A stretch of DNA of 64,000 bases, from positions 124,001 to 188,000 of the IMG/VR virus record IMGVR_UViG_3300034072_000758, one strand, 5' to 3'. Below are positions 1 to 64,000 of this stretch, piece by piece; the first letter of the stretch is position 1, and each line of letters begins with the position of its first letter. The translations under genes and the position numbers were made by a program. The DNA is from a virus. The notes beneath the pieces are model-generated. The model was not told the origin of the DNA, did not search any database, and saw only the letters and a list, made by a program, of their open reading frames with translations.

Positions 1-3000
1 AGGTCTTCCCGGCCTCTGGGATCAATCCCGTAGAGGTGGTTATGAATGGAGCTAATGCCGAAGGTGATCTGAATACAATATCGTTGTCCATATTCTCAAC
101 AACGTAAGAACTATTTGTGGTCAGAACGAGGTTAGCCGTGTTCCAATATGTTGTGGAGTTATTGTATACGCCGACGAAATACCACTGTGTATCCAATGGT
201 GTAAGCCCACGACTAGCATCAACGGAGTGGACCCAAACGGTGTCCCCAGCCGATATATGTGTCAGCGTTTGAATGTCTTCATACGAGAAAACGATGTTGT
301 TGACTTCGTTTGTTCGAACATATCCGCTGACCGGGAGATCGGTATCTCTCGGAGCGTAAGTCGTGCGAGTTTGGAAGACGTTCAGTGGATCGTCTGCGCG
401 TTCGACCCAACGTGTATCAACCGTCGTGTTGTCGTATATTTCAATCATGTCGTTTCCGATGGTATTACCCACCGAGAAATGAACGATCTCGGAATCACTA
501 GACATATCCGATTGTTGAATGAGGAACGATGCCGTTTTATTGCGGGCTACCCCGCCATATTGATCTATCTTGAAGGCCCATTCTTCACGGAAGGCAAGCT
601 CTCGGTTTTGATCCACATAATCGCTTCTCAGCAGTTTATCGAATGTTCCAACAGAACCCTTTTGCTGGATCATGCCCTGATAGAACTCGAACTGTTGAAT
701 TTCGTTGATGGCGAGGTTGCTCAAATAGTCGCGCTTGCTATAGCCGATATTATGACGAGCTTGTGTTGCGAATGTTGCGTTATTGTGGTCTTCGATGTCA
801 TACATGTTCAAGAAATCATCTGTTGATTTCATGAAGTTTGGCACGATTTCATTATTGGCGATTACGTAACCCGGAGCATCCAGACGCCCCGTCCAGTCCA
901 CCGAACGCTTACCCAAAATACGAATGCGAGGTTGTCTCAGATTGAACAGTGGGTTGTAAATCAAATTACCAAAGATAGTTTGATTACTGAACAAAATTGC
1001 GTGTTCGATTTCACGAACTTTAACTCGGATACCGTAGATGTCGCCATCGGTCGATTGGAATACAGTTTCGTCTTCACGTCTTGAAACAGCGACTTGTTCG
1101 GATGTCTTGGATACACCGGTATATCCGACAATGTTCTTTTTGCCGTTCACCGAAGTCATGACGCTGGATACGAGGCCGTGATCGGTCTTGTACTTCGCTT
1201 TATATGTTGATGGTGAGAAAAATATAGATTCGCCAGCTTCATATTCGACACTGGACCATTCCAAGAACTCTTTTACCGAGAGTTTCCAGTTGATTACGAG
1301 TTCATTTTCAACTTCATCAAACAACCATCCACGACTTTCAAGGTAACGCTCATAACCAAGGATAAAGTCGGTGACTTCTTGTGGTGTATAGAAAGTTGTA
1401 CCATATGGAATTTTAATAACTTCATCTTCGCCCTGACTGTAAACAAGAACACTTACGTTGTCGGATGCTGTAACCGTTCCAACTTCATCCCAGAATGCTG
1501 ATTCGAACACAGCCGAAGATAAATGGCTTCTCAGGGCCACATAAATCTTTCCGTTGTAAGAAATCTTGGTGTTGATCGCATAGTTGGTCGAAGCTCTCCA
1601 ATCATTATATGTGATTTCTTCCGAAGTCCCGGTTGTAATTTTATAACGAGGGCTTGTTATCATTGGTGGAATAATATTGAACCAAGGCTGGCTATCATCG
1701 TAACCGCTCATGGTCCAACCAGAACCATTCCAAGTGACAATGATCCCGCTATAGAAATCACTTTTTATTGGAGCCGATTGATACAAAACAAGGTTCACAT
1801 CGTCCGATGGGATGATGCCAAAATTGTCAGTTGTTGTGACCATATCAGAAACGGACGTGAACCCGCCCATCTTGTGACCGAGCATAACATTCAAACCGCG
1901 AACGGCATTACCAAAGATCGCCGGATCAGCACCAAGCGAAATAATATATTCACCGATGAATTGCTGAATACCACAGGCGTAAACCCGTTCACGATCCAAG
2001 AACTCTCCATGAACATAAAGTTCGGAGTTCTTTGGGCGATTTCCGGTTGTCAGGTTGATATATTGTCCATTATCGATCTTGCGGTTGTTGATTGTATCCC
2101 AGCCTTCTTCGATGAACTTTGCTGGCTTCAACAGGAAGCTTGCGATAGCTTGTGCGTAGGCATAAGCCGATGACAAACGCCACAAGTTTTCAACAGGGCT
2201 ACAATCACCATAAACCCATTCACTTGCGGCATCAGACATGATCGGAAGAACGATAACAATACGTGCTTCAACAGGATCGAGCAATGCGCCTTCTTCACTT
2301 ACTGGCAATATGTTTAGAATGTTAGGACGAGCATATCGCGCCGACAAGCCCGCGCGCTGCCCTTGGCGAATGCGACCTTCTTCAATGTCGGTCCACATCT
2401 TCGTGTTACCACGGGTGTATGGCGCAGCCCCATATTCAATATCCCACCAGACTGGCTTATCGGTGAAACCGAGCATTTCCCAAGGATGGGAATGCGGGCG
2501 GGTTGTATCGAAATATTTGAGATAAATCCCACGCCAGTTACCGGCCAATTGCGAACCATCAAACGCACCGCCATTAGTCATGTTCCATGTGAAATAATCG
2601 TCGGGATCGAACGAGTTGTTATCACGATAGTCGAGATTGTTTTCACTGGCCCACTTGTAGAAGCTGGATTCCATGACATTTAGGTATTCGTCTCTCGAAT
2701 ATTCCCCACCGATATAAACATGCTCCGTGATGTCAAAAACCGGGCGCTCAGTCAGCAGCGCCGGTTCAATTGCGTTATACAATTGATGTTCCAGTTCGAG
2801 AATAATATCATCGCGGAAATCGTTGAATGCGGGTGTGCGGCTTCCATCATGACCGATGATGAACTTGATTCCACCCATAGTGTCGTCAAAGAAGAAATCT
2901 GGCTTGCGCGTTATACCCACACCAATGCTGGCTGGTGTAATAGGGATATAGAACTGACCCCCACCCATCTTTGACAAAGAGAACGGGCTATCGGATGTTT

Positions 3001-5422
3001 TGTTCAGACGAATATTATACAGAACCTTCTCAACCCATGTTGCTGGTGGGTCGATTTCTGAAAGAGTTCCGTTTTCCAAGAAAGTTAAGATCGTTTGATT
3101 AAACTTGTTTTTGAAATATGTGTATTCGTGCTCAACAAAATTTATAGCTGCCACAACATCGAAACGAGAGTCACTGGCTACAAGCATAGTCTTCAACAGA
3201 GGGTTTCTGTGTTGAATGATGTAGTCACCATATCCGAAATACTTTTCAGTATCGCGGTAGTTGTTGATGCTATATGCGCTTCCGGCGAAGTTCGACTGTC
3301 CGGTCATGATCGAATTGAAATGATCGAACCACTTGTTTTTGTCGATAAATTCAACTTCTTCGTTATTTGGGTTAGCTTGTAGGTTCAGGGGTGTTGAGTA
3401 AACGCCATTAGCAATCTTTGTCTGGGAACTGAAATCCGGGTTCAAAAACCAATTATTCGAAAACTCATTTGTATTCCAGATGCGGTGATAGTAATAACCA
3501 ACGATCTCTTCGTTCTCAGCATATGTCACGCGATCCGTCATCGAATAGACTTGGAAAATATGTTTGTCGTATTCATTTAATACGGTCGGGAAACCAAGAA
3601 CGGAATCAGCCACACCATTCCCAATCTCATATCCGAATAGTTTGTTCCCGGCGAACGAAGATGTTGGATAAGTTAGTTCATCATCCAACTTGTTTTTGTT
3701 CGAATCATAGAGTTGGAACAGTGGCGGCACACCCGAATTATAAGCTTGGGCCAAGACCCATTGTGTTCCGGTGAAGCGGTATTCGTTGTAGTGATGGAAG
3801 TCCGAATAAACTTGTGGAATAGCTACACCATTGGCGTCACGCACTCCATTTCCCGGTACGAGACGAACGATGTCACCCAATTGTGGAGCGCCTTCGGAAA
3901 TCAGTTCAATAACCGCTGCGTTACCCCCCGTAGGCAATTCGATTTCTTCGTTGGATACGACACGATAGATACGTTGGTTCAAACCAACTTCAACGGTCGA
4001 GTTGGACTGAACGACCAAAAGGCGATCATTCGGTTGAAGAACATATGAGTCGGTTGTGCCGGGATTGACCACGATACTACCAACATATTCACCATTTATT
4101 TCCCCGAAGAACTTACCATTGATGTGTGACAGAGTAACTTGTTCTTCGTCCCATACGTTGTTGTCATATGGGTACAAATCCCAATGGTCAATAACATCGA
4201 GATCATCCGTGAGCATGATTGCTTGAACGTCTGGTAGACGATTTGTACCATAATCATAGAGTTCTATATTCGGAAGGAACTCGATAATAGGACGCACGGC
4301 TTTCTTGGCATTTAGATCAAGGTCGGACCACTTCAAAGAATTTTGGTGTATCCATAGGTTTTTGAGAGACCAAGCATTGCGATCCAGAGAGCGTCTGTCG
4401 TTCAAAACATAAACGGGTGTCTCTGAACCAGCATCTTGTGTGTGATCATCTGTAAAAACAATCGATGTCCCAACTCCGTCAACGATGAACACCTTACCCA
4501 AGGATACCCCATCATTCAGACGAAGGCGCATACCCGAAGTGATCTCAACTTGGTCGATTTCTTTCCAGTATTCGGGGTTGAATGTATCGGTCGCTGTATG
4601 TTGTGTGATACAGAGATAATTGCGGGTTCCATAGTAAACGACTTCCCCAACGTTGTAGACGCGGCTTGAACGCACGTAGGACGCCCCAGAGAAGCCGTAA
4701 GAGTAGGCTTCCCAATATTGGAATGGGTGGAGTGCTTCGGCGGTCTTACCCTCGTATACGGCTTTTAAATCGCCATAACGGATGACTTCAATAATCGACC
4801 CAGCAGCCGGGGTAGCGATCTGTGCCTGACCGTTCACGATGTCGGCGGTGACTTCTTCACCGTTGACCAAAACGGACGGATGCTCGTCATCACCACCAAA
4901 GCCTAGAATGACCGATGGGAGTGTGAAGCGATTTTGAACGCCATCGCCGGTATAAACGTTTCTCGGCGCTTTCAAATTCAGCAGGGTCTTTTCATATTCG
5001 TCATCTGTCAAGCCACCCATCCAAATGTATTGGTTCGGGTTATTGATAGCATCCAGATTGATCGGCGGTGACCAAGAGTAATAATCCCCGGAAAAGAGGC
5101 GCGAATGATCTTCGACGTTTCCGCCCATGCTGTCGAGATAGTTGATCAGATCATCGTAGAACAGGGTATAGGCGACGTTACCATTCACCTTGCTGATCAT
5201 GGTTGGTTCGAGTTGATAATACTCGCGCTTGATGTCCTTCTCAGGAATGTAAAAGTCTTTTGTTGAGTCGAAATACGATGGCTTCTGTCCGATATAACCG
5301 GTCAAGGTTTCAGACGCACCACTTTGAAAGAGGTGATCGACCGTTGCGGAGAAGAAGTTCTTAAGAGTTTCGGTCTGATTGACAACCGGAAGGCTCTCAA
5401 CGAAAAAACGTTTCTTTGTCAT
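1..5422 (-). CDS. Giant tail/baseplate-associated virion structural protein (C-terminus outside window)
   Basis: One uninterrupted frame of about 1,807 codons runs leftward from the ATG at 5420-5422 and is still open at base 1, so the C-terminus is missing. The product begins MTKKRFFVESLPVVNQTE and is rich in Asn, Asp, Tyr and short beta-prone stretches. I see no signal peptide, membrane segment or enzyme motif. Very large proteins with a similar start lie near baseplate genes of T4-like phages; that resemblance is from memory, not a search. It shares strand and the TAAATA-N5-ATG start signal with the baseplate genes at 19468-27310, which supports late expression as a virion part. No Shine-Dalgarno sequence precedes the ATG. 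Confidence 0.7.
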   Translation of the reverse strand, partial: MTKKRFFVESLPVVNQTETLKNFFSATVDHLFQSGASETLTGYIGQKPSYFDSTKDFYIPEKDIKREYYQLEPTMISKVNGNVAYTLFYDDLINYLDSMGGNVEDHSRLFSGDYYSWSPPINLDAINNPNQYIWMGGLTDDEYEKTLLNLKAPRNVYTGDGVQNRFTLPSVILGFGGDDEHPSVLVNGEEVTADIVNGQAQIATPAAGSIIEVIRYGDLKAVYEGKTAEALHPFQYWEAYSYGFSGASYVRSSRVYNVGEVVYYGTRNYLCITQHTATDTFNPEYWKEIDQVEITSGMRLRLNDGVSLGKVFIVDGVGTSIVFTDDHTQDAGSETPVYVLNDRRSLDRNAWSLKNLWIHQNSLKWSDLDLNAKKAVRPIIEFLPNIELYDYGTNRLPDVQAIMLTDDLDVIDHWDLYPYDNNVWDEEQVTLSHINGKFFGEINGEYVGSIVVNPGTTDSYVLQPNDRLLVVQSNSTVEVGLNQRIYRVVSNEEIELPTGGNAAVIELISEGAPQLGDIVRLVPGNGVRDANGVAIPQVYSDFHHYNEYRFTGTQWVLAQAYNSGVPPLFQLYDSNKNKLDDELTYPTSSFAGNKLFGYEIGNGVADSVLGFPTVLNEYDKHIFQVYSMTDRVTYAENEEIVGYYYHRIWNTNEFSNNWFLNPDFSSQTKIANGVYSTPLNLQANPNNEEVEFIDKNKWFDHFNSIMTGQSNFAGSAYSINNYRDTEKYFGYGDYIIQHRNPLLKTMLVASDSRFDVVAAINFVEHEYTYFKNKFNQTILTFLENGTLSEIDPPATWVEKVLYNIRLNKTSDSPFSLSKMGGGQFYIPITPASIGVGITRKPDFFFDDTMGGIKFIIGHDGSRTPAFNDFRDDIILELEHQLYNAIEPALLTERPVFDITEHVYIGGEYSRDEYLNVMESSFYKWASENNLDYRDNNSFDPDDYFTWNMTNGGAFDGSQLAGNWRGIYLKYFDTTRPHSHPWEMLGFTDKPVWWDIEYGAAPYTRGNTKMWTDIEEGRIRQGQRAGLSARYARPNILNILPVSEEGALLDPVEARIVIVLPIMSDAASEWVYGDCSPVENLWRLSSAYAYAQAIASFLLKPAKFIEEGWDTINNRKIDNGQYINLTTGNRPKNSELYVHGEFLDRERVYACGIQQFIGEYIISLGADPAIFGNAVRGLNVMLGHKMGGFTSVSDMVTTTDNFGIIPSDDVNLVLYQSAPIKSDFYSGIIVTWNGSGWTMSGYDDSQPWFNIIPPMITSPRYKITTGTSEEITYNDWRASTNYAINTKISYNGKIYVALRSHLSSAVFESAFWDEVGTVTASDNVSVLVYSQGEDEVIKIPYGTTFYTPQEVTDFILGYERYLESRGWLFDEVENELVINWKLSVKEFLEWSSVEYEAGESIFFSPSTYKAKYKTDHGLVSSVMTSVNGKKNIVGYTGVSKTSEQVAVSRREDETVFQSTDGDIYGIRVKVREIEHAILFSNQTIFGNLIYNPLFNLRQPRIRILGKRSVDWTGRLDAPGYVIANNEIVPNFMKSTDDFLNMYDIEDHNNATFATQARHNIGYSKRDYLSNLAINEIQQFEFYQGMIQQKGSVGTFDKLLRSDYVDQNRELAFREEWAFKIDQYGGVARNKTASFLIQQSDMSSDSEIVHFSVGNTIGNDMIEIYDNTTVDTRWVERADDPLNVFQTRTTYAPRDTDLPVSGYVRTNEVNNIVFSYEDIQTLTHISAGDTVWVHSVDASRGLTPLDTQWYFVGVYNNSTTYWNTANLVLTTNSSYVVENMDNDIVFRSPSALAPFITTSTGLIPEAGKT

Positions 5423-5427
5423 AAGTG

Positions 5428-5435
5428 TATTTAAG
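5428..5435 (-). promoter_or_regulatory. T4-type late promoter element (CTTAAATA), leaderless spacing
   Basis: On the minus strand CTTAAATA ends exactly five bases before the ATG of the giant structural gene. With the T4 late geometry (element at about -13 to -6) transcription would begin at the A of the start codon. Confidence 0.55.
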
Positions 5436-5551
5436 GACTCTATAAAGTGCGTATATTATATTTATCCCCGTGAAAAACAGCATATTTAAAGTAAAAATTG
5501 ACCTCAATATTTTTATTATGCTATCGTCAATAGTAGATAAGGATTATACCG

Positions 5552-5758
5552 ATGGAATTAATTACTACAAATCTTCACATTATTGCCAGCGCAATATTGC
5601 TGTTGTTTTCGGCACTCAATGTTTTCTTTTATTATCGCAAGAAAACATCACTGAACCTTCAAGTTGCCGCATGGTTGTTCTTCGCAGCCATCATAGCATT
5701 CTATATTTTACAAGGGACGTTTACCTTCACCCTCTCGTTTGGAACAGGTGCCATCTAA
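5552..5758 (+). CDS. Small two-helix membrane protein
   Basis: This 68-residue product has two hydrophobic segments, about residues 7-27 and 38-60, separated by a short basic loop (YYRKK). The ATG follows a purine-rich AAGGA stretch. It stands 46 bases upstream of the Smr-domain gene on the same strand and is divergent from the giant structural gene. I recognise no family; the function is unknown. Confidence 0.6.
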   Translation: MELITTNLHIIASAILLLFSALNVFFYYRKKTSLNLQVAAWLFFAAIIAFYILQGTFTFTLSFGTGAI

Positions 5759-5803
5759 AAATATAGATAAATATCTATAGATAAATTTTTCGGAGTGAAG
5801 GCT

Positions 5804-6148
5804 ATGACCGAAGAAGATAAAATCGTCTGGAATGAATTTGTTCAAAATATGAACAAATATGCTCCAACTGTTTCGTATTTCCCACCAGTTAAGCGCGCTT
5901 ATCGTTTGGACCTTCATGGTATGACGGTCGATAGCGCTCACAAGACTACTATCGACTTCATTGAAAAGTCTAAGGTGTCTGGTTTAAAGCATATCACGAT
6001 TGTGACCGGCCTCAGCGGAAACATCAAGAAAGAGTTTCCGTACTGGCTGGAACGCAATCCACATATTGCTAAGATCGAGCAAAAAAGCGGTGGTGGAGCC
6101 TACAAGCTTTATCTGAAAAAGAATCAGGCTAACAGCAGTAGAAGATAG
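5804..6148 (+). CDS. Small Smr-domain protein
   Basis: This 114-residue protein contains a stand-alone Smr (MutS2 C-terminal-like) domain. The LDLHGMT motif near residues 36-42 is followed by a helix (SAHKTTIDFI), ITIVTGLSG near residues 60-70, and a late GGGAYKLYL strand. Smr domains bind or nick nucleic acid; the DLHG motif and the TGxG-like turn are the usual signature, here with TGLSG in place of TGKG. The ATG at 5804 has GGAG eight bases upstream, so it is preferred over the GTG at 5795. A GATAAATA element lies about 30 bases upstream. The 3' end overlaps the convergent gene by 25 bases. Confidence 0.8.
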   Translation: MTEEDKIVWNEFVQNMNKYAPTVSYFPPVKRAYRLDLHGMTVDSAHKTTIDFIEKSKVSGLKHITIVTGLSGNIKKEFPYWLERNPHIAKIEQKSGGGAYKLYLKKNQANSSRR

Positions 6149-6462
6149 ATCGCATCTTCGGCTTGCTGTTTATGAAATAACCGATACCAACCTTGGATAA
6201 TATCGGCCCCTTCTCGGCGTCTATACTCAGGCCGAATGTGATATTTGAAATACAAAGTTTCACCTTCGACAGTAATAAGTATATCGCCGCTTTGATATGT
6301 TTCACTTCTGACTTTAAATGACATACCATTTATCTCAGTGTTCCATATACTTACGGACCCACTGTTATAAGACACGCTGTAAATAGGACACATCTTTTGG
6401 CTATTCAAAAAGATTGAATAGTGAGGGACGTTCCTTTCAACAATAGGCCGCTTAAGAAGCAT
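6124..6462 (-). CDS. FW/LxL-family small protein
   Basis: A 112-residue protein with a beta-rich middle (SVSIWNTEINGMSF, DILITVEGETLYFKYHI) and the family tail AEDAIYLLLLLA running into the stop. The family is defined in the summary and its function is unknown. AAGG lies six bases upstream of the ATG. It is the leftmost clear member of the family in the window and overlaps the convergent Smr gene. Confidence 0.65.
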   Translation of the reverse strand: MLLKRPIVERNVPHYSIFLNSQKMCPIYSVSYNSGSVSIWNTEINGMSFKVRSETYQSGDILITVEGETLYFKYHIRPEYRRREGADIIQGWYRLFHKQQAEDAIYLLLLLA

Positions 6463-6466
6463 AACC

Positions 6467-6931
6467 TTACCAGTAGTGATTGAACAGATAGAACTTGAAG
6501 TTGCCGCGCTTCAAGATTTCGGGATAGTCCGCGAATATCTCGTTGATCTTTTCCCAGATGCCTTCGGGATCGGGGAGACTTTTCGGATCAAGATGTACGG
6601 GATCGTCAGTGTCATTGATGACTTTGAGCCATCCGAGATAGTAATCATCTTCGCCATAATTACTCAAGACGCCTTCCCAGCCGTTCGGAAGTTTGATCCC
6701 ATTTAGCTCGCCATCTTCGTGGACGAACTCGCCAAACAAGTTGCGAAATTCATCCCACCGAGGACGAGACGCAGTTTGTGTAACTGCGACCTTCTTACCG
6801 CAATGTGGACAGAACTTAGCAGTCTCGTCTTTTTCGCATTCGCAGGATTTGACGGAAATGATTTCCTTCGGGAAAGAGCCGATTCCGAACTTGAGTGCGA
6901 AACCAGCATGAACGTATCTCGAAGTACCCAT
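6467..6931 (-). CDS. Zinc-ribbon-containing hypothetical protein
   Basis: A 154-residue protein. Residues about 30-47 hold four cysteines in the pattern CxC...CPHCGKK, a short zinc-ribbon-like knuckle. The rest is acidic and Trp/Tyr-rich (GEDDYYLGWLKVIND, then a C-terminal KFYLFNHYW). AGGA precedes the ATG by six bases. The zinc site is inferred from cysteine spacing only; no family is recognised. Confidence 0.6.
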   Translation of the reverse strand: MGTSRYVHAGFALKFGIGSFPKEIISVKSCECEKDETAKFCPHCGKKVAVTQTASRPRWDEFRNLFGEFVHEDGELNGIKLPNGWEGVLSNYGEDDYYLGWLKVINDTDDPVHLDPKSLPDPEGIWEKINEIFADYPEILKRGNFKFYLFNHYW

Positions 6932-6973
6932 TGTTTATCCTTTGTGCTTTCGAAGCACCATACAACAAATGGC

Positions 6974-7294
6974 TTATACCGCAAGCATCAATTTGATTAG
7001 CACTTCATCTGGATCAACATTATCCGGCGTCGTTACGATCACCTTATGTAAATATCTCAGTCTGATAGGATCGGCATTAGGGATGTATGGGTCAGAATCT
7101 CGAACGCCACGAAAAGTAAATCTAAGTTCAATACCATCGCCCTTGATAAAAATATCCCCGCCGCGCGCCATACCGGTTCTAAATTTATATTCAGTGATTT
7201 CAAAATAGTCTGGTTGCTTCCACAATTCATTGAGCTTGTAAGCAAAATTATACAATTCATCATTATGGCCGTTGGTTTCATATTCTTTGATCAT
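6974..7294 (-). CDS. FW/LxL-family small protein
   Basis: A 106-residue member with an N-terminal helix (LYNFAYKLNELW), a central FEITEYKF/IELRFTFRG beta region and the tail DPDEVLIKLMLAV. The start overlaps the stop of the upstream gene by four bases (ATGA), so translation is probably coupled. Its DPDEVLIKL tail is closest to those of the members at 60878 and 61721. Confidence 0.65.
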   Translation of the reverse strand: MIKEYETNGHNDELYNFAYKLNELWKQPDYFEITEYKFRTGMARGGDIFIKGDGIELRFTFRGVRDSDPYIPNADPIRLRYLHKVIVTTPDNVDPDEVLIKLMLAV

Positions 7295-8037
7295 CGGGTT
7301 TCAAATCGCAAACGCAGATAGGTTTGAACTTCATCGTCCTCGGCGACATGAGCACAAAACATGAGGGCGATGGGGTGAGAAATATCGCGGTAAATACGAG
7401 ACACGACATCATTTGTTATGAACTTGCGGTTCACATGAATAATTAAGTTGGGATCGATGTCAATGATATACCCCAGCATATTTTCTGGGACCACATCGAA
7501 ACAGTGCGCTCGACCTTTGTTTAATAAAAATTTGATTGTTCTTTTCCAAAATCGATCTGGAAAAACTAAACCACGTTTACTCGCCTCATATATGTAACTC
7601 CAAGCGTCATTCTTGACTATCATGTAATACATTAAAGCGGGAGTAATTTTATCCTTCATATTATCAAAGAAAAAAACATCGTCTTCTCGGAAATTATAAT
7701 CCTTCATTCTATCAATACAGGCCAGCAGCGCAGCACGACATGGATTTTTTATGTATTCTATCGCATAACCATTGTATGAATTTTCAATTGCTATCAATTG
7801 TAATTCGGGAGACGGGTCTTCAACATAAGCGATAAATTTAGGCGAGACTTCACCAACCAATTTTTTGATTAATTCATAATCGGTTGTTTTCGATAATCGC
7901 TCAAGAACAATACGCTCATATTCAAATCGCCAATTGCCATCATACTTATCTTGGTTTCTCCCAAGATAGTCCTCTGTTTCTTTGATGATTTTAACAACTT
8001 GTGCTGGCTCAAGCCCATCGAAATCTATGCGAAACAT
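7291..8037 (-). CDS. Helical-repeat protein, DUF4116-like
   Basis: A 248-residue, largely helical protein. Around residues 80-105 it has a repeat-like stretch (SPELQLIAIENSYNGYAIEYIKNP) that looks like the repeating unit of DUF4116 proteins common in large phages. Later helices (MYYMIVKNDAWSYIYEASKRG) could be degenerate repeats. The family match is from memory of the motif. It overlaps both neighbours by one to four bases within a minus-strand operon 8222-6974. Confidence 0.55.
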   Translation of the reverse strand: MFRIDFDGLEPAQVVKIIKETEDYLGRNQDKYDGNWRFEYERIVLERLSKTTDYELIKKLVGEVSPKFIAYVEDPSPELQLIAIENSYNGYAIEYIKNPCRAALLACIDRMKDYNFREDDVFFFDNMKDKITPALMYYMIVKNDAWSYIYEASKRGLVFPDRFWKRTIKFLLNKGRAHCFDVVPENMLGYIIDIDPNLIIHVNRKFITNDVVSRIYRDISHPIALMFCAHVAEDDEVQTYLRLRFETR

Positions 8038-8222
8038 TAACGTACTCGACGGTTATTCATGTGAAGCAACCGAAGTACCAAAATTATCAGCATTGCGAAC
8101 AGATTGAATGGTGGCGGAAATAACAAGTACACGACCACAAATGGACCAAAGAATGTCAGGAAGCGCCAAGGCTCTTTTAGCCGGTCATACTTATCTAAAA
8201 GCTTGAAAACAGGCTCTAACAT
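8037..8222 (-). CDS. Small membrane protein
   Basis: A 61-residue protein with a proline-containing hydrophobic region (residues about 22-53; FFGPFVVVYLLFPPPFNLFAM) and a basic C-terminus (NNRRVR), suggesting an integral inner-membrane protein. AGGTG precedes the ATG. The stop overlaps the start of the next gene by one base. Function unknown. Confidence 0.55.
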   Translation of the reverse strand: MLEPVFKLLDKYDRLKEPWRFLTFFGPFVVVYLLFPPPFNLFAMLIILVLRLLHMNNRRVR

Positions 8223-8232
8223 GCTGTCACAC

Positions 8233-8451
8233 CTATAAATGAGAGAAGATATAAATCAACCCTAAGATAGCTCCGCCACATACTAAAAACAGAGCACCAC
8301 ATGCGAATAGTATTACGAAACCCACTACAACACCGGAAACAAGATCACCGCCGCCGGAACTTGATTCAAAACCATTATAGTTAGAGCGATAGCTTCTTCT
8401 TGTATCAACCTTAATTTCAAAAAAAGGCCGTTTACTTGAATCTGGCATCAT
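8233..8451 (-). CDS. Small single-pass membrane protein
   Basis: A 72-residue protein beginning at the ATG at 8451, which has AGGGAAT upstream. A longer GTG-initiated reading would start inside the tRNA gene and is unlikely. Residues 1-40 are polar with a Ser/Gly-rich linker; a long Gly/Ala/Val-rich membrane helix (about residues 40-70) follows. It lies directly downstream of the tRNA on the same strand. Confidence 0.55.
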   Translation of the reverse strand: MMPDSSKRPFFEIKVDTRRSYRSNYNGFESSSGGGDLVSGVVVGFVILFACGALFLVCGGAILGLIYIFSHL

Positions 8452-8471
8452 CTTATTCCCTATGATAGTTG

Positions 8472-8545
8472 TGACCACGGCAGGATTCGAACCTGCGACC
8501 GTCCGCTTAGAAGGCGGATGCTCTATCCATCTGAGCTACGTAGCC
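8472..8545 (-). tRNA. tRNA-Arg (anticodon UCU)
   Basis: On the minus strand GGCTACG at the 5' end pairs with CGTGGTC at the 3' end (two G-U pairs). The anticodon stem TCCGC/GCGGA closes a seven-base loop CTTCTAA, giving anticodon UCU (Arg, AGA). The T arm GCAGG-TTCGAAT-CCTGC is canonical. CCA is not encoded. It is the only tRNA I see in the window and lies upstream of small membrane-protein genes on the same strand. Confidence 0.93.
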
Positions 8546-8596
8546 ATAAGGCAACTATATGCATTGCGGTTATGATCTGTCAATTTATTTTGACAA

Positions 8597-8624
8597 TTGA
8601 CATTATGTTTATTGGTGATAATGT
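8597..8624 (+). promoter_or_regulatory. Sigma70-like promoter TTGACA-N16-TAATGT
   Basis: A consensus -35 (8597-8602) and TAATGT (8619-8624) are separated by 16 bases, about 30 bases upstream of the ATG at 8655. A second TTGACA overlaps at 8590. Confidence 0.6.
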
Positions 8625-8654
8625 ATAAGCAGAGCAATTAATAGGAGATATTTT

Positions 8655-8879
8655 ATGATTTGGATTATATTCCCACTGATGGTTCAGCTTATGATGGTCT
8701 TCGTCGGTATTCCGTGGTTGATCGCGCTGGCTGCTATGTGGAATAATGAAGAGGCATACAAGTATTTCATCGGTTTGTGGAAATTATACGTGTGGATGGC
8801 TTTGGTGACATCGCCGATTCTTATTTCGCACGTTTACTACTTCGGCTTCGCCATCGGCGGAGAAGTTATTAGGGGTTAA
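8655..8879 (+). CDS. Small membrane protein
   Basis: A 74-residue protein with three hydrophobic stretches (about residues 2-27, 38-56 and 56-70). TAGGAGA lies upstream of the ATG and a sigma70-like promoter precedes it. The next gene starts three bases after its stop, so the two are probably co-transcribed. No family recognised. Confidence 0.6.
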   Translation: MIWIIFPLMVQLMMVFVGIPWLIALAAMWNNEEAYKYFIGLWKLYVWMALVTSPILISHVYYFGFAIGGEVIRG

Positions 8880-8881
8880 TC

Positions 8882-10006
8882 ATGACGAATACGGTTTTTG
8901 CATCGACATGGGTGCGCTCTAGGTCACCAATCGAATCCACACATTCTTTCATTACCCCCACGGATGAAGTTCTGGCGGTGGTGAAATACAATATGATCAA
9001 CGGTGTTATCGCGGTTATCGATGATGCCAATAATGGGTCATACAAAATCACTCTTCAATCCAAGCCCAAACATGATACGGAAAACAGCGCCCTGACCCGC
9101 GCTGACACTATGATCGGTGACGATAATCACGTACTCAAGAAGCTAATGGATGCTGCCTTCTCTGATGATGATTACGAAAAGTATGATCCGTATCAGGGAA
9201 AGCGTCGTAATACCGTGTCGATGCCATTTGGGATGATGATACCTCCGCAAATTCGCGCTCAAATAGCTTTGGTGGATGATCGCGCCAATACTATAATAGA
9301 GAAAATAAAAACCGGTATCCAAAATACCTATTTCCAAAAGCTGTACGATACCGGCCAGCGCGCAAATGTCGATGATCTAATCTCTGATCTCAAGCTCAGA
9401 AAATACAGCGGTCAGTTAACCTTGGAGCAATCCAAAGATTATTATAGCCGCACCAAGTATCAACTCGGTCGCGGGTTTTTGGAAGTGGCTACGCTCGATG
9501 AAACGCTTGCTGGTAGAGTCGTATACTATACACCCGAACTAATGGCCCACGAGAAGGTAATTCCCTTCGTCACGCGCAAGCAATATATTGAATTTCTTTC
9601 ACGGTACGATCAATCGCGCGACGGCGTATTGACGGAAAGCGCAAGCAAGTTGATTGAGAAATTCGGCCTGACTGACGCGGAAATGGGTGAATTGCTCCTT
9701 CATCGACCAGTCCTTCTTCCCATGATTATGAAGCTGATGCCCGTACCAGAAAGCATTTTGGTTGAAGTCTTCAAAGGTCATCCTTCGGTATTTCATAGCA
9801 TCGACGCCACGCTGGAACAGTTTCAGCTATTCGTGAGTGCCAACAGCGTCAATTACACACTCAAGGTACTCAAGGATTTCAAATCGGAATGGCTCGAATG
9901 GCTTAACACCGAACTTCAAAAACACCGGGGCAGTCTGTTATACGCAGCGGACGATCATGCCAAGGTCAAGAAGCTGATGAAATCACCCCTCACCCAGCAA
10001 GCGTAA
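8882..10006 (+). CDS. Hypothetical protein, 374 residues
   Basis: A soluble protein without a recognised domain. It has an N-terminal beta region (EVLAVVKYNMINGVIAVIDD), an acidic segment (FSDDDYEKYDPYQGKRR), then a mostly helical remainder with a Pro/Met-rich segment (MPFGMMIPPQIRAQ). It probably forms an operon with the membrane protein at 8655. Its 3' end overlaps the convergent SpeD gene by 24 bases. Function unknown. Confidence 0.55.
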   Translation: MTNTVFASTWVRSRSPIESTHSFITPTDEVLAVVKYNMINGVIAVIDDANNGSYKITLQSKPKHDTENSALTRADTMIGDDNHVLKKLMDAAFSDDDYEKYDPYQGKRRNTVSMPFGMMIPPQIRAQIALVDDRANTIIEKIKTGIQNTYFQKLYDTGQRANVDDLISDLKLRKYSGQLTLEQSKDYYSRTKYQLGRGFLEVATLDETLAGRVVYYTPELMAHEKVIPFVTRKQYIEFLSRYDQSRDGVLTESASKLIEKFGLTDAEMGELLLHRPVLLPMIMKLMPVPESILVEVFKGHPSVFHSIDATLEQFQLFVSANSVNYTLKVLKDFKSEWLEWLNTELQKHRGSLLYAADDHAKVKKLMKSPLTQQA

Positions 10007-10369
10007 ATCATTCTCACGATCCAAGAACTTCCATTCGACTTTCGATGGGTCAAAGAATTGGAGTTCTTGGATCACTTGCTCTACGTCCAGATCGGAGCAT
10101 GTATAAAGGTCAAGTTGAAGAATCGCCGGATCACATTCATCCCATGAATGAATTACGAAATGACTGGTCTCGATAATGGCATCGGCAGTCATTCCGCGAT
10201 TGCCTTCAACGGCGCAATAACGAGCGCGCGGCGCGGCCAATTCCTTCATTCCGATGTTCTTGATCAACGCGGACATCCACGCGCACACAGCGTCACAATC
10301 CTCAGCCAACGGCGGTCTTTTTATTTCGGCACGAACGATTAGATGCTTGTGGCGGTTGTCTGGTGTCAT
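9983..10369 (-). CDS. speD: S-adenosylmethionine decarboxylase proenzyme (SpeD-like)
   Basis: This 128-residue protein has the bacterial-type AdoMet decarboxylase layout: HLIVRAEI at the N-terminus, TSHFVIHSWDE around residues 68-78 and LDLYTC ending at Cys91. In the family the Ser of the SH motif (here Ser69) becomes the pyruvoyl cofactor after self-cleavage, and a His and a Cys (here His74 and Cys91) act in processing and catalysis. The residue before the Ser is Thr instead of the usual Glu. The product would be decarboxylated AdoMet for spermidine synthesis. An AGGGG sequence and an upstream TATAAATA late element precede it. It overlaps the 8882 gene tail to tail. Confidence 0.85.
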   Translation of the reverse strand: MTPDNRHKHLIVRAEIKRPPLAEDCDAVCAWMSALIKNIGMKELAAPRARYCAVEGNRGMTADAIIETSHFVIHSWDECDPAILQLDLYTCSDLDVEQVIQELQFFDPSKVEWKFLDRENDLRLLGEG

Positions 10370-10399
10370 CGAAATATTCCCCTGAAATAAGTGTAGGAA

Positions 10400-10407
10400 T
10401 ATTTATA
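10400..10407 (-). promoter_or_regulatory. T4-type late promoter element TATAAATA with leader
   Basis: A perfect TATAAATA lies 30 bases upstream of the SpeD ATG on the minus strand. It would give an mRNA with a leader of about 25 bases containing AGGGG, unlike the leaderless sites elsewhere in the window. Confidence 0.5.
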
Positions 10408-10429
10408 ATAAAACCGTCCTTATGAAAAA

Positions 10430-10792
10430 TTATTCCACTCCCATCACAAGCATGGTGACATGAAGATCGACATCTGAGTCAGATAAAAGCTCATGCCGCT
10501 TCTGAACGCGAATAATACCACCCGGTAATTCGGTGATGGACACATGTGATGATACGATACCTACCAAAATTGGTAGGTAACAGTTCTCATAACGATACGA
10601 GAAGAAGTATTCAATACCAAAAATTTCTACACGATGAATAAGCAATCTATTGCTGAAATATATTGTCTCTTTCTTCGGTATTTTTTTGCGGCCCGTACCA
10701 GTATACCCATAGTGTTTGAAGAAGAAGGCATCAACTTCTTCTTTTCTATATTGTGTAAATTTCAGCCAAATTCGTTCGTCATATAAATTCAT
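10430..10792 (-). CDS. FW/LxL-family small protein
   Basis: A 120-residue protein with a basic N-terminal half (YRKEEVDAFFFKHYGYTG), a beta-rich centre (RVEIFGIEYFFSYRY) and a C-terminal SDVDLHVTMLVMGVE, a slightly degenerate family tail. It follows the 10789 gene with a four-base ATGA overlap, in an operon led by the radical SAM gene. Confidence 0.55.
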   Translation of the reverse strand: MNLYDERIWLKFTQYRKEEVDAFFFKHYGYTGTGRKKIPKKETIYFSNRLLIHRVEIFGIEYFFSYRYENCYLPILVGIVSSHVSITELPGGIIRVQKRHELLSDSDVDLHVTMLVMGVE

Positions 10793-11205
10793 AACTGATC
10801 CGAAAGTAATACAATTGACATCATATCACTTTCTACGGTCTCAAGGGAAATATTATCTACAAGCTCGTCAATATAAAACATGAGCGTATTTGAGAATAGA
10901 CCTCGGCTCACCCAAGTAAATATCCAGTCGGGTGAGTAAATCTTGAACAACTCAGTGGTACGTTTACTGTTATCGGATTCCCACTTCCAAATCAATTCAA
11001 AGTTATACGGAACACCGTTGATGTAACGATACTCATATGAATGACTATCGTAATCACCTTTCAATTTATATGAAAAGTTTTTGCGCCCGTGCTCTACACA
11101 AAAATCCTCTAAAGTCTCGTCAACATAGTAATTTGTTGTCAAATTATCTTTGATCTTGTGGACGAACTTCCACATATCACTATTCTGATCGAGACTATAG
11201 AGCAT
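10789..11205 (-). CDS. FW/LxL-family small protein
   Basis: A 138-residue member with the N-terminal motif DMWKFVHKIKD, a beta-rich middle (SYEYRYINGVPYNFELIWKW) and the tail ETVESDMMSIVLLSDQL. Its ATG overlaps the stop of the radical SAM gene by one base, so it is translationally coupled to it. Confidence 0.6.
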   Translation of the reverse strand: MLYSLDQNSDMWKFVHKIKDNLTTNYYVDETLEDFCVEHGRKNFSYKLKGDYDSHSYEYRYINGVPYNFELIWKWESDNSKRTTELFKIYSPDWIFTWVSRGLFSNTLMFYIDELVDNISLETVESDMMSIVLLSDQL

Positions 11206-12569
11206 TAGTACGCCGCGTAAACCTTGATGAAGTCTTCGACCGTTTCAGCAGCCGAATCCATTTCCTTGACAGGAATATAGCTCGAAGGCCCCATCTTGTT
11301 CAAGACGGCATCGACATAGCACGAGAATTTTCCTTCGGGTGAAGTTGTCAGAACACGGTGGATACCAGCCATGTCAAGCAAACGCTGATGACGATCAACA
11401 AATGCGGTATCGACCGAAACAGAAACCTTTTGCTGGTCGAACAGCAGTTTCATGATCGTGGCATCATCTTCAACATTTCCAAAATCGAAACGTTCTTTGC
11501 CTTTACCGAAGCCCACCTCCTTGTAACCCAGCAGAAGGATTGGGAATTTTTGAGCCGCAGCTTCACGCAAGATGTTGGCGGTGTCCGAGATCGGAACAGA
11601 CCCGAAGACGTGTTGGATCATCACCTTCCGGTCTTGGTAATAAGACGGAAAGATGTTGCGAATGTTGATAGCCGTCTCGAAGTCAGCCATTGAGTGAACC
11701 GACACGCCGATAGCACCGATCTTCCACATGATGTTCTTGACCAATTCCACGTCTTGCACCCACTTATCAGTGTAAGTGGTGAAGTTCGGAACAATATTTT
11801 TGGAAACGATGTAGTCGATAATTGCGCCGAAGTCCGGGTGAGCGGTCGTTTCTCCGCCACCGAGAGCAATTTCGAACACACCCATTTCCGCCAGAATATC
11901 GACATGCTTCTTGATGGCATCAAGAGGGGCATGTTTACCCTTCAATGTGGATGATTGGTAGCAAAACGAACAACCCGCATCACACCAATTGGTGATCTTC
12001 AAATCAACCAATTCAGGCATAGTGGATTTGGTATATTCGTTTGTTTCCCCACCGTTATCCAGTCGGACACGAATTTTTGTACCATCGGTGGTATCGAAGA
12101 GGACAATGTAATCACCATCAATACGAACCTTTTTTGAGTAGCCTGATGTGTTGATTGCCGTTTCGGGGGTGTAACGAGAAAAAGTATCGCACACAGTTTC
12201 ATCGCTGTTGTCATTACCCCCAACAACCACGATATTTTTATGTGAAAGAAGATTTACCCGGAACCGAAGTTCAGCCTCAGTGTCGATAGATTTATGGCTT
12301 TGGTGATCGACGTACATTTCGGTACGCAGCTTGTCGAGACCTACACTCTTGGCGAACTCAGTATCAAACAGAGCTTCATTGATAACTTGCGCAGCAACAT
12401 AGCGCAGCTTTTCTTCGGTCGAAACCAGAGAGAAATCTTGCCATCCATAATCACAAGGGATGTCGTCATACATTTTCGCAAGGTCTTCATTCGGGACAAC
12501 AATGATCGAATGTGATGATGACGAATTGGTTGCGAAGCCAAGACGAATGTTGTCAACGATGAAGTCCAT
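11205..12569 (-). CDS. Radical SAM protein with N-terminal TNSSSSHS segment
   Basis: A 454-residue protein. Cys196, Cys200 and Cys203 (CDAGCSFC) form the CxxxCxxC site for the 4Fe-4S cluster that cleaves AdoMet, followed by the GGGE motif at residues 237-240. The last 60 residues hold one Cys (KFSCYVDAV) but no clear SPASM cluster. Residues 10-22 (LGFATNSSSSHSI) resemble an N-terminal motif seen in many uncharacterised bacterial and phage proteins. The substrate is unknown; peptide or tRNA modification are both possible. It heads an operon with two FW/LxL genes, downstream of a TTGACG-N17-TAGGGA promoter. Confidence 0.85.
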   Translation of the reverse strand: MDFIVDNIRLGFATNSSSSHSIIVVPNEDLAKMYDDIPCDYGWQDFSLVSTEEKLRYVAAQVINEALFDTEFAKSVGLDKLRTEMYVDHQSHKSIDTEAELRFRVNLLSHKNIVVVGGNDNSDETVCDTFSRYTPETAINTSGYSKKVRIDGDYIVLFDTTDGTKIRVRLDNGGETNEYTKSTMPELVDLKITNWCDAGCSFCYQSSTLKGKHAPLDAIKKHVDILAEMGVFEIALGGGETTAHPDFGAIIDYIVSKNIVPNFTTYTDKWVQDVELVKNIMWKIGAIGVSVHSMADFETAINIRNIFPSYYQDRKVMIQHVFGSVPISDTANILREAAAQKFPILLLGYKEVGFGKGKERFDFGNVEDDATIMKLLFDQQKVSVSVDTAFVDRHQRLLDMAGIHRVLTTSPEGKFSCYVDAVLNKMGPSSYIPVKEMDSAAETVEDFIKVYAAY

Positions 12570-12598
12570 AACGCACCTTTTTTACACTTTGTTAACTA

Positions 12599-12627
12599 TC
12601 CCTATCAAAGTGAATTTCGCTCGTCAA
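12599..12627 (-). promoter_or_regulatory. Sigma70-like promoter TTGACG-N17-TAGGGA
   Basis: On the minus strand TTGACG (12627-12622) and TAGGGA (12604-12599) are 17 bases apart, about 30 bases upstream of the radical SAM ATG, in the gap between divergent genes. Confidence 0.45.
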
Positions 12628-12672
12628 CCATTTTTGTTCACCATACTAAATACTTTTAAGCGAGGGTAGGAA

Positions 12673-13140
12673 ATGCGTTATGATGATTTCAACTCCTACG
12701 ATATAATAAAATTATTGTTGGAAGACGATGATGAAAATCTTCCGAGAATAGTTAAGTGTTTTGTGTTACTTCTTTCAATATATTCCGATCCTTTCGAAGC
12801 ACGTTCTATTAAAAATATTCAAAAATATATTGATACCAACAATCTTTATATTATTTGGGATGAAATGCCAAACGCCCCCAATATTCGTATTGAAAATCTA
12901 ATCTACGGTATAGCAACAAAGAACCCGGCATACTTTCATTATTGCTATGGTTTTGTAGTAGGTATGATTGTAGCCGATGATGCTTGCTCCACAGTCTATC
13001 AATTTCTAAAGCCATCTAAGGCTATTGAATCCGATCCAACTAGATGCGCATGTTTTAGAAACATATTAGACATGGAGTTCGGCAAAGCCTTCTTGGACCA
13101 CCATTACAAAATTATTGACGAAACTTTAGATACAGTGTAA
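12673..13140 (+). CDS. Hypothetical acidic helical protein
   Basis: A 155-residue protein, AT-rich in base composition, with an acidic N-terminus (LLLEDDDENLP) and hydrophobic helices (KCFVLLLSIYSD, YCYGFVVGMIVADD). AGGGTAGGAA precedes the ATG, and an ACTAAATA element lies about 20 bases upstream. No domain recognised. Confidence 0.5.
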   Translation: MRYDDFNSYDIIKLLLEDDDENLPRIVKCFVLLLSIYSDPFEARSIKNIQKYIDTNNLYIIWDEMPNAPNIRIENLIYGIATKNPAYFHYCYGFVVGMIVADDACSTVYQFLKPSKAIESDPTRCACFRNILDMEFGKAFLDHHYKIIDETLDTV

Positions 13141-13169
13141 TCTCTGCTTCTCTTTCTTTGGAGAAGAAA

Positions 13170-13871
13170 ATGTTTAATCAAGCTACCGCATCCCCCACCG
13201 TCGAAGATAGCGGCCTTCGTTCGTATATGATCGGCATCTATAATAAGATGGGTCTAGGTCTCGTCCTGACTGCTATCCTATCGTGGCTGTTCGCATACAA
13301 TCCGAACCTGACGGCACTTCTGTACACGACCAATCCGAAGGGCGCGCTGACCTACACCATTCTCGGCTGGATCGTCGCATTCGCACCGCTGGCGGTCATT
13401 TTCATGCGAAGCTTTCTCGGCTCGACCGTGGCATACTGGCTGGTCGTCGTTCTGTTCGGTATCTCGCTCAGTTCTGTCGCCATGCTTTATACCGTGTCTT
13501 CGCTGGCATCCACCTTCCTGATCACCGCCGCCGCCTTCGGAGGACTTAGCCTCTTTGGTTATACGACCAAGAAGAACCTGTCGGGCGTTGGCAACTTCGC
13601 GGTTATGGCCTTGATTGGCCTGATCATCGCAATGATAGTTAACCTGTTCCTGCGCAGTTCGATGTTCGATCTGATCATCAGCGCAGCCGGTGTGCTGATC
13701 TTCTCGGCCCTGATTGCCTACGATACGCAAAACCTCAAGAACCTCTACAGCCCCGGCTTGTCGGGTAAAGAGCTTGACGAGCGCACGAGCGAGGGTGCTT
13801 TGTCCCTTTACCTCGACTTCATCAACCTCATGCTGTTCCTCTTGCGCTTCTTAGGCGTCAAAAAGGATTAA
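13170..13871 (+). CDS. Bax inhibitor-1 (BI-1/YccA-like) membrane protein
   Basis: A 233-residue protein with seven predicted membrane helices and the BI-1 start pattern (SGLRSYMIGIYNKMGLGL near residue 15), ending with FSALIAYDTQNLKNLY and a final helix (LYLDFINLMLFLLRFLG). Bacterial members (YccA, YbhL) sit in the inner membrane; YccA modulates FtsH, and others conduct Ca2+. The ATG at 13170 has GGAGAAG directly upstream; the TTG at 13158 is less likely. The gene is visibly GC-richer than its neighbours and has its own terminator, consistent with recent acquisition from a host. Protection of the infected cell envelope is an inference. Confidence 0.88.
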   Translation: MFNQATASPTVEDSGLRSYMIGIYNKMGLGLVLTAILSWLFAYNPNLTALLYTTNPKGALTYTILGWIVAFAPLAVIFMRSFLGSTVAYWLVVVLFGISLSSVAMLYTVSSLASTFLITAAAFGGLSLFGYTTKKNLSGVGNFAVMALIGLIIAMIVNLFLRSSMFDLIISAAGVLIFSALIAYDTQNLKNLYSPGLSGKELDERTSEGALSLYLDFINLMLFLLRFLGVKKD

Positions 13872-13874
13872 CGG

Positions 13875-13902
13875 AAAAGCCCCTCGAAAGAGGGGCTTTT
13901 TT
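13875..13902 (+). terminator. Rho-independent terminator after BI-1 gene
   Basis: A perfect 7-bp stem GCCCCTC/GAGGGGC with a GAAA tetraloop, flanked by AAAA and TTTTTT, lies four bases after the BI-1 stop codon. Confidence 0.92.
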
Positions 13903-13969
13903 CATACCAATTTTTTACTGGCACAACTCTTGAAGGTGTGTAAGCATCTGAGAACGGAGGGAGCTAAAG

Positions 13970-14338
13970 ATGGTCAGCAGAGAAGCCTTACAGGATGTCC
14001 TTTACGAAATTATCGTCAAGGATAACGACCTGTTCATGACGACCATCCCCGAAGGGTGTGACGCGGAGATCATGGGAAATGCCATGTTCCATCCTCGCTA
14101 TGAACCACCCTTCTCCCATATCGTCATGATTGTCCACTACGTTGTCCAGACGTTCGAAGGAGTTAATCTCCAATCACAAATAGACCTCGCGCGCATCTAT
14201 GATCGTCTGAAAAGAGATCGTGATCTCTTAAAAACTTGTGTGGCTATTTTGGTGAAGTATCGTGCCAAGGCTCAACGTAGCCCAGACATCGACAATTACT
14301 TGAATTGCATCAAAGTATTTCTTGAAACAGCTATGTAG
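13970..14338 (+). CDS. Hypothetical protein, 122 residues
   Basis: A soluble, mainly helical protein (REALQDVLYEIIV; IYDRLKRDRDLLKTCVAILVKYRAKAQ) without a recognised domain. A strong GGAGG-type ribosome site precedes the ATG. It lies between the BI-1 terminator and a TTGACA promoter, so it is probably its own unit. Confidence 0.55.
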   Translation: MVSREALQDVLYEIIVKDNDLFMTTIPEGCDAEIMGNAMFHPRYEPPFSHIVMIVHYVVQTFEGVNLQSQIDLARIYDRLKRDRDLLKTCVAILVKYRAKAQRSPDIDNYLNCIKVFLETAM

Positions 14339-14343
14339 ATAGC

Positions 14344-14371
14344 TTGACAACATATGGATATATGATACTCT
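14344..14371 (+). promoter_or_regulatory. Sigma70-like promoter TTGACA-N16-TACTCT
   Basis: A consensus -35 at 14344-14349 with the 16-base spacer used elsewhere in this window. The -10 is weak (TACTCT at 14366-14371), and TATGAT five bases upstream would give too short a spacer. Confidence 0.4.
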
Positions 14372-14402
14372 CTATTTAAGTTTCATATTAATGGAGTGCG
14401 AT

Positions 14403-14813
14403 ATGTCTGAGACACCGCCTATTAAATCTGAGGAAGACGTTTTCGAATCGGAAGCGGTAAAGCTTCTGAACTACATGATCGACCGCAAGGCTCAAGAACT
14501 GATCATGTGGGGCAATATTCTCAAGAGCCAAGCGACTGAGAACGAAACCAGCAAATATCCAGATACGGTCGGCGTCCGCACCTACAATGAGGGCAAGCGC
14601 GGCCACGGTCCCGAAAAGAATGTCCCCATTCCGGTGAGCAAGCATCAGGCCGAAAAGATGCTAGTAACCTGCCAGAAGATCATCGCTTTGGAAACCGAAA
14701 TCAACGAGCTTCAACGCACGAAGCTGCGCGCTGCGCGCGACTACGATTTCGATGACGGCGGCGCGCTTCAAGAAGCTCTGTGGGGCGAGACAAAGACCTC
14801 AGTAGAGAGCTAA
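14403..14813 (+). CDS. Hypothetical acidic/helical protein
   Basis: A 136-residue protein: acidic N-terminus (PPIKSEEDVFESEAVKLL), central basic stretch (EGKRGHGPEKNVPIPVSKHQ) and a C-terminal helix with heptad-like spacing (EKMLVTCQKIIALETEINELQ), possibly a short coiled coil. The ATG at 14403 has GGAG six bases upstream and is preferred to the in-frame ATG at 14391. No family recognised. Confidence 0.6.
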   Translation: MSETPPIKSEEDVFESEAVKLLNYMIDRKAQELIMWGNILKSQATENETSKYPDTVGVRTYNEGKRGHGPEKNVPIPVSKHQAEKMLVTCQKIIALETEINELQRTKLRAARDYDFDDGGALQEALWGETKTSVES

Positions 14814-14814
14814 A

Positions 14815-15024
14815 ATGCTTACATTCATACCAACAACCGACATAGATATAGGCCGCGCCGACCTACTGATTGGCGAATTTCCGGTGGATGAAAACGGAAA
14901 TCCTCAAGCTGTCAAAGTGGGTGACGTTCTAAACGTTAATGGCGTATCCCGCCACGTGATCGGAATAGAAGACCCACGCTTCCATTCGAAAGGAACCTGT
15001 GGGCTGGTATTCGGTAAACTTTAA
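14815..15024 (+). CDS. Small beta-rich hypothetical protein
   Basis: A 69-residue protein starting one base after the previous stop. The sequence is beta-prone with Gly turns (VKVGDVLNVNGVSRHVIGIEDPR), suggesting a small barrel or SH3-like fold; this is inference only. It overlaps the convergent nuclease gene by four bases. Confidence 0.5.
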   Translation: MLTFIPTTDIDIGRADLLIGEFPVDENGNPQAVKVGDVLNVNGVSRHVIGIEDPRFHSKGTCGLVFGKL

Positions 15025-15527
15025 GACTGGAAGAACAGGCCAGTGTCGCCAGCTAAGAACTTTGACAGCGGCACAAACACATAGCTGCCGTATCTGACCG
15101 AAGCATTACCATTCACTAGAGGGTCGTCGTGGCTAATCACGGCGACCTCTTCTACATTATTGAACTTCATAATAACCAGAACGCGCTTACCACAAGCCGT
15201 AGCGTCTTGCTCGGCCTGTGAGAGCCAATCATTCAGTTGCTTGTAGTCTTGCTTCATGATTGACGCGAATGAAGGCGGCGTCTTGTAGTGCTTACATTCG
15301 ATGCTGTAGGCAAACGTGTCCGGGGTTATGATGTCACCAAATGTTGCCTTGGATAGGTCGTGCGTCTCTGTACGCGCCTTGTTGGTGCCTCCGAAGAACG
15401 AACCGCTATCACTCGCTCGCCTAAAACCTTTGGTTATACCAAGATGTTCAGCGAAACGATCTGAGAAGAGATTCGAGATTTTGCGTTCGAAGGTATTCCC
15501 CTTCGCTTTTGAATTTATACCGGCCAT
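15021..15527 (-). CDS. PD-(D/E)xK-type nuclease, resolvase-like
   Basis: A 168-residue protein with the core signature of PD-(D/E)xK nucleases: Glu14 in an N-terminal helix (NTFERKI), Asp65 in GDI, then Glu77-Cys-Lys79 (IECKH). A KxY motif and a helix with Gln/Asp (QLNDWLSQAEQD) follow. The order resembles archaeal Hjc and phage Holliday-junction resolvases, so a role in resolving branched DNA before or during packaging is plausible; a restriction-type nuclease is the alternative. The TAAATA-N5-ATG signal marks it as a late gene. Confidence 0.65.
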   Translation of the reverse strand: MAGINSKAKGNTFERKISNLFSDRFAEHLGITKGFRRASDSGSFFGGTNKARTETHDLSKATFGDIITPDTFAYSIECKHYKTPPSFASIMKQDYKQLNDWLSQAEQDATACGKRVLVIMKFNNVEEVAVISHDDPLVNGNASVRYGSYVFVPLSKFLAGDTGLFFQS

Positions 15528-15532
15528 GATAG

Positions 15533-15540
15533 TATTTATT
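15533..15540 (-). promoter_or_regulatory. T4-type late promoter element (AATAAATA), leaderless spacing
   Basis: AATAAATA on the minus strand ends five bases before the ATG of the nuclease gene. Confidence 0.55.
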
Positions 15541-15550
15541 AAGGCCGGTG

Positions 15551-16000
15551 TTAATCCCCTAGAAAATCGAGCACTTGGGTTTGGAACGCCATGTGGGCGG
15601 GATCACGGTTGAAGTATTTGCGCTCATGTCCACTCAAAATGATCTGGAAACAATTGTCGATGTAAATGTCGCCTTCATTGGGTTTGTAGACTGTTGCTTT
15701 AAACAGATTGTAGGCGAAGAGATAGTCGCTGTATTCCTGTCCAGTGGAAGAATTGGTTCGTTGAAGAATGGTGTTTTTGAATAGTGCTATTTCAAGCATT
15801 TGGAAATCGAACACTTCTTCATTGTAAATTGTGTTTTTTTCCAAATATTCTTTTATCTTGCCTTTGATCTGTTTGATCAAATTAATCTCGGTGTTCAAGT
15901 ATTCGCTAAGATGAAGAATGATCAATACTTTATTTTCGACAAAATGCTGCCGAAAAACTTCAAACCATTTCTTATCATCCACAAGCTTGTTACTGAACAT
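15551..16000 (-). CDS. Hypothetical helical protein, 149 residues
   Basis: A mostly helical, AT-rich gene product (DDKKWFEVFRQHFVENKVLIILHL; NLIKQIKGKIKEYLEKN) ending HMAFQTQVLDFLGD. It lacks the FW/LxL tail and I recognise no domain. It is divergent from the 16043 gene; only a weak GAG precedes the ATG. Confidence 0.5.
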   Translation of the reverse strand: MFSNKLVDDKKWFEVFRQHFVENKVLIILHLSEYLNTEINLIKQIKGKIKEYLEKNTIYNEEVFDFQMLEIALFKNTILQRTNSSTGQEYSDYLFAYNLFKATVYKPNEGDIYIDNCFQIILSGHERKYFNRDPAHMAFQTQVLDFLGD

Positions 16001-16029
16001 GTCTCATTATTACACAATAGTTAATATGA

Positions 16030-16037
16030 AATAAATA
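16030..16037 (+). promoter_or_regulatory. T4-type late promoter element (AATAAATA), leaderless spacing
   Basis: AATAAATA ends exactly five bases before the ATG at 16043, which marks 16043 as the intended start of a gene whose frame is then broken (see the next entry). Confidence 0.55.
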
Positions 16038-16042
16038 TTAAA

Positions 16043-16676
16043 ATGCGTTACTCAGAACTTTTCGCTTCATGAAGAAGAACCCGATCTGTTCTATAAGCTT
16101 CCGGCGAATGTTCAAGAAGAAATGAAAGAAGACGTACTCAACAAGATCATGAGTGATGATCCGGCTGATGCTCCGACAACCGCCCACATGAGCTTCAACA
16201 AACAAATGAAGCGCAACACATGGCTTGTTCACTTTTCAGACAACGCGAGACAAATCTGGTATGAAGGTTTCAAGTACGGTGTAGACCGTATGGACAAGCT
16301 CGGCCTGACAACCTATCTGAATAATAAAGAGAAGGAAGAGGGTGGCTACAATTTCGCATTCGAGGCCAATTCGCGCTATGCGTCGAATGCTGCCCGTAAC
16401 CATAAGTACGGACGTGATGCCGTGATCTTCCAGAGTGCTGGCATCAATTGTGAGCACTATGGCGATGAAGAAGATCAAGTCGTATTCTGGGGCGAAGACG
16501 TTGATTGGCACAGCATCATCTACATTCGTTACGAAGATGGCGACTGGTGCCTGATTTCCCGACGCGATCTGAGGAACGGTAATGACGTATTGCTTCGTTC
16601 AGAGAACTTCGAATCTATTGTCAAGTGGGTAGCGAAGAACCATCAGCAATATCGCAAATACCTTTACGGTAAGTGA
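16043..16676 (+). CDS. Putative late internal protein, ART-like, with a +1 frame disruption after codon 9
   Basis: The late promoter spacing and the start peptide MRYSELFAS point to the ATG at 16043, but that frame stops after nine codons. The main frame (184 codons from the ATG at 16122, open upstream through 16041) is reached by removing one base, for example from the TTTT run at 16059-16062. The rest reads TWLVHFSDNARQIWYEGF, then GYNFAF, YGRDAVIFQSAGI and QVVFWGED, an arrangement reminiscent of ADP-ribosyltransferase or related NAD-binding folds; that assignment is weak. MRYSELF resembles the starts of the 18551 gene and T4 internal proteins. The break may be an assembly error, a mutation or recoding. 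Confidence 0.55.
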
Positions 16677-16922
16677 TCAGTGATGCGAAATATGATTATG
16701 ATTAATCGGTTTTTTCTTTAGACTTGCAATACCGATCACGATCAAGACAATGATTTGACCCAATATAAATACCGGGATTTCCCACCATTTATTGAGAAAT
16801 GTCTGTACCAAACTTGTTTTTAACCATAGGTCCGCGATAACAGAGCCGACAAAATAGCCTATGGGAAAGGTGAACCAACCTCTATCTATATAGAAACGAA
16901 AGGCCCATTCAACATATTTCAT
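16677..16922 (-). CDS. Small membrane protein
   Basis: An 81-residue protein with two hydrophobic segments, about residues 17-33 (FTFPIGYFVGSVIADL) and 47-67 (IPVFILGQIIVLIVIGIA), and a basic/His-rich tail (KKKPINHNHISHH). Its start overlaps the stop of the 16919 gene (ATGA). Function unknown. Confidence 0.6.
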   Translation of the reverse strand: MKYVEWAFRFYIDRGWFTFPIGYFVGSVIADLWLKTSLVQTFLNKWWEIPVFILGQIIVLIVIGIASLKKKPINHNHISHH

Positions 16923-17146
16923 CGACCTTTACCCCAATCCTCGATAAAATATTCCCAATTTTCTTTGCCATTACGGAGATCGGCGTAATCGATGTAGGCG
17001 TGAGGGTTTTGTCCCGCAGCTATACACGCGGCCTTGGCTTCGGCCTCAGTGCGAATAATTGGCTTCCGGTGCGCCCGGTCGAGCTTCATGGGACGCACGG
17101 TCACACCGCGCAATGATTGTTTTGGCTTGAGCTTGAGCTTGTTCAT
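16919..17146 (-). CDS. Small basic hypothetical protein
   Basis: A 75-residue protein with a strongly basic first half (MNKLKLKPKQSLRGVTVRPMKLDRA) and a second half with TEAEAKAACIAAGQNPHAYIDY. I chose the ATG at 17146 over the TTG at 17152. The basic N-terminus could bind nucleic acid (inference). The upstream region is shared with the divergent GNAT gene. Confidence 0.5.
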   Translation of the reverse strand: MNKLKLKPKQSLRGVTVRPMKLDRAHRKPIIRTEAEAKAACIAAGQNPHAYIDYADLRNGKENWEYFIEDWGKGR

Positions 17147-17180
17147 ACCCAATGGATATGTCGAATATACTTTACTGTCA

Positions 17181-17188
17181 ACTAAATA
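17181..17188 (+). promoter_or_regulatory. T4-type late promoter element (ACTAAATA), leaderless spacing
   Basis: ACTAAATA ends five bases before the ATG at 17194, inside a longer open frame beginning at 17152. The spacing decides the start of the GNAT gene. Confidence 0.55.
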
Positions 17189-17193
17189 TCTTC

Positions 17194-17619
17194 ATGTCTC
17201 ACTGGTATAGAACAATCATCGAAAATATGGAAGAGGCCGTCATTAAATTGCGCGGTTTTGGCTCTGCCTCAAACACGGAAGAGTTTATGGAAGATTGGGA
17301 AAACATTACGGAAGAACATCCGTGGACGCCGAACATGCGTGTTTTCAACGATGCCGTGATGGTCAAGCTCGTCAAGTGGGGTGGAGCAATCCACATCGAA
17401 GATATTCAGTCACACGAGGGTAATCCAAAGGGAGAAGGCTCCAAGGCCCTACAAGCCATTTGTGACCTCGCTGACAAGCATCATGTGACTTTGGACCTTA
17501 CGGCTCAGGGAGACCGTGGAACGCCCACAGAGGCCCTTGTGAAGTGGTATACGCGCTTTGGTTTCACCATCACAGCCGACGATGAACGTGGTCCTGACAT
17601 GGAGCGCAAGCCGCGTTAA
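17194..17619 (+). CDS. GNAT-like acetyltransferase
   Basis: A 141-residue protein. The second half has the GNAT pattern: strand AIHIEDIQSHE, the GEGSKALQAICDLADK acetyl-CoA loop and helix (residues about 79-94), strand VTLDLTAQ, then ALVKWYTRFGF, a typical C-terminal motif. The substrate is unknown. The late-promoter spacing favours the ATG at 17194 over 17152. It overlaps the convergent 55-residue gene at its 3' end. Confidence 0.7.
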   Translation: MSHWYRTIIENMEEAVIKLRGFGSASNTEEFMEDWENITEEHPWTPNMRVFNDAVMVKLVKWGGAIHIEDIQSHEGNPKGEGSKALQAICDLADKHHVTLDLTAQGDRGTPTEALVKWYTRFGFTITADDERGPDMERKPR

Positions 17620-17783
17620 GCTTCTCGAATACTTGTGACTGTTTCGACCTCAAGATCGAAATAATCTGAAAGATTTGCTTCCAGATGCTCTTGGCTTTTT
17701 GACCATATCCGCTGTTTATTCGGAGTATGTTCCTGTTTCGGATAGTGATAGGTGACTATGAAACATTTGTTTTGATCGGTCAT
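17616..17783 (-). CDS. Small protein, 55 residues
   Basis: An open frame from ATG 17783 to TAA 17616 with AAAGGAAG upstream. The product starts MTDQNKCFIVTYHYPKQEH and is polar with an acidic C-terminal part (DYFDLEVETVTS). It fills an otherwise empty 178-base gap and overlaps the convergent GNAT stop by four bases, as other gene pairs here do. Function unknown. Confidence 0.6.
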   Translation of the reverse strand: MTDQNKCFIVTYHYPKQEHTPNKQRIWSKSQEHLEANLSDYFDLEVETVTSIREA

Positions 17784-17797
17784 ATTTTATCTTCCTT

Positions 17798-18202
17798 TCA
17801 ACCTTTCAGATAACGGATATTATCGCCGAAGTAGCGAAGTTCGGACGGAGACAATGAACCATTGAAGCCCGAAGTTGTGAACATGGACATGCTGGACCCA
17901 AACGCCGTGCCGGGTATCGTGGCGAGATATTCATCCGCCGCATTTTGAAGCGGGTTGCTGGACTTCCGATAACGGTCACACATGCGCTCGAAAAAATCCA
18001 CGCCATCGTTACCCAGATGAAGATCGAAGAAGAAGGCCATAGCAAAGACGTGGCGCGAAGGTGAGACATACCATAGGCCATAGATGCGATCATAGACGAA
18101 CGGGCTGTTATCGAAATCGCGCAGGGAGATCGCTTCTCGACCAGTACCGCATTCGCCCATCATGACGGCGAGTTGTTCGGGGGTGGGCTTAAAGCGAGGC
18201 AT
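17798..18202 (-). CDS. Hypothetical protein, 134 residues
   Basis: A soluble protein: N-terminal FKPTPEQLAVMMGECGTG, an aromatic beta region (VYDRIYGLWYVSPSRHVFAMA), and a Gly/Ser/Phe-rich C-terminus (TAFGSSMSMFTTSGFNGS). It overlaps the upstream gene by 14 bases in the same operon. No domain recognised. Confidence 0.55.
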   Translation of the reverse strand: MPRFKPTPEQLAVMMGECGTGREAISLRDFDNSPFVYDRIYGLWYVSPSRHVFAMAFFFDLHLGNDGVDFFERMCDRYRKSSNPLQNAADEYLATIPGTAFGSSMSMFTTSGFNGSLSPSELRYFGDNIRYLKG

Positions 18203-18482
18203 GGTCGGCCATCAGCTTGTTGAATTGATCCATAGCTCCGTTTTCAGTCAGACCTTCGTAGTCGGTATGAGTGAAGTGACCGCCATTCTTGTCGCCGTTC
18301 CAGACGTTCAGACGAACGATATATTCGTCGGCGGCAGGACGCCACAGGATCGACAAATAATTATCGTTGGGGAAGTTATGCTCGACCAGAGCGAATACCG
18401 GGGTTTTGGCTTTTGACTCTTCAATCTGGGCGAGCGTGACGGGCTTGTCCACGAAGAATTTGTGATAATGAATGACGTGCAT
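18189..18482 (-). CDS. Hypothetical protein, 97 residues
   Basis: A soluble protein beginning MHVIHYHKFFVDKPVTLAQ, with an aromatic/beta centre (NYLSILWRPAADEYIVRLNVW). GGAGATAAA precedes the ATG, and a TTGACA-N16-TATAGC promoter lies about 40 bases upstream, so this is the first gene of an operon with 17798 and probably 17616. Confidence 0.55.
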   Translation of the reverse strand: MHVIHYHKFFVDKPVTLAQIEESKAKTPVFALVEHNFPNDNYLSILWRPAADEYIVRLNVWNGDKNGGHFTHTDYEGLTENGAMDQFNKLMADHASL

Positions 18483-18520
18483 ATTTTATCTCCATGTATA
18501 GCCATGAGTAGGTACTTATA

Positions 18521-18548
18521 GCTATAACATAGATTAGAATATTGTCAA
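18521..18548 (-). promoter_or_regulatory. Sigma70-like promoter TTGACA-N16-TATAGC
   Basis: Minus-strand TTGACA (18548-18543) and TATAGC (18526-18521), with a 16-base spacer, about 38 bases upstream of the ATG at 18482. Confidence 0.6.
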
Positions 18549-18550
18549 GC

Positions 18551-19441
18551 TTACACTACCCAGATTTCACCCTTAGCGCTATTCAATATTTTGTTGAATT
18601 TACTACCCATGAGTCTTGGGAAATTAGCCCAAGCCTTTTGAGCATGAGCGAGCTTCTTTTCATCTGTGGTCAACTTTTCATCGGGGTGAATTTCGGGAGG
18701 CAATTCTTTTAACGTGATCTTACCCTTGATCATCCATTGCGTGAAGGTTTCAACATACCATTCGTATGGTGTCGCCAACCTGTTATTTCGAGCACTCGCC
18801 ATTGTCCCCAGATGTGGTCCCAAAATTTTTTGGTATATCTCCTGCCACTCATCACGTTGCATTGTACCAAAATAGCTATAATCTCTTTTGGACGGCCATA
18901 TGGTCCCGTAAGCATAAGAAGTAATCTTCTCTACGAAATTCTCAAAGTAATGAGCCGCATCAAATATCGCCTCATGTTCGTGAGACTTTGCGGTTAGAAA
19001 GCAATGTCCCAGACGATGCGCAATCATCCACGGACTGCGTAAGTTTATCTTGTCAATGTCCGAGAGATTGTTCGTAAAGATAACCGTAATAACATCCGGC
19101 GTATGATTTGCCGCGATCCGCCCCCAAACCTTCTCGCCCATCATGTCCTTGATCCATTCTTCTTTGACTGGACCGATGTTCATAGTCGGATCGTAATTTG
19201 GATTGGTGCTTTGCCAGAAGTACATGTCGAATGTGGTTGGTACTTTCAGAAATGCCGACTTCACCCGCTGGATGGTCGGCTCATGAGTTATGGCGCGTTT
19301 GTCACTGTCGGACCAATGCTTTCGCTCTTGGCGGTATGTCCCACTAAATTTGCTTATCATCTGGTCTTCATTGTCACGAAGATCAGGATCAACATTCCAG
19401 TTTCGGATTGGCATTTCGGAAATTATTTCGTGATAGCGCAT
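18551..19441 (-). CDS. Late protein with HRLGH motif and internal-protein-like N-terminus
   Basis: A 296-residue protein. It begins MRYHEIISE, like the start of T4 internal proteins, and I-S-E fits the (I/L)xE cleavage site of T4-type prohead proteases. Around residue 140, PWMIAHRLGHCF gives an HxxxH pair with flanking hydrophobics, as in zincin metallopeptidases but without the Glu of HExxH. A later YEWYVETFTQW could supply a third ligand; the protease idea is weak. CCTAAATA ends five bases before the ATG, and it lies just downstream of the baseplate spike gene. A packaged, injected protein is an inference. Confidence 0.55.
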   Translation of the reverse strand: MRYHEIISEMPIRNWNVDPDLRDNEDQMISKFSGTYRQERKHWSDSDKRAITHEPTIQRVKSAFLKVPTTFDMYFWQSTNPNYDPTMNIGPVKEEWIKDMMGEKVWGRIAANHTPDVITVIFTNNLSDIDKINLRSPWMIAHRLGHCFLTAKSHEHEAIFDAAHYFENFVEKITSYAYGTIWPSKRDYSYFGTMQRDEWQEIYQKILGPHLGTMASARNNRLATPYEWYVETFTQWMIKGKITLKELPPEIHPDEKLTTDEKKLAHAQKAWANFPRLMGSKFNKILNSAKGEIWVV

Positions 19442-19446
19442 GAAGA

Positions 19447-19454
19447 TATTTAGG
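19447..19454 (-). promoter_or_regulatory. T4-type late promoter element (CCTAAATA), leaderless spacing
   Basis: CCTAAATA on the minus strand ends five bases before the ATG at 19441. Confidence 0.5.
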
Positions 19455-19467
19455 ACGTATCATGCCC

Positions 19468-21351
19468 TTACTTTCGCATCAAGAAATTATGTCCACCGAT
19501 CTTACCGATCAATCGCAAACTTGAAGCCCAAGACGGACTTGATGTCGATGGGTTATAGAACCACATAGCGCTCTTACGATTGGCGTTAATGATGTTATAC
19601 GAATTGTTGGTGCTCTTGTAAGTACCAGCCATAACTTGTCGGCAAACTTCTTCAATTTTCTTGTAGAGCGCGGTGCTCTTGTTCTTGGTGTAAACCTCAA
19701 TACCGCGCTTCTCAGCCGTTGCGTAATCACCCTTCTTTACCGAACCTCTATTGTACGCATTCGGGAACCAGAAGTGAGAGAAAGCGTTTTGTGCGAGAAC
19801 ATATTTCTTTACACCCGCAAATTTATCGTTCATGTTGTTCTCACGGAAATTATGCTGATAACGATTCAGAACTGTTCGAGCAACAGCCGCTCGACCATCA
19901 TCATTTTCTCCACGCGATTCCGTCCATACGCATATCGTCAGCCATGTCAGATCGTCATCCGTGAAATTCTCATTGAGCGTTGAAGTTACCACGGATGAAT
20001 TACCATTCTCGATTACATTCTCACGATCATCAGCGCTTGCCACTTCGGACGGCTGAATTGGATCAGGCGATGGGTTGGACCCGGTTGGATGACCGGCGAA
20101 TGGTTCGTGTGTTGGTAACCTAGTGGTGATCGTAGGGCGTGATCCTTGCTGATAACAAGGCGCATCACCCTGCGTCTCGGCCAAAGTGTTAGGTTGGGCC
20201 ACAGAAGCCTTCACAGGGCTTACAGAGGCACTTGCGCCCGTATTATGGAGCAATTTACCAGCGGAGATAATATGGTCCCCACCAGCCCCGTTGTAGATCG
20301 TTCCAGAGGCTCCTAATTGAATATCGCCACCAGAACCCAGAACCAAGCGACTCCCACCCGTTCCAGACAGAACACCACCGAACTCCAAAGCCAAATCACC
20401 ATTTCCGGCGAAGTGAGTATGGTTGGCCGATTGGAAAGTCAGATTGCCGCCCGCGCGCAGGTTTAAATTACCATCGGCTTCGATGTTCAACGAACCATCG
20501 GCATGTAGGTTCAGAGAGCCTTCGGCGCGCATCGAAATCGCACCACGACTATAAGCGTCGATACCCTTGTCGGAAATAGACAACCAAGAGTCGCCATTCT
20601 TCGAATTGATGTATACAAAACCAGTAGTATCGTTGATAAGAACCTGAGCACCTTGGCGCGTTCTCATACGGATGTATTCGTTACCTTCTTCTTCATCCAC
20701 ATAGATCGTGTGCCCGCGCGGTGTGTTCCAACCGTATACATTCGAGATCGGAGCACGTCTTGCTGATGCTTGTGAAACACCGCGAGACGGGTCTTGGAAC
20801 AAACCCTGTTTAGCAATACCTTCGGCTAGTGGTGTGAAGATTGGGCGCTTAGGAGCGTTTTGATTTTCCTTGGAAAATTTGTTGTACTCAACCACAGGGG
20901 GATTTGAACCACAGGCGTCAAACGTCTCAGCCGGGGTGCCACCAGCGATCCCCGGAACCATGTGATTCATGTTCTGTTGATAAACACAGCCGATCCAAAA
21001 TGCTTGAGCGGTGTCACCGTTCGCAAAGCATACCAGCACTTCGGTATCAATATGTGGCGGAACGAACCACATACCATAGGACGACTGACTACCCTCCATG
21101 TTGGTAGCATCTTCGACCAGATTACCGCGAGGGGTTACCCCAGCAAACGGAGAGCCATAGCTACAGATGATCCACGAAGCCTCTTGTGTGGGATCGCCAC
21201 ATATTTCTGGAATCCACACAGCAAGACGGCCCATACATTGTGGGTCTTCGTTGGCCTTCACAATGGCGCGATAGATACCATTATATCGAACACGACCAGC
21301 AAAACTATCGGTGCTGTAATTATCTGGAAGTTTTCTAATATCACGTACCAC
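19468..21351 (-). CDS. Baseplate central spike (gp5-like) with C-terminal SleB-type hydrolase
   Basis: A 627-residue modular protein. Residues about 15-130 form a gp5/VgrG-type OB domain (FAGRVRYNGIYRAIVKANED, MGRLAVWIPEICGD). Residues about 230-340 are short repeats with Gly turns (SLNLHADGSLNIEADGNLNL), the needle-like beta-helix. After a Pro/Ser/Thr-rich linker, residues about 480-625 form a SleB/CwlJ-like cell-wall hydrolase (WTESRGENDDGRAAVARTVLNRY, with the probable catalytic Glu in ESRGE). It would pierce the envelope and cut peptidoglycan. In T4 gp5 the lysozyme lies before the needle; here a different enzyme lies after it. The GTG start has GAGGG upstream and overlaps the hub gene by 11 bases. 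Confidence 0.85.
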   Translation of the reverse strand: MVRDIRKLPDNYSTDSFAGRVRYNGIYRAIVKANEDPQCMGRLAVWIPEICGDPTQEASWIICSYGSPFAGVTPRGNLVEDATNMEGSQSSYGMWFVPPHIDTEVLVCFANGDTAQAFWIGCVYQQNMNHMVPGIAGGTPAETFDACGSNPPVVEYNKFSKENQNAPKRPIFTPLAEGIAKQGLFQDPSRGVSQASARRAPISNVYGWNTPRGHTIYVDEEEGNEYIRMRTRQGAQVLINDTTGFVYINSKNGDSWLSISDKGIDAYSRGAISMRAEGSLNLHADGSLNIEADGNLNLRAGGNLTFQSANHTHFAGNGDLALEFGGVLSGTGGSRLVLGSGGDIQLGASGTIYNGAGGDHIISAGKLLHNTGASASVSPVKASVAQPNTLAETQGDAPCYQQGSRPTITTRLPTHEPFAGHPTGSNPSPDPIQPSEVASADDRENVIENGNSSVVTSTLNENFTDDDLTWLTICVWTESRGENDDGRAAVARTVLNRYQHNFRENNMNDKFAGVKKYVLAQNAFSHFWFPNAYNRGSVKKGDYATAEKRGIEVYTKNKSTALYKKIEEVCRQVMAGTYKSTNNSYNIINANRKSAMWFYNPSTSSPSWASSLRLIGKIGGHNFLMRK

Positions 21352-23689
21352 TTGTTGTTCCCTCTTCCGACGAACCCTTCTTCTTCAATACCGGGGCAAT
21401 CAATTCCAGTTTAATAGCAGTCAATGTTTGCTTGAACTCACCTTTGTCGAAACGGCTGACCACATTCGTAACTCGATATACACCCAAGAACACATCGTCT
21501 GGTCGGATGATTAGGTTACCGTCATCGCCAACTTTTAATGGGAACCGGAAATTGAAAGCAAAGGTGTTATCGCCTTCGGCAAAGTTCGGCAAATTGCGAG
21601 CGCGGACACCCTCTGCGTTTAGAAGAACACGACGCTCTATAGATGAATATCCCAACCAGTATGGATCGCCCTTAATATCCATCGTGATATTGATCATAGC
21701 ATTTGTGAGCGGGGCATATTGCTGGTTATAGAGAGCGCCTACCAGAGACGCCCCACGATGCCATTGTGCGGCATATCCAGAGCCAGCCGCATAGTCTTCC
21801 CCAGCGCGCTGATTATAGGTCGCAATGTATGGTAACGCGAATGGCTTGTCGAAATCCTCGGCATACGATTCCAAAGGCAGCACATCCTTCATACGATCCA
21901 TCTGGATTTGATTTTCCAGATTTGTATCAGTTCTAATCTGGTTGGCGTTAAAACGAAGGTCCGTTCTCTGTTGTTCAAGATTTGCGATACGACCTTGAAT
22001 TTCAGTCTTTTTGGCTTCGTCAGTCGTCGCTTCCATTTCGCTAGTAAGATTGCTTATCTCGCCGTTAATACCTGAAAGCTTTTTACGAATTTCAGACGGT
22101 GAAAGTTCAACATTTTTCTTCTGATCGGAATAGGTGCCTGAGTTGATAGCGCTACTTGGATTATGCTTCTCGTGATCAGTCACGGCAGCATTTTTTGTAC
22201 GCCATCCACCAAGTTGAGGAAGCAATGATGAAAAGGCAAAGTTGAACTCAGTGTCGAGATTAATCACTTCGGTATTCATACCAGTGAAGCGATACTCATA
22301 CTTCTTCTTGAGATAATTATTATCCAATAATGTTTGAACCATATCCGTGGTTACTTGTTCATCAGACGTGTTTTCATATTGCGAAGGCGCAAGGTTAGCA
22401 CCCAATGTTCTAAAGCCCCAAATATGATAGGTTACCTCTTTCATATAGTTACCGGTGATCGGATCGTAACCTGTTATCTTGATCTCAGGCTCAATGACGG
22501 GTACGACCGCCAGACGATATTTCTTACCCTTATAGAGACCGCCTTCATCCTCGATGTCCAGTGGAGTAGAAGTATCCAGCATAAGCATCTGCATCGACTC
22601 GCAATGCGCATACATTGCTGTGATGATGTCCGTTAAAGTCGCACCTCTTGGAATTTCAGCGGAAATGTATTGATTCGACGTTCCCTGAGAAAATGGGATA
22701 TTGCGAATAGGACTGTGCTCCGGGTTCGTGAGATCAGGACTTAGAACAAAGTTATTCGGGTCATATTCCTTATCAGATGTTACGATGCTTCGCGCCTTGA
22801 TTTTAAATTTGTAAATTTCCCCAGCATACATTTCATCCCATGCTCTTGTGAGCTTGGCCGCTAGATCATCAAGGAATGTTTTTACGGTATTTCCACCGAT
22901 ATTCAATTTTTCAGGAATACGCCCACATGTTTCATCATTGAAACCCTCCATGTCATAAGGCATACATGTCAGAATATGACGCGCACCAGCTACGTCGATG
23001 TTGGTCTTGATATTACTAATCGAGATTTGATAAATCCATCGCCCGCCATTATCCAAATCCATCTTCTCGCATGGATTGTAATTGACATCCCCGTTTTCAT
23101 TGTAGCCAATAAAGGTGAGTTCGAGGAAGTACCAGAACTTCATATAATTCTGAACGTTCAAGTCCTGCGCCGAAATGATCATCGATTCCAGCAATGACGA
23201 TCCCACAGGTTCGGTGATGACGATCTCGAAGCTAGATGAATACGAACTTCTCGTTCGCCATCCCGGCGCGGTCATTTGGTTGATCTCAACACTCTCGATA
23301 TTGATACCCGCTGTTACGCCCGTCTCAGCAATAGTGATTTTGGGAATGGCGTCGATGATCTTGTAAATCTCTTGCGTGTCATAGCTTGTCACACGATCCA
23401 TGATGTCGCGTTCGGTTGTCATGAACAATCGGAAACGATAGTTCGACATCGGCATTTCGGATAGAACGTTTGGAAGGAAATTGCTTTCATCTTCCAAGAG
23501 CCTTGAGATTGCATTGTTTTGCGCAAGCTGTTTCTTCTGAGCGCGCTGGAACGCCGCCTCGTTTTCGGCTTTCTTATCCGCCTCAGCCTTCTTCTCTTCC
23601 GCTGTCTGAGGGGCCTCAGCAACAGACATAGTTGTGTTAGCAGTCTGGTTCGGAACGTAAGGTCTGTTTGGATTATTTGTAATAGCCAT
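21341..23689 (-). CDS. Baseplate hub-like structural protein
   Basis: A 782-residue protein. Residues about 25-70 are Glu/Lys/Ala/Gln-rich and helical (EEKKAEADKKAENEAAFQRA); a beta-rich body follows, and a second coiled coil (SGINGEISNLTSEMEATTDEA) lies around residues 530-580. It immediately precedes and overlaps the spike gene, the position of the hub (gp27-type) component, and it carries the late-promoter start signal. I cannot show gp27 homology from sequence alone. Confidence 0.6.
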   Translation of the reverse strand: MAITNNPNRPYVPNQTANTTMSVAEAPQTAEEKKAEADKKAENEAAFQRAQKKQLAQNNAISRLLEDESNFLPNVLSEMPMSNYRFRLFMTTERDIMDRVTSYDTQEIYKIIDAIPKITIAETGVTAGINIESVEINQMTAPGWRTRSSYSSSFEIVITEPVGSSLLESMIISAQDLNVQNYMKFWYFLELTFIGYNENGDVNYNPCEKMDLDNGGRWIYQISISNIKTNIDVAGARHILTCMPYDMEGFNDETCGRIPEKLNIGGNTVKTFLDDLAAKLTRAWDEMYAGEIYKFKIKARSIVTSDKEYDPNNFVLSPDLTNPEHSPIRNIPFSQGTSNQYISAEIPRGATLTDIITAMYAHCESMQMLMLDTSTPLDIEDEGGLYKGKKYRLAVVPVIEPEIKITGYDPITGNYMKEVTYHIWGFRTLGANLAPSQYENTSDEQVTTDMVQTLLDNNYLKKKYEYRFTGMNTEVINLDTEFNFAFSSLLPQLGGWRTKNAAVTDHEKHNPSSAINSGTYSDQKKNVELSPSEIRKKLSGINGEISNLTSEMEATTDEAKKTEIQGRIANLEQQRTDLRFNANQIRTDTNLENQIQMDRMKDVLPLESYAEDFDKPFALPYIATYNQRAGEDYAAGSGYAAQWHRGASLVGALYNQQYAPLTNAMINITMDIKGDPYWLGYSSIERRVLLNAEGVRARNLPNFAEGDNTFAFNFRFPLKVGDDGNLIIRPDDVFLGVYRVTNVVSRFDKGEFKQTLTAIKLELIAPVLKKKGSSEEGTTSGT

Positions 23690-23694
23690 ACCTG

Positions 23695-23702
23695 TATTTA
23701 TG
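23695..23702 (-). promoter_or_regulatory. T4-type late promoter element (CATAAATA), leaderless spacing
   Basis: CATAAATA on the minus strand ends five bases before the hub gene ATG. Confidence 0.6.
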
Positions 23703-23727
23703 GCTTATTAAAACCGTATTTTATTAA

Positions 23728-24033
23728 TCAGAGGCTCAGAGCTTGCTTTAGTGTAGCAAATGTTGGAACCATGATTACTGTACCAGTCGTCATATCCCAA
23801 ACCGGGTCTTTGAGGATGTTTCTGTTTCTCACAGAAAAAATCCACCAATATTCTGGCGAACCGTAAAGGTCCAGCGACAATTTGTCGGGGCGATTTTCAT
23901 AGAGCTTAGTGATGGTGAACTCGGTATCGTCGGTCGATTCTGGGATAGGGCGGTGAACATAGTTCTTGATGTACCAAGACGCTTGTGGCGTGGAAACATA
24001 AGGCGACGATGCTGTATAATTAACCTTGCTCAT
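23728..24033 (-). CDS. Baseplate wedge subunit, gp53-like
   Basis: A 101-residue protein. RPDKLSLDLYGSPEYWWIF followed by RNRNILKDPVWDM and IMVPT resembles the LysM-like core of T4 gp53 baseplate wedge proteins, where a DKISxxxYGxxxxWWxI pattern is typical. The ATG at 24033 (MSKVNYTASSPY) is chosen because TATAAATA ends exactly five bases before it; an upstream in-frame start would lie inside that element. Confidence 0.75.
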   Translation of the reverse strand: MSKVNYTASSPYVSTPQASWYIKNYVHRPIPESTDDTEFTITKLYENRPDKLSLDLYGSPEYWWIFSVRNRNILKDPVWDMTTGTVIMVPTFATLKQALSL

Positions 24034-24038
24034 ACGTA

Positions 24039-24046
24039 TATTTATA
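24039..24046 (-). promoter_or_regulatory. T4-type late promoter element TATAAATA, leaderless spacing
   Basis: A perfect TATAAATA ends five bases before the gp53-like ATG on the minus strand. Confidence 0.7.
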
Positions 24047-24080
24047 TTGAAAAAATTAACTACAATTCGTATCATCCCAT

Positions 24081-24728
24081 ATGTTCAGAGAAAATGACAA
24101 CGGCCCCATCATCCTCGATCCTCGCACAATAGAATACGTTAGAGAAGACCAATTGGACAAGGTGCGTGAAATCAACGAATGCGTTGCTTTCAATATGGAC
24201 GATCTGGAAAAGTGGAAGGATGAATTAACCGACGATATGATCGCGGCCCTTATCCTGAATGATCCCTACACCATAATCAAATACTACGATGAACCAAAAG
24301 AAGAATGGCAGATCATATCGATTTCTCAATCGCCGATCATGGTGTTCTATATAAGACCCTCGGCTATAAGCGACAAGGTTCTTCGTCTTGCGCTAGACCA
24401 ACTCAAACTAAAGAACGCCTATGGGATGTCAGTAGATTGGTTGACGCATTTTCTGAAATTATATCCAAAAGATTTCCATGAAGAAATTATTGATTGGTAT
24501 GTGTGCTCAATTGATTATTATTTCAATAACAAGAACAAGATAGATGCGGTAAGAAGTTATTGGACGAAAATTCACTTCTATTTGGCACATTCCATCCCCG
24601 AATACAAAATCAGCACTATCGAAGAAACGCTCTATCCTGTCCTGACACGGGGAGACCATAAATCTATCCTTGATCACTGGATCGTTTTAGAAAAAGTCGG
24701 TATTCCATTCGATACACAAACCTCTTGA
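24081..24728 (+). CDS. Hypothetical protein, 215 residues
   Basis: A helical, acidic protein (LDKVREINECVAFNMDDLEKWKDELTDDMIAALIL) with repeated short helical units ending VLTRGDHKSILDHWIVLEKVG. Weakly similar in style to helical-repeat proteins, but no domain recognised. It is divergent from the gp53-like gene. Confidence 0.5.
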   Translation: MFRENDNGPIILDPRTIEYVREDQLDKVREINECVAFNMDDLEKWKDELTDDMIAALILNDPYTIIKYYDEPKEEWQIISISQSPIMVFYIRPSAISDKVLRLALDQLKLKNAYGMSVDWLTHFLKLYPKDFHEEIIDWYVCSIDYYFNNKNKIDAVRSYWTKIHFYLAHSIPEYKISTIEETLYPVLTRGDHKSILDHWIVLEKVGIPFDTQTS

Positions 24729-24752
24729 CAATTTATGGACAATATGTAAATA
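24725..24752 (+). promoter_or_regulatory. Sigma70-like promoter TTGACA-N16-TAAATA
   Basis: A consensus -35 at 24725-24730 overlaps the previous stop codon; TAAATA at 24747-24752 follows after 16 bases, about 30 bases upstream of the ATG at 24784. Confidence 0.5.
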
Positions 24753-24783
24753 TTGTCTATGTGTCAATATAGGAGACGGTATC

Positions 24784-25149
24784 ATGGAACTTCAAAACTA
24801 CCCTGCTGTCCAAAGTTGGACACGCAAGGTCTACATCTTCACCGGCAATCTTATCATCGCCACCGGCACGGTTCATGGTGGTGTGGATTGTTTCGTCAAC
24901 ATCGATCCCGATGACGGGTTGTTCCGCCATCTGATCAAGGACGATGTGGATCACATCAAGGCCCTGCGCAGACTGAATACCGGCCTTCGTTTCGACAAGT
25001 ACGGCGGGAAGTTCGTCAATACGTGGGAAGACTACATTCCATCCCCGGCCATGCTCGAACTTCAAATCGTCTGTAAGACATCGTTCGATGTCGGCATCGC
25101 GGGTGATCGCTACGCCAGCTTGACTGGTGACGATTCGTTCGCCGCTTAA
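24784..25149 (+). CDS. Hypothetical protein, 121 residues
   Basis: A soluble protein starting MELQNYPAVQSWTRKVYIFTG, with a beta-rich first half (NLIIATGTVHGGVDCFVNI) and a C-terminal acidic end. AGGAGA precedes the ATG and a sigma70-like promoter drives it separately from 24081. Its 3' end overlaps the convergent ART gene by four bases. Function unknown. Confidence 0.55.
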   Translation: MELQNYPAVQSWTRKVYIFTGNLIIATGTVHGGVDCFVNIDPDDGLFRHLIKDDVDHIKALRRLNTGLRFDKYGGKFVNTWEDYIPSPAMLELQIVCKTSFDVGIAGDRYASLTGDDSFAA

Positions 25150-26084
25150 TCCAGCGAAAAGAAACTGGCTGGTAGTGGCTTAACCAGAACGAGGTTTGCC
25201 GGTAGACCATGTGAACTATTCAGTTCATCATCAACCGTCTTGCCTACACCATCTTCCGGGTCAACGCGAAGATACTCTTTTGGGATGTTGGTGAGCTTCA
25301 CTATCGTCCCATTATCTTTTTCGTCAGCATACCACTGAGCATTGTCTGGGGTATTGGTGACATAAAGATAGCGGCGCTGCCCCATTTGACCGCCCTGCGC
25401 CCACTTATTCGGCTCCCAACCATTCTTGAGTAAGCTATCAGCCGACTCTCTCGAAGTACCGTGATAGAGTGCCGGGATCACATCAGCATTTTCGTCTAGG
25501 TTGATTTTGAGGTCGTATTCGTCGGTCGGGACATCTTTCCATTTGATGATTTCGACCTTCTTGATTTTCTTTGGGTTGACGAGAACCACCATCGTATTAC
25601 GCCCCCCACCGTAATTATTCGACACGGTATAATCCACACCTTGCTCGACTAGCCATCGGCGGAAATCGGCTGTCTTCGATGGCTTAAGTAAATCATAATT
25701 CAAAATGAGATTGGTGAATTGTTCGGCAGTGATGCCTTCTCCGTTCTTTCTCTGTACCGAAATCTTATACGATTCCCAGAATGCTTCTTGTGTTCTCTTG
25801 TCTCTAGGAAGATTGCGCTTGCCCCATTCTAAGCAAACCTCGTTTGATAGCACAACCTGATCGGCGCGATTACCTTTCTCGAAAGTGACGCGGTACATCT
25901 TGTTGCCGCCCTTGGCAAATTTGGCTGCGATCTCGATGTCAGAGATCAGATACAAACCGACGCCATGAACGATTTGTCCACTCTTGTTTCCTAAGATTTC
26001 GTTGTAATCGGATTCGAGATTACGCCCACCATGATACATGGTGATCAAGTTAGAACTCTCAGTCAGAAACTCGTTTAATAGCAT
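25146..26084 (-). CDS. Tandem ADP-ribosyltransferase-like protein, putative injected effector
   Basis: A 312-residue protein with two copies of an ADP-ribosyltransferase-like pattern. The first has YHGG at residues 17-20, GVGLYLISDIEIAAKFA at 41-57 and a late strand TMVVLVNP at 164-171. The second has YHGT at 207-210 and YLYVTNTPDNAQWYAD at 239-254. In this fold the first motif contacts NAD and the middle one has the Y/S-T-x-(S/T) strand; I cannot place the catalytic Glu with confidence. The N-terminus MLLNEFLTE ends in LxE, like the packaging peptide of T4 internal proteins. T4 Alt is a packaged and injected ART, so this may be its analogue. A late element (CCTAAATA, four bases before ATG) precedes it. 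Confidence 0.65.
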   Translation of the reverse strand: MLLNEFLTESSNLITMYHGGRNLESDYNEILGNKSGQIVHGVGLYLISDIEIAAKFAKGGNKMYRVTFEKGNRADQVVLSNEVCLEWGKRNLPRDKRTQEAFWESYKISVQRKNGEGITAEQFTNLILNYDLLKPSKTADFRRWLVEQGVDYTVSNNYGGGRNTMVVLVNPKKIKKVEIIKWKDVPTDEYDLKINLDENADVIPALYHGTSRESADSLLKNGWEPNKWAQGGQMGQRRYLYVTNTPDNAQWYADEKDNGTIVKLTNIPKEYLRVDPEDGVGKTVDDELNSSHGLPANLVLVKPLPASFFSLD

Positions 26085-26087
26085 ACA

Positions 26088-26495
26088 TTATTTAGGTTTT
26101 TTGTTATTCACAGACAGATATGACAATTCTATTGTGACTTTAGTGCGTTCCCACCCACTATTATCGCCTCGTTTATCTATTTCAGATAATTCAATTTTTT
26201 CTATCAAGCATCCAAGAACATTCAATTCAGAAACAACAGTTCTATTCTTCTGTTCCTTATATTCAATCGTTATATGTAATGGTTGCTGATCATGTTTGAG
26301 CGGTGTTAAACGACTCATAAATGTATCGAGAACCAAGCTTTCAGCATCATCGAAAAACGCTAATACTATATTTTCCCATTGAAGTCGCCCACTAACATAT
26401 TTGGCTTTAGGCGGCTTACAATATTCAATCATAGCATTCACTTGTTCAGGAACGTCATGTACAATAACATTGAAGTTAGTAGTAGATTTGATCAT
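26088..26495 (-). CDS. Hypothetical protein, possibly tail-tube/baseplate-like fold
   Basis: A 135-residue protein starting MIKSTTNFNVIVHDVPEQV, with a beta-rich second half (HITIEYKEQKNRTVVSELNVL, then KVTIELSYLSV). Its place between the gp48/54-like gene and other late genes, and the final strand pattern, would suit a tail-tube-like domain; this is inference. The ATG at 26495 is preferred to a TTG six bases upstream. Confidence 0.45.
   Translation of the reverse strand: MIKSTTNFNVIVHDVPEQVNAMIEYCKPPKAKYVSGRLQWENIVLAFFDDAESLVLDTFMSRLTPLKHDQQPLHITIEYKEQKNRTVVSELNVLGCLIEKIELSEIDKRGDNSGWERTKVTIELSYLSVNNKKPK
26089..26096 (-). promoter_or_regulatory. T4-type late promoter element (CCTAAATA), four bases from ATG
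   Basis: CCTAAATA on the minus strand overlaps the last codons and stop of the 26088 gene and ends four bases before the ATG of the ART-like gene, one base closer than the other sites. Confidence 0.45.
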
Positions 26496-26533
26496 GAGCA
26501 AAGTTTAACACAATACTCAAGCTCGACCAATTT

Positions 26534-27310
26534 TTAAATCCAACCCTTGTTCTTACGCATCAATTCGCCAGTTCTAAACTTATCAAGTGAGAACTCGGTG
26601 CGTTGAAGTGTTGGTGTTTGCTGTATGACCACTTTTATATTCACAGTGAATTTCGCAGGAACATACATGGTGATACCAGCGGACTCACATAGAACCATGT
26701 TGATCTGATCATCGAACGACCATCCGTGCGATTGGACGATGACTGGAAGCTCGTTGAACATACCATTACCGTAGCCTTCGAGAAGAAGCACGGGTGGTGG
26801 AAGACCGGCCAGCTTATTAGCCTTGTCTTGCTCACCAAAATACATTTTGGATACGGTTCTCAAGAAGTGTAGCACAGCAATAGCATACGCGCCTTCTCTC
26901 TGGTTCTGAACCGTGAAGGTTGCGTTGATGTCAATCGAGGCATTCGGTGTTCCGGTATAATGCGAATATCCATAGTTGGTATGGACCAATGCGGCCTCAG
27001 AATAATTAACGCCCTGACTGAACGTGATGACCGGGGTATATGGGAATAGCAATCCATTGGTCCCATCGGTCATATCTGGATGCATGATCGAGAGCACATT
27101 ATCCTGCGCCACTTTCCCGTAAATCTGATCTGCTTGACCATCCTTGGCACGAAGACGCAAACGAATATCCGTATTCGTTGTAGCCACCGGGCTAGAGACA
27201 ACACCAAAACTTTCATCATCCGCAGCCGATGAAATATCAACGATGGTGTTGGACGAATTAACTGCCAACGCCGCGCCAGCAAAGGATGCGAGAGGATTAT
27301 AATAGACCAT
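26534..27310 (-). CDS. Baseplate tail-tube cap/initiator, gp48/gp54-like
   Basis: A 258-residue protein. ATFTVQNQREGAYAIAVLHF around residues 128-148, followed by KMYFGEQD, PPPVLLLEGYGNGMFNELPVIV and a late MYVPAKFTVNIKV, matches the conserved core of T4-type gp48/gp54 proteins that join the baseplate to the first tail-tube ring. TATAAATA ends five bases before the ATG. Whether it is the gp48 or gp54 orthologue cannot be settled here. Confidence 0.75.
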   Translation of the reverse strand: MVYYNPLASFAGAALAVNSSNTIVDISSAADDESFGVVSSPVATTNTDIRLRLRAKDGQADQIYGKVAQDNVLSIMHPDMTDGTNGLLFPYTPVITFSQGVNYSEAALVHTNYGYSHYTGTPNASIDINATFTVQNQREGAYAIAVLHFLRTVSKMYFGEQDKANKLAGLPPPVLLLEGYGNGMFNELPVIVQSHGWSFDDQINMVLCESAGITMYVPAKFTVNIKVVIQQTPTLQRTEFSLDKFRTGELMRKNKGWI

Positions 27311-27315
27311 ATTTT

Positions 27316-27323
27316 TATTTATA
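27316..27323 (-). promoter_or_regulatory. T4-type late promoter element TATAAATA, leaderless spacing
   Basis: A perfect TATAAATA ends five bases before the ATG of the gp48/54-like gene. Confidence 0.7.
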
Positions 27324-27361
27324 GTGTTGATAAAGGATGGGTTTTATAATACGTTGCTGGG

Positions 27362-27916
27362 ATGGAATTTCTTTATAGACCCGAATTTTGGCTGGTGACC
27401 TTGCTATTAGTTTTAGCAGTCATCACGCTATCTAATCTATGGTCCGATTTCGCATTTATGTATTATACCCGCAAAGGCCGCTATCGCAGCAAATACTATG
27501 AATTTCCCAATGTGTTCAAATACATATTCTTTAAGAAGAAATTCAATCCAAAAGTTTACAACCTACCAAGAAAGCTTGAGGAAACATTCTCACCTCTCGC
27601 GGCTTATCACGGTCGGTTCAGGAGTCTGGAAATTATTGGTGGAGTTCATATCGAACTATCCGGCGTCGGTGAGTACCATCCAAACATTCTAACGGTTGAA
27701 GGTGACCGATGGATTTTATCTAATGATCCAAACGTGATGATGCCGATTCCGTTTTTTGATCGCTGGCGCGCGATCTACGGGAAATATCAATATATTTACG
27801 TAGGCAATAGCTTTTTCTTCAAGGGTGATGTAAAGTGTTTCGAAGAGGATTTGACCATTATCCTCATGTGTATTGATGACCACATAAAAGAAAAATTTAG
27901 GCCCATTTCATTATGA
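27362..27916 (+). CDS. Membrane-anchored FW/LxL-family protein
   Basis: A 184-residue protein with an N-terminal membrane helix (residues about 8-28, FWLVTLLLVLAVITLSNLW) and a soluble domain ending YIYVGNSFFFKGDVKCFEEDL. This places it in the subgroup with the (Y/F)xG(D/N)xxxFExD motif. Unlike most members it has about 15 residues after the tail (CIDDHIKEKFRPISL). It starts the plus-strand array and overlaps the next gene by four bases. Confidence 0.65.
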   Translation: MEFLYRPEFWLVTLLLVLAVITLSNLWSDFAFMYYTRKGRYRSKYYEFPNVFKYIFFKKKFNPKVYNLPRKLEETFSPLAAYHGRFRSLEIIGGVHIELSGVGEYHPNILTVEGDRWILSNDPNVMMPIPFFDRWRAIYGKYQYIYVGNSFFFKGDVKCFEEDLTIILMCIDDHIKEKFRPISL

Positions 27917-28668
27917 TACTCGGAAGCCGCGCCCGCACTGATGAATTTTTCAAAACCTCTGGGATTAAAGCCCATGAGTTGCTGACACGCATGGCTGATC
28001 GGAGAGACGGTCTTGAAGCCGAAACGCTTGAGCACAATCGATACGGAACAGTCCGGGTAATCAATCTGGATGGCGTCTATATCCTGATTGAACTTGGTAA
28101 CGATAAGTCTTTGGCGCGGGGTAGAAACAAGCATGAGGTAGAAGTCCTACCCCTGATCATTCACGATTATGGTCCAGACAAAAATACCCTCAAGCGCCAT
28201 GTTCAACCAGAATTAGTCTATGAGCCTATTCGCTCGAAGGGCTATCGAGCCAACGTATATGGTTCTTACACTGTTGCGACCAATCGCTTATTCTATTTCA
28301 GAGGGCAATACGAAAATGATCATGACGGTTATCGTTTGGTAGAGTTTCACAAACCCCCGATTCTACATTACAAAAATGATGATGTCATGGATGCCATACA
28401 ACGCATCGCCATCCATCTAAGGTATGAGGATAGAGGGAACGTTCGGCAGACAAGGTATCAACACGAGCGTTGGAATTTTGCTATGAATTTTGGCGCACGA
28501 TACGTATTTACCGAATACGACAATATGCCATTATATAATGCGCTGACATTCAAACAACCGGATTACGAAATCATCTTTGACAATGATTTTAATCAATTCT
28601 CGGCATTCTTGTGGGGAAATAAAGAGGATTTCGATGAAACCCTCACGCTGTCGATCCTCACCAACTGA
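27913..28668 (+). CDS. Long FW/LxL-family protein, 251 residues
   Basis: About twice the usual family length, ending NKEDFDETLTLSILTN. It has two beta-rich halves (TVRVINLDGVYILIELGN near residue 45; NRLFYFRGQYENDHDGYRLV near residue 135), possibly a fusion of two units. It overlaps the upstream gene by four bases and the convergent 28658 gene by 11. Confidence 0.55.
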   Translation: MILGSRARTDEFFKTSGIKAHELLTRMADRRDGLEAETLEHNRYGTVRVINLDGVYILIELGNDKSLARGRNKHEVEVLPLIIHDYGPDKNTLKRHVQPELVYEPIRSKGYRANVYGSYTVATNRLFYFRGQYENDHDGYRLVEFHKPPILHYKNDDVMDAIQRIAIHLRYEDRGNVRQTRYQHERWNFAMNFGARYVFTEYDNMPLYNALTFKQPDYEIIFDNDFNQFSAFLWGNKEDFDETLTLSILTN

Positions 28669-28915
28669 GGTGAATGTCACACGTTAGGACATAATCAGGT
28701 TGCCAGCCGTCGATGGTGAAGCCGCGATCTTCCAGTATGGCGACCACTTCGCTCGCATTGTGTGGATCATCGATGTAGACCCTGACCCAGCCGGAAGAGA
28801 GGTCGAAACGTCGAGCGTTATGAGCCTCGGCTTCCAGCCGCTTGTCGAGATAGCTTTCGATTGACAAGGGTTCGTCGTCGCTGATGAAATCCCTCATGTT
28901 TTGAGCGGTGATCAT
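28658..28915 (-). CDS. Hypothetical protein, 85 residues
   Basis: A small acidic protein with a helical N-terminus (NMRDFISDDEPLSIESYLDKRL) and an alpha/beta second half (WVRVYIDDPHNASEVVAIL, RGFTIDGW). Its start overlaps the stop of 28912 by four bases. No family recognised. Confidence 0.55.
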   Translation of the reverse strand: MITAQNMRDFISDDEPLSIESYLDKRLEAEAHNARRFDLSSGWVRVYIDDPHNASEVVAILEDRGFTIDGWQPDYVLTCDIHLSW

Positions 28916-29244
28916 TTAGGAGCCTTATGTTTGAGGATTACATCGTCGCTGACCTTGTAAGCCAGCACGGCGAGTTGATCGTAGTAATCCAGCGTCATGT
29001 CAACGATCTTGTCGATTTGAGCGCGGGTACATACGATCCTAACCGGGATCATGCGTTCCTCGAACAGTTCACCTTCCCTCGAAATCCACTGGCCTTTGGC
29101 CGGGGATAGGATCGTGAGACCACCACTTACGGCCCGAACCTTCTTGTCCCAGACTTTGTGGAAGCGAGTGCGAATCGGCTTACCGTCCAACCGGCGAATG
29201 GTCGGAACGAGAATTTCCCACATATACAATTTCGGCTGGGTCAT
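28912..29244 (-). CDS. Conserved phage hypothetical protein, 110 residues
   Basis: A protein starting MTQPKLYMWEILVPTIRRLDG, with GGLTILSPAKGQW in the middle and RMIPVRIVCTRAQIDKIVD and YYDQLAVLAYKVSD in the second half. I recall proteins with this pattern in phages and bacteria, without a function. AGGAG lies upstream, and a near-consensus TTGACA-N16-TACAAT promoter precedes it. Confidence 0.65.
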   Translation of the reverse strand: MTQPKLYMWEILVPTIRRLDGKPIRTRFHKVWDKKVRAVSGGLTILSPAKGQWISREGELFEERMIPVRIVCTRAQIDKIVDMTLDYYDQLAVLAYKVSDDVILKHKAPK

Positions 29245-29272
29245 AAGAGGCTCCTATATTTTATACAGGAGT

Positions 29273-29300
29273 ATTGTATCATACGTTGAGTATATGTCAA
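29273..29300 (-). promoter_or_regulatory. Sigma70-like promoter TTGACA-N16-TACAAT
   Basis: Minus-strand TTGACA (29300-29295) and TACAAT (29278-29273) with a 16-base spacer, 29 bases upstream of the ATG at 29244. This is the best match to the consensus in the window. Confidence 0.7.
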
Positions 29301-29650
29301 GATAAGCTTAGAGCTATTCTCATCAGTATCTCATCTACTTCATTTCGAGAGAATTTGGGATTGAAGAAATATTTCTCGCGCTTACTACCAGTCATGATGT
29401 TTAATAAATTCTCTCTGGTATCGTGCCACATTATTTGTTGTAGCGCATATTGATTATCTGTATTCAACATACCTATGATAAAAAATTCACCAACATTGGT
29501 TCGAACAACGGTTTCTCGACCCAGACTAATACGCTTACTATAACGTTCACGAGCCTCGTTCGCCAGAAGCTCAATTAAGCCGTCTATGTCTTTACGATTA
29601 ATATATCTGGACATGAAAGAATTGATGTTGGTTACAGTGATATATTTCAC
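29297..29650 (-). CDS. FW/LxL-family small protein
   Basis: A 117-residue member with a helical N-terminus (INSFMSRYINRKDIDGLIELL), a beta-rich centre (TVVRTNVGEFFIIGML) and the tail EVDEILMRIALSLS. It is the last of three family genes downstream of ValRS, joined by four-base overlaps. Confidence 0.7.
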   Translation of the reverse strand: MKYITVTNINSFMSRYINRKDIDGLIELLANEARERYSKRISLGRETVVRTNVGEFFIIGMLNTDNQYALQQIMWHDTRENLLNIMTGSKREKYFFNPKFSRNEVDEILMRIALSLS

Positions 29651-29901
29651 GATAAAACCAACATAGCTTTCATAAGCACTTCATCCAGACGCTCCGACGA
29701 AGCGTTCGACATATATTTCACATTTTTGTCGCAACCGAATGGCTCAATAATAACTTCCTCATAACGAAGACGATGAAGAACAGCCGAAAAAGAGTCCCAA
29801 GTAAAATCCCCAGCTTCAAAAGTTGGCCAACGTTTCCTAGTCAATTTATCTAATTGTTCCCAGACCTCGCGCGGCACTTCGCTGTGATAGGTTGGTCTCA
29901 T
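29647..29901 (-). CDS. Short FW/LxL-family protein
   Basis: Only 84 residues, one of the shortest members: EVWEQLDKLTRKRW at the N-terminus and RLDEVLMKAMLVLS as the tail. The central beta region is shortened to VLHRLRYEEVIIEPF. ATGA overlaps link it to both neighbours. Confidence 0.65.
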   Translation of the reverse strand: MRPTYHSEVPREVWEQLDKLTRKRWPTFEAGDFTWDSFSAVLHRLRYEEVIIEPFGCDKNVKYMSNASSERLDEVLMKAMLVLS

Positions 29902-30251
29902 GACATCGCCAATTTCAAAGTTATCAAAACATCATCGAAATGCTTTGGACGACAGTTGATGTAATAGAATGACCGAAGCTGGATTTTAATATCGCCATAG
30001 TCCAAACTGGACAGGACCGGAACGTAATCCATCTTTGGAAACCTTTCCCTATTGAGCCAAGTGCCAGTCAGCAACGCTTTACCAACAGGTAAAGGGTTCA
30101 GACGACTACCCACATCATTTGTCAGAATGCTTTGACGCTCGTACAATGGCTGTATGACTGGTAAGAAGCGTTCGCTCCATACGCGGTTCGGAATTTTGTA
30201 AAACCCCTCGCCGCGCATAAGCTGGTCAATGCTAATTGAGATCGTCCCCAT
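29898..30251 (-). CDS. FW/LxL-family small protein
   Basis: A 117-residue member with NRVWSERFLPVIQPL near residue 22, a beta centre (GDIKIQLRSFYYI) and the tail HFDDVLITLKLAMS. Its start lies inside the last 20 bases of ValRS, so the two may be translationally coupled. Confidence 0.65.
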   Translation of the reverse strand: MGTISISIDQLMRGEGFYKIPNRVWSERFLPVIQPLYERQSILTNDVGSRLNPLPVGKALLTGTWLNRERFPKMDYVPVLSSLDYGDIKIQLRSFYYINCRPKHFDDVLITLKLAMS

Positions 30252-31752
30252 CGGGCCAAGTATCCGTGATCAATGGTGTGTCGGAATAAGCCATCCGAAT
30301 ACGCTCAGTAATGAACGGAATAAACGGATGACTCATACGAAGTGTCTGGTCCAAAGCCCACATCAAAGTGTTAATAGCTTCGGGATCACCATTGTAAAGT
30401 CTTTGCTTGGATATTTCAAGATAGAACCCGCAAAGATCATCGAACAAAAACTTTCTGAAACACATAGCCGCATCACTATAACGCAGATTAGCCAAATGCT
30501 CAGAAATCTCATTAGAAGCCCGTAGAGCCGTTTTATAGATCATCCGGTCACACTCTTGGGCCAAGGTCAACTTACCCGTCTCTGGCCTTCCTGCGCGGTC
30601 CCACTGACCCAATGTGAACTTAGATGCGTTCCACAACTTCGTACACAAAGATTTGGCCCCTTTGAACTTCTCGTCCCACAGCTTCATATCCATCGCTGGG
30701 GTTGTGTTCTCGGCCAACGCAAATCGCATCGTGTCGCAACCATACGTCTCGATAAGTTCAAGCGGATCGATACCATTACCCTCGCTCTTGGACATCTTCT
30801 TTCCATCTTTGTCGAGGATCAATCCGTGAAGGTAGATCGTCTTGAACGGAAGCTGATCGGTCAGGAACAAGCCCATCATCAGCATACGAGCACACCAGAA
30901 GAAGAGAATGTCCGAAGCCGTCTCGATCATATTGGCTGGATAGAACTTCTTATAGTCCTCGGTCTGTTCCGGCCACCCCAAGGTTGCGAATGGCCATAAA
31001 GCTGAACTGAACCACGTATCCAGACAGCCCTCAGCTTGGGTCCAGCCGCCATCAAGAAATTCCAGATACTTCCATTTTTCGGAAGTATCGAGAATTTTTA
31101 TCTCACCGTTTTTGGTGAAGATCGGAAGACGATGGCCCCACTTGATCTGGCGAGAAATACACCAAGGCTCAATACGATACAGGAAATCACGGATCGTGCC
31201 TTCCTGCCCTTTTGGATGAATATTGATGTTGCCTTGATCAAGCTCACCTAGCAATCGGTTGGCCAACAACGTCATGTCGAGATACCATTGACCCTCGGCC
31301 TCGTAAAGCATTCCCTGTTCGTGGCAACGTTTTAGGGCTTCGGTAGTAGCCTTGGAGTAACGGTCGTCCAGAGTAAACGTTTCCCGGCTCCAATCAGCCG
31401 AAGCACCGCAACGGCGTAATTGTCCGGTGATGGTAGATTTGAGGTTCTGTTTATAGTTCTGGGAATATGGGTAGAACTGTGTGTCGTCGGTCGGGTCAAG
31501 CCCTTCGGCGAGCATGGCTTCTTCAAGCTTACGCTGCGTGGCAAGGCCAGCATGATCCGTACCGGGAAGCCAAAGAGTATCGAACCCTTTCATCCGGTGG
31601 TAGCGTGTAGAAATGTCTTGAAGGGTGGCGAACATCGCATGGCCCATATGAAGGATGCCGGTGATGTTCGGGGGAGGCATTGGGATGAAATATGGAGTCC
31701 CGGTGCCAGATGGTTTGAAGTGGTTATTTTGTTCCCAACGGGAATAGATCAA
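30232..31752 (-). CDS. valS: Valyl-tRNA synthetase without the CP1 editing domain
   Basis: A class I synthetase with HMGHA at residues 35-39, GTDHAGLATQ at 64-73, WCISRQIKWGHR at 197-208, LDTWFSSALWPF at 244-255 and KMSKS at 319-323, all typical of ValRS. It has about 506 residues against roughly 900 in bacteria. The CP1 editing domain, which normally precedes the WY-containing segment near residue 156, is missing, as is the C-terminal tRNA-binding coiled coil. Such an enzyme could charge tRNA-Val with Val but not clear Thr. The start is uncertain: TTG at 31752 is used here, but the ATG at 31811 with GGAGG reaches this frame only if one base is missing (CCC at 31804-31806). Three FW/LxL genes follow. 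Confidence 0.88.
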   Translation of the reverse strand: MIYSRWEQNNHFKPSGTGTPYFIPMPPPNITGILHMGHAMFATLQDISTRYHRMKGFDTLWLPGTDHAGLATQRKLEEAMLAEGLDPTDDTQFYPYSQNYKQNLKSTITGQLRRCGASADWSRETFTLDDRYSKATTEALKRCHEQGMLYEAEGQWYLDMTLLANRLLGELDQGNINIHPKGQEGTIRDFLYRIEPWCISRQIKWGHRLPIFTKNGEIKILDTSEKWKYLEFLDGGWTQAEGCLDTWFSSALWPFATLGWPEQTEDYKKFYPANMIETASDILFFWCARMLMMGLFLTDQLPFKTIYLHGLILDKDGKKMSKSEGNGIDPLELIETYGCDTMRFALAENTTPAMDMKLWDEKFKGAKSLCTKLWNASKFTLGQWDRAGRPETGKLTLAQECDRMIYKTALRASNEISEHLANLRYSDAAMCFRKFLFDDLCGFYLEISKQRLYNGDPEAINTLMWALDQTLRMSHPFIPFITERIRMAYSDTPLITDTWPDGDDLN

Positions 31753-31893
31753 AGCTTCGTCATTCGCATGATCGAAAAACTTTGATGTCAGATTACGTCC
31801 AACAGGGTCATTTGATTATCCTCCAAAGGATTAAGGGTTGAAATATTTTAATACATTATTTAGAATGCTAAGGTCAAGCCAAATGGTATTTTC

Positions 31894-32256
31894 GTGCTCC
31901 CATTTAACTCTTTCGTCACAATACTAAAAACCGCTCCATACAAAGAGTATGTCAAGGGTGGCGCGGGTTACGACATGGTTAATGGTAACTTTACTGTAGA
32001 ATTGCGAACTTACGATTATAGAAATAATCAATTCCTACAGTCGTACAAGATGAGTATTTACTGGAAAGGGCTGGAAATATATCAAGGCATATTGACGCTG
32101 GACACTGGTAATATTAGAATCGATGGTGATACTGTTGTCGGAGGAAGATTTCTCCACATAGGACCAAGTGGTTATGATATTAAACCCCACCGCATAGGGT
32201 TCTTGGGCGAAGACTCGCACGAAGAAATGATGATCGAAATTTTGAGGATGATGTGA
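31894..32256 (+). CDS. FW/LxL-family small protein, start uncertain
   Basis: A 120-residue member with beta strands NFTVELRTYDYRNNQ and YKMSIYWKGLEIY and the tail HEEMMIEILRMM. The GTG at 31894 has no nearby ribosome site. The ATG at 31883 has AAGG nine bases upstream but lies in another frame and would need a one-base change, so the true start is doubtful. It overlaps the next start by one base. Confidence 0.55.
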   Translation: MLPFNSFVTILKTAPYKEYVKGGAGYDMVNGNFTVELRTYDYRNNQFLQSYKMSIYWKGLEIYQGILTLDTGNIRIDGDTVVGGRFLHIGPSGYDIKPHRIGFLGEDSHEEMMIEILRMM

Positions 32257-32897
32257 TGGGTGATGATCATATTGACGCAAGAAACAGCGTATGGTGGGCT
32301 TGGATCATGGTGTTGGTCGGAATTGTCGGATTAGCTGGTATCGGTTTTCGGGTATATAAAATAATTACCGGGATAGCTCCACTCAAATCATTTTGGTATG
32401 AGTTTTGGACCGTAACACCAATGCTTATTAGTACAATGCTTGGTTTATTTTTTGCTGTATTGCTCTATCATTATTATACCTATTACCAATACGAATTGCC
32501 ATATTCGGATAAGTATCCTCGCAATATATATCCATTTCCAAAAAGGAACGAGTTTAAGAAACTTATCCTGCGCAAAAACGATACGTTGGATGTTCAGTGG
32601 TTCTTGAAGAAAGCCATTGACGCCGCCCCATATTTCCACACACCGGACCCACGCCTTCCCCACAGGCTTTTTCACGATGTCGGAAAAATTGGATCAATTG
32701 ATCTCGATTTTTATGGAAGCATTCTGTACACAAAATATGTCCAAGGTAACGGCTGGCAGATCGTCTTTTGTAATGATCCCGAAATACAAGATTTTTTCAA
32801 AGGACAAGGTTATTATTTTGTCAATTCAAAGATGATAGTGTATGGTGATCTCGAACAGTTAGAGAACGACCTTATTACTATGAGGTTGTCTATGTAA
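32256..32897 (+). CDS. Membrane-anchored FW/LxL-family protein
   Basis: A 213-residue protein with two N-terminal membrane helices (about residues 13-33 and 53-75) and a soluble domain ending KMIVYGDLEQLENDLITMRLSM, the GDxxxxExD variant of the tail. The ATG at 32256 overlaps the previous stop (TGATG). Confidence 0.65.
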   Translation: MGDDHIDARNSVWWAWIMVLVGIVGLAGIGFRVYKIITGIAPLKSFWYEFWTVTPMLISTMLGLFFAVLLYHYYTYYQYELPYSDKYPRNIYPFPKRNEFKKLILRKNDTLDVQWFLKKAIDAAPYFHTPDPRLPHRLFHDVGKIGSIDLDFYGSILYTKYVQGNGWQIVFCNDPEIQDFFKGQGYYFVNSKMIVYGDLEQLENDLITMRLSM

Positions 32898-32913
32898 CAA
32901 CATTGAGCGTACC

Positions 32914-33210
32914 GTGGACGTATCTTTTCTTGTAAATCATTTTATAGAACTCACTCCATTTCGGGATGACGAGAACTATATTTCAACTACCCTGATCGGC
33001 AACACACCATGCGCCTATTATCGGTCTTTTACTAACACCAGTACCTTAGTCACAGTCTTCACACAGGACTGGATTATTGCGCCAGCACCCATAGAAGATA
33101 CACTTGATGATTCTACAAAATGGGTGTATCTTGGTGGGGAATATTATTTTAAGGGAAACGCGGAACAGTTTGAAAACGACATGATTGTCTTTAGGCTGGT
33201 GTTACAATAA
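32914..33210 (+). CDS. FW/LxL-family small protein, minimal domain
   Basis: A 98-residue member of the subgroup with the motif YYFKGNAEQFENDM and tail IVFRLVLQ, but with no membrane helix. It gives a minimal version of the domain carried by its membrane-anchored neighbours. It starts with GTG, and its last base is the first of the next gene. Confidence 0.6.
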   Translation: MDVSFLVNHFIELTPFRDDENYISTTLIGNTPCAYYRSFTNTSTLVTVFTQDWIIAPAPIEDTLDDSTKWVYLGGEYYFKGNAEQFENDMIVFRLVLQ

Positions 33211-33722
33211 TGGCTACAGGTCTCCAACTCGTATTGTTAATCCTCTTTTCGTCCCTCGCAATATTCGTCTTAAAGACGTTGACGAAGGGTAAGCTGTTGT
33301 TCGCCTCAAAGGATCGCCAGAAAGCTTACGCCGAATATATGATCCATAAGGGTTATATTTACAGTAAATATCAGGACCAGCGCCAGCTTCCATCCTTCAA
33401 CGTCTGGGAAAAGATGTCAAAGAAGTATATGGATTTGGAATTTATTGACGATTATTTTTCGGGCAATAGGCGCGGTGCTGATTGGTATGACGCCAACACT
33501 TTTCATTATACCTTCCCCGAATACGGTATGTTGGCCGTGGCCACGCGCGATGATGACCGAATGCTGCTGTTTTTTTCCGGTTCGGATTGGCGATTGGTTT
33601 ATCGTCTCAAGTTTGTGAACAACCTCAGCCGTGCCATATATCTCGGCGAAGGGCTGTACTTCGAGGGTAACCCGGAACAGTTCGAAAACACAATGTCGAT
33701 CATCAAGCTGAAAGCGTCATGA
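33210..33722 (+). CDS. Membrane-anchored FW/LxL-family protein
   Basis: A 170-residue protein with an N-terminal membrane helix (residues 5-25, LQLVLLILFSSLAIFVLKTL), a basic/aromatic linker and the subgroup end AIYLGEGLYFEGNPEQFENTM with tail SIIKLKAS. Overlaps both neighbours by one and four bases. The domain following the helix would face the cytoplasm or periplasm; orientation is not determined. Confidence 0.65.
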   Translation: MATGLQLVLLILFSSLAIFVLKTLTKGKLLFASKDRQKAYAEYMIHKGYIYSKYQDQRQLPSFNVWEKMSKKYMDLEFIDDYFSGNRRGADWYDANTFHYTFPEYGMLAVATRDDDRMLLFFSGSDWRLVYRLKFVNNLSRAIYLGEGLYFEGNPEQFENTMSIIKLKAS

Positions 33723-34120
33723 ACGTAAGAGACGATATTGCGTTCTGGGCTAAAATCTTAAACGCTTCTGATGTTGATCGAGTAGTCAAACTCAATGGCT
33801 ATCAGTTTAAAGCTAAGTATAACGCCAATGGTTTAGTTCAAAGTTTTGTTTCGAGATCACATAACGAGTGGCGTAGCAGTCTTATGTTGATTTTTGAAAA
33901 CAGCTTATTTCGTTTTACCGTAAACGCTGTAATCAATATTGTGGATTCAAATCGTCCGCCCTCTGATTTTCATGAACTTCCAATGTTACATACCAAACCG
34001 TTCAATCCAATAGTATTTCGGATAGAACAATATGGTTCACATAAACTCGAATTATTCGACTGGACAGAAGACGAGTTCGATAGTATGGTTATGTCTCTTT
34101 ATTTGAAGTTGAAAGACTGA
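33719..34120 (+). CDS. FW/LxL-family small protein
   Basis: A 133-residue member with the clear N-terminal motif DDIAFWAKIL, a beta-rich middle (SLMLIFENSLFRFTVNAVINI) and the tail DEFDSMVMSLYLKLKD. A soluble protein between two membrane-anchored members. Confidence 0.7.
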   Translation: MNVRDDIAFWAKILNASDVDRVVKLNGYQFKAKYNANGLVQSFVSRSHNEWRSSLMLIFENSLFRFTVNAVINIVDSNRPPSDFHELPMLHTKPFNPIVFRIEQYGSHKLELFDWTEDEFDSMVMSLYLKLKD

Positions 34121-34638
34121 TGTATATCACAATCATCGCCGTTTTCATGACTGTGTTGTCTTTGGTACGAATGTATCAGGAGATCATAGCTTATTGCACC
34201 ACTCGGATCATATCGCTTGTTGATGTTGAAAACCGCAACTTCGGTATTTTTAACATCAACATTATTCGGAATAGCTGGGTGCGCAAGATTGCGAAGCCGC
34301 GCAATTTTGATGAACGCCTTATCGACATTCTGATCAACAAGTTCCCCGAAAAGCTGGACAAGAACGGCTCGGCCAAGATGTCGAAGAATGGGACCATTCT
34401 CGAACTCCAAGGTTCGTTCAACGATGACCATTATCATTTCCGACGCCTCGGCGGTCGAAAGCCTTGGGTCGAAGTGAAAACCGCCAAGTGGGTTCTGACC
34501 AAGGCTCCCTTTATTCATCCCACACTTAACCCAACACCCAAAGGTAATTGGGTGAAGATTGGCGACAATTATTTCGTCGGTGGCGACATCGCGCGGTTTG
34601 AAGACGATGTTGCGATTATCGCTCTCACACACAATTAA
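34120..34638 (+). CDS. Membrane-anchored FW/LxL-family protein
   Basis: A 172-residue protein with an N-terminal hydrophobic helix (residues 2-18), a basic central region and the subgroup end NYFVGGDIARFEDDVAIIALTHN. It is GC-richer than neighbouring members in its second half. Confidence 0.65.
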   Translation: MYITIIAVFMTVLSLVRMYQEIIAYCTTRIISLVDVENRNFGIFNINIIRNSWVRKIAKPRNFDERLIDILINKFPEKLDKNGSAKMSKNGTILELQGSFNDDHYHFRRLGGRKPWVEVKTAKWVLTKAPFIHPTLNPTPKGNWVKIGDNYFVGGDIARFEDDVAIIALTHN

Positions 34639-34645
34639 GCGGCAA

Positions 34646-35011
34646 ATGGAACCAGATGCCTTCCGTGCCCCGAAAGATGATGAAGTCGTAATCGCCCCGA
34701 AATACGACCACGAACTCCTGCGACAAGAGTTCATCAAGATCGCCAAAATTCTCACGGAACATAATTTATTCACGGAATATGGCGATCTTTACGATTACCG
34801 GGTTGGTAGTCGGGGATACTCAGTTTATATAAGCGGAGATTTTGTCGAATTTTCATTATACGAATACGCCGATACTGGACACCGATTTATGAAAACCCCG
34901 ATCTATTCGGCGTCATATATAAAGTGTAAAATATTGTCATATTCTGTCGTAGACATGACACAAGACGAAATCATCGAACAATTGCTTTTATTTGTGTTGA
35001 TGCTGAAATGA
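34646..35011 (+). CDS. FW/LxL-family small protein
   Basis: A 121-residue member starting MEPDAFRAPKDDEVVIAPK, with strands YSVYISGDFVEFSLYEY and the tail QDEIIEQLLLFVLMLK. The ATG at 34646 follows a GCGGCAA stretch; an in-frame start further left would lie deep inside the previous gene. Confidence 0.65.
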   Translation: MEPDAFRAPKDDEVVIAPKYDHELLRQEFIKIAKILTEHNLFTEYGDLYDYRVGSRGYSVYISGDFVEFSLYEYADTGHRFMKTPIYSASYIKCKILSYSVVDMTQDEIIEQLLLFVLMLK

Positions 35012-35343
35012 CAATTATGCGCGCAATACCACTGGATAAAGCTGATCTATCTCGGCCATTCCTGTATGCGCGCTTTATCGGCGTCCGCCATTTCGATGGC
35101 GAGTGGATAGAAGCCATGCGCCACATATGCTTCCAATGGTATGAAACTGATTTCTCCAATTTGCCACCACTCGCCGTCCACCATTGCTTCTTTCGTATGA
35201 TCAGCGGAACATGTATGTTCGATCCTGCCGTCAGCTTATCGATCATCGCAGCCCACCGCAAAAATTTGACCCGGCGTGAGCAACGTATATTGGGTAATGA
35301 CATTCTGTTTTTCGATCAAGCCAAGAAGGTGTCTGATGGCTAA
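35008..35343 (+). CDS. Hypothetical protein, 111 residues
   Basis: A basic/aromatic protein (PFLYARFIGVRHFDGEW; HHCFFRMISGTCMF) ending REQRILGNDILFFDQAKK. It lies within the array with four- and eight-base overlaps but lacks the LxL tail, so it is not a clear family member. No domain recognised. Confidence 0.55.
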   Translation: MTIMRAIPLDKADLSRPFLYARFIGVRHFDGEWIEAMRHICFQWYETDFSNLPPLAVHHCFFRMISGTCMFDPAVSLSIIAAHRKNLTRREQRILGNDILFFDQAKKVSDG

Positions 35344-35734
35344 GGATATGCCAACATACAAGATACCCTTCCAACCAGTCATCGATCTCTTTAATAAGGG
35401 TGTAGAGGACGGGGAGATCAAACAGTTCCCCGGCGCTGAACAGATTGATATGCGCGGTGAGCTTGGAACGTTTAAAATCACGTTTCGCAATCAATGGGTC
35501 CAGCTTACTTCATTCATCGCCTGTAGCCATGTTTTGCGTCTTCGTGGTGGATCGGTTGACGTGAGGTTCTATTTGACCTCCTGCGTCCCACAGGCGGCTG
35601 ACGCCTATTTGTTAAATTTGGGCCTTCCTTACTATCCTCGGTATCATTTGATACAATATAGCGTTCATGCGCGAAAGAATATCAAGAAGGCCGAAGACGA
35701 ACTTGCTATCTTCCTATTAACAAACGGACTATAG
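35336..35734 (+). CDS. FW/LxL-family small protein
   Basis: A 132-residue member starting MAKDMPTYKIPFQPVIDLF, with strands GTFKITFRNQWVQLTSF and the tail KKAEDELAIFLLTNGL. The ATG at 35336 has AAGG upstream inside the previous gene. Confidence 0.65.
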   Translation: MAKDMPTYKIPFQPVIDLFNKGVEDGEIKQFPGAEQIDMRGELGTFKITFRNQWVQLTSFIACSHVLRLRGGSVDVRFYLTSCVPQAADAYLLNLGLPYYPRYHLIQYSVHARKNIKKAEDELAIFLLTNGL

Positions 35735-35745
35735 GGAACAAACCA

Positions 35746-36087
35746 ATGGTCAAGAAAAAAGGCGGCTACCACATTCCATTTGATAAGAATGGGAATCAAC
35801 TTCACTATCCCGATCCGTCCTATGACTTTTCTTCGGGGTCTCGCGTCCAAGTGGGGCCGATCTGGAAAAACAACGATCCCTTTAGCGATACATTAACTTT
35901 TGAGTCGTATAGTCGCGGTCGGTCGGCAGCGTATTTTCGGTTCCGCCGATCTGATAACACTCAAGTATGTATGTTCCTGAGTGACATGACCGATGCTATC
36001 CCGCATATGGTCAACGGTAAGCTTACTGGAAATTTCCAGTTTACTAAACGTGGCATGAATTACGGAGTCCAGCTTCAAAAACCATAG
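35746..36087 (+). CDS. Conserved phage hypothetical protein, 113 residues
   Basis: A basic N-terminus (MVKKKGGYHIPFDKNGNQ), the central motif VCMFLSDMTDAIPHMVNGKL and the C-terminal GNFQFTKRGMNYGVQL. Proteins ending F-x-F-x-K-R-G-x-N-Y-G are known to me from several phages without a function. It is not an FW/LxL member. Confidence 0.6.
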   Translation: MVKKKGGYHIPFDKNGNQLHYPDPSYDFSSGSRVQVGPIWKNNDPFSDTLTFESYSRGRSAAYFRFRRSDNTQVCMFLSDMTDAIPHMVNGKLTGNFQFTKRGMNYGVQLQKP

Positions 36088-36098
36088 GAGATTTGCTA

Positions 36099-36206
36099 AT
36101 GACCATCAGTACCCTACTTCGAGTGATAGCGTATCCTGTTCGTTACCTTCGTACCCGTTATCTTATGGCCCAAGTCTCGGCTAAGCTGGCAAATTATCAT
36201 GCCTAA
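36099..36206 (+). CDS. 35-residue basic amphipathic small protein
   Basis: An open frame ATG 36099 to TAA 36204-36206 with TAGGAG seven bases upstream. The product (MTISTLLRVIAYPVRYLRTR...) is basic and amphipathic and may associate with the membrane or nucleic acid. It lies between the 35746 gene and the promoter/inverted repeat at 36210. Confidence 0.55.
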   Translation: MTISTLLRVIAYPVRYLRTRYLMAQVSAKLANYHA

Positions 36207-36209
36207 GAT

Positions 36210-36246
36210 GTTGACGAGTTGATTTGTTTCAATTATACTCGTCAAC
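36210..36246 (+). repeat. Perfect 10-bp inverted repeat overlapping a promoter
   Basis: GTTGACGAGT (36210-36219) and its exact inverse complement ACTCGTCAAC (36237-36246) are separated by 17 bases. The left arm contains the -35 and the right arm begins inside the -10 of the promoter below. No T-run follows, so an operator is more likely than a terminator. Confidence 0.6.
36211..36239 (+). promoter_or_regulatory. Sigma70-like promoter TTGACG-N17-TATACT
   Basis: A near-consensus -35 and -10 with a 17-base spacer. The -10 ends seven bases before the ATG at 36247, so the transcript would be leaderless or nearly so. Confidence 0.6.
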
Positions 36247-36369
36247 ATGAATCAATTCACTCTTTCCATTATCTCGATCTGTGTATCCAGCTTTACACTT
36301 CTGTGTTCGCTGACGCTCATAGGTCTGACGGCGTGGAACCGCCGCCTATCGAAGGAATTGGACGGATGA
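36247..36369 (+). CDS. 40-residue single-pass membrane protein
   Basis: An open frame from ATG 36247 to TGA 36367-36369. The product (MNQFTLSIISICVSSFTLLC..., ending TAWNRRLSKELDG) has one long membrane helix followed by LIGLTAWNRR. It resembles the next small protein (VLTVIGLTIRD), suggesting a duplicated pair. The ATG directly follows the inverted repeat. Confidence 0.6.
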   Translation: MNQFTLSIISICVSSFTLLCSLTLIGLTAWNRRLSKELDG

Positions 36370-36509
36370 TGTTTACCATCGCTCTCATAGCTACCAATGT
36401 TCTTCTGAGCATCATAGTCCTAACTGTTATAGGTCTGACGATCCGAGACATAGTTGCGAAGCGCAAGCTTATTCGTACTCGTTGTGAGCGCGACTGGCGT
36501 TTAAATTGA
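36366..36509 (+). CDS. 47-residue single-pass membrane protein
   Basis: Starts MMFTIALIATNVLLSIIVL, with one membrane helix (residues 4-24) and a basic tail (RDIVAKRKLIRTRCERDWRLN). AAGGA lies upstream and the start overlaps the stop of its apparent paralogue at 36247 by four bases. Start assigned at 36366; 36369 is also possible. Confidence 0.6.
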   Translation: MMFTIALIATNVLLSIIVLTVIGLTIRDIVAKRKLIRTRCERDWRLN

Positions 36510-36850
36510 TGATTCGGGTCACTGAGCTTCTACACAAGATGCTTCGTGTCCATAGACACAATTTCAATAGCGTCAATTGGCCTCAAATTCATAGAATACA
36601 TCGAGGTGAAAATTTTATGCTTGAAATGATCATACCATTTCATGCGACGATTGATATAAAATACACCAGCCCTAATCTAATTCTGAGGTCAAATCTTAAA
36701 CATGCGACCGATTTCAGCCAACATGCTATTCGCTGGTACGCGCTGCTGGGGCCGCTCGAACAATGCTACAACATCGTCGCAGAAGAAACTCAGTTCCTCA
36801 GTGATCAAGCAGACTGTGAACTTGCTACACTGGTGTTAAAGTATTCATGA
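36509..36850 (+). CDS. FW/LxL-family small protein
   Basis: A 113-residue member starting MIRVTELLHKMLRVHRHNF, with strands MLEMIIPFHATIDIKY and a slightly altered tail ADCELATLVLKYS. Its ATG overlaps the previous stop (TGATG form). Confidence 0.6.
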   Translation: MIRVTELLHKMLRVHRHNFNSVNWPQIHRIHRGENFMLEMIIPFHATIDIKYTSPNLILRSNLKHATDFSQHAIRWYALLGPLEQCYNIVAEETQFLSDQADCELATLVLKYS

Positions 36851-37248
36851 CTAACATCGATCTCTTCTTCATGATCTGCACCCTCATAAACAAGTATGAG
36901 GATAAGCTTACCCTAACGGAAGCTGGTAGTGGAGACTTTAGCTTTAGACAACTCAAAGGAAGAGTTTTGATAGGTGGGGTTTACACCAATCTTGAATATT
37001 CTGCGCCTAACCCAATATACGTCTCGTTGAAGACGACGAACATCCACATTTATTGTGGAATGACGACCGTTAGTATGTTGAGTAATATCTCCCTAGAAGA
37101 TTACTTGAGAGCACCACTCAATATTTTAGAATCTTATTATTTTATAAACGCATATTTACACAACCCAGAGAAAAATGTTACAGTCAGTTACAAGAGCAAA
37201 GATCGCGCAGAAGATCATCTTATGATTCTCAGGCTGGCAGCATCATGA
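36847..37248 (+). CDS. FW/LxL-family small protein
   Basis: A 133-residue member: MTNIDLFFMICTLINKYED, a beta-rich middle (PIYVSLKTTNIHIYCGM) and the tail RAEDHLMILRLAAS. Four-base overlaps join it to both neighbours. Confidence 0.65.
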   Translation: MTNIDLFFMICTLINKYEDKLTLTEAGSGDFSFRQLKGRVLIGGVYTNLEYSAPNPIYVSLKTTNIHIYCGMTTVSMLSNISLEDYLRAPLNILESYYFINAYLHNPEKNVTVSYKSKDRAEDHLMILRLAAS

Positions 37249-37652
37249 CCGACATAACAGAAGACATTGAGTGGTGGGGAACTTTGTTTTCCGACATCGC
37301 GGCTCGATATAAAGTCGAAGAGACCTCTGATAAAATGCTGCTGTCGATTCCACTATCGAACCACAGTGTTGTGGAATGCTCGGCCTATCAACGCAAGAAC
37401 CCACCTATCGGTATGGAGTTCGTGGACATGAAATTCTCGTCCAGAAACTTCACCTTTTCATTCAATCTGTCTCGTCCCTATAAGGATAACGGGATGACTA
37501 TCGACCGACTGCGTTCAGGAGGCTTCGGCGAAGGGGTGATCATGTTCGATGATAACCAATTCCTGTACTATGACGTGAAGATGTTCGAGCACGGCACCAC
37601 CGCCGAAATCGATGAAGACCTCATGTTGCTGCGGCTGGCGTTCGCTTCCTGA
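37245..37652 (+). CDS. FW/LxL-family small protein
   Basis: A 135-residue member with the motif EDIEWWGTLFSDI, a beta-rich middle (MKFSSRNFTFSFNL) and the tail IDEDLMLLRLAFAS. GC content is higher towards its 3' end than in neighbouring members. Confidence 0.7.
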   Translation: MTDITEDIEWWGTLFSDIAARYKVEETSDKMLLSIPLSNHSVVECSAYQRKNPPIGMEFVDMKFSSRNFTFSFNLSRPYKDNGMTIDRLRSGGFGEGVIMFDDNQFLYYDVKMFEHGTTAEIDEDLMLLRLAFAS

Positions 37653-38071
37653 TGCTTAGTATAACGGATCATATTTTCCAAGATTTTAAGTTCTGGGACT
37701 CTATCGTAGACCGGGGAGACGAATTAATTTCATGGGGCGTTCATGTTGAAGAGTTGGACAATACCAACAAATATCAATTCTATAGTAACACACATAAGGT
37801 TAGACTAACGAGTACAGATTATAATTGCTTCTCGTATAGTATAGAAGCTTCTTGTTTCGTCTTCCAATATGAGATCATTGGGTCTATGTTGTCTTTGAGT
37901 GAAGAGAAACAATTCTGGACGCGATATTACTCTGAATTTCCATACTCCCCAAAAAACATCATCGAACTTTACCCCGGCGTATATTATGATTGCCACGCAT
38001 ATCATCTTGAAGTAAAATCCGAACCAGACGCAATTGACCTAATCACTCGCCTGAGATTGACCTATGTATGA
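37652..38071 (+). CDS. FW/LxL-family small protein
   Basis: A 139-residue member with QDFKFWDSIVDRGDE at the N-terminus, strands KYQFYSNTHKVRLTS and FSYSIEASCFVFQYE, and the tail DAIDLITRLRLTYV. One-base and eight-base overlaps with its neighbours. Confidence 0.7.
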   Translation: MLSITDHIFQDFKFWDSIVDRGDELISWGVHVEELDNTNKYQFYSNTHKVRLTSTDYNCFSYSIEASCFVFQYEIIGSMLSLSEEKQFWTRYYSEFPYSPKNIIELYPGVYYDCHAYHLEVKSEPDAIDLITRLRLTYV

Positions 38072-38843
38072 CGATACCACCGACAAATTCTGGAAGCTGT
38101 ACGGCGATGATCTATGCGAGCAATTGAGTGAACAATCCTGCGATCCAGACAATAAGATGTATGACCATATCGGGGTCATCAATTATGATCGCATCAACAT
38201 GCTCAATATCCGAATGTTTGTTGAAGTGACCTTGGAAGGTCAGGAGCCGTTTTGCGTGGAATACGAAAGCGGTAACAACAACGGCTTCGCCATCCATAAA
38301 TTTGGCCCAAATATCCAGTTCGAAGAATACGAACCAGATGTTCGTTACTTCGCGCCGACGCATATTGACACCTATGTTCGAAATCTAACGTATATCCGCG
38401 AGCAAGAGCGGAAGATGAACTACGATTTTCACTTCGACCCCTCATCGAGGATTTTTAAATATTATAATGATTGGGCCAGCAACAATGCTTGCGCCATATC
38501 AACACGCGAACCCTATAAGATTCTGAAATACGAACATGCTCAAAAAATGGTCCTGACCGTCATGGATCATAAAGACGATGGTGTGAAACTATCCAAGTTT
38601 ACTCAAGCCTACAGATTGTTTCACCAAATCGCCGAAGCGGCTACTTGGACTTTGTATTGGCAACACTGTCCTACCGAAATCGAACGCTATGACGAATATA
38701 TTCCCTCGGCGGGGCATCTATCGCCACCACGCTATCGTATCGAGTACCGATTTGGCGATAACAAAGGGACGGCTGTGTATCTTCGCGGAAACGTGGCTGA
38801 CTTTGAAGACTATGCGATGCGGGCTATACTAATGTCAAAATAA
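38064..38843 (+). CDS. Long FW/LxL-family protein, 259 residues
   Basis: A double-length member: TDKFWKLYGDDLCEQL at the N-terminus, an additional helical stretch near residues 100-200, and the end AVYLRGNVADFEDYAMRAILMSK, matching the (Y/F)xG(D/N)xxxFExD subgroup. Its 3' end overlaps the convergent 38824 gene by 20 bases. Confidence 0.6.
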   Translation: MYDDTTDKFWKLYGDDLCEQLSEQSCDPDNKMYDHIGVINYDRINMLNIRMFVEVTLEGQEPFCVEYESGNNNGFAIHKFGPNIQFEEYEPDVRYFAPTHIDTYVRNLTYIREQERKMNYDFHFDPSSRIFKYYNDWASNNACAISTREPYKILKYEHAQKMVLTVMDHKDDGVKLSKFTQAYRLFHQIAEAATWTLYWQHCPTEIERYDEYIPSAGHLSPPRYRIEYRFGDNKGTAVYLRGNVADFEDYAMRAILMSK

Positions 38844-39210
38844 GGGTGGATAGATCGCATTCCATTTGTTCGCGGTCACCCTTGTATCTGCGTGTGCCCC
38901 AATCCAATTCCCAACCGAGGCCCTTCATAGCCAGAACAAAAATCTGACTAGCTGTCCCGTTGAAGAAACAGACGTTGAGTGTGATGCTCATGGTTATACC
39001 ACTGATTTCAAATGGTATAAAAATCTTGCGGCGGGACGACCCCATCTTAAGCCCGGTATCTCTTGACATCCGAGCGAAATTCACATGCTCCTGATCAGCA
39101 AGTCCACGCACCGAAGTTTCTATGCTTTTGATCTTTACCAGATTATCCCATTCTAACGCTTTGGTCAGTGTCTTAGGATCATTCGGATAGGGTTTGCTGA
39201 ACCACATCAT
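38824..39210 (-). CDS. FW/LxL-family small protein on the opposite strand
   Basis: A 128-residue member with the subgroup end RRYKGDREQMECDL and tail STLILTLV. The first half is basic (RGLADQEHVNFARMSRDTG). It and 39207 form a two-gene minus-strand unit inverted relative to the array. Confidence 0.6.
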   Translation of the reverse strand: MMWFSKPYPNDPKTLTKALEWDNLVKIKSIETSVRGLADQEHVNFARMSRDTGLKMGSSRRKIFIPFEISGITMSITLNVCFFNGTASQIFVLAMKGLGWELDWGTRRYKGDREQMECDLSTLILTLV

Positions 39211-39641
39211 ACTGTCACTTCCGATAGCAGCAAGACAATCGTTGTGACATCTTCTTCAAAACGAGCCGCGTTACCTTTGAACTGGTACTTGCTTCGTTTT
39301 CCGATATTCACCCCGGCGGTATTGTGCTTCAATATCCATTCGGGAGAAATAACAGAGTCGATTACAAAATCACGACGCAAATCACCGCCAAAAAAAGTGT
39401 GTAGCGCTTCCACCGCGATCTTCACAGAACTAAACTCAAGCTGATGCTTGTGAAGAAGGGTGAATTTATTTTGTGCGAACTCAGGCACGTGACCCAAATA
39501 CTGAATCTCGATTACTTCCTTCATTTTGCGTATACTATCCTGCATTTGTGCGGATTCACGCAAAAGCCTCAGCGCCTTTTCGACAACCGTAGCATCATGA
39601 ACCGTCTTGAAAGGAAGAAGGGGTAAGAATAGGGTTTTCAT
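39207..39641 (-). CDS. FW/LxL-family small protein on the opposite strand
   Basis: A 144-residue member ending YQFKGNAARFEEDVTTIVLL plus LSEVTV. The N-terminus MKTLFLPLLPFKTVHDATVV is hydrophobic but too short for a confident membrane helix. It overlaps 38824 by four bases. Confidence 0.6.
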   Translation of the reverse strand: MKTLFLPLLPFKTVHDATVVEKALRLLRESAQMQDSIRKMKEVIEIQYLGHVPEFAQNKFTLLHKHQLEFSSVKIAVEALHTFFGGDLRRDFVIDSVISPEWILKHNTAGVNIGKRSKYQFKGNAARFEEDVTTIVLLLSEVTV

Positions 39642-39682
39642 TTGACTATAATACGCAATGAAAATAAATTACGCAATATATC

Positions 39683-39710
39683 TTTACATTTTACGATTTG
39701 ATGATATGGT
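39683..39710 (+). promoter_or_regulatory. Sigma70-like promoter TTTACA-N16-TATGGT
   Basis: TTTACA (39683-39688) and TATGGT (39705-39710) with a 16-base spacer lie 28 bases upstream of the ATG at 39739, in the gap between divergent units. Confidence 0.5.
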
Positions 39711-39738
39711 GTAAACATATCAACATCGGGAGACAAAT

Positions 39739-39987
39739 ATGTACACTCTCGCGCAATTAGCTCTCTTTGATCGCTGTCTGTTTCCAGATGACTTTTACAA
39801 CGCTTTGCTTAAGCATGGTTGCCAACCCACCCTTGCTATGTTCATTCGTTCGTGGTTGATCGAAGGAAAAGGGAAGCGTGGTATCGTGTCTGTATATCAA
39901 GAGTGGGTAGAAACATCCTCTGATGGGCGTCCTCTCGCAGCTACTATAGACGCCATCCTACAAGAATTTTTCGAGGGGAAAAACTGA
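39739..39987 (+). CDS. Hypothetical protein, 82 residues
   Basis: A soluble helical protein (MYTLAQLALFDRCLFPDDF; AATIDAILQEFFEGKN). GGGAGA precedes the ATG. It is the first gene of an operon that continues into six small membrane proteins; its last base is the first of the next start codon. No domain recognised. Confidence 0.6.
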   Translation: MYTLAQLALFDRCLFPDDFYNALLKHGCQPTLAMFIRSWLIEGKGKRGIVSVYQEWVETSSDGRPLAATIDAILQEFFEGKN

Positions 39988-40181
39988 TGCTCGATCTCAT
40001 TATTCACGAATGGCGGTTGTTCGTCACTTGTGCGGTTCAGGCCAGCGCAGTTTACATCGTCATTCGCATCAATCTTCCAGCAAGTGATGGTGAGCGTTTC
40101 CCCGGTGGGCGTAGGGCCATGCTGTCGGCGTTCATTCTGTTTCTAGTCTTCTTCTTGTGCGGAGTATCCCATGTTGCCTGA
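39987..40181 (+). CDS. Small membrane protein 1 of six
   Basis: A 64-residue protein with two hydrophobic segments (about residues 11-28 and 45-62) separated by a charged loop with LPASDGERFPGGRR. It is the first of six consecutive small membrane-protein genes with overlapping ends. Function unknown. Confidence 0.6.
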   Translation: MLDLIIHEWRLFVTCAVQASAVYIVIRINLPASDGERFPGGRRAMLSAFILFLVFFLCGVSHVA

Positions 40182-40488
40182 TTACGCTACAATCGGTCCT
40201 TGGGCGATGGTGTCCTCCATATCACTTCTGGTCTATTTCTCAGTCGTCACGTTCATGATGATCTTCAACATGGTGCGGCGCGAGAAGGCATCCGTTCTGG
40301 TGGCAATCTTCCTGTCTACCGGTGCTGCTATCGGCATCTTCGCTTTCGTTCATATCGTTTTTATGATCGTTCACTTTGGTAAGCTTACCCCTATTTTCAC
40401 GGCGGCTGTCTGGATTTGCCAAATCGTCGTGTTGACAAAATATCGCTCGGCGTTCTTCGCCATATTCGGAAAGGATGTACACCAATGA
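40171..40488 (+). CDS. Small membrane protein 2 of six
   Basis: A 105-residue protein with three predicted membrane helices (about residues 12-35, 44-68 and 74-92) and a basic loop MVRREK. It overlaps the previous gene by 11 bases and the next by four. Together with its neighbours it may form a multi-subunit membrane assembly; that is inference. Confidence 0.6.
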   Translation: MLPDYATIGPWAMVSSISLLVYFSVVTFMMIFNMVRREKASVLVAIFLSTGAAIGIFAFVHIVFMIVHFGKLTPIFTAAVWICQIVVLTKYRSAFFAIFGKDVHQ

Positions 40489-40775
40489 TCGACATTACTC
40501 CCTTGGAAACCTACATTTTCGGTATGGTGGGTTTCGCTTCGTTCGTCATCGCCTTCGCGTCATCACTGATCATGTTTAAAAATCATGTCCCCGATTTCCC
40601 GTTCATGCTGTCGGGGCTGATTTCGATGGTACTTGCTACGCTTACCCTCATTTTCGTTATGTTTGTCGTGGGTGCGCTATTCATCACCGGTCTTTCCAAA
40701 CTGGCCTTCATCGGGTTCGTGGTATCCCTCGCGGTCGGTGCGGGTATCTGGTGGAATATGAAGGTATCCCAATGA
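40485..40775 (+). CDS. Small membrane protein 3 of six
   Basis: A 96-residue protein with three predicted helices (about residues 10-30, 40-62 and 68-90). The helix after SGLISMVLATLTLIFVMF continues into GALFITGLSK and GFVVSLAVGAG. The ATG at 40485 overlaps the previous stop (ATGA). Confidence 0.6.
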   Translation: MIDITPLETYIFGMVGFASFVIAFASSLIMFKNHVPDFPFMLSGLISMVLATLTLIFVMFVVGALFITGLSKLAFIGFVVSLAVGAGIWWNMKVSQ

Positions 40776-41077
40776 TCGAATCCATCCTCAACGGCCTTCT
40801 GTGGTACTATGCTGCGCTGTCGGCTCTGGCCACCCCGATCCTGCTGTCGATCATCGCCGGGGCGAACTACGCCGTATCGCTGAACCATCTGTTCACACAC
40901 GCCAAACCACCGATGGCAGATCGTAACCTCAACGAATGGCCGCTGGTCGCCGGTCAAGCGTTTTTGGCAATGATCATCCTGACCATCGTTATCATCGCGT
41001 GTGCGGTCCTCCTACCCTTCATCGCTGTCGCATACGCTATGTATTTCCCGTTTTCTCTCGTTTTTAAGAAGACGTAA
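40772..41077 (+). CDS. Small membrane protein 4 of six
   Basis: A 101-residue protein with two long hydrophobic regions (about residues 8-34 and 58-95) around a loop FTHAKPPMADRNLNEWPL. It starts at the ATG overlapping the previous stop. Confidence 0.6.
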   Translation: MIESILNGLLWYYAALSALATPILLSIIAGANYAVSLNHLFTHAKPPMADRNLNEWPLVAGQAFLAMIILTIVIIACAVLLPFIAVAYAMYFPFSLVFKKT

Positions 41078-41361
41078 TGTTCGAATTATTCGAAAAATAT
41101 GTCGAGTGGGCTAGGTCTTTCGAGGTAGTAAAACCCGCAAGTTTAGTCGTCTTGGTGATCACGGGGTTCCTTATCGTCCCCATGCGTAATTTACTCATTA
41201 ATGAAATGAGTGATATGGTCATCATGAGTTGGATACTGGCTTTCCTTATTGGTATAGCAGCATTCCTTACTGGAATGCTGATCTTCTTGTTCCTTCCCTT
41301 CGCAATGGTAATCATGGTGGGTATTTCTATCTTTTATGCGGTGTGGCGATGGAAACCATGA
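41077..41361 (+). CDS. Small membrane protein 5 of six
   Basis: A 94-residue protein with hydrophobic segments at about residues 18-36 and 47-85, ending YAVWRWKP. Base composition is more AT-rich than genes 3 and 4 of the set. Its final base pattern overlaps the next start (ATGA). Confidence 0.6.
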   Translation: MFELFEKYVEWARSFEVVKPASLVVLVITGFLIVPMRNLLINEMSDMVIMSWILAFLIGIAAFLTGMLIFLFLPFAMVIMVGISIFYAVWRWKP

Positions 41362-41672
41362 ATATTTTTATTGCGTGGGATAAAATATACAACAGCATCC
41401 CGATAGAATATGTTATCGCCCCTTCTGTTTTGATTGCTGCGATAACAGCCCCCATCGTGTTTCTTCGGGTAAAAGAAGAAAATGATGATTTTTCTATGAT
41501 CATGGTGTCATGTTTAATGACTGCGGCGAGCGCGTTCTGCACTGTTGTGGTTTTGGCTGGCGTTGTTAAATTCTTGCCATATACCATTTGTGTAATCGTG
41601 GGTCTTTCCATTTTCGCAGTGTTCTGGCGAGCTTATGGAAAGAAGTTCCTAGCTTTTTTCGGCATTAACTGA
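41358..41672 (+). CDS. Small membrane protein 6 of six
   Basis: A 104-residue protein with three predicted helices (about residues 17-36, 47-70 and 73-92) ending FWRAYGKKFLAFFGIN. The end resembles that of gene 2 of the set (KYRSAFFAIFGK), hinting at shared ancestry. The ATG at 41358 overlaps the previous stop. Confidence 0.6.
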   Translation: MNIFIAWDKIYNSIPIEYVIAPSVLIAAITAPIVFLRVKEENDDFSMIMVSCLMTAASAFCTVVVLAGVVKFLPYTICVIVGLSIFAVFWRAYGKKFLAFFGIN

Positions 41673-41719
41673 CAACAAAATAATTGTGCGCTTGATCAAC
41701 TTTGTGCTAAGTTGTCACC

Positions 41720-42754
41720 ATGCGTATGAATGACCTGATCTTCTGTAATGATGGCGTACTGAGAGTACGATACAACGATGAACTCCCGTTGGTCGATCTC
41801 AAGTCTTTTCAAGACCTCAGTGGCGATGATGACCTGAACTTCATCACCGGCTGGTGGGAAGAAAATGTCGTCTTCGAAGAAGGTCTGACCATCGCCAAGT
41901 TTCTCATGTGCCTTGAGCCTTGGGCGAAGCTGTGGTCAATCATAACCAAGAAAGACATTGCTGCTTATATCAAAGAAAGCCGCAAGCCCACCATCGTCAA
42001 AGAGACTGATAAAAAATGGTACGCGGTGATCGGCTACTTCACTGATGTCGAGCCAGAGCTTCAACACAGCACCTCAGCGTCGGACTTCACTTCGTTTGAA
42101 GATTTCTTGAATAATCGTACCCCACCGACACTCAAGCCAAAATGGAATTTCCACGGCCACTATAAACTAAATGGCCATGTTCAGGGTGAGGTTGAACACT
42201 ATTCCTTGGACTATTCGCCTATGAACGAAATGGCGAACTATCCATTGTATCTTTCGCCAAATCATATGGTCAACGTCTCCAAGTTCTACGTCGAAAAGTA
42301 CGGCGATGCTGAGACGGTCGATCTGTTCAATTATGATGGGTTGGGTATGCGTTCGGTAACACATGAGGACCGCACACACCACTACATCATTGGCGATAAG
42401 AGCCACAATCTGCGTGATGTGGTTGAAGCCTTCTTTTGGTGGCTCCCACACAGCCCAACCAGCCGTGATGCGTTCAACGCCAAGCTCAAGGAAGATTTGG
42501 ATCGTCTGGACATCGACGTGTCTAAAGTGGTTGAGAAAACGGTTGATGACGAGACCGAAATCAAGATTGTTGTGGCCGATGGTGCCTTTGATGGTCTCAC
42601 GTCGCAATGGGAGGCTGAGAAGAAGTATTTCTTAGACGGTCTGGAACAAGCTAAGAAAGCCAAGATTTGTAAGCTTCGGGTGGGCGGTGCGAAAGAAGGT
42701 AAGGTGCCAGAAAAGCGCGTCTCCTTGTGGCTCGTAGATGACGAGGACTTGTAA
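41720..42754 (+). CDS. Hypothetical protein, 344 residues
   Basis: A soluble protein with no domain I recognise. The N-terminal part is acidic and beta-prone (LIFCNDGVLRVRYNDELPLVDL), the middle is aromatic/His-rich (WNFHGHYKLNGHVQGEVEHYSLDY), and the C-terminal third is helical and charged (KYFLDGLEQAKKAKICKLRVGGAKEGK). It shows no FW/LxL tail. Its last base is the first of the next gene. Confidence 0.55.
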   Translation: MRMNDLIFCNDGVLRVRYNDELPLVDLKSFQDLSGDDDLNFITGWWEENVVFEEGLTIAKFLMCLEPWAKLWSIITKKDIAAYIKESRKPTIVKETDKKWYAVIGYFTDVEPELQHSTSASDFTSFEDFLNNRTPPTLKPKWNFHGHYKLNGHVQGEVEHYSLDYSPMNEMANYPLYLSPNHMVNVSKFYVEKYGDAETVDLFNYDGLGMRSVTHEDRTHHYIIGDKSHNLRDVVEAFFWWLPHSPTSRDAFNAKLKEDLDRLDIDVSKVVEKTVDDETEIKIVVADGAFDGLTSQWEAEKKYFLDGLEQAKKAKICKLRVGGAKEGKVPEKRVSLWLVDDEDL

Positions 42755-43113
42755 TGTTGGATGTTGTTAGCTTCTATCTGACCCTCTATATTGGCGCGGC
42801 TTTAACTGGCTGGCTGTTTTGGATTTGGGTCGTCGTTACGGCAATTGGTCTGTATGTCGCATTTGTCAACGAAAACCTCTATGAGTTCAGACAAGCGTGT
42901 TCAATTGGTTGGTGGAGCCTCGTTGCTATACTAGCAGTGCCGATTGTCGTGCCACTCGTCATCATCGTTGGTCTAGGCTACAGTCTGTTGGCTTATATAG
43001 ATCATGTTTATGTTCGCAAGACCACCACCCACAAAAAGATCGGTGAAACGATAAAGGCATACTTTGCTCAGATCGATGCCGAAGTCGAACAGAATAATAA
43101 GAATAAAAAATGA
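42754..43113 (+). CDS. Small membrane protein with charged tail
   Basis: A 119-residue protein with two hydrophobic regions (about residues 5-40 and 54-85, including WWSLVAILAVPIVVPLVIIVG) and a soluble charged tail (KKIGETIKAYFAQIDAEVEQNNKNKK) that could be a short coiled coil. ATGA overlap with the next gene. Function unknown. Confidence 0.6.
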   Translation: MLDVVSFYLTLYIGAALTGWLFWIWVVVTAIGLYVAFVNENLYEFRQACSIGWWSLVAILAVPIVVPLVIIVGLGYSLLAYIDHVYVRKTTTHKKIGETIKAYFAQIDAEVEQNNKNKK

Positions 43114-43397
43114 TTTTTGACAAAACTCTTGTATATACGTTGTATATGCGCGCTACCGTTGAAGTCGAAGGCCCTCCCGAAATAAAAGTTTTGAATGTGA
43201 ATGATACACTTGTTCGGTTCGAAACTTGGGGCAAGCATGATTGGCATCGAACAATGTCTATCTATACCGATGACTTTAAGATAGACTACGACTTCCAAAG
43301 TATTAACAACTGGAATATGCTGAGACAATTTCCACCCAAGGTCTATAATCAGGAACAAGCTGAAACGACATGGATGTTGATGAAAATACTCGCCTAG
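43110..43397 (+). CDS. FW/LxL-family small protein
   Basis: A 95-residue short member with strands RATVEVEGPPEIKVLNVNDT and MSIYTDDFKIDYDF and a weak version of the tail, EQAETTWMLMKILA. It overlaps the next gene by 28 bases, an unusually long overlap for the array. Confidence 0.5.
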   Translation: MIFDKTLVYTLYMRATVEVEGPPEIKVLNVNDTLVRFETWGKHDWHRTMSIYTDDFKIDYDFQSINNWNMLRQFPPKVYNQEQAETTWMLMKILA

Positions 43398-43753
43398 ACT
43401 TCGTTCGTCTTTACAACAAATGTAAAGATAAAAAGAGTCGTACCACGATGGCGGTAGGTGATCATATTCTGCGCTTTCATGTTGTCGGCCAAGAAAATGC
43501 CACGGTCGTAAAGTTTCGAGTCAGCGTTTCAAAATTATTCTCTTATGAGTTCCGCGCTCAACTTACCTGTATGGTGAAGAACGAGCAATCTCTTAAGGGA
43601 ACGCCTTTCATTAAGCTCTATTACTATAGTGGTTACTTTCATTACCGCGTAATGCATTCTGTGCTATCGAGCACTTTTACATCATCAAAGTCTTTCGTAA
43701 AAGATGATCTTGAATCCATTATCGCTATGGCCAAAATTCAGCATATGTGCTAA
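43370..43753 (+). CDS. FW/LxL-family small protein
   Basis: A 127-residue member with an N-terminal helix (ENTRLDFVRLYNKCKDK), a beta-rich middle (VVKFRVSVSKLFSYEFRAQ) and the altered tail KDDLESIIAMAKIQHMC. If the ATG at 43370 is correct its start lies well inside the previous gene; no other good start is visible. Confidence 0.5.
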   Translation: MDVDENTRLDFVRLYNKCKDKKSRTTMAVGDHILRFHVVGQENATVVKFRVSVSKLFSYEFRAQLTCMVKNEQSLKGTPFIKLYYYSGYFHYRVMHSVLSSTFTSSKSFVKDDLESIIAMAKIQHMC

Positions 43754-43762
43754 CGATTGATT

Positions 43763-44308
43763 ATGGAATTTTTGACTTCGCCCTTGTTTACTATGTTAGT
43801 GACCTGCGGGTTCATCTTTCTCGTGGTATTCGGCTCACAGTTGAAACAAATTCTGCGGGATTATCATCCCCGGTATAAAGACTATCTTTTTGACCGGGCC
43901 AAGCATATGAAAGCCACCACAAAACCCGCTCAGTATCCTTTGCCGGGGGTGTATCCTCTTGCTGCGGTCCCACTTGAACTAAGTATCACGTATCCATCGT
44001 TCAGTAAATGGCTACGCATGGAGCATATCAGCGAGCCAATGAACCTCGATTTTACTAATACTATCGGCGGTCAAGTGGATGCGGACTATGTGTTTACTTA
44101 CTACTTCAACAAGTCGAACATAATAGTCATGTACCGTGACCTAGAGCGTTATCTACAGTTCAAGACCGAAAAGTGGAATTGCAATCTCAGCTATATGCTC
44201 ATTGAGAAGCCAAGCAAGAAGACTTACCTGATCGATGGAAAATATTTCGTTCAAGGCGATCTGGCTCAATTCGAAGAAGATATGATGTCTCTAAGGTTAT
44301 TGAACTGA
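43763..44308 (+). CDS. Membrane-anchored FW/LxL-family protein
   Basis: A 181-residue protein with an N-terminal membrane helix (residues about 8-26), a Pro-rich linker (KPAQYPLPGVYPLAAVPLE) and the subgroup end YFVQGDLAQFEEDMMSLRLLN. The ATG at 43763 is preferred to a TTG at 43757. Its last base is shared with the next start. Confidence 0.65.
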   Translation: MEFLTSPLFTMLVTCGFIFLVVFGSQLKQILRDYHPRYKDYLFDRAKHMKATTKPAQYPLPGVYPLAAVPLELSITYPSFSKWLRMEHISEPMNLDFTNTIGGQVDADYVFTYYFNKSNIIVMYRDLERYLQFKTEKWNCNLSYMLIEKPSKKTYLIDGKYFVQGDLAQFEEDMMSLRLLN

Positions 44309-44769
44309 TGGAACTCAATCTTCGCCAATTGACAATTATTATGAATAAGATCGCGGACAATGCCATTGATATTAGGGAAAGTGGCGGAAGCAACAGTCCA
44401 AACTTTTCCGGTAAAGATTACGCCAATCGCGCATTGTCTCGATTTAAATTTATTATCACTGGTGATATAAAGGCTGGGATTTGTTACAATCTTCGTGCCG
44501 GGAATTGGGATTGCTCGGCTCCACCTTTCCATGTAGTACATACAAACTGGTTGGTCATTTTGATCCACCATCCTAAATTCAGACTCCGATACAAAGTGGA
44601 TATGCCAGAGTTTAACAGAAACAAGTTAAATGGTCCTTTTGCTATGAAAATTAAAGACCATTATGCCACCGCCGAATGTTATTGTGAGGGGACCATTGTT
44701 GGTTACCGCCTCACCCCATTAGCTTCGATTGAAGAAGTCGAAGAAGAGTTAGTAAAGCTTCTCCTATGA
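44308..44769 (+). CDS. FW/LxL-family small protein
   Basis: A 153-residue member: MELNLRQLTIIMNKIADNA, strands FKFIITGDIKAGICYN and WLVILIHHPKFRLRYK, and the short tail IEEVEEELVKLLL. It precedes the DNA glycosylase gene with a four-base overlap. Confidence 0.65.
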   Translation: MELNLRQLTIIMNKIADNAIDIRESGGSNSPNFSGKDYANRALSRFKFIITGDIKAGICYNLRAGNWDCSAPPFHVVHTNWLVILIHHPKFRLRYKVDMPEFNRNKLNGPFAMKIKDHYATAECYCEGTIVGYRLTPLASIEEVEEELVKLLL

Positions 44770-45347
44770 TCGATCCATACGACATCACCAATTTCAATCG
44801 TACCAACGCGGAACTCGAAGAGTTCTGGCTGTTCTCGATCTGCGTAGCCGGAAAAGGCGCGGATCAGCAACGTATCAAGCTGGACGCCTTTCTGAGCGAG
44901 GTTACTGGTGATCTGTCGCCGTTCCAGAAGATCGAAGCCATGATCAAGGCCGGAACCTTCGAAGATAACCTCCGTAAGCACAAGCTGGGGCAATACAGCC
45001 GCATTGCCCGCGCCTTTACCGAGAGCTTGCCCTTGAACCTCTACGTAGCCTCTCTGGACGATCTGGAAGGCATATTCGGCGTGAGCTTCAAGACCTCCCG
45101 GTTCTTCCTGATGCATTCCCGTCCGAACCTCAAGGTAGCAGCGTTGGACACGCATATCCTCAAATACCTAAACGACAATGGTATCGAGGCTCCAAAGAAC
45201 ACGCCATCCAGCCCCAAGCTGTACCGGGCGCTGGAAGAACAATTCATTCGATTGGCAGAAAGCGTTCCAAACCGGACTATCGCCGAAATCGATCTGATGA
45301 TATGGTCGCACTACGCTTCTAAACAAGAAGGGTCGGTGGTCCTGTGA
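44766..45347 (+). CDS. HhH-GPD DNA glycosylase, OGG/AGOG-like
   Basis: A 193-residue helical protein. Residues 101-131 read EGIFGVSFKTSRFFLMHSRP followed by VAALDTHI: a helix-hairpin-helix with Lys109 at the Schiff-base position of OGG1-type enzymes (GVGxK) and Asp128 at the catalytic position (xDxH). These residues predict a bifunctional glycosylase/lyase that removes a damaged or modified base, with 8-oxoguanine the family's common substrate. The N-terminal helices fit the rest of a small HhH-GPD fold. It is embedded among FW/LxL genes with ATGA and GTGA overlaps. Confidence 0.75.
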   Translation: MIDPYDITNFNRTNAELEEFWLFSICVAGKGADQQRIKLDAFLSEVTGDLSPFQKIEAMIKAGTFEDNLRKHKLGQYSRIARAFTESLPLNLYVASLDDLEGIFGVSFKTSRFFLMHSRPNLKVAALDTHILKYLNDNGIEAPKNTPSSPKLYRALEEQFIRLAESVPNRTIAEIDLMIWSHYASKQEGSVVL

Positions 45348-45793
45348 CCTTTTCAATACAGCATTCTCTCGATTACCAACGAGTAAACACCGCTCGTAAA
45401 GTAATGGATATTGTTCGCCCTAAGCCGTTCTCGGATCATGTCATCACCGATGAAAAATTGATCAAAGCGATCAATGCTCGTCTGTGGGAAATTCTTGATA
45501 ATAATTGCGTAGGAAACTGTTCAGAAAGTCTACACGAATATGTCGTGTGGAAAGACGAACCCATGAGCGAAACAATTAAAATCGCTATCGCCAAATTCGC
45601 AATTAACGAATACGATAAATCCAACATAATCGTCTATGCTAAGGGTAGCGGATTTGAATATTACGTGAATAGAATGTTTGTCACTGATAGATTTGTTGAT
45701 CGACGGGCTTTGAACATCACTCATGCGGAAGTTTATTTTGTAAGCTCCGAAGGCGAAGAAAATTTTACAAAGTTTGTCCTGTGCCTAAACTAA
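45344..45793 (+). CDS. FW/LxL-family protein, KFxL subgroup
   Basis: A 149-residue protein starting with GTG that overlaps the glycosylase stop. It ends SSEGEENFTKFVLCLN. With 48145 and 49853 it forms a subgroup that replaces the LxL tail by (E)(D/E)xxKFxL and has a similar preceding beta region (SNIIVYAKGSGFEYYV). Confidence 0.6.
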   Translation: MTFSIQHSLDYQRVNTARKVMDIVRPKPFSDHVITDEKLIKAINARLWEILDNNCVGNCSESLHEYVVWKDEPMSETIKIAIAKFAINEYDKSNIIVYAKGSGFEYYVNRMFVTDRFVDRRALNITHAEVYFVSSEGEENFTKFVLCLN

Positions 45794-46143
45794 TCTACGA
45801 GTCTACCCCTGAGCTTACTTCCGTCCTAGAAGACATTGTTTTCTGGGTGACAATGGCTAACACGATGGGTGTGTGGATTCAACGCGATAATTTCTATGCC
45901 AAGAAGCGAGGCATCAAGCTTAAGTTCGATACACGCGATTGGAAACTCAGCGTGTCATCCGCGCGCTTTCATTTGGTCTTACCCTTCGCCGTCTATAACA
46001 AAGCTGATCAGAAATACTATTTACATAATAGCGGCATCTTCATCTTGCCGAATGATCGAGTCAATGCTAAAACCGTATGTCGTCTTTATCTTCCCCCGGA
46101 AGAGATCGAGGAATTTCTTCTGACTGCCAAGCTGACCATATGA
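45781..46143 (+). CDS. FW/LxL-family small protein
   Basis: A 120-residue member starting with GTG 13 bases inside the previous gene. DIVFWVTMANTMGVW is a clear N-terminal motif; the tail is PEEIEEFLLTAKLTI. The middle has strands LKFDTRDWKLSVSSARFHLV. Confidence 0.65.
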   Translation: MPKLIYESTPELTSVLEDIVFWVTMANTMGVWIQRDNFYAKKRGIKLKFDTRDWKLSVSSARFHLVLPFAVYNKADQKYYLHNSGIFILPNDRVNAKTVCRLYLPPEEIEEFLLTAKLTI

Positions 46144-46508
46144 TCTCCGAACAACTGTTAATCAATTTAATCAATCCGAAAAACTGGCTAAAGATCGTAG
46201 CCAAGTTTGATCTCGTAATAACGAGCGATATATATTACCATTTGAAATTCGACGGCTTTGAAATGGCTATCGACACCAAGCCAAAAGAACTTTCATACAC
46301 CGACAAAATTACTGAGATTATGATTAAATCCAGTGATGTCAAAATAATGATCACCATCCCCTCTAAACGCAATTATGACGTTCTAGCTACGGAACCTTTT
46401 ATATTGTCTACCGATTGTGTTGAGTTCTATTCTATTCGTTTTCTGAACAATAAGCCCGATCTCACCAAGATAGAGGATGCACTATTCAATGCTATCCTCG
46501 GCACGTAG
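46140..46508 (+). CDS. FW/LxL-family small protein
   Basis: A 122-residue member starting MISEQLLINLINPKNWLKI, with DIYYHLKFDGFEMAID and VKIMITIPSKRN strands and the tail TKIEDALFNAILGT. The ATG at 46140 overlaps the previous stop by four bases. Confidence 0.65.
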   Translation: MISEQLLINLINPKNWLKIVAKFDLVITSDIYYHLKFDGFEMAIDTKPKELSYTDKITEIMIKSSDVKIMITIPSKRNYDVLATEPFILSTDCVEFYSIRFLNNKPDLTKIEDALFNAILGT

Positions 46509-46911
46509 TAATTTATTAAATAACTTCTCGCATTGGCGAGGATTCCTCAAATATGCCACGATTTCTGGTAGTGCCAGCCCGTATACTCTAATGGGATCGT
46601 TTTATGTCGGGGAACACCAAGGCGAAATCATCATTGATGGATACGAGCGCGCCACCGGAAAGCATTTGCGTAAAGTGATGGTCCGAATTAGCTTCAACCA
46701 CACGGTTTATACGCTCAATACGATTGGTGTAGTCCCTATGTCTATAGAGGCGTTTAACATTTATGAGCGTGAAGATCGTTTTTATAAACTACCTCTTTTG
46801 GATGTTAGAACCTATCTGTATGACCAAAGCATCCAATCCACCAAGTTCATAACCACGCTCTCGCAAGATGAACTGGACGAGTTAGAAATCTTATTGAAGT
46901 TACACACATGA
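46489..46911 (+). CDS. FW/LxL-family small protein
   Basis: A 140-residue member with NFSHWRGFLKYATISG near the N-terminus, strands VMVRISFNHTVYTLN and the tail QDELDELEILLKLHT. The ATG at 46489 is used; 46477 is an in-frame alternative. Both lie inside the previous gene. Confidence 0.65.
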   Translation: MLSSARSNLLNNFSHWRGFLKYATISGSASPYTLMGSFYVGEHQGEIIIDGYERATGKHLRKVMVRISFNHTVYTLNTIGVVPMSIEAFNIYEREDRFYKLPLLDVRTYLYDQSIQSTKFITTLSQDELDELEILLKLHT

Positions 46912-47243
46912 TCCCAGCTTTGATGAAAACGAACTTTTGGGCGAGCCTGTGGAAAAATGCCGCCGCCACAAGTCATCCCACCCAGAAGATAGTAAATACG
47001 CCTTACGGAGACGTTACGGTTCAGTTTTGTTACGGATCGGTGAGCGCGGTCCACGAAGCGTTCTCGTACCGTGGGCGGGTGCGTACAGCCGTTGATGATA
47101 GTGAACATGTTGAGGTGTTCTGGACAGAAACCGCTTCGAACAAATACGAGCCGGACATCTGGAATATGGCCTCAAAGATTTTTGACAAAGAGGTTGCCGA
47201 AAACGTGATCACCATCCTTGTTCTTAAATATGTCCCAGAGTAA
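46908..47243 (+). CDS. FW/LxL-family small protein
   Basis: A 111-residue member with KTNFWASLWKNAAATS at the N-terminus, YGDVTVQFCYG and HVEVFWTETAS strands, and the tail EVAENVITILVLKYVPE. Confidence 0.65.
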   Translation: MIPALMKTNFWASLWKNAAATSHPTQKIVNTPYGDVTVQFCYGSVSAVHEAFSYRGRVRTAVDDSEHVEVFWTETASNKYEPDIWNMASKIFDKEVAENVITILVLKYVPE

Positions 47244-47679
47244 GCCGTCATATTATACCACTAAATTCTGGTCGGACGTTTTGATAGCGTCCGAGCAAAC
47301 GACCACGCCGTTTAATGGCAAACAACATCAATCCGTGGCAACGTATCTCGATCTTACCATCACGATCACTTTCCCCATCGTGACAAATAAAAGCCCGATC
47401 CCCATAATCCATTTTAGAGTTAAGAAGGCCGGAAAATACCTGATCAAATTCAAATTGACCCGTAAGCGTGATTTACCCAATCTTATACTGGATAGTCGTG
47501 GTAGGGTTCTTAAAAGCAAGAACCGCGTTACTACAACATTGTTACCGATTAAAAACAGCTTCATTCGCAAGCCGGTCGGTCTGACGGTCGAGGATTTCAA
47601 ATTTAAACTCTATAAAAAAATGACTTTTGAACAGTTTGAAGACGATTTGACCCTCCTTAAGCTATTGACCAGCCAGTGA
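47230..47679 (+). CDS. FW/LxL-family small protein
   Basis: A 149-residue basic member: TTKFWSDVLIASEQT at the N-terminus, strands LDLTITITFPIV and YLIKFKLTRKRD, and the tail FEQFEDDLTLLKLLTSQ. The ATG at 47230 overlaps the previous gene by 14 bases. Confidence 0.7.
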   Translation: MSQSKPSYYTTKFWSDVLIASEQTTTPFNGKQHQSVATYLDLTITITFPIVTNKSPIPIIHFRVKKAGKYLIKFKLTRKRDLPNLILDSRGRVLKSKNRVTTTLLPIKNSFIRKPVGLTVEDFKFKLYKKMTFEQFEDDLTLLKLLTSQ

Positions 47680-47719
47680 TTTTGTATAAAGATTTAACAA
47701 ACGTTAATAAGAGGCCGCT

Positions 47720-48148
47720 GTGAAGTATCTTACCGATTTGTCTTTTTGGTCGAAAATTATTGATGGTTGTAATGAACCGTCTCCGAATCCCTATAAAAAT
47801 CCATATGGTAAGAATCCTCCCGTAAAACGAAGTGATAAAAATAACCTTCGGGTGAGTTTCAAGATTTACGGAACCGTTGGTAAGCATCTTGGTTCGGTAA
47901 CTGTTACTATACATCTTCTAGGTAAGTTCAAGTTAGTCTTACATACTAAAAATGAATTAGATACCACTCGATATTTTTCCCGTGGCGAGCAAGCCATTAT
48001 TCCGAAAAACCACACCCCAATATACGTATACGATGATGCTTTCATTATCGCCTACACCAAAGTTGAAACGCACAAATTGACTTTGATGCGAAATATGACT
48101 ATAGAAAAATTCGAAGACGAAGTTCTTAGACTATCGCTGGCCTTATGA
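47720..48148 (+). CDS. FW/LxL-family small protein
   Basis: A 142-residue basic member closely resembling 47230 in layout: LSFWSKIIDGCNE, GSVTVTIHLLGKFKLVL and the tail IEKFEDEVLRLSLAL. The two may be recent duplicates. It starts with GTG, seven bases after a GAGG. Confidence 0.7.
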   Translation: MKYLTDLSFWSKIIDGCNEPSPNPYKNPYGKNPPVKRSDKNNLRVSFKIYGTVGKHLGSVTVTIHLLGKFKLVLHTKNELDTTRYFSRGEQAIIPKNHTPIYVYDDAFIIAYTKVETHKLTLMRNMTIEKFEDEVLRLSLAL

Positions 48149-48477
48149 TCATCACCGACGAACACAAAATCCGACAATTTATCAAAATGATATGGGCCGA
48201 AATTGGCGCTCAATATGATGATGATGAATATGAACCAGATGGCGACTCTATTTATTATTTAGATATGGGTGGTAAAAAGCTAACGATCTTAACTACAGCT
48301 ATTAACACTCAAAAAGGTGGTACACGAGATTGTGTCACAAACGTCATTTGTGATGATTTTTGTCTGGTGTTCAAACCCGCAATTCACCACGGTGATGTTG
48401 TTCAGCGGTCGATGCTCGTACTAAGCAATGATCAGGCGGAAGAACTAACAAAGTTTATGCTCATGATAGGAGACTGA
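48145..48477 (+). CDS. FW/LxL-family protein, KFxL subgroup
   Basis: A 110-residue protein with IRQFIKMIWAEIGAQYDDDE at the N-terminus, VTNVICDDFCLVFKP in the middle and the end QAEELTKFMLMIGD. The VTNVICDDFxLVF stretch aligns with ITNVVCNQFAIIF of the 49853 gene, supporting common descent. Confidence 0.65.
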   Translation: MIITDEHKIRQFIKMIWAEIGAQYDDDEYEPDGDSIYYLDMGGKKLTILTTAINTQKGGTRDCVTNVICDDFCLVFKPAIHHGDVVQRSMLVLSNDQAEELTKFMLMIGD

Positions 48478-48479
48478 CT

Positions 48480-48899
48480 GTGACACATCCCGCGATGATG
48501 GGTTATAACTACTCTTCGAAAGAGTATGACAATCTCGGTTTATGGATGGATATTGTCAACTTCACTAAACCTGACACTAAAACCCCAGCGCGCGTGTTGG
48601 GCGATACGTATTTCCATGTTCAGTGGGGAATGTCCAATGGATATTCTAATGTGTTCTACTTGGACATTATAAACCCATTTTTTTCAGCCGCGATTATGGG
48701 GACGCTGTATAAAGAACCAAAGCGCATACAATTTGCTGAGGACGAACCTGAACTGGTGTGGTGCGAAAACAAGAGACTGTCTGTCAGCTACCCGTACTAT
48801 ATAAAAGACGACCGATGCGATTTCAGCGTCAATCCTCTTAAATCAACTTGGGATGAAGTTGATTCGGCGATCATGGCTTTACGATTGTTGGCGAGTTAA
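48480..48899 (+). CDS. FW/LxL-family small protein
   Basis: A 139-residue member that starts with GTG two bases after the previous stop: DNLGLWMDIVNFTKPD, aromatic strands NVFYLDIINPFFSAAI, and the tail WDEVDSAIMALRLLAS. It ends the uninterrupted block that began at 42754. Confidence 0.65.
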   Translation: MTHPAMMGYNYSSKEYDNLGLWMDIVNFTKPDTKTPARVLGDTYFHVQWGMSNGYSNVFYLDIINPFFSAAIMGTLYKEPKRIQFAEDEPELVWCENKRLSVSYPYYIKDDRCDFSVNPLKSTWDEVDSAIMALRLLAS

Positions 48900-48988
48900 C
48901 CAAAGAAAATTGTTGACCTGACAAGTAATTAATGGTTGACTGCTACTAAGTATGTCTCGTAATCGTACTTTAACCCCAAGGATACCCA

Positions 48989-49396
48989 ATGGAAAATGTC
49001 TTCGCTCTCTCAAGTCTGGTGAATTACCTGACTTTCTTCGCGGCCTCTTTCGCCGTCTGGCTGGTCGTCTTCTCGATCTATCAAGTGATCACGCCCATCA
49101 AGGAACTAACCGAAATCAAGAATGGCAACACTGCCGTCGCCATCCATTTCCTCGCCGTCGCCGTCGCTCTGGCGCTGCCGCTCCAAGCTATCGGTCATTC
49201 AACCTTCGACATCGCCACACTGGCCCTCTGGGGCTTTATCGGCGGTCTGTCCCAGATCGTTCTTCATCTGGTCGTTCGCATCTTCTTCAAGAACCTCTAC
49301 ACCAGTCTGTCCAGCGGCAATATCGCTGCGGCTCTGGGTATCTCGGCGGTCACGCTGGTTGTCGGTCTCCTGAACTCGACCGCTCTGACCTTCTGA
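48989..49396 (+). CDS. DUF350-like membrane protein
   Basis: A 135-residue protein with four predicted membrane helices. The loop PIKELTEIKNGNTAVAIHFL between helices 1 and 2 and the GNIAAALGISAVTLVVG repeat later resemble DUF350 (UPF0719) proteins, in which a duplicated GNxAxAl motif is usual. The function of that family is unknown. The gene is clearly GC-richer than the surrounding array and has its own terminator, like the BI-1 gene, so it is probably a later acquisition. Confidence 0.75.
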   Translation: MENVFALSSLVNYLTFFAASFAVWLVVFSIYQVITPIKELTEIKNGNTAVAIHFLAVAVALALPLQAIGHSTFDIATLALWGFIGGLSQIVLHLVVRIFFKNLYTSLSSGNIAAALGISAVTLVVGLLNSTALTF

Positions 49397-49446
49397 TAAC
49401 GGCACTGCGTAAGCATCCGTATTAAGACCCTACCAAGGGCGCATTC

Positions 49447-49477
49447 AGACGGTCATCTTCGGATGGCCGTCTTTTTG
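49447..49477 (+). terminator. Rho-independent terminator after DUF350-like gene
   Basis: AGACGGTCATC pairs with GATGGCCGTCT (one G-U pair) around a TTCG tetraloop at 49458-49461, followed by a T-run. Confidence 0.9.
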
Positions 49478-49490
49478 TTTGGATTTGATT

Positions 49491-49838
49491 ATGGAAGCGA
49501 TTTATTTTGATTACTTTCCACACAAACTCCGCGACTACATGTGGGGAAAGTCTATTAAAAGAGAACAGAAAGTGCGGTATTGGACACGCACGGGATACCG
49601 ATGGAACAATAAACCGCAAGTATGGGTTTTTACTCAAGGTGAACACACTGTTAATCTATACGTAGAGGATCGCGCGTCGATCCCCGATTTCAAAATATTA
49701 CGTAAGGCAAACATATACAAAATTTGGGGACGGCTTGCGGATGGGAGCGTTGGTGAAATCATGAAAGTGGAACTTATTGGTAAGACCACCAAGGAAGAAG
49801 TTGAAGAAATTCTTACCTTGATTTCTCTCAGTATGTAA
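49491..49838 (+). CDS. FW/LxL-family small protein
   Basis: A 115-residue basic member starting MEAIYFDYFPHKLRDYMWG, with VWVFTQGEHTVNLYVED strands and the tail KEEVEEILTLISLSM. The ATG at 49491 follows the terminator closely, and I see no obvious ribosome site. Confidence 0.65.
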   Translation: MEAIYFDYFPHKLRDYMWGKSIKREQKVRYWTRTGYRWNNKPQVWVFTQGEHTVNLYVEDRASIPDFKILRKANIYKIWGRLADGSVGEIMKVELIGKTTKEEVEEILTLISLSM

Positions 49839-49852
49839 GGTAAACTGCCCGC

Positions 49853-50227
49853 ATGGCCGAAGATAATATGCGCATTACTGATCCACATAAGTTGGCTGAT
49901 CTATATCAGTTCTTCTTGAAGAAAATTGAGGGACGCCTCGGTTTGCCGTCTTCTGCCAACAACATTATTCAGGGTGATCGATCCACCAGAGTCGTTGGCT
50001 TCGTGGTCAAAGACGGCTTCTACAAGTTCAATGCTTCTCTTGTGAGACTTTCCTATGAAATGCGACACTTCTGCCTAATCACCAATGTCGTGTGTAATCA
50101 ATTCGCAATCATCTTCGACATAGGTTTCGTGACCGACAATTTTGAGGTGACCGGAGCAACCATCATTGCTCGCGGCGACGGTGAGGACTTCATGAAGTTT
50201 ATGCTTGAAAAGAATGACATCACATGA
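49853..50227 (+). CDS. FW/LxL-family protein, KFxL subgroup
   Basis: A 124-residue protein with LADLYQFFLKKIEGRLG near the N-terminus, ITNVVCNQFAIIFDIGFV in the middle and the end RGDGEDFMKFMLEKNDIT. It is the closest relative of 48145 in the window. Confidence 0.65.
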   Translation: MAEDNMRITDPHKLADLYQFFLKKIEGRLGLPSSANNIIQGDRSTRVVGFVVKDGFYKFNASLVRLSYEMRHFCLITNVVCNQFAIIFDIGFVTDNFEVTGATIIARGDGEDFMKFMLEKNDIT

Positions 50228-50550
50228 GACGCAACGATGTGGTCTTTTGCCATTCTGGGGCGACACGCGACCCTCCACACTTTTCGCCGTATGGGCGGAT
50301 AGTAAAGAGAGTCGGCGATAAGTTCGAAGTTATCTTCTGTAACGGAGAGCGTTGGACGCTGGCGGAAGATGACCTGACTATCCATTACTATGGCGGGCGG
50401 ATCGATACGAAAACCAACTGGCATCCGACTAAGATCAGGCCCTTGAAAGAATGGCAGATCGTCGTTCGATTCCCAACACTCCGTAAGCTGAAAGCCATAG
50501 CTGCGCGGTATGAACGGGCTTATGGTAAGAAGAACATGTTTGATGAATGA
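50224..50550 (+). CDS. Hypothetical protein with SH3-like beta segment
   Basis: A 108-residue basic protein. FEVIFCNGERWTLAEDDLT has the look of a small beta-barrel edge as in SH3-like phage proteins; the C-terminal half is basic and helical (TLRKLKAIAARYERAYGKK). It overlaps the family gene 49853 by four bases. No firm assignment. Confidence 0.5.
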   Translation: MRRNDVVFCHSGATRDPPHFSPYGRIVKRVGDKFEVIFCNGERWTLAEDDLTIHYYGGRIDTKTNWHPTKIRPLKEWQIVVRFPTLRKLKAIAARYERAYGKKNMFDE

Positions 50551-50914
50551 TTGGAAAATTTGGGTTCAAATAATCAATAATATGCGGTGGGCTACTTACG
50601 GAAGTAAGTGGCTTAAAACACCTTATGAGTTTATGTATGCAAGTGTTTTCTTTGTGGGTGGCGGAGAAAATATGCTCTATACTTATCGCATCGTCATCAC
50701 TCTTAAATCTAAATTCAAGATAGAATTAACATTTAATTTTCGATTGGACCCATTTTCTACCTTGGAGTTTGATGTTAGGTCTAATGAGGAAGCCCCGTAT
50801 CGTATTGATCCTAGCACCATGACTATGACCGCGCGTCAATATGCGCCCACAATCATCACTCAAGATGAAATGGATGAAATCTTGATAGTCCTAACTCTGA
50901 CTGCTTTCGAGTAA
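50543..50914 (+). CDS. FW/LxL-family small protein
   Basis: A 123-residue member: MNDWKIWVQIINNMRWATYG, strands YRIVITLKSKFKIELTFNF and the tail QDEMDEILIVLTLTAFE. It pairs with 50918, whose N-terminus (EIWVKLINTLNW) is very similar, so the two look like tandem duplicates. Confidence 0.7.
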   Translation: MNDWKIWVQIINNMRWATYGSKWLKTPYEFMYASVFFVGGGENMLYTYRIVITLKSKFKIELTFNFRLDPFSTLEFDVRSNEEAPYRIDPSTMTMTARQYAPTIITQDEMDEILIVLTLTAFE

Positions 50915-50917
50915 CAC

Positions 50918-51334
50918 ATGAAATTGGAAGCTGAAATTTGGGTGAAACTTATAAACACCCTCAATTGGCACGGTAATAACCGTTTCAAGCGCCGCTGGTG
51001 CTCGCAGGGTGTTTGGGAGGCGTATATAATACCTGCTGGTAGCTTCAATAAACGAAAGGGTACATTGTTTCGGGTCGTGATAAGATATATAAGTCTTGAC
51101 CTCGCCACCGAGTATTTCAAGAGCGAAAAAATGTTTGGGGTAACACCATTAAAAGGCCATTCCCCATACGAAGCGTTGTTCGATATTGATTACCAAGAAC
51201 CTCCAATTAAATATAGCACCAAGAGATTGGAGTTCCGCGACGGTTGGACAAAAACATCAATGACCAAAGATGAAATCGAAGAAGCAATAGTGGCTTTCTT
51301 CTTGACACTGGACCCTTATACGTATAACTCTTAA
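50918..51334 (+). CDS. FW/LxL-family small protein
   Basis: A 138-residue member with EAEIWVKLINTLNWHG at the N-terminus and the tail KDEIEEAIVAFFLTL followed by eight further residues (DPYTYNS at the end). Likely tandem duplicate of 50543. It directly precedes the ThrRS gene. Confidence 0.7.
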   Translation: MKLEAEIWVKLINTLNWHGNNRFKRRWCSQGVWEAYIIPAGSFNKRKGTLFRVVIRYISLDLATEYFKSEKMFGVTPLKGHSPYEALFDIDYQEPPIKYSTKRLEFRDGWTKTSMTKDEIEEAIVAFFLTLDPYTYNS

Positions 51335-51360
51335 GCTTAAATTCAAAACTTGAGATACAC

Positions 51361-52593
51361 ATGTCTGACATCGAAAATCCCCATGATCACCGCAACATCG
51401 GTCGTGATCTTGACCTCTTCCACATTCAGGAAGAAGGCAAAGGTATGGTCTTCTGGCACCAGAAGGGATGGCTTGTCTATCGCGCGCTGGAAACCTACAT
51501 TCGCAAGAAGCTCGATCAGCATGGCTATCAAGAGGTCAACACGCCTCTCCTGATGGATCGCGTTCTGTGGGAAAAGTCGGGTCATTGGGAAAAGTTCAAG
51601 AAGAACATGTTCATCTGCGAAACGGATGAAGACGAGTTCCTTGCGCTCAAGCCGATGAATTGCCCGTCGCATATTCAAATTTTCAATGACCGTCAAAAGT
51701 CCTACCGCGATCTCCCAATCCGCATGGCTGAGTTCGGCTCCTGCCATCGTTTCGAGTCATCTGGCGGTCTTCATGGCCTGATGCGTGTTCGCGCCTTCAA
51801 GCAAGATGACGCGCATATCTTCTGCCGTGAAGATCAGGTCGTGTCCGAGGTGGCAGACTTCATCGCCCTTCTCAAGGAAGTGTACGGCGATCTCGGTGTT
51901 AAGCTGGGGAATGTCTATCTGGCTTTGCGTCCTGAGACGCGAGCGGGAACGGATGAAGTATGGGATAAAGCCGAAGCTCAATTAGCCGAAGCTTCAAGGT
52001 TGGCGGGTGTGGAAGCGATTCCCGTAGAAGGTGAAGGCGCATTCTATGGTCCCAAGCTTGAGTTCCATCTGGAAGATTCGCAAGGCCGGTCATGGCAATG
52101 CGGGACGATCCAGCTTGACTTTGTTCTGCCACAAAGACTGGACGCTTCCTACATCAATGAGCAAGGCGAGAAACAAATTCCCGTGATGCTCCACCGCGCC
52201 ATTCTGGGAACGTTTGAACGTTTCCTCGGTATCTATATCGAGCACTGTAAGGGACGCTTCCCACTATGGATGGCCCCGGTCCAATTCTCTGTGCTTCCCA
52301 TCGTCACGGAATGTAATGACTACGGACACGAAGTCGCAGCCATCTTCAAGGAAGCTGGTCTCCGGGTTGAAGTCGATGATCGGTCGGAAACGCTAAATGC
52401 CAAAATCCGCGACAAAGCGGTCCAAAAGGTTCCATATTTGGTGATCATCGGTAAGCGCGAGCGCAATCAACGCACCGTGACGATCAAAGCTCCGGGGGTG
52501 AGCGATGAGCCTGAATCACAATGGACCCGGCCATTGGACGATCTGCCTCAGTGGATCAAAAACAATTACGGCTGGATTAAAAAATTCCAATGA
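51361..52593 (+). CDS. thrS: Threonyl-tRNA synthetase without TGS and editing domains
   Basis: A 410-residue class II synthetase that begins at the catalytic core (HRNIGRDLDLFHIQEEGKGM). The Zn ligands of ThrRS are present: Cys101 in PMNCPSH, His152 in DAHIFC and His278 in LHRAILGT. Motif 2 is CHRFESSGGLHGLMRVRAF (residues 129-147). The anticodon-binding domain fills about residues 305-400. The N-terminal TGS and editing (N2) domains of the roughly 640-residue bacterial enzyme are absent, so Ser-tRNA-Thr could not be cleared in cis. The gene is GC-richer than the family genes before it. It overlaps the 52590 gene by four bases. Confidence 0.93.
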   Translation: MSDIENPHDHRNIGRDLDLFHIQEEGKGMVFWHQKGWLVYRALETYIRKKLDQHGYQEVNTPLLMDRVLWEKSGHWEKFKKNMFICETDEDEFLALKPMNCPSHIQIFNDRQKSYRDLPIRMAEFGSCHRFESSGGLHGLMRVRAFKQDDAHIFCREDQVVSEVADFIALLKEVYGDLGVKLGNVYLALRPETRAGTDEVWDKAEAQLAEASRLAGVEAIPVEGEGAFYGPKLEFHLEDSQGRSWQCGTIQLDFVLPQRLDASYINEQGEKQIPVMLHRAILGTFERFLGIYIEHCKGRFPLWMAPVQFSVLPIVTECNDYGHEVAAIFKEAGLRVEVDDRSETLNAKIRDKAVQKVPYLVIIGKRERNQRTVTIKAPGVSDEPESQWTRPLDDLPQWIKNNYGWIKKFQ

Positions 52594-52892
52594 GCATCGA
52601 AGAATATATCGCACGAACCAATAGCGATTGGGCCAATGAGGGTAGCGGATACCAGATGTATCGAGTCTGGTACTCGCGCCGCGCTGGCCACAAAGAGTTC
52701 ATGTTCCAAGGTGGGAAATCTCAAGCGGAAGCTGAGGATTTAGCGCAGGATCATTTCGACAATCGGGATGAACATAACCGCCAGCATCATGGTCATGCCA
52801 AGGTTATTCGCACAACGCCCGTGGCCAAGTCTGTGGATGCTCAGGCACCAAAGGCGACATTCGGTGACTGGTTACGTAACCTGTTCCGCTAG
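52590..52892 (+). CDS. Hypothetical protein, 100 residues
   Basis: A small protein with an N-terminal alpha/beta part (GYQMYRVWYSRRAGHKEFMFQ, then QAEAEDLAQDHF), a His/Asn-rich middle (DEHNRQHHGHAKV) and a C-terminal amphipathic GDWLRNLFR. It overlaps ThrRS by four bases and is probably co-translated. No family recognised. Confidence 0.55.
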   Translation: MSIEEYIARTNSDWANEGSGYQMYRVWYSRRAGHKEFMFQGGKSQAEAEDLAQDHFDNRDEHNRQHHGHAKVIRTTPVAKSVDAQAPKATFGDWLRNLFR

Positions 52893-53242
52893 ATCGTTAG
52901 CGCCAGCTTTATTAACATTTCGTCCATAGCTTCCTGATCGTTCGTGTGGTATTCAAGAAGCTTTAGGCTTGTGAACGAGACCATAAAACCGTTACCCGTA
53001 TGTATTGTGTAGAATGGCTCCGGTTGCATTACATATGCCGGGGTCATTTCTATTTTAGCAGATAATAAACTATGCTCTATTTCAAGCATATTTCTGCGTT
53101 TCTCCATAGTAATCGTAATTTTATATTCACCGATATTATATATTGCGGGCGTTATTCCAGCATCATTGCTCCCCATCCATTGCGTATGATCCGCGTCAGA
53201 AACAAGCTTTAGAATGAATTGGGGATTTTCGAGGATATTCAT
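52889..53242 (-). CDS. FW/LxL-family small protein
   Basis: A 117-residue member on the minus strand: MNILENPQFILKLVSDADH, strands YKITITMEKRRNMLEIE and the tail EAMDEMLIKLALTI. It overlaps 53239 by four bases and the convergent 52590 gene by four. Confidence 0.7.
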   Translation of the reverse strand: MNILENPQFILKLVSDADHTQWMGSNDAGITPAIYNIGEYKITITMEKRRNMLEIEHSLLSAKIEMTPAYVMQPEPFYTIHTGNGFMVSFTSLKLLEYHTNDQEAMDEMLIKLALTI

Positions 53243-53613
53243 TTCTCAACGTCCGCATACCATTCGTCCAGAGTGTAGACGGTGATATGACCGACATCGA
53301 AGTTCTCGATCAGGAACATGCGTCCGCCGATTGTAAAGCTCTTAGCGTCCATAACTGCGCGGTTACACCGTAACGCATTCTGTTGAGCCTCAAGAGCCTC
53401 CTGCGTATCTTTGTCTTCGAGATATAAACGCATCATTTCCTGAGACGCCTTGGTTGCCGCCTCTCGAAGACTCACCAATTGAGCCGTGCGTCTGGTTACA
53501 ATTTCTGCAATATCCTTGATCAGGGTATCGGCACTCTCGTATATTATCGGAACATCGTGCGTGTCGGATCGTCCGTCACCATTGTCTACCAGAATTTCGA
53601 TTACCAGTCGCAT
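53239..53613 (-). CDS. Hypothetical protein with coiled-coil centre
   Basis: A 124-residue protein: an N-terminal strand (RLVIEILVDNGDG), a long charged helix (residues about 30-85, VTRRTAQLVSLREAATKAS and LYLEDKDTQEALEAQQNAL) and a beta end (FTIGGRMFLIENFDVGH). The ATG at 53613 overlaps the previous stop (TAATG). It shares the ending DEWYAD with the DWYAD of the upstream gene. Function unknown. Confidence 0.55.
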   Translation of the reverse strand: MRLVIEILVDNGDGRSDTHDVPIIYESADTLIKDIAEIVTRRTAQLVSLREAATKASQEMMRLYLEDKDTQEALEAQQNALRCNRAVMDAKSFTIGGRMFLIENFDVGHITVYTLDEWYADVEK

Positions 53614-53903
53614 TAGTCTTCCACCCACACATCTTCTTCACCGTGACCATGCCTATTGGCGGTCACCAAGCCGTCACCGTCAACAACCGCTACTCTCAGA
53701 GCATCGGCATACCAGTCTTTGACTTGCGCTGAATTGAAGCGCTTCAAATAAGTGTCTGCGCTTTCGTGGTGAGCCTCGCATACCAGTTGATCATTCTTGA
53801 CCCTGACCTCGAACAGAACGCCTTCTAACAACGTGTCCCCGAAGCTGTAGCCGTCAACATACGCGACTTCGACTTCACCTTTTTCGGTCATCAGTTTAGG
53901 CAT
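53613..53903 (-). CDS. Hypothetical protein, 96 residues
   Basis: A small protein starting MPKLMTEKGEVEVAYVDGY, with SADTYLKRFNSAQVKDWYAD near residues 50-68 and an acidic His-containing tail (NRHGHGEEDVWVED). GGAG lies eight bases before the ATG at 53903. ESADT and WYAD also occur in the downstream gene, suggesting common ancestry. Confidence 0.55.
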   Translation of the reverse strand: MPKLMTEKGEVEVAYVDGYSFGDTLLEGVLFEVRVKNDQLVCEAHHESADTYLKRFNSAQVKDWYADALRVAVVDGDGLVTANRHGHGEEDVWVED

Positions 53904-53920
53904 CGGGAACTCCAAATAAA

Positions 53921-53949
53921 TTGTCCTACACATAATATTGATATATAGT
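53921..53949 (+). promoter_or_regulatory. Sigma70-like promoter TTGTCC-N17-TATAGT
   Basis: TTGTCC (53921-53926) and TATAGT (53944-53949) lie 22 bases upstream of the phosphatase ATG, in the gap between divergent genes. Confidence 0.4.
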
Positions 53950-53970
53950 GTGTCTATCAAGGAAAAAGTT

Positions 53971-54711
53971 ATGAGAACCATTTACGCCTTTACCGATGTT
54001 CACGGCCATTACGATATTGCCCGTTCCGCCTTTGAGTATATCTTGGCGATGGACGCCGATGCGCGGTTTATCGGGCTGGGTGACTATGTAGATCGCGGCC
54101 CCAGATCGCCCGAACTCGTAGAATATCTTATCGAGAACGAGATCGAATGCCTCATGGGTAATCATGAATCCATGATGATCGGCGCGCATGATGTCGGATA
54201 CTACTCCGGGGCAGGAGCTTACCGTTTCTGGGCCGGGAATGGCGGTTTGGAAACTGAAAAGTCCTACGAGGGACAAGAAGACCTTCGCGCTAAACATGTG
54301 CTATGGATGCGTGGACTTCCTACGTTCATCGAGACAGAAGCAAACATCTTCGTCCATGCTGGGTTGAACCCGGATAAGACTATGGCGGAACAGACGAATG
54401 AAGATCGTATGTGGATACGAAACAAATTCCTGTTCTCTCTCCATGATTTTGGAAAGCATGTCGTTCACGGTCACACACCGCGCGAAGGGATTGAGCTTCG
54501 TCCCAATCGTACCAATCTGGACGTGGGTACACCGTTTGTGCGCCGCATGGCTATCGGAGCGTTCAAGGAGGACGTAAAAGGGCCGGTGGGTATCATTCTC
54601 TTGGAAGCTAAGGACGAGGATAGCGAGTTCACTGTGAGCCGCTACACTCGCACCGATAATGTCTGGTCGGATGGTATCAAAGAGACGATCCCAAATAATT
54701 ATAAGGCTTGA
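53971..54711 (+). CDS. PPP-family metallophosphatase (lambda-phosphatase-like)
   Basis: A 246-residue protein with all the PPP signature motifs: DVHGH at residues 9-13, GDYVDRG at 37-43, GNHE at 63-66, then VHAGL and HGHTP further on. These bind two metal ions and hydrolyse phosphate monoesters; relatives act on Ser/Thr phosphoproteins or on Ap4A-type dinucleotides. The substrate cannot be decided here. The ATG at 53971 is preferred to one 33 bases upstream. Its own promoter lies just upstream; the 54714 gene follows closely. Confidence 0.9.
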   Translation: MRTIYAFTDVHGHYDIARSAFEYILAMDADARFIGLGDYVDRGPRSPELVEYLIENEIECLMGNHESMMIGAHDVGYYSGAGAYRFWAGNGGLETEKSYEGQEDLRAKHVLWMRGLPTFIETEANIFVHAGLNPDKTMAEQTNEDRMWIRNKFLFSLHDFGKHVVHGHTPREGIELRPNRTNLDVGTPFVRRMAIGAFKEDVKGPVGIILLEAKDEDSEFTVSRYTRTDNVWSDGIKETIPNNYKA

Positions 54712-54713
54712 TC

Positions 54714-55226
54714 GTGCCACCGGTAGAAGACGTATTCCATCATCAGCGGAATGATCTAGTTACGCAAATGTATGAAGGTAAAGTTGAGAAGAAAGCCGTA
54801 ATGAGCTTTCTTTTCGACATTATCACGGATATGTATGGTATCATGCGATCCGAAACTGTGCTCCCACCGGAATTTCATCAGGACTACGTTTTTCTCAAAC
54901 TAAATCTCGAACATTATATGAATGATCGGGAAGTTCCCGACGATGTTATTGGTGATCATACTATACCACAAAGGTATGACATGTATGGTCTTCATATGCT
55001 CATATACATTATGACTAAGTTCCAAAAAACACTTAGAGGTGAACATATGTTATTCACCAGTTCTAGCCAATCATTCTTTCGTTTGATCCCTTCGTTCTTT
55101 ACTTACATAAAGCATCGAGGTCAGGACAATTTTAAGATCGATGACATATTGACATCGCGGGTAATGTTGTATTACGATAACGTAAGCAAGTTTCGTTTCG
55201 GATACCCATTAAGGCCCACGAATTGA
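54714..55226 (+). CDS. Hypothetical helical protein, 170 residues
   Basis: A mainly helical protein (KAVMSFLFDIITDMYGIMRSE; MLIYIMTKFQKTLRGEHM) without a recognised domain. GTG at 54714 has AAGG eight bases upstream; a TTG at 54708 overlapping the phosphatase stop is the alternative. It overlaps the next gene by four bases. Confidence 0.5.
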   Translation: MPPVEDVFHHQRNDLVTQMYEGKVEKKAVMSFLFDIITDMYGIMRSETVLPPEFHQDYVFLKLNLEHYMNDREVPDDVIGDHTIPQRYDMYGLHMLIYIMTKFQKTLRGEHMLFTSSSQSFFRLIPSFFTYIKHRGQDNFKIDDILTSRVMLYYDNVSKFRFGYPLRPTN

Positions 55227-55642
55227 AAATCGAACAACTCAAAGCTCTGATCTACAAGACACCAATCAACAGGCGCAATCGGGTAACCCCCGATACATTC
55301 ATGGTGTCCACTGATGAATACCAAGTATTCTTGCGCTTGGTACGAAAGCCCGATGGGCTAATCGCCGAAGTCGCGCTCGCAACGAAGACCCTTCATATCA
55401 AATCTCAGATGTCGATCTTCGAGCTACCGGGTGGGGATGTTCTCGAAGCCGCAGATGCACCCAATCGTTTTCCGGTAGCCATCGGCGCTGCGAACAGGAT
55501 GGTATTGAAAGGCGTCGAGCCATCTACGTTTAAGGTTGTCGATTGCCGCGCCCTACGCCAAACCAAAGATGGCGCGCAAAGCTATATCGACCCCGAAGAA
55601 GTCGAGAACGAGCTTATGCTTCTCGTCCTCATGGAACTGTAA
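55223..55642 (+). CDS. FW/LxL-family small protein
   Basis: A 139-residue member with TTG as probable start (overlapping the previous stop as TTGA), an N-terminal helix (MKIEQLKALIYKTPINRRN), strands EYQVFLRLVRKPDGLIAEVA and the tail EEVENELMLLVLMEL. Confidence 0.6.
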   Translation: MKIEQLKALIYKTPINRRNRVTPDTFMVSTDEYQVFLRLVRKPDGLIAEVALATKTLHIKSQMSIFELPGGDVLEAADAPNRFPVAIGAANRMVLKGVEPSTFKVVDCRALRQTKDGAQSYIDPEEVENELMLLVLMEL

Positions 55643-56037
55643 TGAACCCAGAATTATTTAAAAAACTAATTGAGCAAGCTACCATCATTGGGTCAAGATA
55701 CGGTTTCATCGCGTCCACCAATGATTATACGATACATGTCAATTCAGCCGACTGGACTAATAAAATCACAGTTCAGCTTCAAACGAATGTCAGTGGCGAT
55801 TTGATCGTCGTTCACGGGTCCGTGCTACGATCCGGCAACGTGACGGGAATGGAGTTTCCAACACACTACTTTTATGTTGATAACAAAATGGCGGTCTCAT
55901 ATGATCCAATCTCTCCCGACTATGGGTTTGCCATATCGGATGCCGTGATCTACTATAATTGTGATTCAAATAATTTCACCAAAGATCGTGATATAATCGG
56001 TGATCATCTGGCGATGCTGATCATCAACCATTTATAA
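55642..56037 (+). CDS. FW/LxL-family small protein
   Basis: A 131-residue member: MNPELFKKLIEQATIIGSR, strands WTNKITVQLQTNVSGDLIVV and a degenerate tail RDIIGDHLAMLIINHL. Its ATG shares one base with the previous stop. Confidence 0.6.
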   Translation: MNPELFKKLIEQATIIGSRYGFIASTNDYTIHVNSADWTNKITVQLQTNVSGDLIVVHGSVLRSGNVTGMEFPTHYFYVDNKMAVSYDPISPDYGFAISDAVIYYNCDSNNFTKDRDIIGDHLAMLIINHL

Positions 56038-56064
56038 AAATTTAATAGAAATTAAGGGTATATT

Positions 56065-56574
56065 TTGATACAACAAAATATGTCCAGTGATTACATGTTT
56101 GACAAACTTGATGTGTGGTTGGCGCTTTTAGCCAAAGCCAAACCCGTTAGTTCCCAGATAGAAACTCTTGCCGATAAGCGTTTACGCATTCGGTATAAGT
56201 ATCTACCTGACGAGAAGCTGTCGATCCTCGTCCGCGAACCTATCTTCAAATACAAGACCTACCGCAACGGTGGCTTCATCGATTATGAACGATTTCGATA
56301 TTGGGTTGAAAATCCCGGTCGGCCTATGCCCCGTGAAGGTTTCTATGATTTCCTTCATCACCCGATGGAAGTGGTATTCAAGTATCGAAACACTTTTCAG
56401 TTCACGATCAAATTCCAAGCTTGTAAGGGTCGGGCTGCCTTTCCGGTAAGAACGGTTTTAGACAATGGTGAATACCATATGTCCTACTGTATGGAGCAAT
56501 CCCTTCGCCCTATTCGTAAATCGTCTCAAGAAAAAATTGATGAAGCCATGATGCGATTGGCGTTGACGCTATGA
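56065..56574 (+). CDS. FW/LxL-family small protein
   Basis: A 169-residue member with TTG as start (AAGGG eight bases upstream), KLDVWLALLAKAKPVS at the N-terminus and the tail QEKIDEAMMRLALTL. The middle is extended relative to most members (residues about 55-110, aromatic and basic). Confidence 0.65.
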   Translation: MIQQNMSSDYMFDKLDVWLALLAKAKPVSSQIETLADKRLRIRYKYLPDEKLSILVREPIFKYKTYRNGGFIDYERFRYWVENPGRPMPREGFYDFLHHPMEVVFKYRNTFQFTIKFQACKGRAAFPVRTVLDNGEYHMSYCMEQSLRPIRKSSQEKIDEAMMRLALTL

Positions 56575-56945
56575 GAATCCAAGATGATGTTCAATTCTGG
56601 GCTGCGCTGTGTCATACATGCGATAAATTTGTTGTGCCTTATCCTGTGTCGGTGAAAGGTGTATCGAGATATTGGCCAGTCGAATATCATCATACCGAGC
56701 TACCACTTTCATTTTATATTTTATATAATGTTTCAAAACCCGGCATCATTCGAGTAATATATAAGCACAAATTCATGTGCGTTATGAAAGTACGATTTGG
56801 TGAGGTTCCGTTCACCTTAAACCGCCATGAAGCTGTTGATCTTGAGGACGTATTTCATACAAAAATAAAGCCGTTACGCGGGACTTCTATTGAAGAAGTG
56901 GAAGATATATTGGTTAACCTTCGTTTGTCTGTTGACCTTGTGTAA
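56571..56945 (+). CDS. FW/LxL-family small protein
   Basis: A 124-residue member with the typical DDVQFWAALCHTCDKF start, strands LSFYILYNVSKPGIIRVIY and the tail IEEVEDILVNLRLSVDLV. ATGA overlap with the preceding gene. Confidence 0.7.
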   Translation: MRIQDDVQFWAALCHTCDKFVVPYPVSVKGVSRYWPVEYHHTELPLSFYILYNVSKPGIIRVIYKHKFMCVMKVRFGEVPFTLNRHEAVDLEDVFHTKIKPLRGTSIEEVEDILVNLRLSVDLV

Positions 56946-56984
56946 GTACAAGTATACACTACACCTCTAAGTGGGAGTGATGTT

Positions 56985-57377
56985 GTGCTTAAAGACTTTG
57001 AGTTGTGGCGTGATATTTTCTATATGGCCGAGACGGTCTATGTAGAGGATAAAAATTTTTTTATTTGTAAAAAGCGTTTAGATGCTAGTGACATCAGCAT
57101 GTATATAGAAGTCAAGTTGGATAAAGAACGTCCAGAAGACTTGATTACTATGACCGTCAAGTCGGAGCATTTTGACACCAAAATCATTCTCACACCCGCT
57201 GAGGTGGGTGATTATGAAGAAGACACCATGTTATTTCAAATTACCAGCAATGCGGCTTTATTTATTGATCGGGAAGCTCGTGTTGAATACGAGTTGAATG
57301 ACTGTTCAGAAGCACAGATTATGGAAAAAATCGGCCACTATCGCTTGCTGTCCACACCGTCTCTAGGGACAGCTTGA
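56985..57377 (+). CDS. FW/LxL-family protein with diverged tail
   Basis: A 130-residue protein that starts with GTG after GGGAG. It has the N-terminal motif KDFELWRDIFYMAE and beta strands (ISMYIEVKLDKE), but the tail is diverged and longer (EAQIMEKIGHYRLLSTPSLG). Assignment to the family rests mainly on the N-terminus and position. Confidence 0.5.
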   Translation: MLKDFELWRDIFYMAETVYVEDKNFFICKKRLDASDISMYIEVKLDKERPEDLITMTVKSEHFDTKIILTPAEVGDYEEDTMLFQITSNAALFIDREARVEYELNDCSEAQIMEKIGHYRLLSTPSLGTA

Positions 57378-57401
57378 CAAATACTGTATCTATGGTAAGG
57401 T
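57374..57401 (+). promoter_or_regulatory. Sigma70-like promoter TTGACA-N16-TAAGGT
   Basis: The -35 overlaps the stop codon of the 56985 gene; TAAGGT (57396-57401) follows after 16 bases, 44 bases upstream of the ATG at 57445. Confidence 0.55.
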
Positions 57402-57444
57402 ATAGTCATCGAATATGACTTTCACTTATTGAAGGATACCAAAT

Positions 57445-57663
57445 ATGAGCAAGCGTCGAGACGACATCTTCAAGCAAAGCCGTTTCTTCACGGTTCAAGA
57501 CGCTGTTCGTGAGCGTCATGCCTATGACGCCATGCTGGAAGAAAAGGCCCGCAAGCGCCAAATCAAGGAACTGGAAGGCCGTCTTAAGCTGGCCTTGAAG
57601 CATGGCTGGGAGCACATCGCCGCCCGCACCCAAGCCCGTCTCGAAAAGCTCAAGGCTGCGTAA
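57445..57663 (+). CDS. Small basic helical protein
   Basis: A 72-residue, Arg/Lys-rich, almost entirely helical protein (DDIFKQSRFFTVQDAVRERH; RKRQIKELEGRLKLALKHGW) with heptad-like Leu spacing near residues 38-52, a probable short coiled coil. AAGGA precedes the ATG. Nucleic-acid binding is plausible from charge only. Its last base is the first of the next gene. Confidence 0.6.
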   Translation: MSKRRDDIFKQSRFFTVQDAVRERHAYDAMLEEKARKRQIKELEGRLKLALKHGWEHIAARTQARLEKLKAA

Positions 57664-57944
57664 TGGGTAAGTCTCGTAAAACCAACGTCATGAACGCGGT
57701 CTTTAATGGACGTGAGGGCGATCTCAAGGGCGCTGAAAAAGCGACGTTTGATCGCATGTTCACCAAGATCGACAACGGCGCAAAGCTGTCAGCGGCGACC
57801 GAGGTGAAGGACTTCGATTTCAATGGCGATTTCGGCGCTGGGTTCCGTCATGGGAATAAGCGTAAAGCTATGGCCGCGATGAAAGTCCTCAAGCGCAAAT
57901 CAGATCGCGCCAAGGGCAAGAAGGTCGATTTAAGCGGCGACTAA
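57663..57944 (+). CDS. Small basic hypothetical protein
   Basis: A 93-residue, Lys/Arg/Gly-rich protein (MGKSRKTNVMNAVFNGREGD; KRKAMAAMKVLKRKSDRAKG). It is translationally linked to 57445, and both are basic, so the pair may act together on DNA or RNA (inference). No family recognised. Its 3' end overlaps the convergent 57930 gene by 15 bases. Confidence 0.6.
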   Translation: MGKSRKTNVMNAVFNGREGDLKGAEKATFDRMFTKIDNGAKLSAATEVKDFDFNGDFGAGFRHGNKRKAMAAMKVLKRKSDRAKGKKVDLSGD

Positions 57945-58313
57945 CAATATGTTGGTCAGGATGTCTTCAACTTCTTCCCGACGATCAACGTTCGGACGAC
58001 CTTCGATATATGATCCCGATAACATCCAGACAACACCCGTCTCCATCGTAAATTTCATGACAATATATTTGTGGTGATATTTGGGATCATCAATTAGAGT
58101 GAATTTGAAGCCGGAAATATACACGCCCGCTTCGTCTTCTATCTTGACGATACAATGGCTGGCGTTAAACTCGCTCATACTATTTGTCGCGGCAAGTGAT
58201 ATTTTACCCATTGGCGAAATGATCTCGGCCACGGAGACACCATCGTTGATGTCAAACTTCGTCGTGTAACGATTGAACAGATCGATCCAAAAGTTCATAT
58301 GATCGTATTTCAT
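57930..58313 (-). CDS. FW/LxL-family small protein
   Basis: A 127-residue member: YDHMNFWIDLFNRYTTKFD, a middle with VYISGFKFTLIDDP and the tail REEVEDILTNILLVAA. The ATG at 58313 shares a base with the stop of the ribbon-helix-helix gene upstream, so the two are probably co-expressed. Confidence 0.65.
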   Translation of the reverse strand: MKYDHMNFWIDLFNRYTTKFDINDGVSVAEIISPMGKISLAATNSMSEFNASHCIVKIEDEAGVYISGFKFTLIDDPKYHHKYIVMKFTMETGVVWMLSGSYIEGRPNVDRREEVEDILTNILLVAA

Positions 58314-58522
58314 CACATATTCCGTTCTCTACCGCACTTCTTTTTTACGGTATGGGAGGGTGCTGTGGGCGAGGGTATATTAGAGAGGTACTGTTTTAAT
58401 GCCTCTTGAATGATCTCACTTTTGGTAAGACCATCTTTAAATGATTTTATCCGCAATGCGTCGTCCGTCGCCGAATCGAGGTAGACCGTGCGAAGAATCA
58501 TCCGCTCATTAGTTTCGGCCAT
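58313..58522 (-). CDS. Ribbon-helix-helix (CopG/Arc-type) DNA-binding protein
   Basis: A 69-residue protein. Residues about 9-47 (ILRTVYLDSATDDALRIKSF, then LTKSEIIQEALKQYL) fit the strand-helix-helix pattern of RHH regulators, which bind DNA as dimers through the strand. A Pro/Ser-rich linker and a basic tail (KKKCGRERN) follow. It overlaps the NADAR gene by 14 bases and the FW/LxL gene by one, so it may autoregulate that unit (inference). Confidence 0.75.
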   Translation of the reverse strand: MAETNERMILRTVYLDSATDDALRIKSFKDGLTKSEIIQEALKQYLSNIPSPTAPSHTVKKKCGRERNM

Positions 58523-59105
58523 TGCGGATTTCCTCTCTCACCTTCATGAGAGCTTCGCCTAACCAGTTCGTGCCCTGCCAGTTGGCCGGGTCTACAATCT
58601 TGGGATCGTTCCATGCGAGCTTCACGCCCCATACAGCATCGTACCAAGCACCCTCAACCAGATGCTTGTCGCCCGTAGCCAGCAGGAACGCTTGTAGATC
58701 ATCATCCTGTTCAAATTTGGCTAGGTTCCCGCGATACACAATATCGCGCGCATTAGCTTCCCAGACGGCTTGGTCGAAGTTCTTTACTTTGCGACCAAGC
58801 TCCTTACAGCGTTTTGGAGCGTCCTGCCACTTATCGGTCTGTTCGACCTCTAAGATTTCTATGAAAGTCTCTTCATCTTGGAAGAGAGCGGCTTTCCCCG
58901 CCATCATATATTGTTCGGCACAATGAAAATCAAATTGAAAATCGCGGCCAAAATTACCACTAAAGCCACCACGGAAATCGGACGGGAACCATTGGCTGAA
59001 CGGTCCATTCAGGAAAAACAAGTGCGTGTCCGTCTCGGACATCTTCAATTCGTTATCGATTTTTGTGAACACACGCCTACCCCTGTTACATTCCGCGTTC
59101 ATCAT
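58509..59105 (-). CDS. NADAR-domain protein (YbiA/DUF1768-like)
   Basis: The protein (up to 198 residues) shows the NADAR pattern: LNGPFSQWFPSDF near residue 32, CAEQYMMAGKAALFQD near 62-77, then GRKVKNFDQAVWEANARDIV, NLAKFEQDDDL, LLATGDKHLVEGAWYDAVWG and a C-terminal WLGEALMKVREEI. NADAR enzymes are N-glycosidases acting on ADP-ribosyl compounds; members remove ADP-ribose from guanine in DNA or act in riboflavin-related metabolism (YbiA/RibX). Here it could counter a DarT-type host defence; that is inference. The start is unsure: no ribosome site fits 59105, and the ATG at 59042 (MSETDTHLFFL) is possible. Confidence 0.85.
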   Translation of the reverse strand: MMNAECNRGRRVFTKIDNELKMSETDTHLFFLNGPFSQWFPSDFRGGFSGNFGRDFQFDFHCAEQYMMAGKAALFQDEETFIEILEVEQTDKWQDAPKRCKELGRKVKNFDQAVWEANARDIVYRGNLAKFEQDDDLQAFLLATGDKHLVEGAWYDAVWGVKLAWNDPKIVDPANWQGTNWLGEALMKVREEIRNGRN

Positions 59106-59165
59106 ATCATAAAGGTTGAGAAAGGATCAATTGGTATTATGGTTAAAATATAATAAAAATCCTCG

Positions 59166-59195
59166 TTGACAGGTCTCTAAAAACCGGGTTAGGCT
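59166..59195 (+). promoter_or_regulatory. Sigma70-like promoter TTGACA-N18-TAGGCT
   Basis: A consensus -35 (59166-59171) and TAGGCT (59190-59195) with an 18-base spacer lie 40 bases upstream of the ATG at 59236. Confidence 0.4.
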
Positions 59196-59235
59196 CGATC
59201 ATGCCAAAGTCGGGCATAACAGGGAGTTGAGTATC

Positions 59236-59604
59236 ATGTTCACGGATTCCATCATCGCAGCCTTGTGTAAATTCTATTCTGACAATAATAACTGCCTTCT
59301 GATCGAAGGCGCGACAACAGAAGACAACTATCTCGTAGTAACCACAACCCGACGAACTCACTCCTTTGCTTTTGTTTCGAATCAATATCTCACAGTATAC
59401 GAAGACAATACTTCCAAAGTAGAGCGAATGCGTATCAGCTATACTTCGGACACGGCGAAAATCGGAATGGATTTGACGCCTCTTGAAGACGGTAAGTGGC
59501 GCGCTGAAAACTACACTAGTGTGGTAGATATGGATACTATCATGGATGAATTATGCATCTTACAGTTGATGGGTGGTCAGATGGCATTTCATCTGGCCGC
59601 GTAA
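59236..59604 (+). CDS. FW/LxL-family-like small protein
   Basis: A 122-residue protein: MFTDSIIAALCKFYSDNNNC, strands YLVVTTTRRTHSFAFV and a tail-like MDTIMDELCILQLM followed by about ten more residues (GGQMAFHLAA). GGAG lies ten bases upstream. It overlaps the convergent 59540 gene by 65 bases, the longest overlap here. Confidence 0.5.
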   Translation: MFTDSIIAALCKFYSDNNNCLLIEGATTEDNYLVVTTTRRTHSFAFVSNQYLTVYEDNTSKVERMRISYTSDTAKIGMDLTPLEDGKWRAENYTSVVDMDTIMDELCILQLMGGQMAFHLAA

Positions 59605-59980
59605 TTAACCAAATATCATATTGTGCTAGACGAAAAGCGATATGATTGAGACGCTGGGCTATCACATATGCGTGATAGCTTCGGGGCCAGATGATCCGGT
59701 ACTTAATCATTTCGCTGATCTCTTGATAGAAACAGCCGTGGCTTCTTATAAGCGTTGGTGATTGAATTACTGGATACAGTTCGGACCAATGTGAATGAGG
59801 ATAGGGTGAGGCATACTCGTCCGAATTTTCTGTCGCATATTCTACGACGATCTTCTTGAGCGAGGTCTGTAGATGATCGTTCTCAAGGAATGGGTATATG
59901 TCGAACATCCAAGAGTAGGCTTCGGCATCCGAGAACGATAACAGAAATCTCTCGAACCAAACCCGGTCAATAATCATCAT
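59540..59980 (-). CDS. Hypothetical protein, 146 residues
   Basis: A helical, aromatic protein (VWFERFLLSFSDAEAYSWMF; YVIAQRLNHIAFRLAQYDIW) starting 14 bases inside the upstream 59967 gene. The tail-to-tail overlap with 59236 is long, so its exact 3' part is less certain. No domain recognised. Confidence 0.5.
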   Translation of the reverse strand: MMIIDRVWFERFLLSFSDAEAYSWMFDIYPFLENDHLQTSLKKIVVEYATENSDEYASPYPHSHWSELYPVIQSPTLIRSHGCFYQEISEMIKYRIIWPRSYHAYVIAQRLNHIAFRLAQYDIWLITRPDEMPSDHPSTVRCIIHP

Positions 59981-60860
59981 GCGCCGGAACCTCGATCAGA
60001 TCATAGGTCAGGGCTAATGCCATCTGTTCATCTTCGGATAAAGTGTCGAACTCTAAGATGGTCTTCATCATTGCGACACGATTTTTGCCACAGATACTAT
60101 TAATCTTTCTTAATTCATCATCCGGTAGATTGCGGAGCGCCAGAATCATGTCTGGAAGCATCGTATGAAGGGGCGACGTTGAACCAACGCGCTTCCGACA
60201 ACTATCCAACTCCATAATATTTTCTACGGACATTTGGATATAATGGAGCATGGGAGAACTCGATAGATTATTTACCAATTTCTCTCGCAAATCGTCTGGA
60301 ACGTGGAGGCGATTGGGATACTCCGGGGTGAAACCTTCGAGTTGAAGCCAAATGTCAGACTTGTTACCAAATCCAGCCGTCGCTTGAACAATAGCTTCTC
60401 CGAACTCTTGTGAGCTAATAGGATACAGATGCCGGTTCATTAGAATGGGATCGGCGAAGTGCGAGAAGCTACAGTCAAAAGCGTCGTAATATCGAAGAAG
60501 AACCTCCTTTGATTCAATACCACACAGCATTTGACCAGCCGCTCGAAAGAAGGAGTTAGCCTCTGGGAACCAGTCGGGATCACCGATATAATCTCGAACC
60601 TTACTTTCTTTACGCTCTTTTAAGCGAGCCACATGGTCTTTGAGCATTTCAAAGACGTATTCGCGTTGAACAGGGTCGGTGAAGATGAAATTTTCAAAAC
60701 CCTCTATCTGGTAAATCCATTTCGGGACGCGATTGATCTCTGTCTGTTCTTCAAGCGTAAGTATGCGAGGATGCGTGAGTTCCGACGCCATACGTCGATA
60801 CTTCTCCGCAATGATCTTTAGCATCGGGTCTTGTGCGTTGAATATGGATAATACTTTCAT
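59967..60860 (-). CDS. Hypothetical helical protein, 297 residues
   Basis: A mainly helical soluble protein (EKYRRMASELTHPRILTLEE; VFEMLKDHVARLKERKESK; QMALALTYDLIEVP) with no recognised domain or catalytic motif. It heads a two-gene unit with 59540. Function unknown. Confidence 0.55.
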   Translation of the reverse strand: MKVLSIFNAQDPMLKIIAEKYRRMASELTHPRILTLEEQTEINRVPKWIYQIEGFENFIFTDPVQREYVFEMLKDHVARLKERKESKVRDYIGDPDWFPEANSFFRAAGQMLCGIESKEVLLRYYDAFDCSFSHFADPILMNRHLYPISSQEFGEAIVQATAGFGNKSDIWLQLEGFTPEYPNRLHVPDDLREKLVNNLSSSPMLHYIQMSVENIMELDSCRKRVGSTSPLHTMLPDMILALRNLPDDELRKINSICGKNRVAMMKTILEFDTLSEDEQMALALTYDLIEVPAHDDY

Positions 60861-60877
60861 ATCGGTATCCTATCACA

Positions 60878-61255
60878 CTATAGCGAAAGCCACAATTTCA
60901 TTAATGCTTCATCCGGGTCTGTCCCATCATGCGTTGATACGCGAACGTATTGGTATTTTACACGATCCAAAATTCCATCCAAAATTTCACTTGGCTTCAA
61001 ATCACTCTCACATGAGGTTTTTGGTGCTACGTTTATTTCGAAATAAAAATCAACACGGTCATCAGATAAAGGCTGGCCGTGGTGAACCGACCAAATGAAA
61101 ATCACACCATCAACAATTTTGGTTATGATGGCAAAATCATACGGGCCGATTTTTAAACGCTTCGTTTCATATTCCGCTTTATACATCAGCGCCCAAGCAA
61201 GGTCATTAGCCTTGTCTGGATAGTATTTCACTTTTTTGCGCTCTAAAAAGTTCAT
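60878..61255 (-). CDS. FW/LxL-family small protein
   Basis: A 125-residue member: basic start (MNFLERKKVKYYPDKANDL), strands YDFAIITKIVDGVIFIWSVH and FYFEINVAP, and the tail DPDEALMKLWLSL. Last gene of the minus-strand array that begins at 63905. Confidence 0.65.
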   Translation of the reverse strand: MNFLERKKVKYYPDKANDLAWALMYKAEYETKRLKIGPYDFAIITKIVDGVIFIWSVHHGQPLSDDRVDFYFEINVAPKTSCESDLKPSEILDGILDRVKYQYVRVSTHDGTDPDEALMKLWLSL

Positions 61256-61578
61256 GACATAAACATGGCCAGAGATATGGCCGCATCATCCAATGATCCG
61301 GCGAAGCCGTCGCTCAACTTGACCCGACCATCTTCGTGGACCGTGGATACGTAATCATGCTTGATGCCGATAACGTACCAACTTTTCCACTCATATTCGT
61401 AAGAAATCGTAGCTGCCGCCGTGGTGTATCTATGTTCCTTGGGCGTGGATACAAGATAGCTTTGAAACGTCACCTTAAGCTCACCGATGATCTTCACCAG
61501 CTTCTCAGGAGATTGTTTATGGATCGGTAAAGCAGCGCGTTTCACAAGCGCAGCACATAGGCTTTGGTAGGGTGTCAT
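61252..61578 (-). CDS. FW/LxL-family small protein
   Basis: A 108-residue member: YQSLCAALVKRAALPI at the N-terminus, strands YTTAAATISYEYEWKSWYVI and the tail SLDDAAISLAMFMS. Linked by ATGA overlaps to 60878 and to the Cys-rich small gene upstream. Confidence 0.65.
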   Translation of the reverse strand: MTPYQSLCAALVKRAALPIHKQSPEKLVKIIGELKVTFQSYLVSTPKEHRYTTAAATISYEYEWKSWYVIGIKHDYVSTVHEDGRVKLSDGFAGSLDDAAISLAMFMS

Positions 61579-61724
61579 TTCTTTTTCTTGTCCTTGCGAT
61601 AAGCCTGATTACCCGGCGCTTTACCCTTCTTATGCGAAGGCGTAGGTTTACCATCGACGCATCGTTGATCCCCAGCACATATGCGGCGATTGTCACACAT
61701 ATCACAGGTCACGAAATCATTCAT
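61575..61724 (-). CDS. 49-residue Cys-rich small protein
   Basis: An open frame from ATG 61724 to TGA 61575, with ATGA overlaps to both neighbours, which strongly supports it being translated. MNDFVTCDMCDNRRICAGDQRC has four cysteines (CxxC-x6-C-x5-C), a likely small zinc site, followed by a Lys-rich tail (KKGKAPGNQAYRKDKKKK) that could bind nucleic acid. No family recognised. Confidence 0.7.
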   Translation of the reverse strand: MNDFVTCDMCDNRRICAGDQRCVDGKPTPSHKKGKAPGNQAYRKDKKKK

Positions 61725-62119
61725 GCGAGCAACTTCATCTGTATGTAAATCTCGTCTGGATCAATTGTCTTGGTGCGAATCGTGGCACCGACACAAACGG
61801 GAGCAAGAAACTTACCATAAGTTTCTCGAAATCCGTGCATATTGAAGCGTTCTTCAATCTTAAGATGATATTCGTATTGGAATTTAATAACGATCTCTCG
61901 ACCATAATTAATCTTGGTAATGACATCATACCATATTGTTTTGTCTTCACCTGTATTCTTCGACGGAAATTCATCTAAGCTTACGCTAAAATCATATCCC
62001 AAAATATCGATATTTGCCCGGTACAGTTTTTCATTAACGAACTTCTTATAATCAAGCTCCTTTTTAGTAATATACTCATGCAGCCAGACAGCCGTATCCC
62101 GATCAAGCTCCTTGAACAT
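61721..62119 (-). CDS. FW/LxL-family small protein
   Basis: A 132-residue member: ELDRDTAVWLHEYITKKEL, strands ANIDILGYDFSVSLDEF and IVIKFQYEYHLKIEE, and the tail DPDEIYIQMKLLA. AAGGAG-like sequence lies nearby in the overlapping 62103 gene. Confidence 0.65.
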   Translation of the reverse strand: MFKELDRDTAVWLHEYITKKELDYKKFVNEKLYRANIDILGYDFSVSLDEFPSKNTGEDKTIWYDVITKINYGREIVIKFQYEYHLKIEERFNMHGFRETYGKFLAPVCVGATIRTKTIDPDEIYIQMKLLA

Positions 62120-62228
62120 AAATCACCCGATCAACATAAAGCGCATGGAAAGCATTAGCAGATGGTCCCGCGATGACGGCGCAACCGCTGATCTTCTTAT
62201 AACCATCAACCCAACGTGTATCGATCAT
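62103..62228 (-). CDS. 41-residue small protein
   Basis: An open frame from ATG 62228 (overlapping the upstream stop as ATGA) to TGA 62103, ending inside the next gene. The product begins MIDTRWVDGYKKISGCAV and is neutral to hydrophobic (SANAFHALYVDRVIYVQGA). It fills the only gap in this operon. Function unknown. Confidence 0.55.
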   Translation of the reverse strand: MIDTRWVDGYKKISGCAVIAGPSANAFHALYVDRVIYVQGA

Positions 62229-62530
62229 GCTGTCAGCGATAAGATCATCACCGCTTCCTCTTCGTCTGTGTTTATGTCAACGCGAGAAATAAACATCTTA
62301 CCACTACCAAAATGAATGATCAATGTGGGTGTGGTGACTTTTATTATCTCATAATTACCTTTACCCTTTAAGCCAATAATGGTCGCAGTACAGAGATCGT
62401 CGCCTATACGAAAATCGATAACTTCTCGTGTTTCTGGTGTCAGCATAATAAGTCCGTACCGTTCGCTCACGCGCCGAACAATTCCATTAGCAATAGGCCA
62501 GTAAGCTGGGTTCGAGCGTTCAAGGATCAT
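62225..62530 (-). CDS. FW/LxL-family small protein
   Basis: A 101-residue member: PAYWPIANGIVRRVSERYG, strands VIDFRIGDDLCTATIIG and YEIIKVTTPTLIIHFG, and the tail TDEEEAVMILSLTA. Its start overlaps 62520. Confidence 0.65.
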   Translation of the reverse strand: MILERSNPAYWPIANGIVRRVSERYGLIMLTPETREVIDFRIGDDLCTATIIGLKGKGNYEIIKVTTPTLIIHFGSGKMFISRVDINTDEEEAVMILSLTA

Positions 62531-62885
62531 GGCGAGTAATTACCGGCACAGCCTTATCGTCGGGCATATGAAGAGTGAATATCATCAGAGCTTCATCAAG
62601 AGTATATTGCGAGTCACTAAAGTTCACTAAAAAATCGTTAGAAGATATTTCTTCCAGCAAAGAATACACCGAGATCGCTTCGCATTGTAACTCACGGAAA
62701 CGAAGCTTGTTTTCCTTGATGGATACCCGCTCACAAACATAAATTATTTTATATTTACCAATGGTAAAATGAATTTGTGTGCCGGGATGCCAGCCCAATC
62801 CAGTCAATGACAGATGGCTGATAGCGTTCGAAATGGTGTCGATGATTCGCGCACCAAGCTCTCTTGGGACTTCAATACCAATCAT
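62520..62885 (-). CDS. FW/LxL-family small protein with extended C-terminus
   Basis: A 121-residue member: IIDTISNAISHLSLTGLGW near the N-terminus, strands QIHFTIGKYKIIYVCERV and the tail TLDEALMIFTLHM followed by about 13 more residues (PDDKAVPVITRHDP), an uncommon extension. Confidence 0.6.
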   Translation of the reverse strand: MIGIEVPRELGARIIDTISNAISHLSLTGLGWHPGTQIHFTIGKYKIIYVCERVSIKENKLRFRELQCEAISVYSLLEEISSNDFLVNFSDSQYTLDEALMIFTLHMPDDKAVPVITRHDP

Positions 62886-63247
62886 TCGACCACCATCAGT
62901 ATAAGCATCATAGCATCATCCCCGTCATCATACGTGGGATGCCTCATTATAAAATATTCTGTAAAGGGGTCGATTCCAGCCGCTTTATTGATCACTCGTA
63001 TCAAGTGAATGTCACCATATTTTATTTCACGCAGAACCCAGCGACCGCGTATTGGTTCTTCTTTAAAGGGGTTATCATCTGGGAAAAATTGAAATGTCGA
63101 AATAAAACGTCCGGTTTCAAGCGTGACTTGCTGGCCATGTTCTTTCGAGCGCATCATGTCCATGCGCGCCTTACCCTCAATCGTAATGTTCTTCCGAACA
63201 TACGAAAGCACCATATCATGATATTCTTCTTCGATGTAGTAGGTCAT
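62882..63247 (-). CDS. FW/LxL-family small protein
   Basis: A 121-residue member: EEYHDMVLSYVRKNITIEG, a Met/Lys-rich segment (ARMDMMRSKEHGQQV), strands ETGRFISTFQFFPDD, and the tail DDGDDAMMLILMVVE. Confidence 0.65.
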   Translation of the reverse strand: MTYYIEEEYHDMVLSYVRKNITIEGKARMDMMRSKEHGQQVTLETGRFISTFQFFPDDNPFKEEPIRGRWVLREIKYGDIHLIRVINKAAGIDPFTEYFIMRHPTYDDGDDAMMLILMVVE

Positions 63248-63573
63248 TTATATTTCAAAAGGAATGTCGTAAACTCGGTATCAATTTCAGTGGTACGGTC
63301 TTTAGGGTTTCGATGACTCACCTTAACCGAACTGACCTTACTCTTATCCCACTCAAATTCGAAACGCAGGGCCTCATAGAGAACTTCTTTAATGAAACTA
63401 CCAACCGAAGTATTGATCATTGTGATTTCGATGTCGGGGTCAAAATATAGCGTCTCTTCCCCGCGATTCCACTTAGTAGCAACTTCGCTGTCATAATACA
63501 TTTTGTGGAAATAATTGTATATTTCTGCGCTCTTAGGCGAGTTATAACAAAGGGAAACGATAAACTCATTCAT
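63244..63573 (-). CDS. FW/LxL-family-like small protein
   Basis: A 109-residue protein: EIYNYFHKMYYDSEVATKW near the N-terminus, strands DIEITMINTSVGSFI and RFEFEWDKSKVSSVKV, and the weak tail TEIDTEFTTFLLKYK. Overlaps both neighbours by four bases. Confidence 0.5.
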   Translation of the reverse strand: MNEFIVSLCYNSPKSAEIYNYFHKMYYDSEVATKWNRGEETLYFDPDIEITMINTSVGSFIKEVLYEALRFEFEWDKSKVSSVKVSHRNPKDRTTEIDTEFTTFLLKYK

Positions 63574-63905
63574 CGATAGTCACTCTCTATTTTATCACGC
63601 TTCGTCATTGGTTCTTTTTTCAAACTTACAGAGAAACCCAGATGTGGAAGAATGCTTGCGAAATTTCGGATGGTATCACCGTGAATGGTTACGCGACACT
63701 CATATTCCCCGGAGGCCAGCAAGGATGATGCCACCTTGGGAATAATAAAGGGGGGACATCCAAAACTAAACACCACACCAGCCGCATAGTCGGCCTGTTG
63801 CTTGGTTGGGTATCCTTCACCTATCCACTTAATGCGGATCGGAGTGCCATCTGGATAGCCGTAAGGTTTGGGTAAGCTTAACATGGTAAATTTCGTATCA
63901 CACAT
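63570..63905 (-). CDS. Hypothetical protein, 111 residues
   Basis: A soluble protein, possibly alpha/beta (TPIRIKWIGEGYPTKQQADY; ECRVTIHGDTIRNFASILPH; GFSVSLKKEP), without the LxL tail. First gene of the minus-strand array ending at 60878. No clear ribosome site precedes 63905; an internal ATG (MLSLPKPYG) is an alternative. Bases 63906-64000 hold nothing I can assign. Confidence 0.5.
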   Translation of the reverse strand: MCDTKFTMLSLPKPYGYPDGTPIRIKWIGEGYPTKQQADYAAGVVFSFGCPPFIIPKVASSLLASGEYECRVTIHGDTIRNFASILPHLGFSVSLKKEPMTKRDKIESDYR

Positions 63906-64000
63906 TTAAGCCATTTAGAAGCCCCTACAGCGATATAAATGAATTTAGTCAACACTTATCGATTATCTTATTAACGCCCGTCCTGAGCCTTGTCTGGGGC

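Follow-up and report, generated by a model that had tools for sequence, protein, structure and literature searches.

A protein module of about 60 residues occurs in a giant phage both in free form and tethered to the membrane by N-terminal helices, with genes for the two forms side by side. The module marks a branch of 13 genes; profile comparison links it, as the best-conserved part, to a family of ~100 small, lineage-specific genes with an acidic C-terminal helix motif. Tentatively, we favor the reading that these proteins are early host-takeover binding domains of a jumbo phage of ~517 kb, some of them tethered to the inner membrane. Our window is the 64,000-nucleotide stretch at positions 124,001 to 188,000 of IMG/VR record IMGVR_UViG_3300034072_000758. 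Positions refer to the window unless given as record positions (Table 1).

Table 1. Features of the window, and branch members elsewhere in the phage record
Feature	Position	Strand	Length (aa)	Membrane helices (residues)	Signature or basis
Tethered member 27362	27362..27916	+	184	one (9-29)	FFKGDVKCFEED
Tethered member 32256	32253..32897	+	213-214	two (~15-35, 51-72)	IVYGDLEQLEND
Free member 32914	32914..33210	+	98		YYFKGNAEQFEND
Tethered member 33210	33210..33722	+	170	one (3-22)	YFEGNPEQFEN
Tethered member 34120	34120..34638	+	172	one (~2-19)	FVGGDIARFEDD
Signature of 34120	34570..34608	+			residues 151-163; AlphaFold model
Free member 38064	38064..38843	+	259		YLRGNVADFEDY
Free member 38824	38824..39210	-	128		RYKGDREQMECD
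Free member 39207	39207..39641	-	144		QFKGNAARFEED
Tethered member 43763	43757..44308	+		one (~9-28)	FVQGDLAQFEED
Array of free wider-family genes	44308..48899	+			related terminal helix motif
Candidate sigma-70-like promoter	31838..31866	+			TTGAAA-17-TAGAAT; consensus match only
-10-like TATAAT	27345..27350	+			12 bases upstream of ATG 27362; no good -35
Branch member	record 115594-116088				profile
Branch member	record 231766-232275				profile
Branch member	record 232272-232796				profile
Thirteenth branch member	record 294073-294675	-			added by hand: weak profile match (E 0.011), signature and membrane helix

The C-terminal signature

An earlier note on this DNA had named nine genes ending in a signature (Y/F)xG(D/N)xxxFExD. 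All nine are real open frames, correctly placed, that carry the C-terminal signature and have the endings quoted, that of 32914 being YFKGNAEQFEND. The pattern is present, but it is looser than first described: L or M can replace F, T or Y can stand for the final D, and the signature of the branch reads (Y/F)xG(D/N)xxx(F/L/M)Ex(D/N/T/Y). The signatures of 38064 and 38824 are divergent versions.

The branch signature exceeds chance. Specifically, an iterative profile seeded on the nine genes collected 12 members at E < 1e-3 from the 2,651 ORFs of the whole 516,805-base phage record, and none from the reversed proteins of that record. Searching with the regular expression G[DN]xxx[FLM]Ex[DNT] gives 12 matches within the final 34 residues of ORFs and 4 matches in the remaining 226,133 residues.

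Free and tethered members

Hydropathy places one or two N-terminal membrane helices in the five genes for which they had been proposed and none in 32914, 38064, 38824 and 39207. Three of the five starts call for comment. The likely start of 32256 is ATG 32256, which is preceded by GAGG, and 43763 encodes 183 aa if translation starts at TTG 43757 or 181 aa if it starts at ATG 43763. The start of 27362 is uncertain (ATG 27362 or 27458): codon scoring favors the ATG 32 codons downstream, which would abolish the helix. Across the branch, 7 of 13 members have an N-terminal membrane helix and 6 have none; elsewhere in the wider family the count is 3 of 128 (p = 1e-6).

Residues 35-95 of free 32914 align with residues 106-169 of tethered 34120 at 31% identity (pairwise E 2e-9), and 32914 matches tethered 33210 at 44% over 32 residues (E 8e-8). 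By these alignments, free and tethered members are homologous across their last ~60 residues. Free and tethered genes adjoin, overlapping, at two loci; at one, the stop of 32914 overlaps the start of 33210. The central proposal of the earlier note, one C-terminal module used in both forms side by side, is thus upheld by pairwise alignment and adjacency. That the helices might instead be buried parts of the free-member fold, as the note had allowed, is unlikely because the helix is an N-terminal addition with no counterpart in free members.

A K/R-rich stretch follows most membrane segments, and the N-tail is nearly devoid of K/R. Together with hydropathy, these charges make the cytoplasmic face of the inner membrane (N-out, C-in) the most likely placement of the tethered module, as had been suggested, with a weak charge signal for 34120 and 294073. 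The AlphaFold models are of low confidence (overall pLDDT 59, pTM 0.40-0.43), and so the common fold that free and tethered members would share rests on sequence. For 34120, the model gives a last strand (151-155), a helix cap (D156) and a C-terminal helix (157-171) at local pLDDT 73-82, against 59 overall. Foldseek returned no significant structural match to the low-confidence model; p32/C1QBP-like and lipocalin-like matches were set aside (E > 0.5).

T4 Imm, a superinfection exclusion protein, is a small phage protein of the inner membrane. P22 SieA is likewise small and located there (PMC10883804). By analogy, the tethered members could function in superinfection exclusion, putatively blocking entry of DNA from a second phage. 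They too are small, their expression is probably early, hydropathy predicts an inner-membrane location for 7 of the 13 branch members, and the neighboring early operon 39987-41672 holds several small multi-helix membrane proteins. However, most of the family and the remaining branch members have no membrane helix, the predicted cytoplasmic domain makes up the bulk of each protein here, and neither NCBIfam, Pfam nor PHROGs yielded a sequence match to any described family. We consider this explanation unlikely.

A family of ~100 genes

The nine genes belong to a family of ~100, a context that the earlier note understated. This size is a statistical estimate, obtained by random-start EM with refitted shuffles and cross-validation on held-out blocks. 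A first count of 157 was inflated because the same tails had served both to train and to test the motif. A first cross-validation of the tail motif, from a poor start, was unsuccessful; the random-start EM later succeeded. Most of the ~100 genes lie at record 150-250 kb. Branch and wider family are connected by hhalign at a probability of 74% (P 3e-5) across 23 C-terminal columns, and it is on these ~23 columns that the proposed link rests.

Alternatively, unrelated small proteins, free or membrane-bound, might share only a C-terminal helix that docks on a common phage or host hub. Such a tag would suit a motif that lies a few residues before the C-terminus in a family where the tail alone is detectably shared. 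Moreover, an N-terminal FWxxL helix motif, which at first seemed shared (52% vs 0.7%), stands at 25% vs 6% in a model-free count but fails the held-out EM test and is not significant in most branch members. Within the branch, however, homology extends ~60 residues upstream of the tail and a strand precedes the helix inside the signature, so a folded domain fits better than a tag. We regard docking, too, as improbable.

A further alternative is near-neutral expansion, in which tandem duplicates persist as loosely constrained filler with no common task. Divergence is indeed extreme, with most members lacking a BLAST match to any other, and up to 14 family genes stand in a row (the array at 44308..48899 is part of this run). 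Yet the frames are tightly packed, with overlapping starts and stops; the terminal motif is retained amid divergence elsewhere; and membrane helices are largely limited to one branch. Filler is, in our judgment, highly unlikely.

Promoters and timing

Family operons have sigma-70-like rather than late-type promoters at 56:1, compared with 27:30 for conserved genes (p = 2e-10, with genes that share an operon not being independent). For directly preceded genes only, the ratios are 16:1 in the family and 10:19 in conserved genes. Late-type promoters serve those capsid and tail/baseplate genes that were checked. The sigma-70-like class suggests that the family is probably expressed early in infection, an assignment that, like the family size, is statistical. 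Most accessory genes of this phage share the early promoter type; among directly preceded genes, the family compares with other non-conserved genes at p = 0.20. Single promoters within the window are weak. The candidate at 31838..31866 precedes operon 31894-34638, which holds three tethered members and 32914. A promoter called at 27327 was dropped once the bases there had been inspected: it has a poor -10 partner, and the nearby perfect TATAAT lacks a good -35.

The early class speaks against virion parts and late lysis proteins, and it would fit exclusion or counter-defense. Although some early-labeled stretches adjoin late virion genes (e.g., 26534-27310(-) beside 27362), late-made virion or lysis proteins are a very remote prospect given the promoter ratio in family operons, the late-type promoters of the structural genes checked, and the failure of virion or lysis families to match.

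Relatives and comparable expansions

Searches of Pfam/Pfam-A, PHROGs, NCBIfam and the PDB gave no significant profile or sequence match. Likewise, no relatives were found in IMG/VR with 34120, 33210 and the member at record 231766, in phage records with 34120 and 33210, or in bacterial genomes with the 43757 frame. The family profiles are absent even from relatives whose capsid protein is 72-80% identical; most of these relatives have different C-terminal-motif families of their own. Paralogous families went unmentioned in the Atu_ph07 and AP-J-162 papers, as judged by a word search (PMC6102473, PMC11242549).

The closest parallels are families with the signature FxDDxDAxxFKLTW in related jumbo phages (Sinorhizobium phage Phosso and IMG/VR records G001, G002 and G008); these families are undescribed as far as we found. 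These FKLTW families likewise comprise ~70-110 small genes per genome; their proteins present a strand, an acidic loop and a terminal helix ending 2-4 residues before the C-terminus; and those of G001 and Phosso show a bias to sigma-70-like promoters. In contrast to the family described here, FKLTW proteins are shorter and few are tethered. Homology appeared likely by eye and is unsupported by profile comparison: hhalign found no relationship with either the branch or the wider family (probabilities 0.3% and 0.1%). A few genes of the present phage have tails intermediate toward the FKLTW type.

A zinc ribbon proposed to bind DNA has expanded to ~35 copies in Bacillus phage G, called unprecedented in a survey of 224 jumbo phages (PMC7824862). 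Both cases involve a small domain in a lineage-specific expansion in a jumbo phage. The signature here has no such cysteine pattern, the family is larger, and it includes a membrane-tethered branch.

A proposed set of host-takeover domains

In the reading we favor, the family would consist of lineage-specific, probably early-expressed, fast-diverging small proteins. The C-terminal module of the branch would comprise a tryptophan-centered strand, a last strand ending in (Y/F)xG, a turn where D/N caps the helix, and the C-terminal helix itself, starting xxxFExD. In seven members, the predicted N-terminal membrane helix and linker would hold the module against the inner membrane on its cytoplasmic side; free relatives, some of them encoded next door, would act in the cytoplasm. 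Most likely, every member would be a small domain that binds a host target of its own, and the conserved helix at the end would serve as framework or common docking surface. The tether may position some members near membrane-located host proteins, and the membrane target could be either host defense effectors or the process by which a second phage enters.

A broader joint reading, which we hold to be doubtful, is that about one-sixth of the genes form one early, hyper-diverged family used both in the cytoplasm and on the cytoplasmic side of the inner membrane. Each phage of the clade would evolve such a family for itself, recognizable by a distinct C-terminal helix signature and providing an individual set of binders for host takeover or counter-defense on one scaffold.

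Lineage-specific expansions of small proteins are already known in phages, and a family of ~100 genes exceeds the ~35 copies reported previously (PMC7824862). With its free and tethered branch, and its absence from relatives close in capsid sequence, the family would offer a tractable system for studying how giant phages diversify host takeover. If the tethered members counter membrane-located defenses or exclude rival phages, each could be tested singly.

Free and Tethered Members of the FExD Branch

Alignments indicate that the free (soluble) and tethered (carrying an N-terminal membrane helix) proteins of the FExD branch, 13 genes with the C-terminal signature (Y/F)xG(D/N)xxx(F/L/M)Ex(D/N/T/Y), are homologous. 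Specifically, residues 35-95 of free 32914 (98 aa; genes are named by their start positions, counted in the record for those outside the window) align with residues 106-169 of tethered 34120 (31% identity, pairwise E 2e-9), and 32914 also matches tethered 33210 across 32 residues (44% identity, pairwise E 8e-8). In a search of 2,651 ORFs, these two matches have E values of 5e-6 and 3e-4, respectively. The membrane segments precede the shared module on its N-terminal side, and nothing in the free members corresponds to them. Overlapping stop and start codons join 32914 to 33210, and likewise tethered 231766 to helix-less 232272. The earlier note proposed that one domain occurs in adjacent free and tethered forms; the alignments and the overlapping 32914/33210 pair bear this out.

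The C-terminal endings quoted in that note are present in all nine genes it named. A profile built on the last 70 residues of those genes converged immediately, retrieving 12 members at E < 1e-3 in the record (three of them outside the window) and none among reversed proteins. The 13th member, 294073-294675(-), has a profile E-value of 0.011 and was added by hand because it ends in CGDMTKLEED and possesses an N-terminal membrane helix. The bare signature pattern occurs 12 times at most 34 residues from a C-terminus versus 4 times in the other 226,133 residues.

N-terminal membrane helices are present in 7 of the 13 branch members versus 3 of 128 other family members, those three being doubtful (Fisher p = 1e-6). 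Only 32256 has two. The start of 27362 is uncertain: codon scoring favors the ATG at 27458, from which the helix is lost. The tethered members have N-tails of 1-14 residues with no more than one K/R, and two to five K/R in the 20 residues following the last helix. Thus, single-helix members likely adopt an N-out/C-in topology, a call that is weak for 34120, 32256, and 294073, in which acidic residues are equally numerous.

In the 34120 model, the signature covers the final part of the last strand (151-155, closing with G155), then D156 as helix cap, and the C-terminal helix (157-171), a local interpretation that is plausible at pLDDT 73-82. A wider-family member, 57930-58316(-), is modeled with 7-8 strands between an N-helix and a C-helix. 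The overall predicted folds are unproven (mean pLDDT 59, pTM 0.40-0.43 for the two models), and structure searches gave no significant match.

The Wider Family and Its Expression Class

Beyond the branch, many small genes in the record encode a similar acidic, leucine-rich terminal helix, with the approximate consensus E-E-[ED]-x-[ED]-[ED]-[AI]-L-M-x-[LF]-x-L a few residues before the C-terminus. An estimate of 157 genes was dropped because testing the motif on its own training set had inflated it, and a first cross-validation failed. The motif was later retested from random starts, on held-out 20-kb blocks and against refitted shuffles: its log-likelihood was 771 versus 313-341 in the shuffles, and 118 held-out genes scored >7 versus 17 expected. 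The family thus numbers about 100 genes, mostly at 150-250 kb of the record. An N-terminal FWxxL motif, found in some members, fails cross-validation. Profile comparison matches the FExD branch to the wider family across 23 terminal columns (probability 74%, P 3e-5). The family has no match in Pfam, PHROGs, NCBIfam, or PDB.

Two promoter types are enriched in intergenic DNA: TTGACA with TGnTATnnT (sigma-70-like) and TATAAATA (late-type), which resembles the T4 late promoter. Across the whole record (L001-L024 and the window), promoter class sets capsid, tail, and baseplate genes apart from accessory ones; the TATAAATA type belongs to the capsid gene and to the tail/baseplate genes checked. Sigma-70-like and TATAAATA promoters stand at 56:1 for family operons versus 27:30 for genes conserved with Phosso (p = 2e-10), and at 16:1 versus 10:19 when only directly promoter-preceded genes are counted (p = 1e-4). 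Individual promoters within the window are weak matches. Given this bias, the family is probably early and not virion material. In this it would be like most accessory genes of the phage, from which directly preceded family genes show no significant difference in promoter class (p = 0.20).

Related Phages and Neighboring Genes

The whole 516,805-base record, of which the window covers bases 124001-188000, was read and compared with Sinorhizobium phage Phosso, Agrobacterium phage Atu_ph07, and four IMG/VR relatives. Sequence similarity places the phage among jumbo phages of the Atu_ph07 neighborhood: its probable capsid protein shares 72-82% identity with IMG/VR contigs, of which some exceed 450 kb, and the product of its tail/baseplate gene 21341-23689(-) is closest to Atu_ph07 and Phosso (25-28% identity).

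The branch profile found no matches in Phosso or Atu_ph07. Nor did the branch and wider-family profiles, the latter representing better-conserved members only, in 14 IMG/VR records whose capsid proteins are related. Phosso and the related jumbo phages G001, G002, and G008 each carry ~70-110 small genes, as fitted without cross-validation, with a different C-terminal signature, FxDDxDAxxFKLTW (L147-L186, L187-L206, L027-L046). Log-likelihoods are two- to fourfold above refitted shuffles in all four; the same procedure found no such family in G004. The genes scanned lack Pfam/PHROGs matches. Profile comparison does not link this signature to the present family, and a few genes of the present record have intermediate tails; a common origin is possible. 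One Phosso protein (L032, 117043-117525(-)) combines a membrane helix with an FKL tail (FRRQKDAMLFKLSI), possibly a tethered form in a relative. In Atu_ph07, small tandem genes at 305-316 kb (L062), ending in approximately GETFYDFIDRV and many starting MDxFEF, are another local family with its own C-terminal motif.

Other genes lie in the window (see table). E. coli valyl-tRNA synthetase is about twice as long as the phage product, which may therefore lack the editing domain. The NADAR family is linked to NAD/ADP-ribose metabolism, with a possible role in counter-defense.

Other genes of the window
Feature	Coordinates	Strand	Remarks
Radical SAM protein, 454 aa	11205-12569	-	PF04055, E 1e-13
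Bax inhibitor-1 family membrane protein, in a phage	13158-13871	+	PF01027, E 2e-48
Tail/baseplate gene	21341-23689	-	
YHGG/YHGT...GLYL pattern, two repeats	25146-26084	-	Reminiscent, by eye only, of ADP-ribosyltransferase-like domains
Valyl-tRNA synthetase-like, short, 506 aa	30232-31752	-	
Six small hydrophobic proteins in a row, 64-147 aa	39987-41672	+	Several helices each; operon labeled early; Pfam match in 0 of 2 scanned
Threonyl-tRNA synthetase-like, short, 410 aa	51361-52593	+	Matches to class II core and anticodon-binding domain only; no TGS or editing domain in Pfam scan
NADAR domain protein	58509-59105	-	PF08719, E 4e-45

Possible Function

The most economical notion is that the family provides a set of early binding domains, each directed at a different host protein, with the terminal helix conserved. 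Half of the FExD branch would be located at the cytoplasmic face of the inner membrane. There, action on membrane-located host defenses would explain the value of the tether. Superinfection exclusion would explain it as well; because free members exist and the family is large, a broader role in host takeover is favored over exclusion alone.
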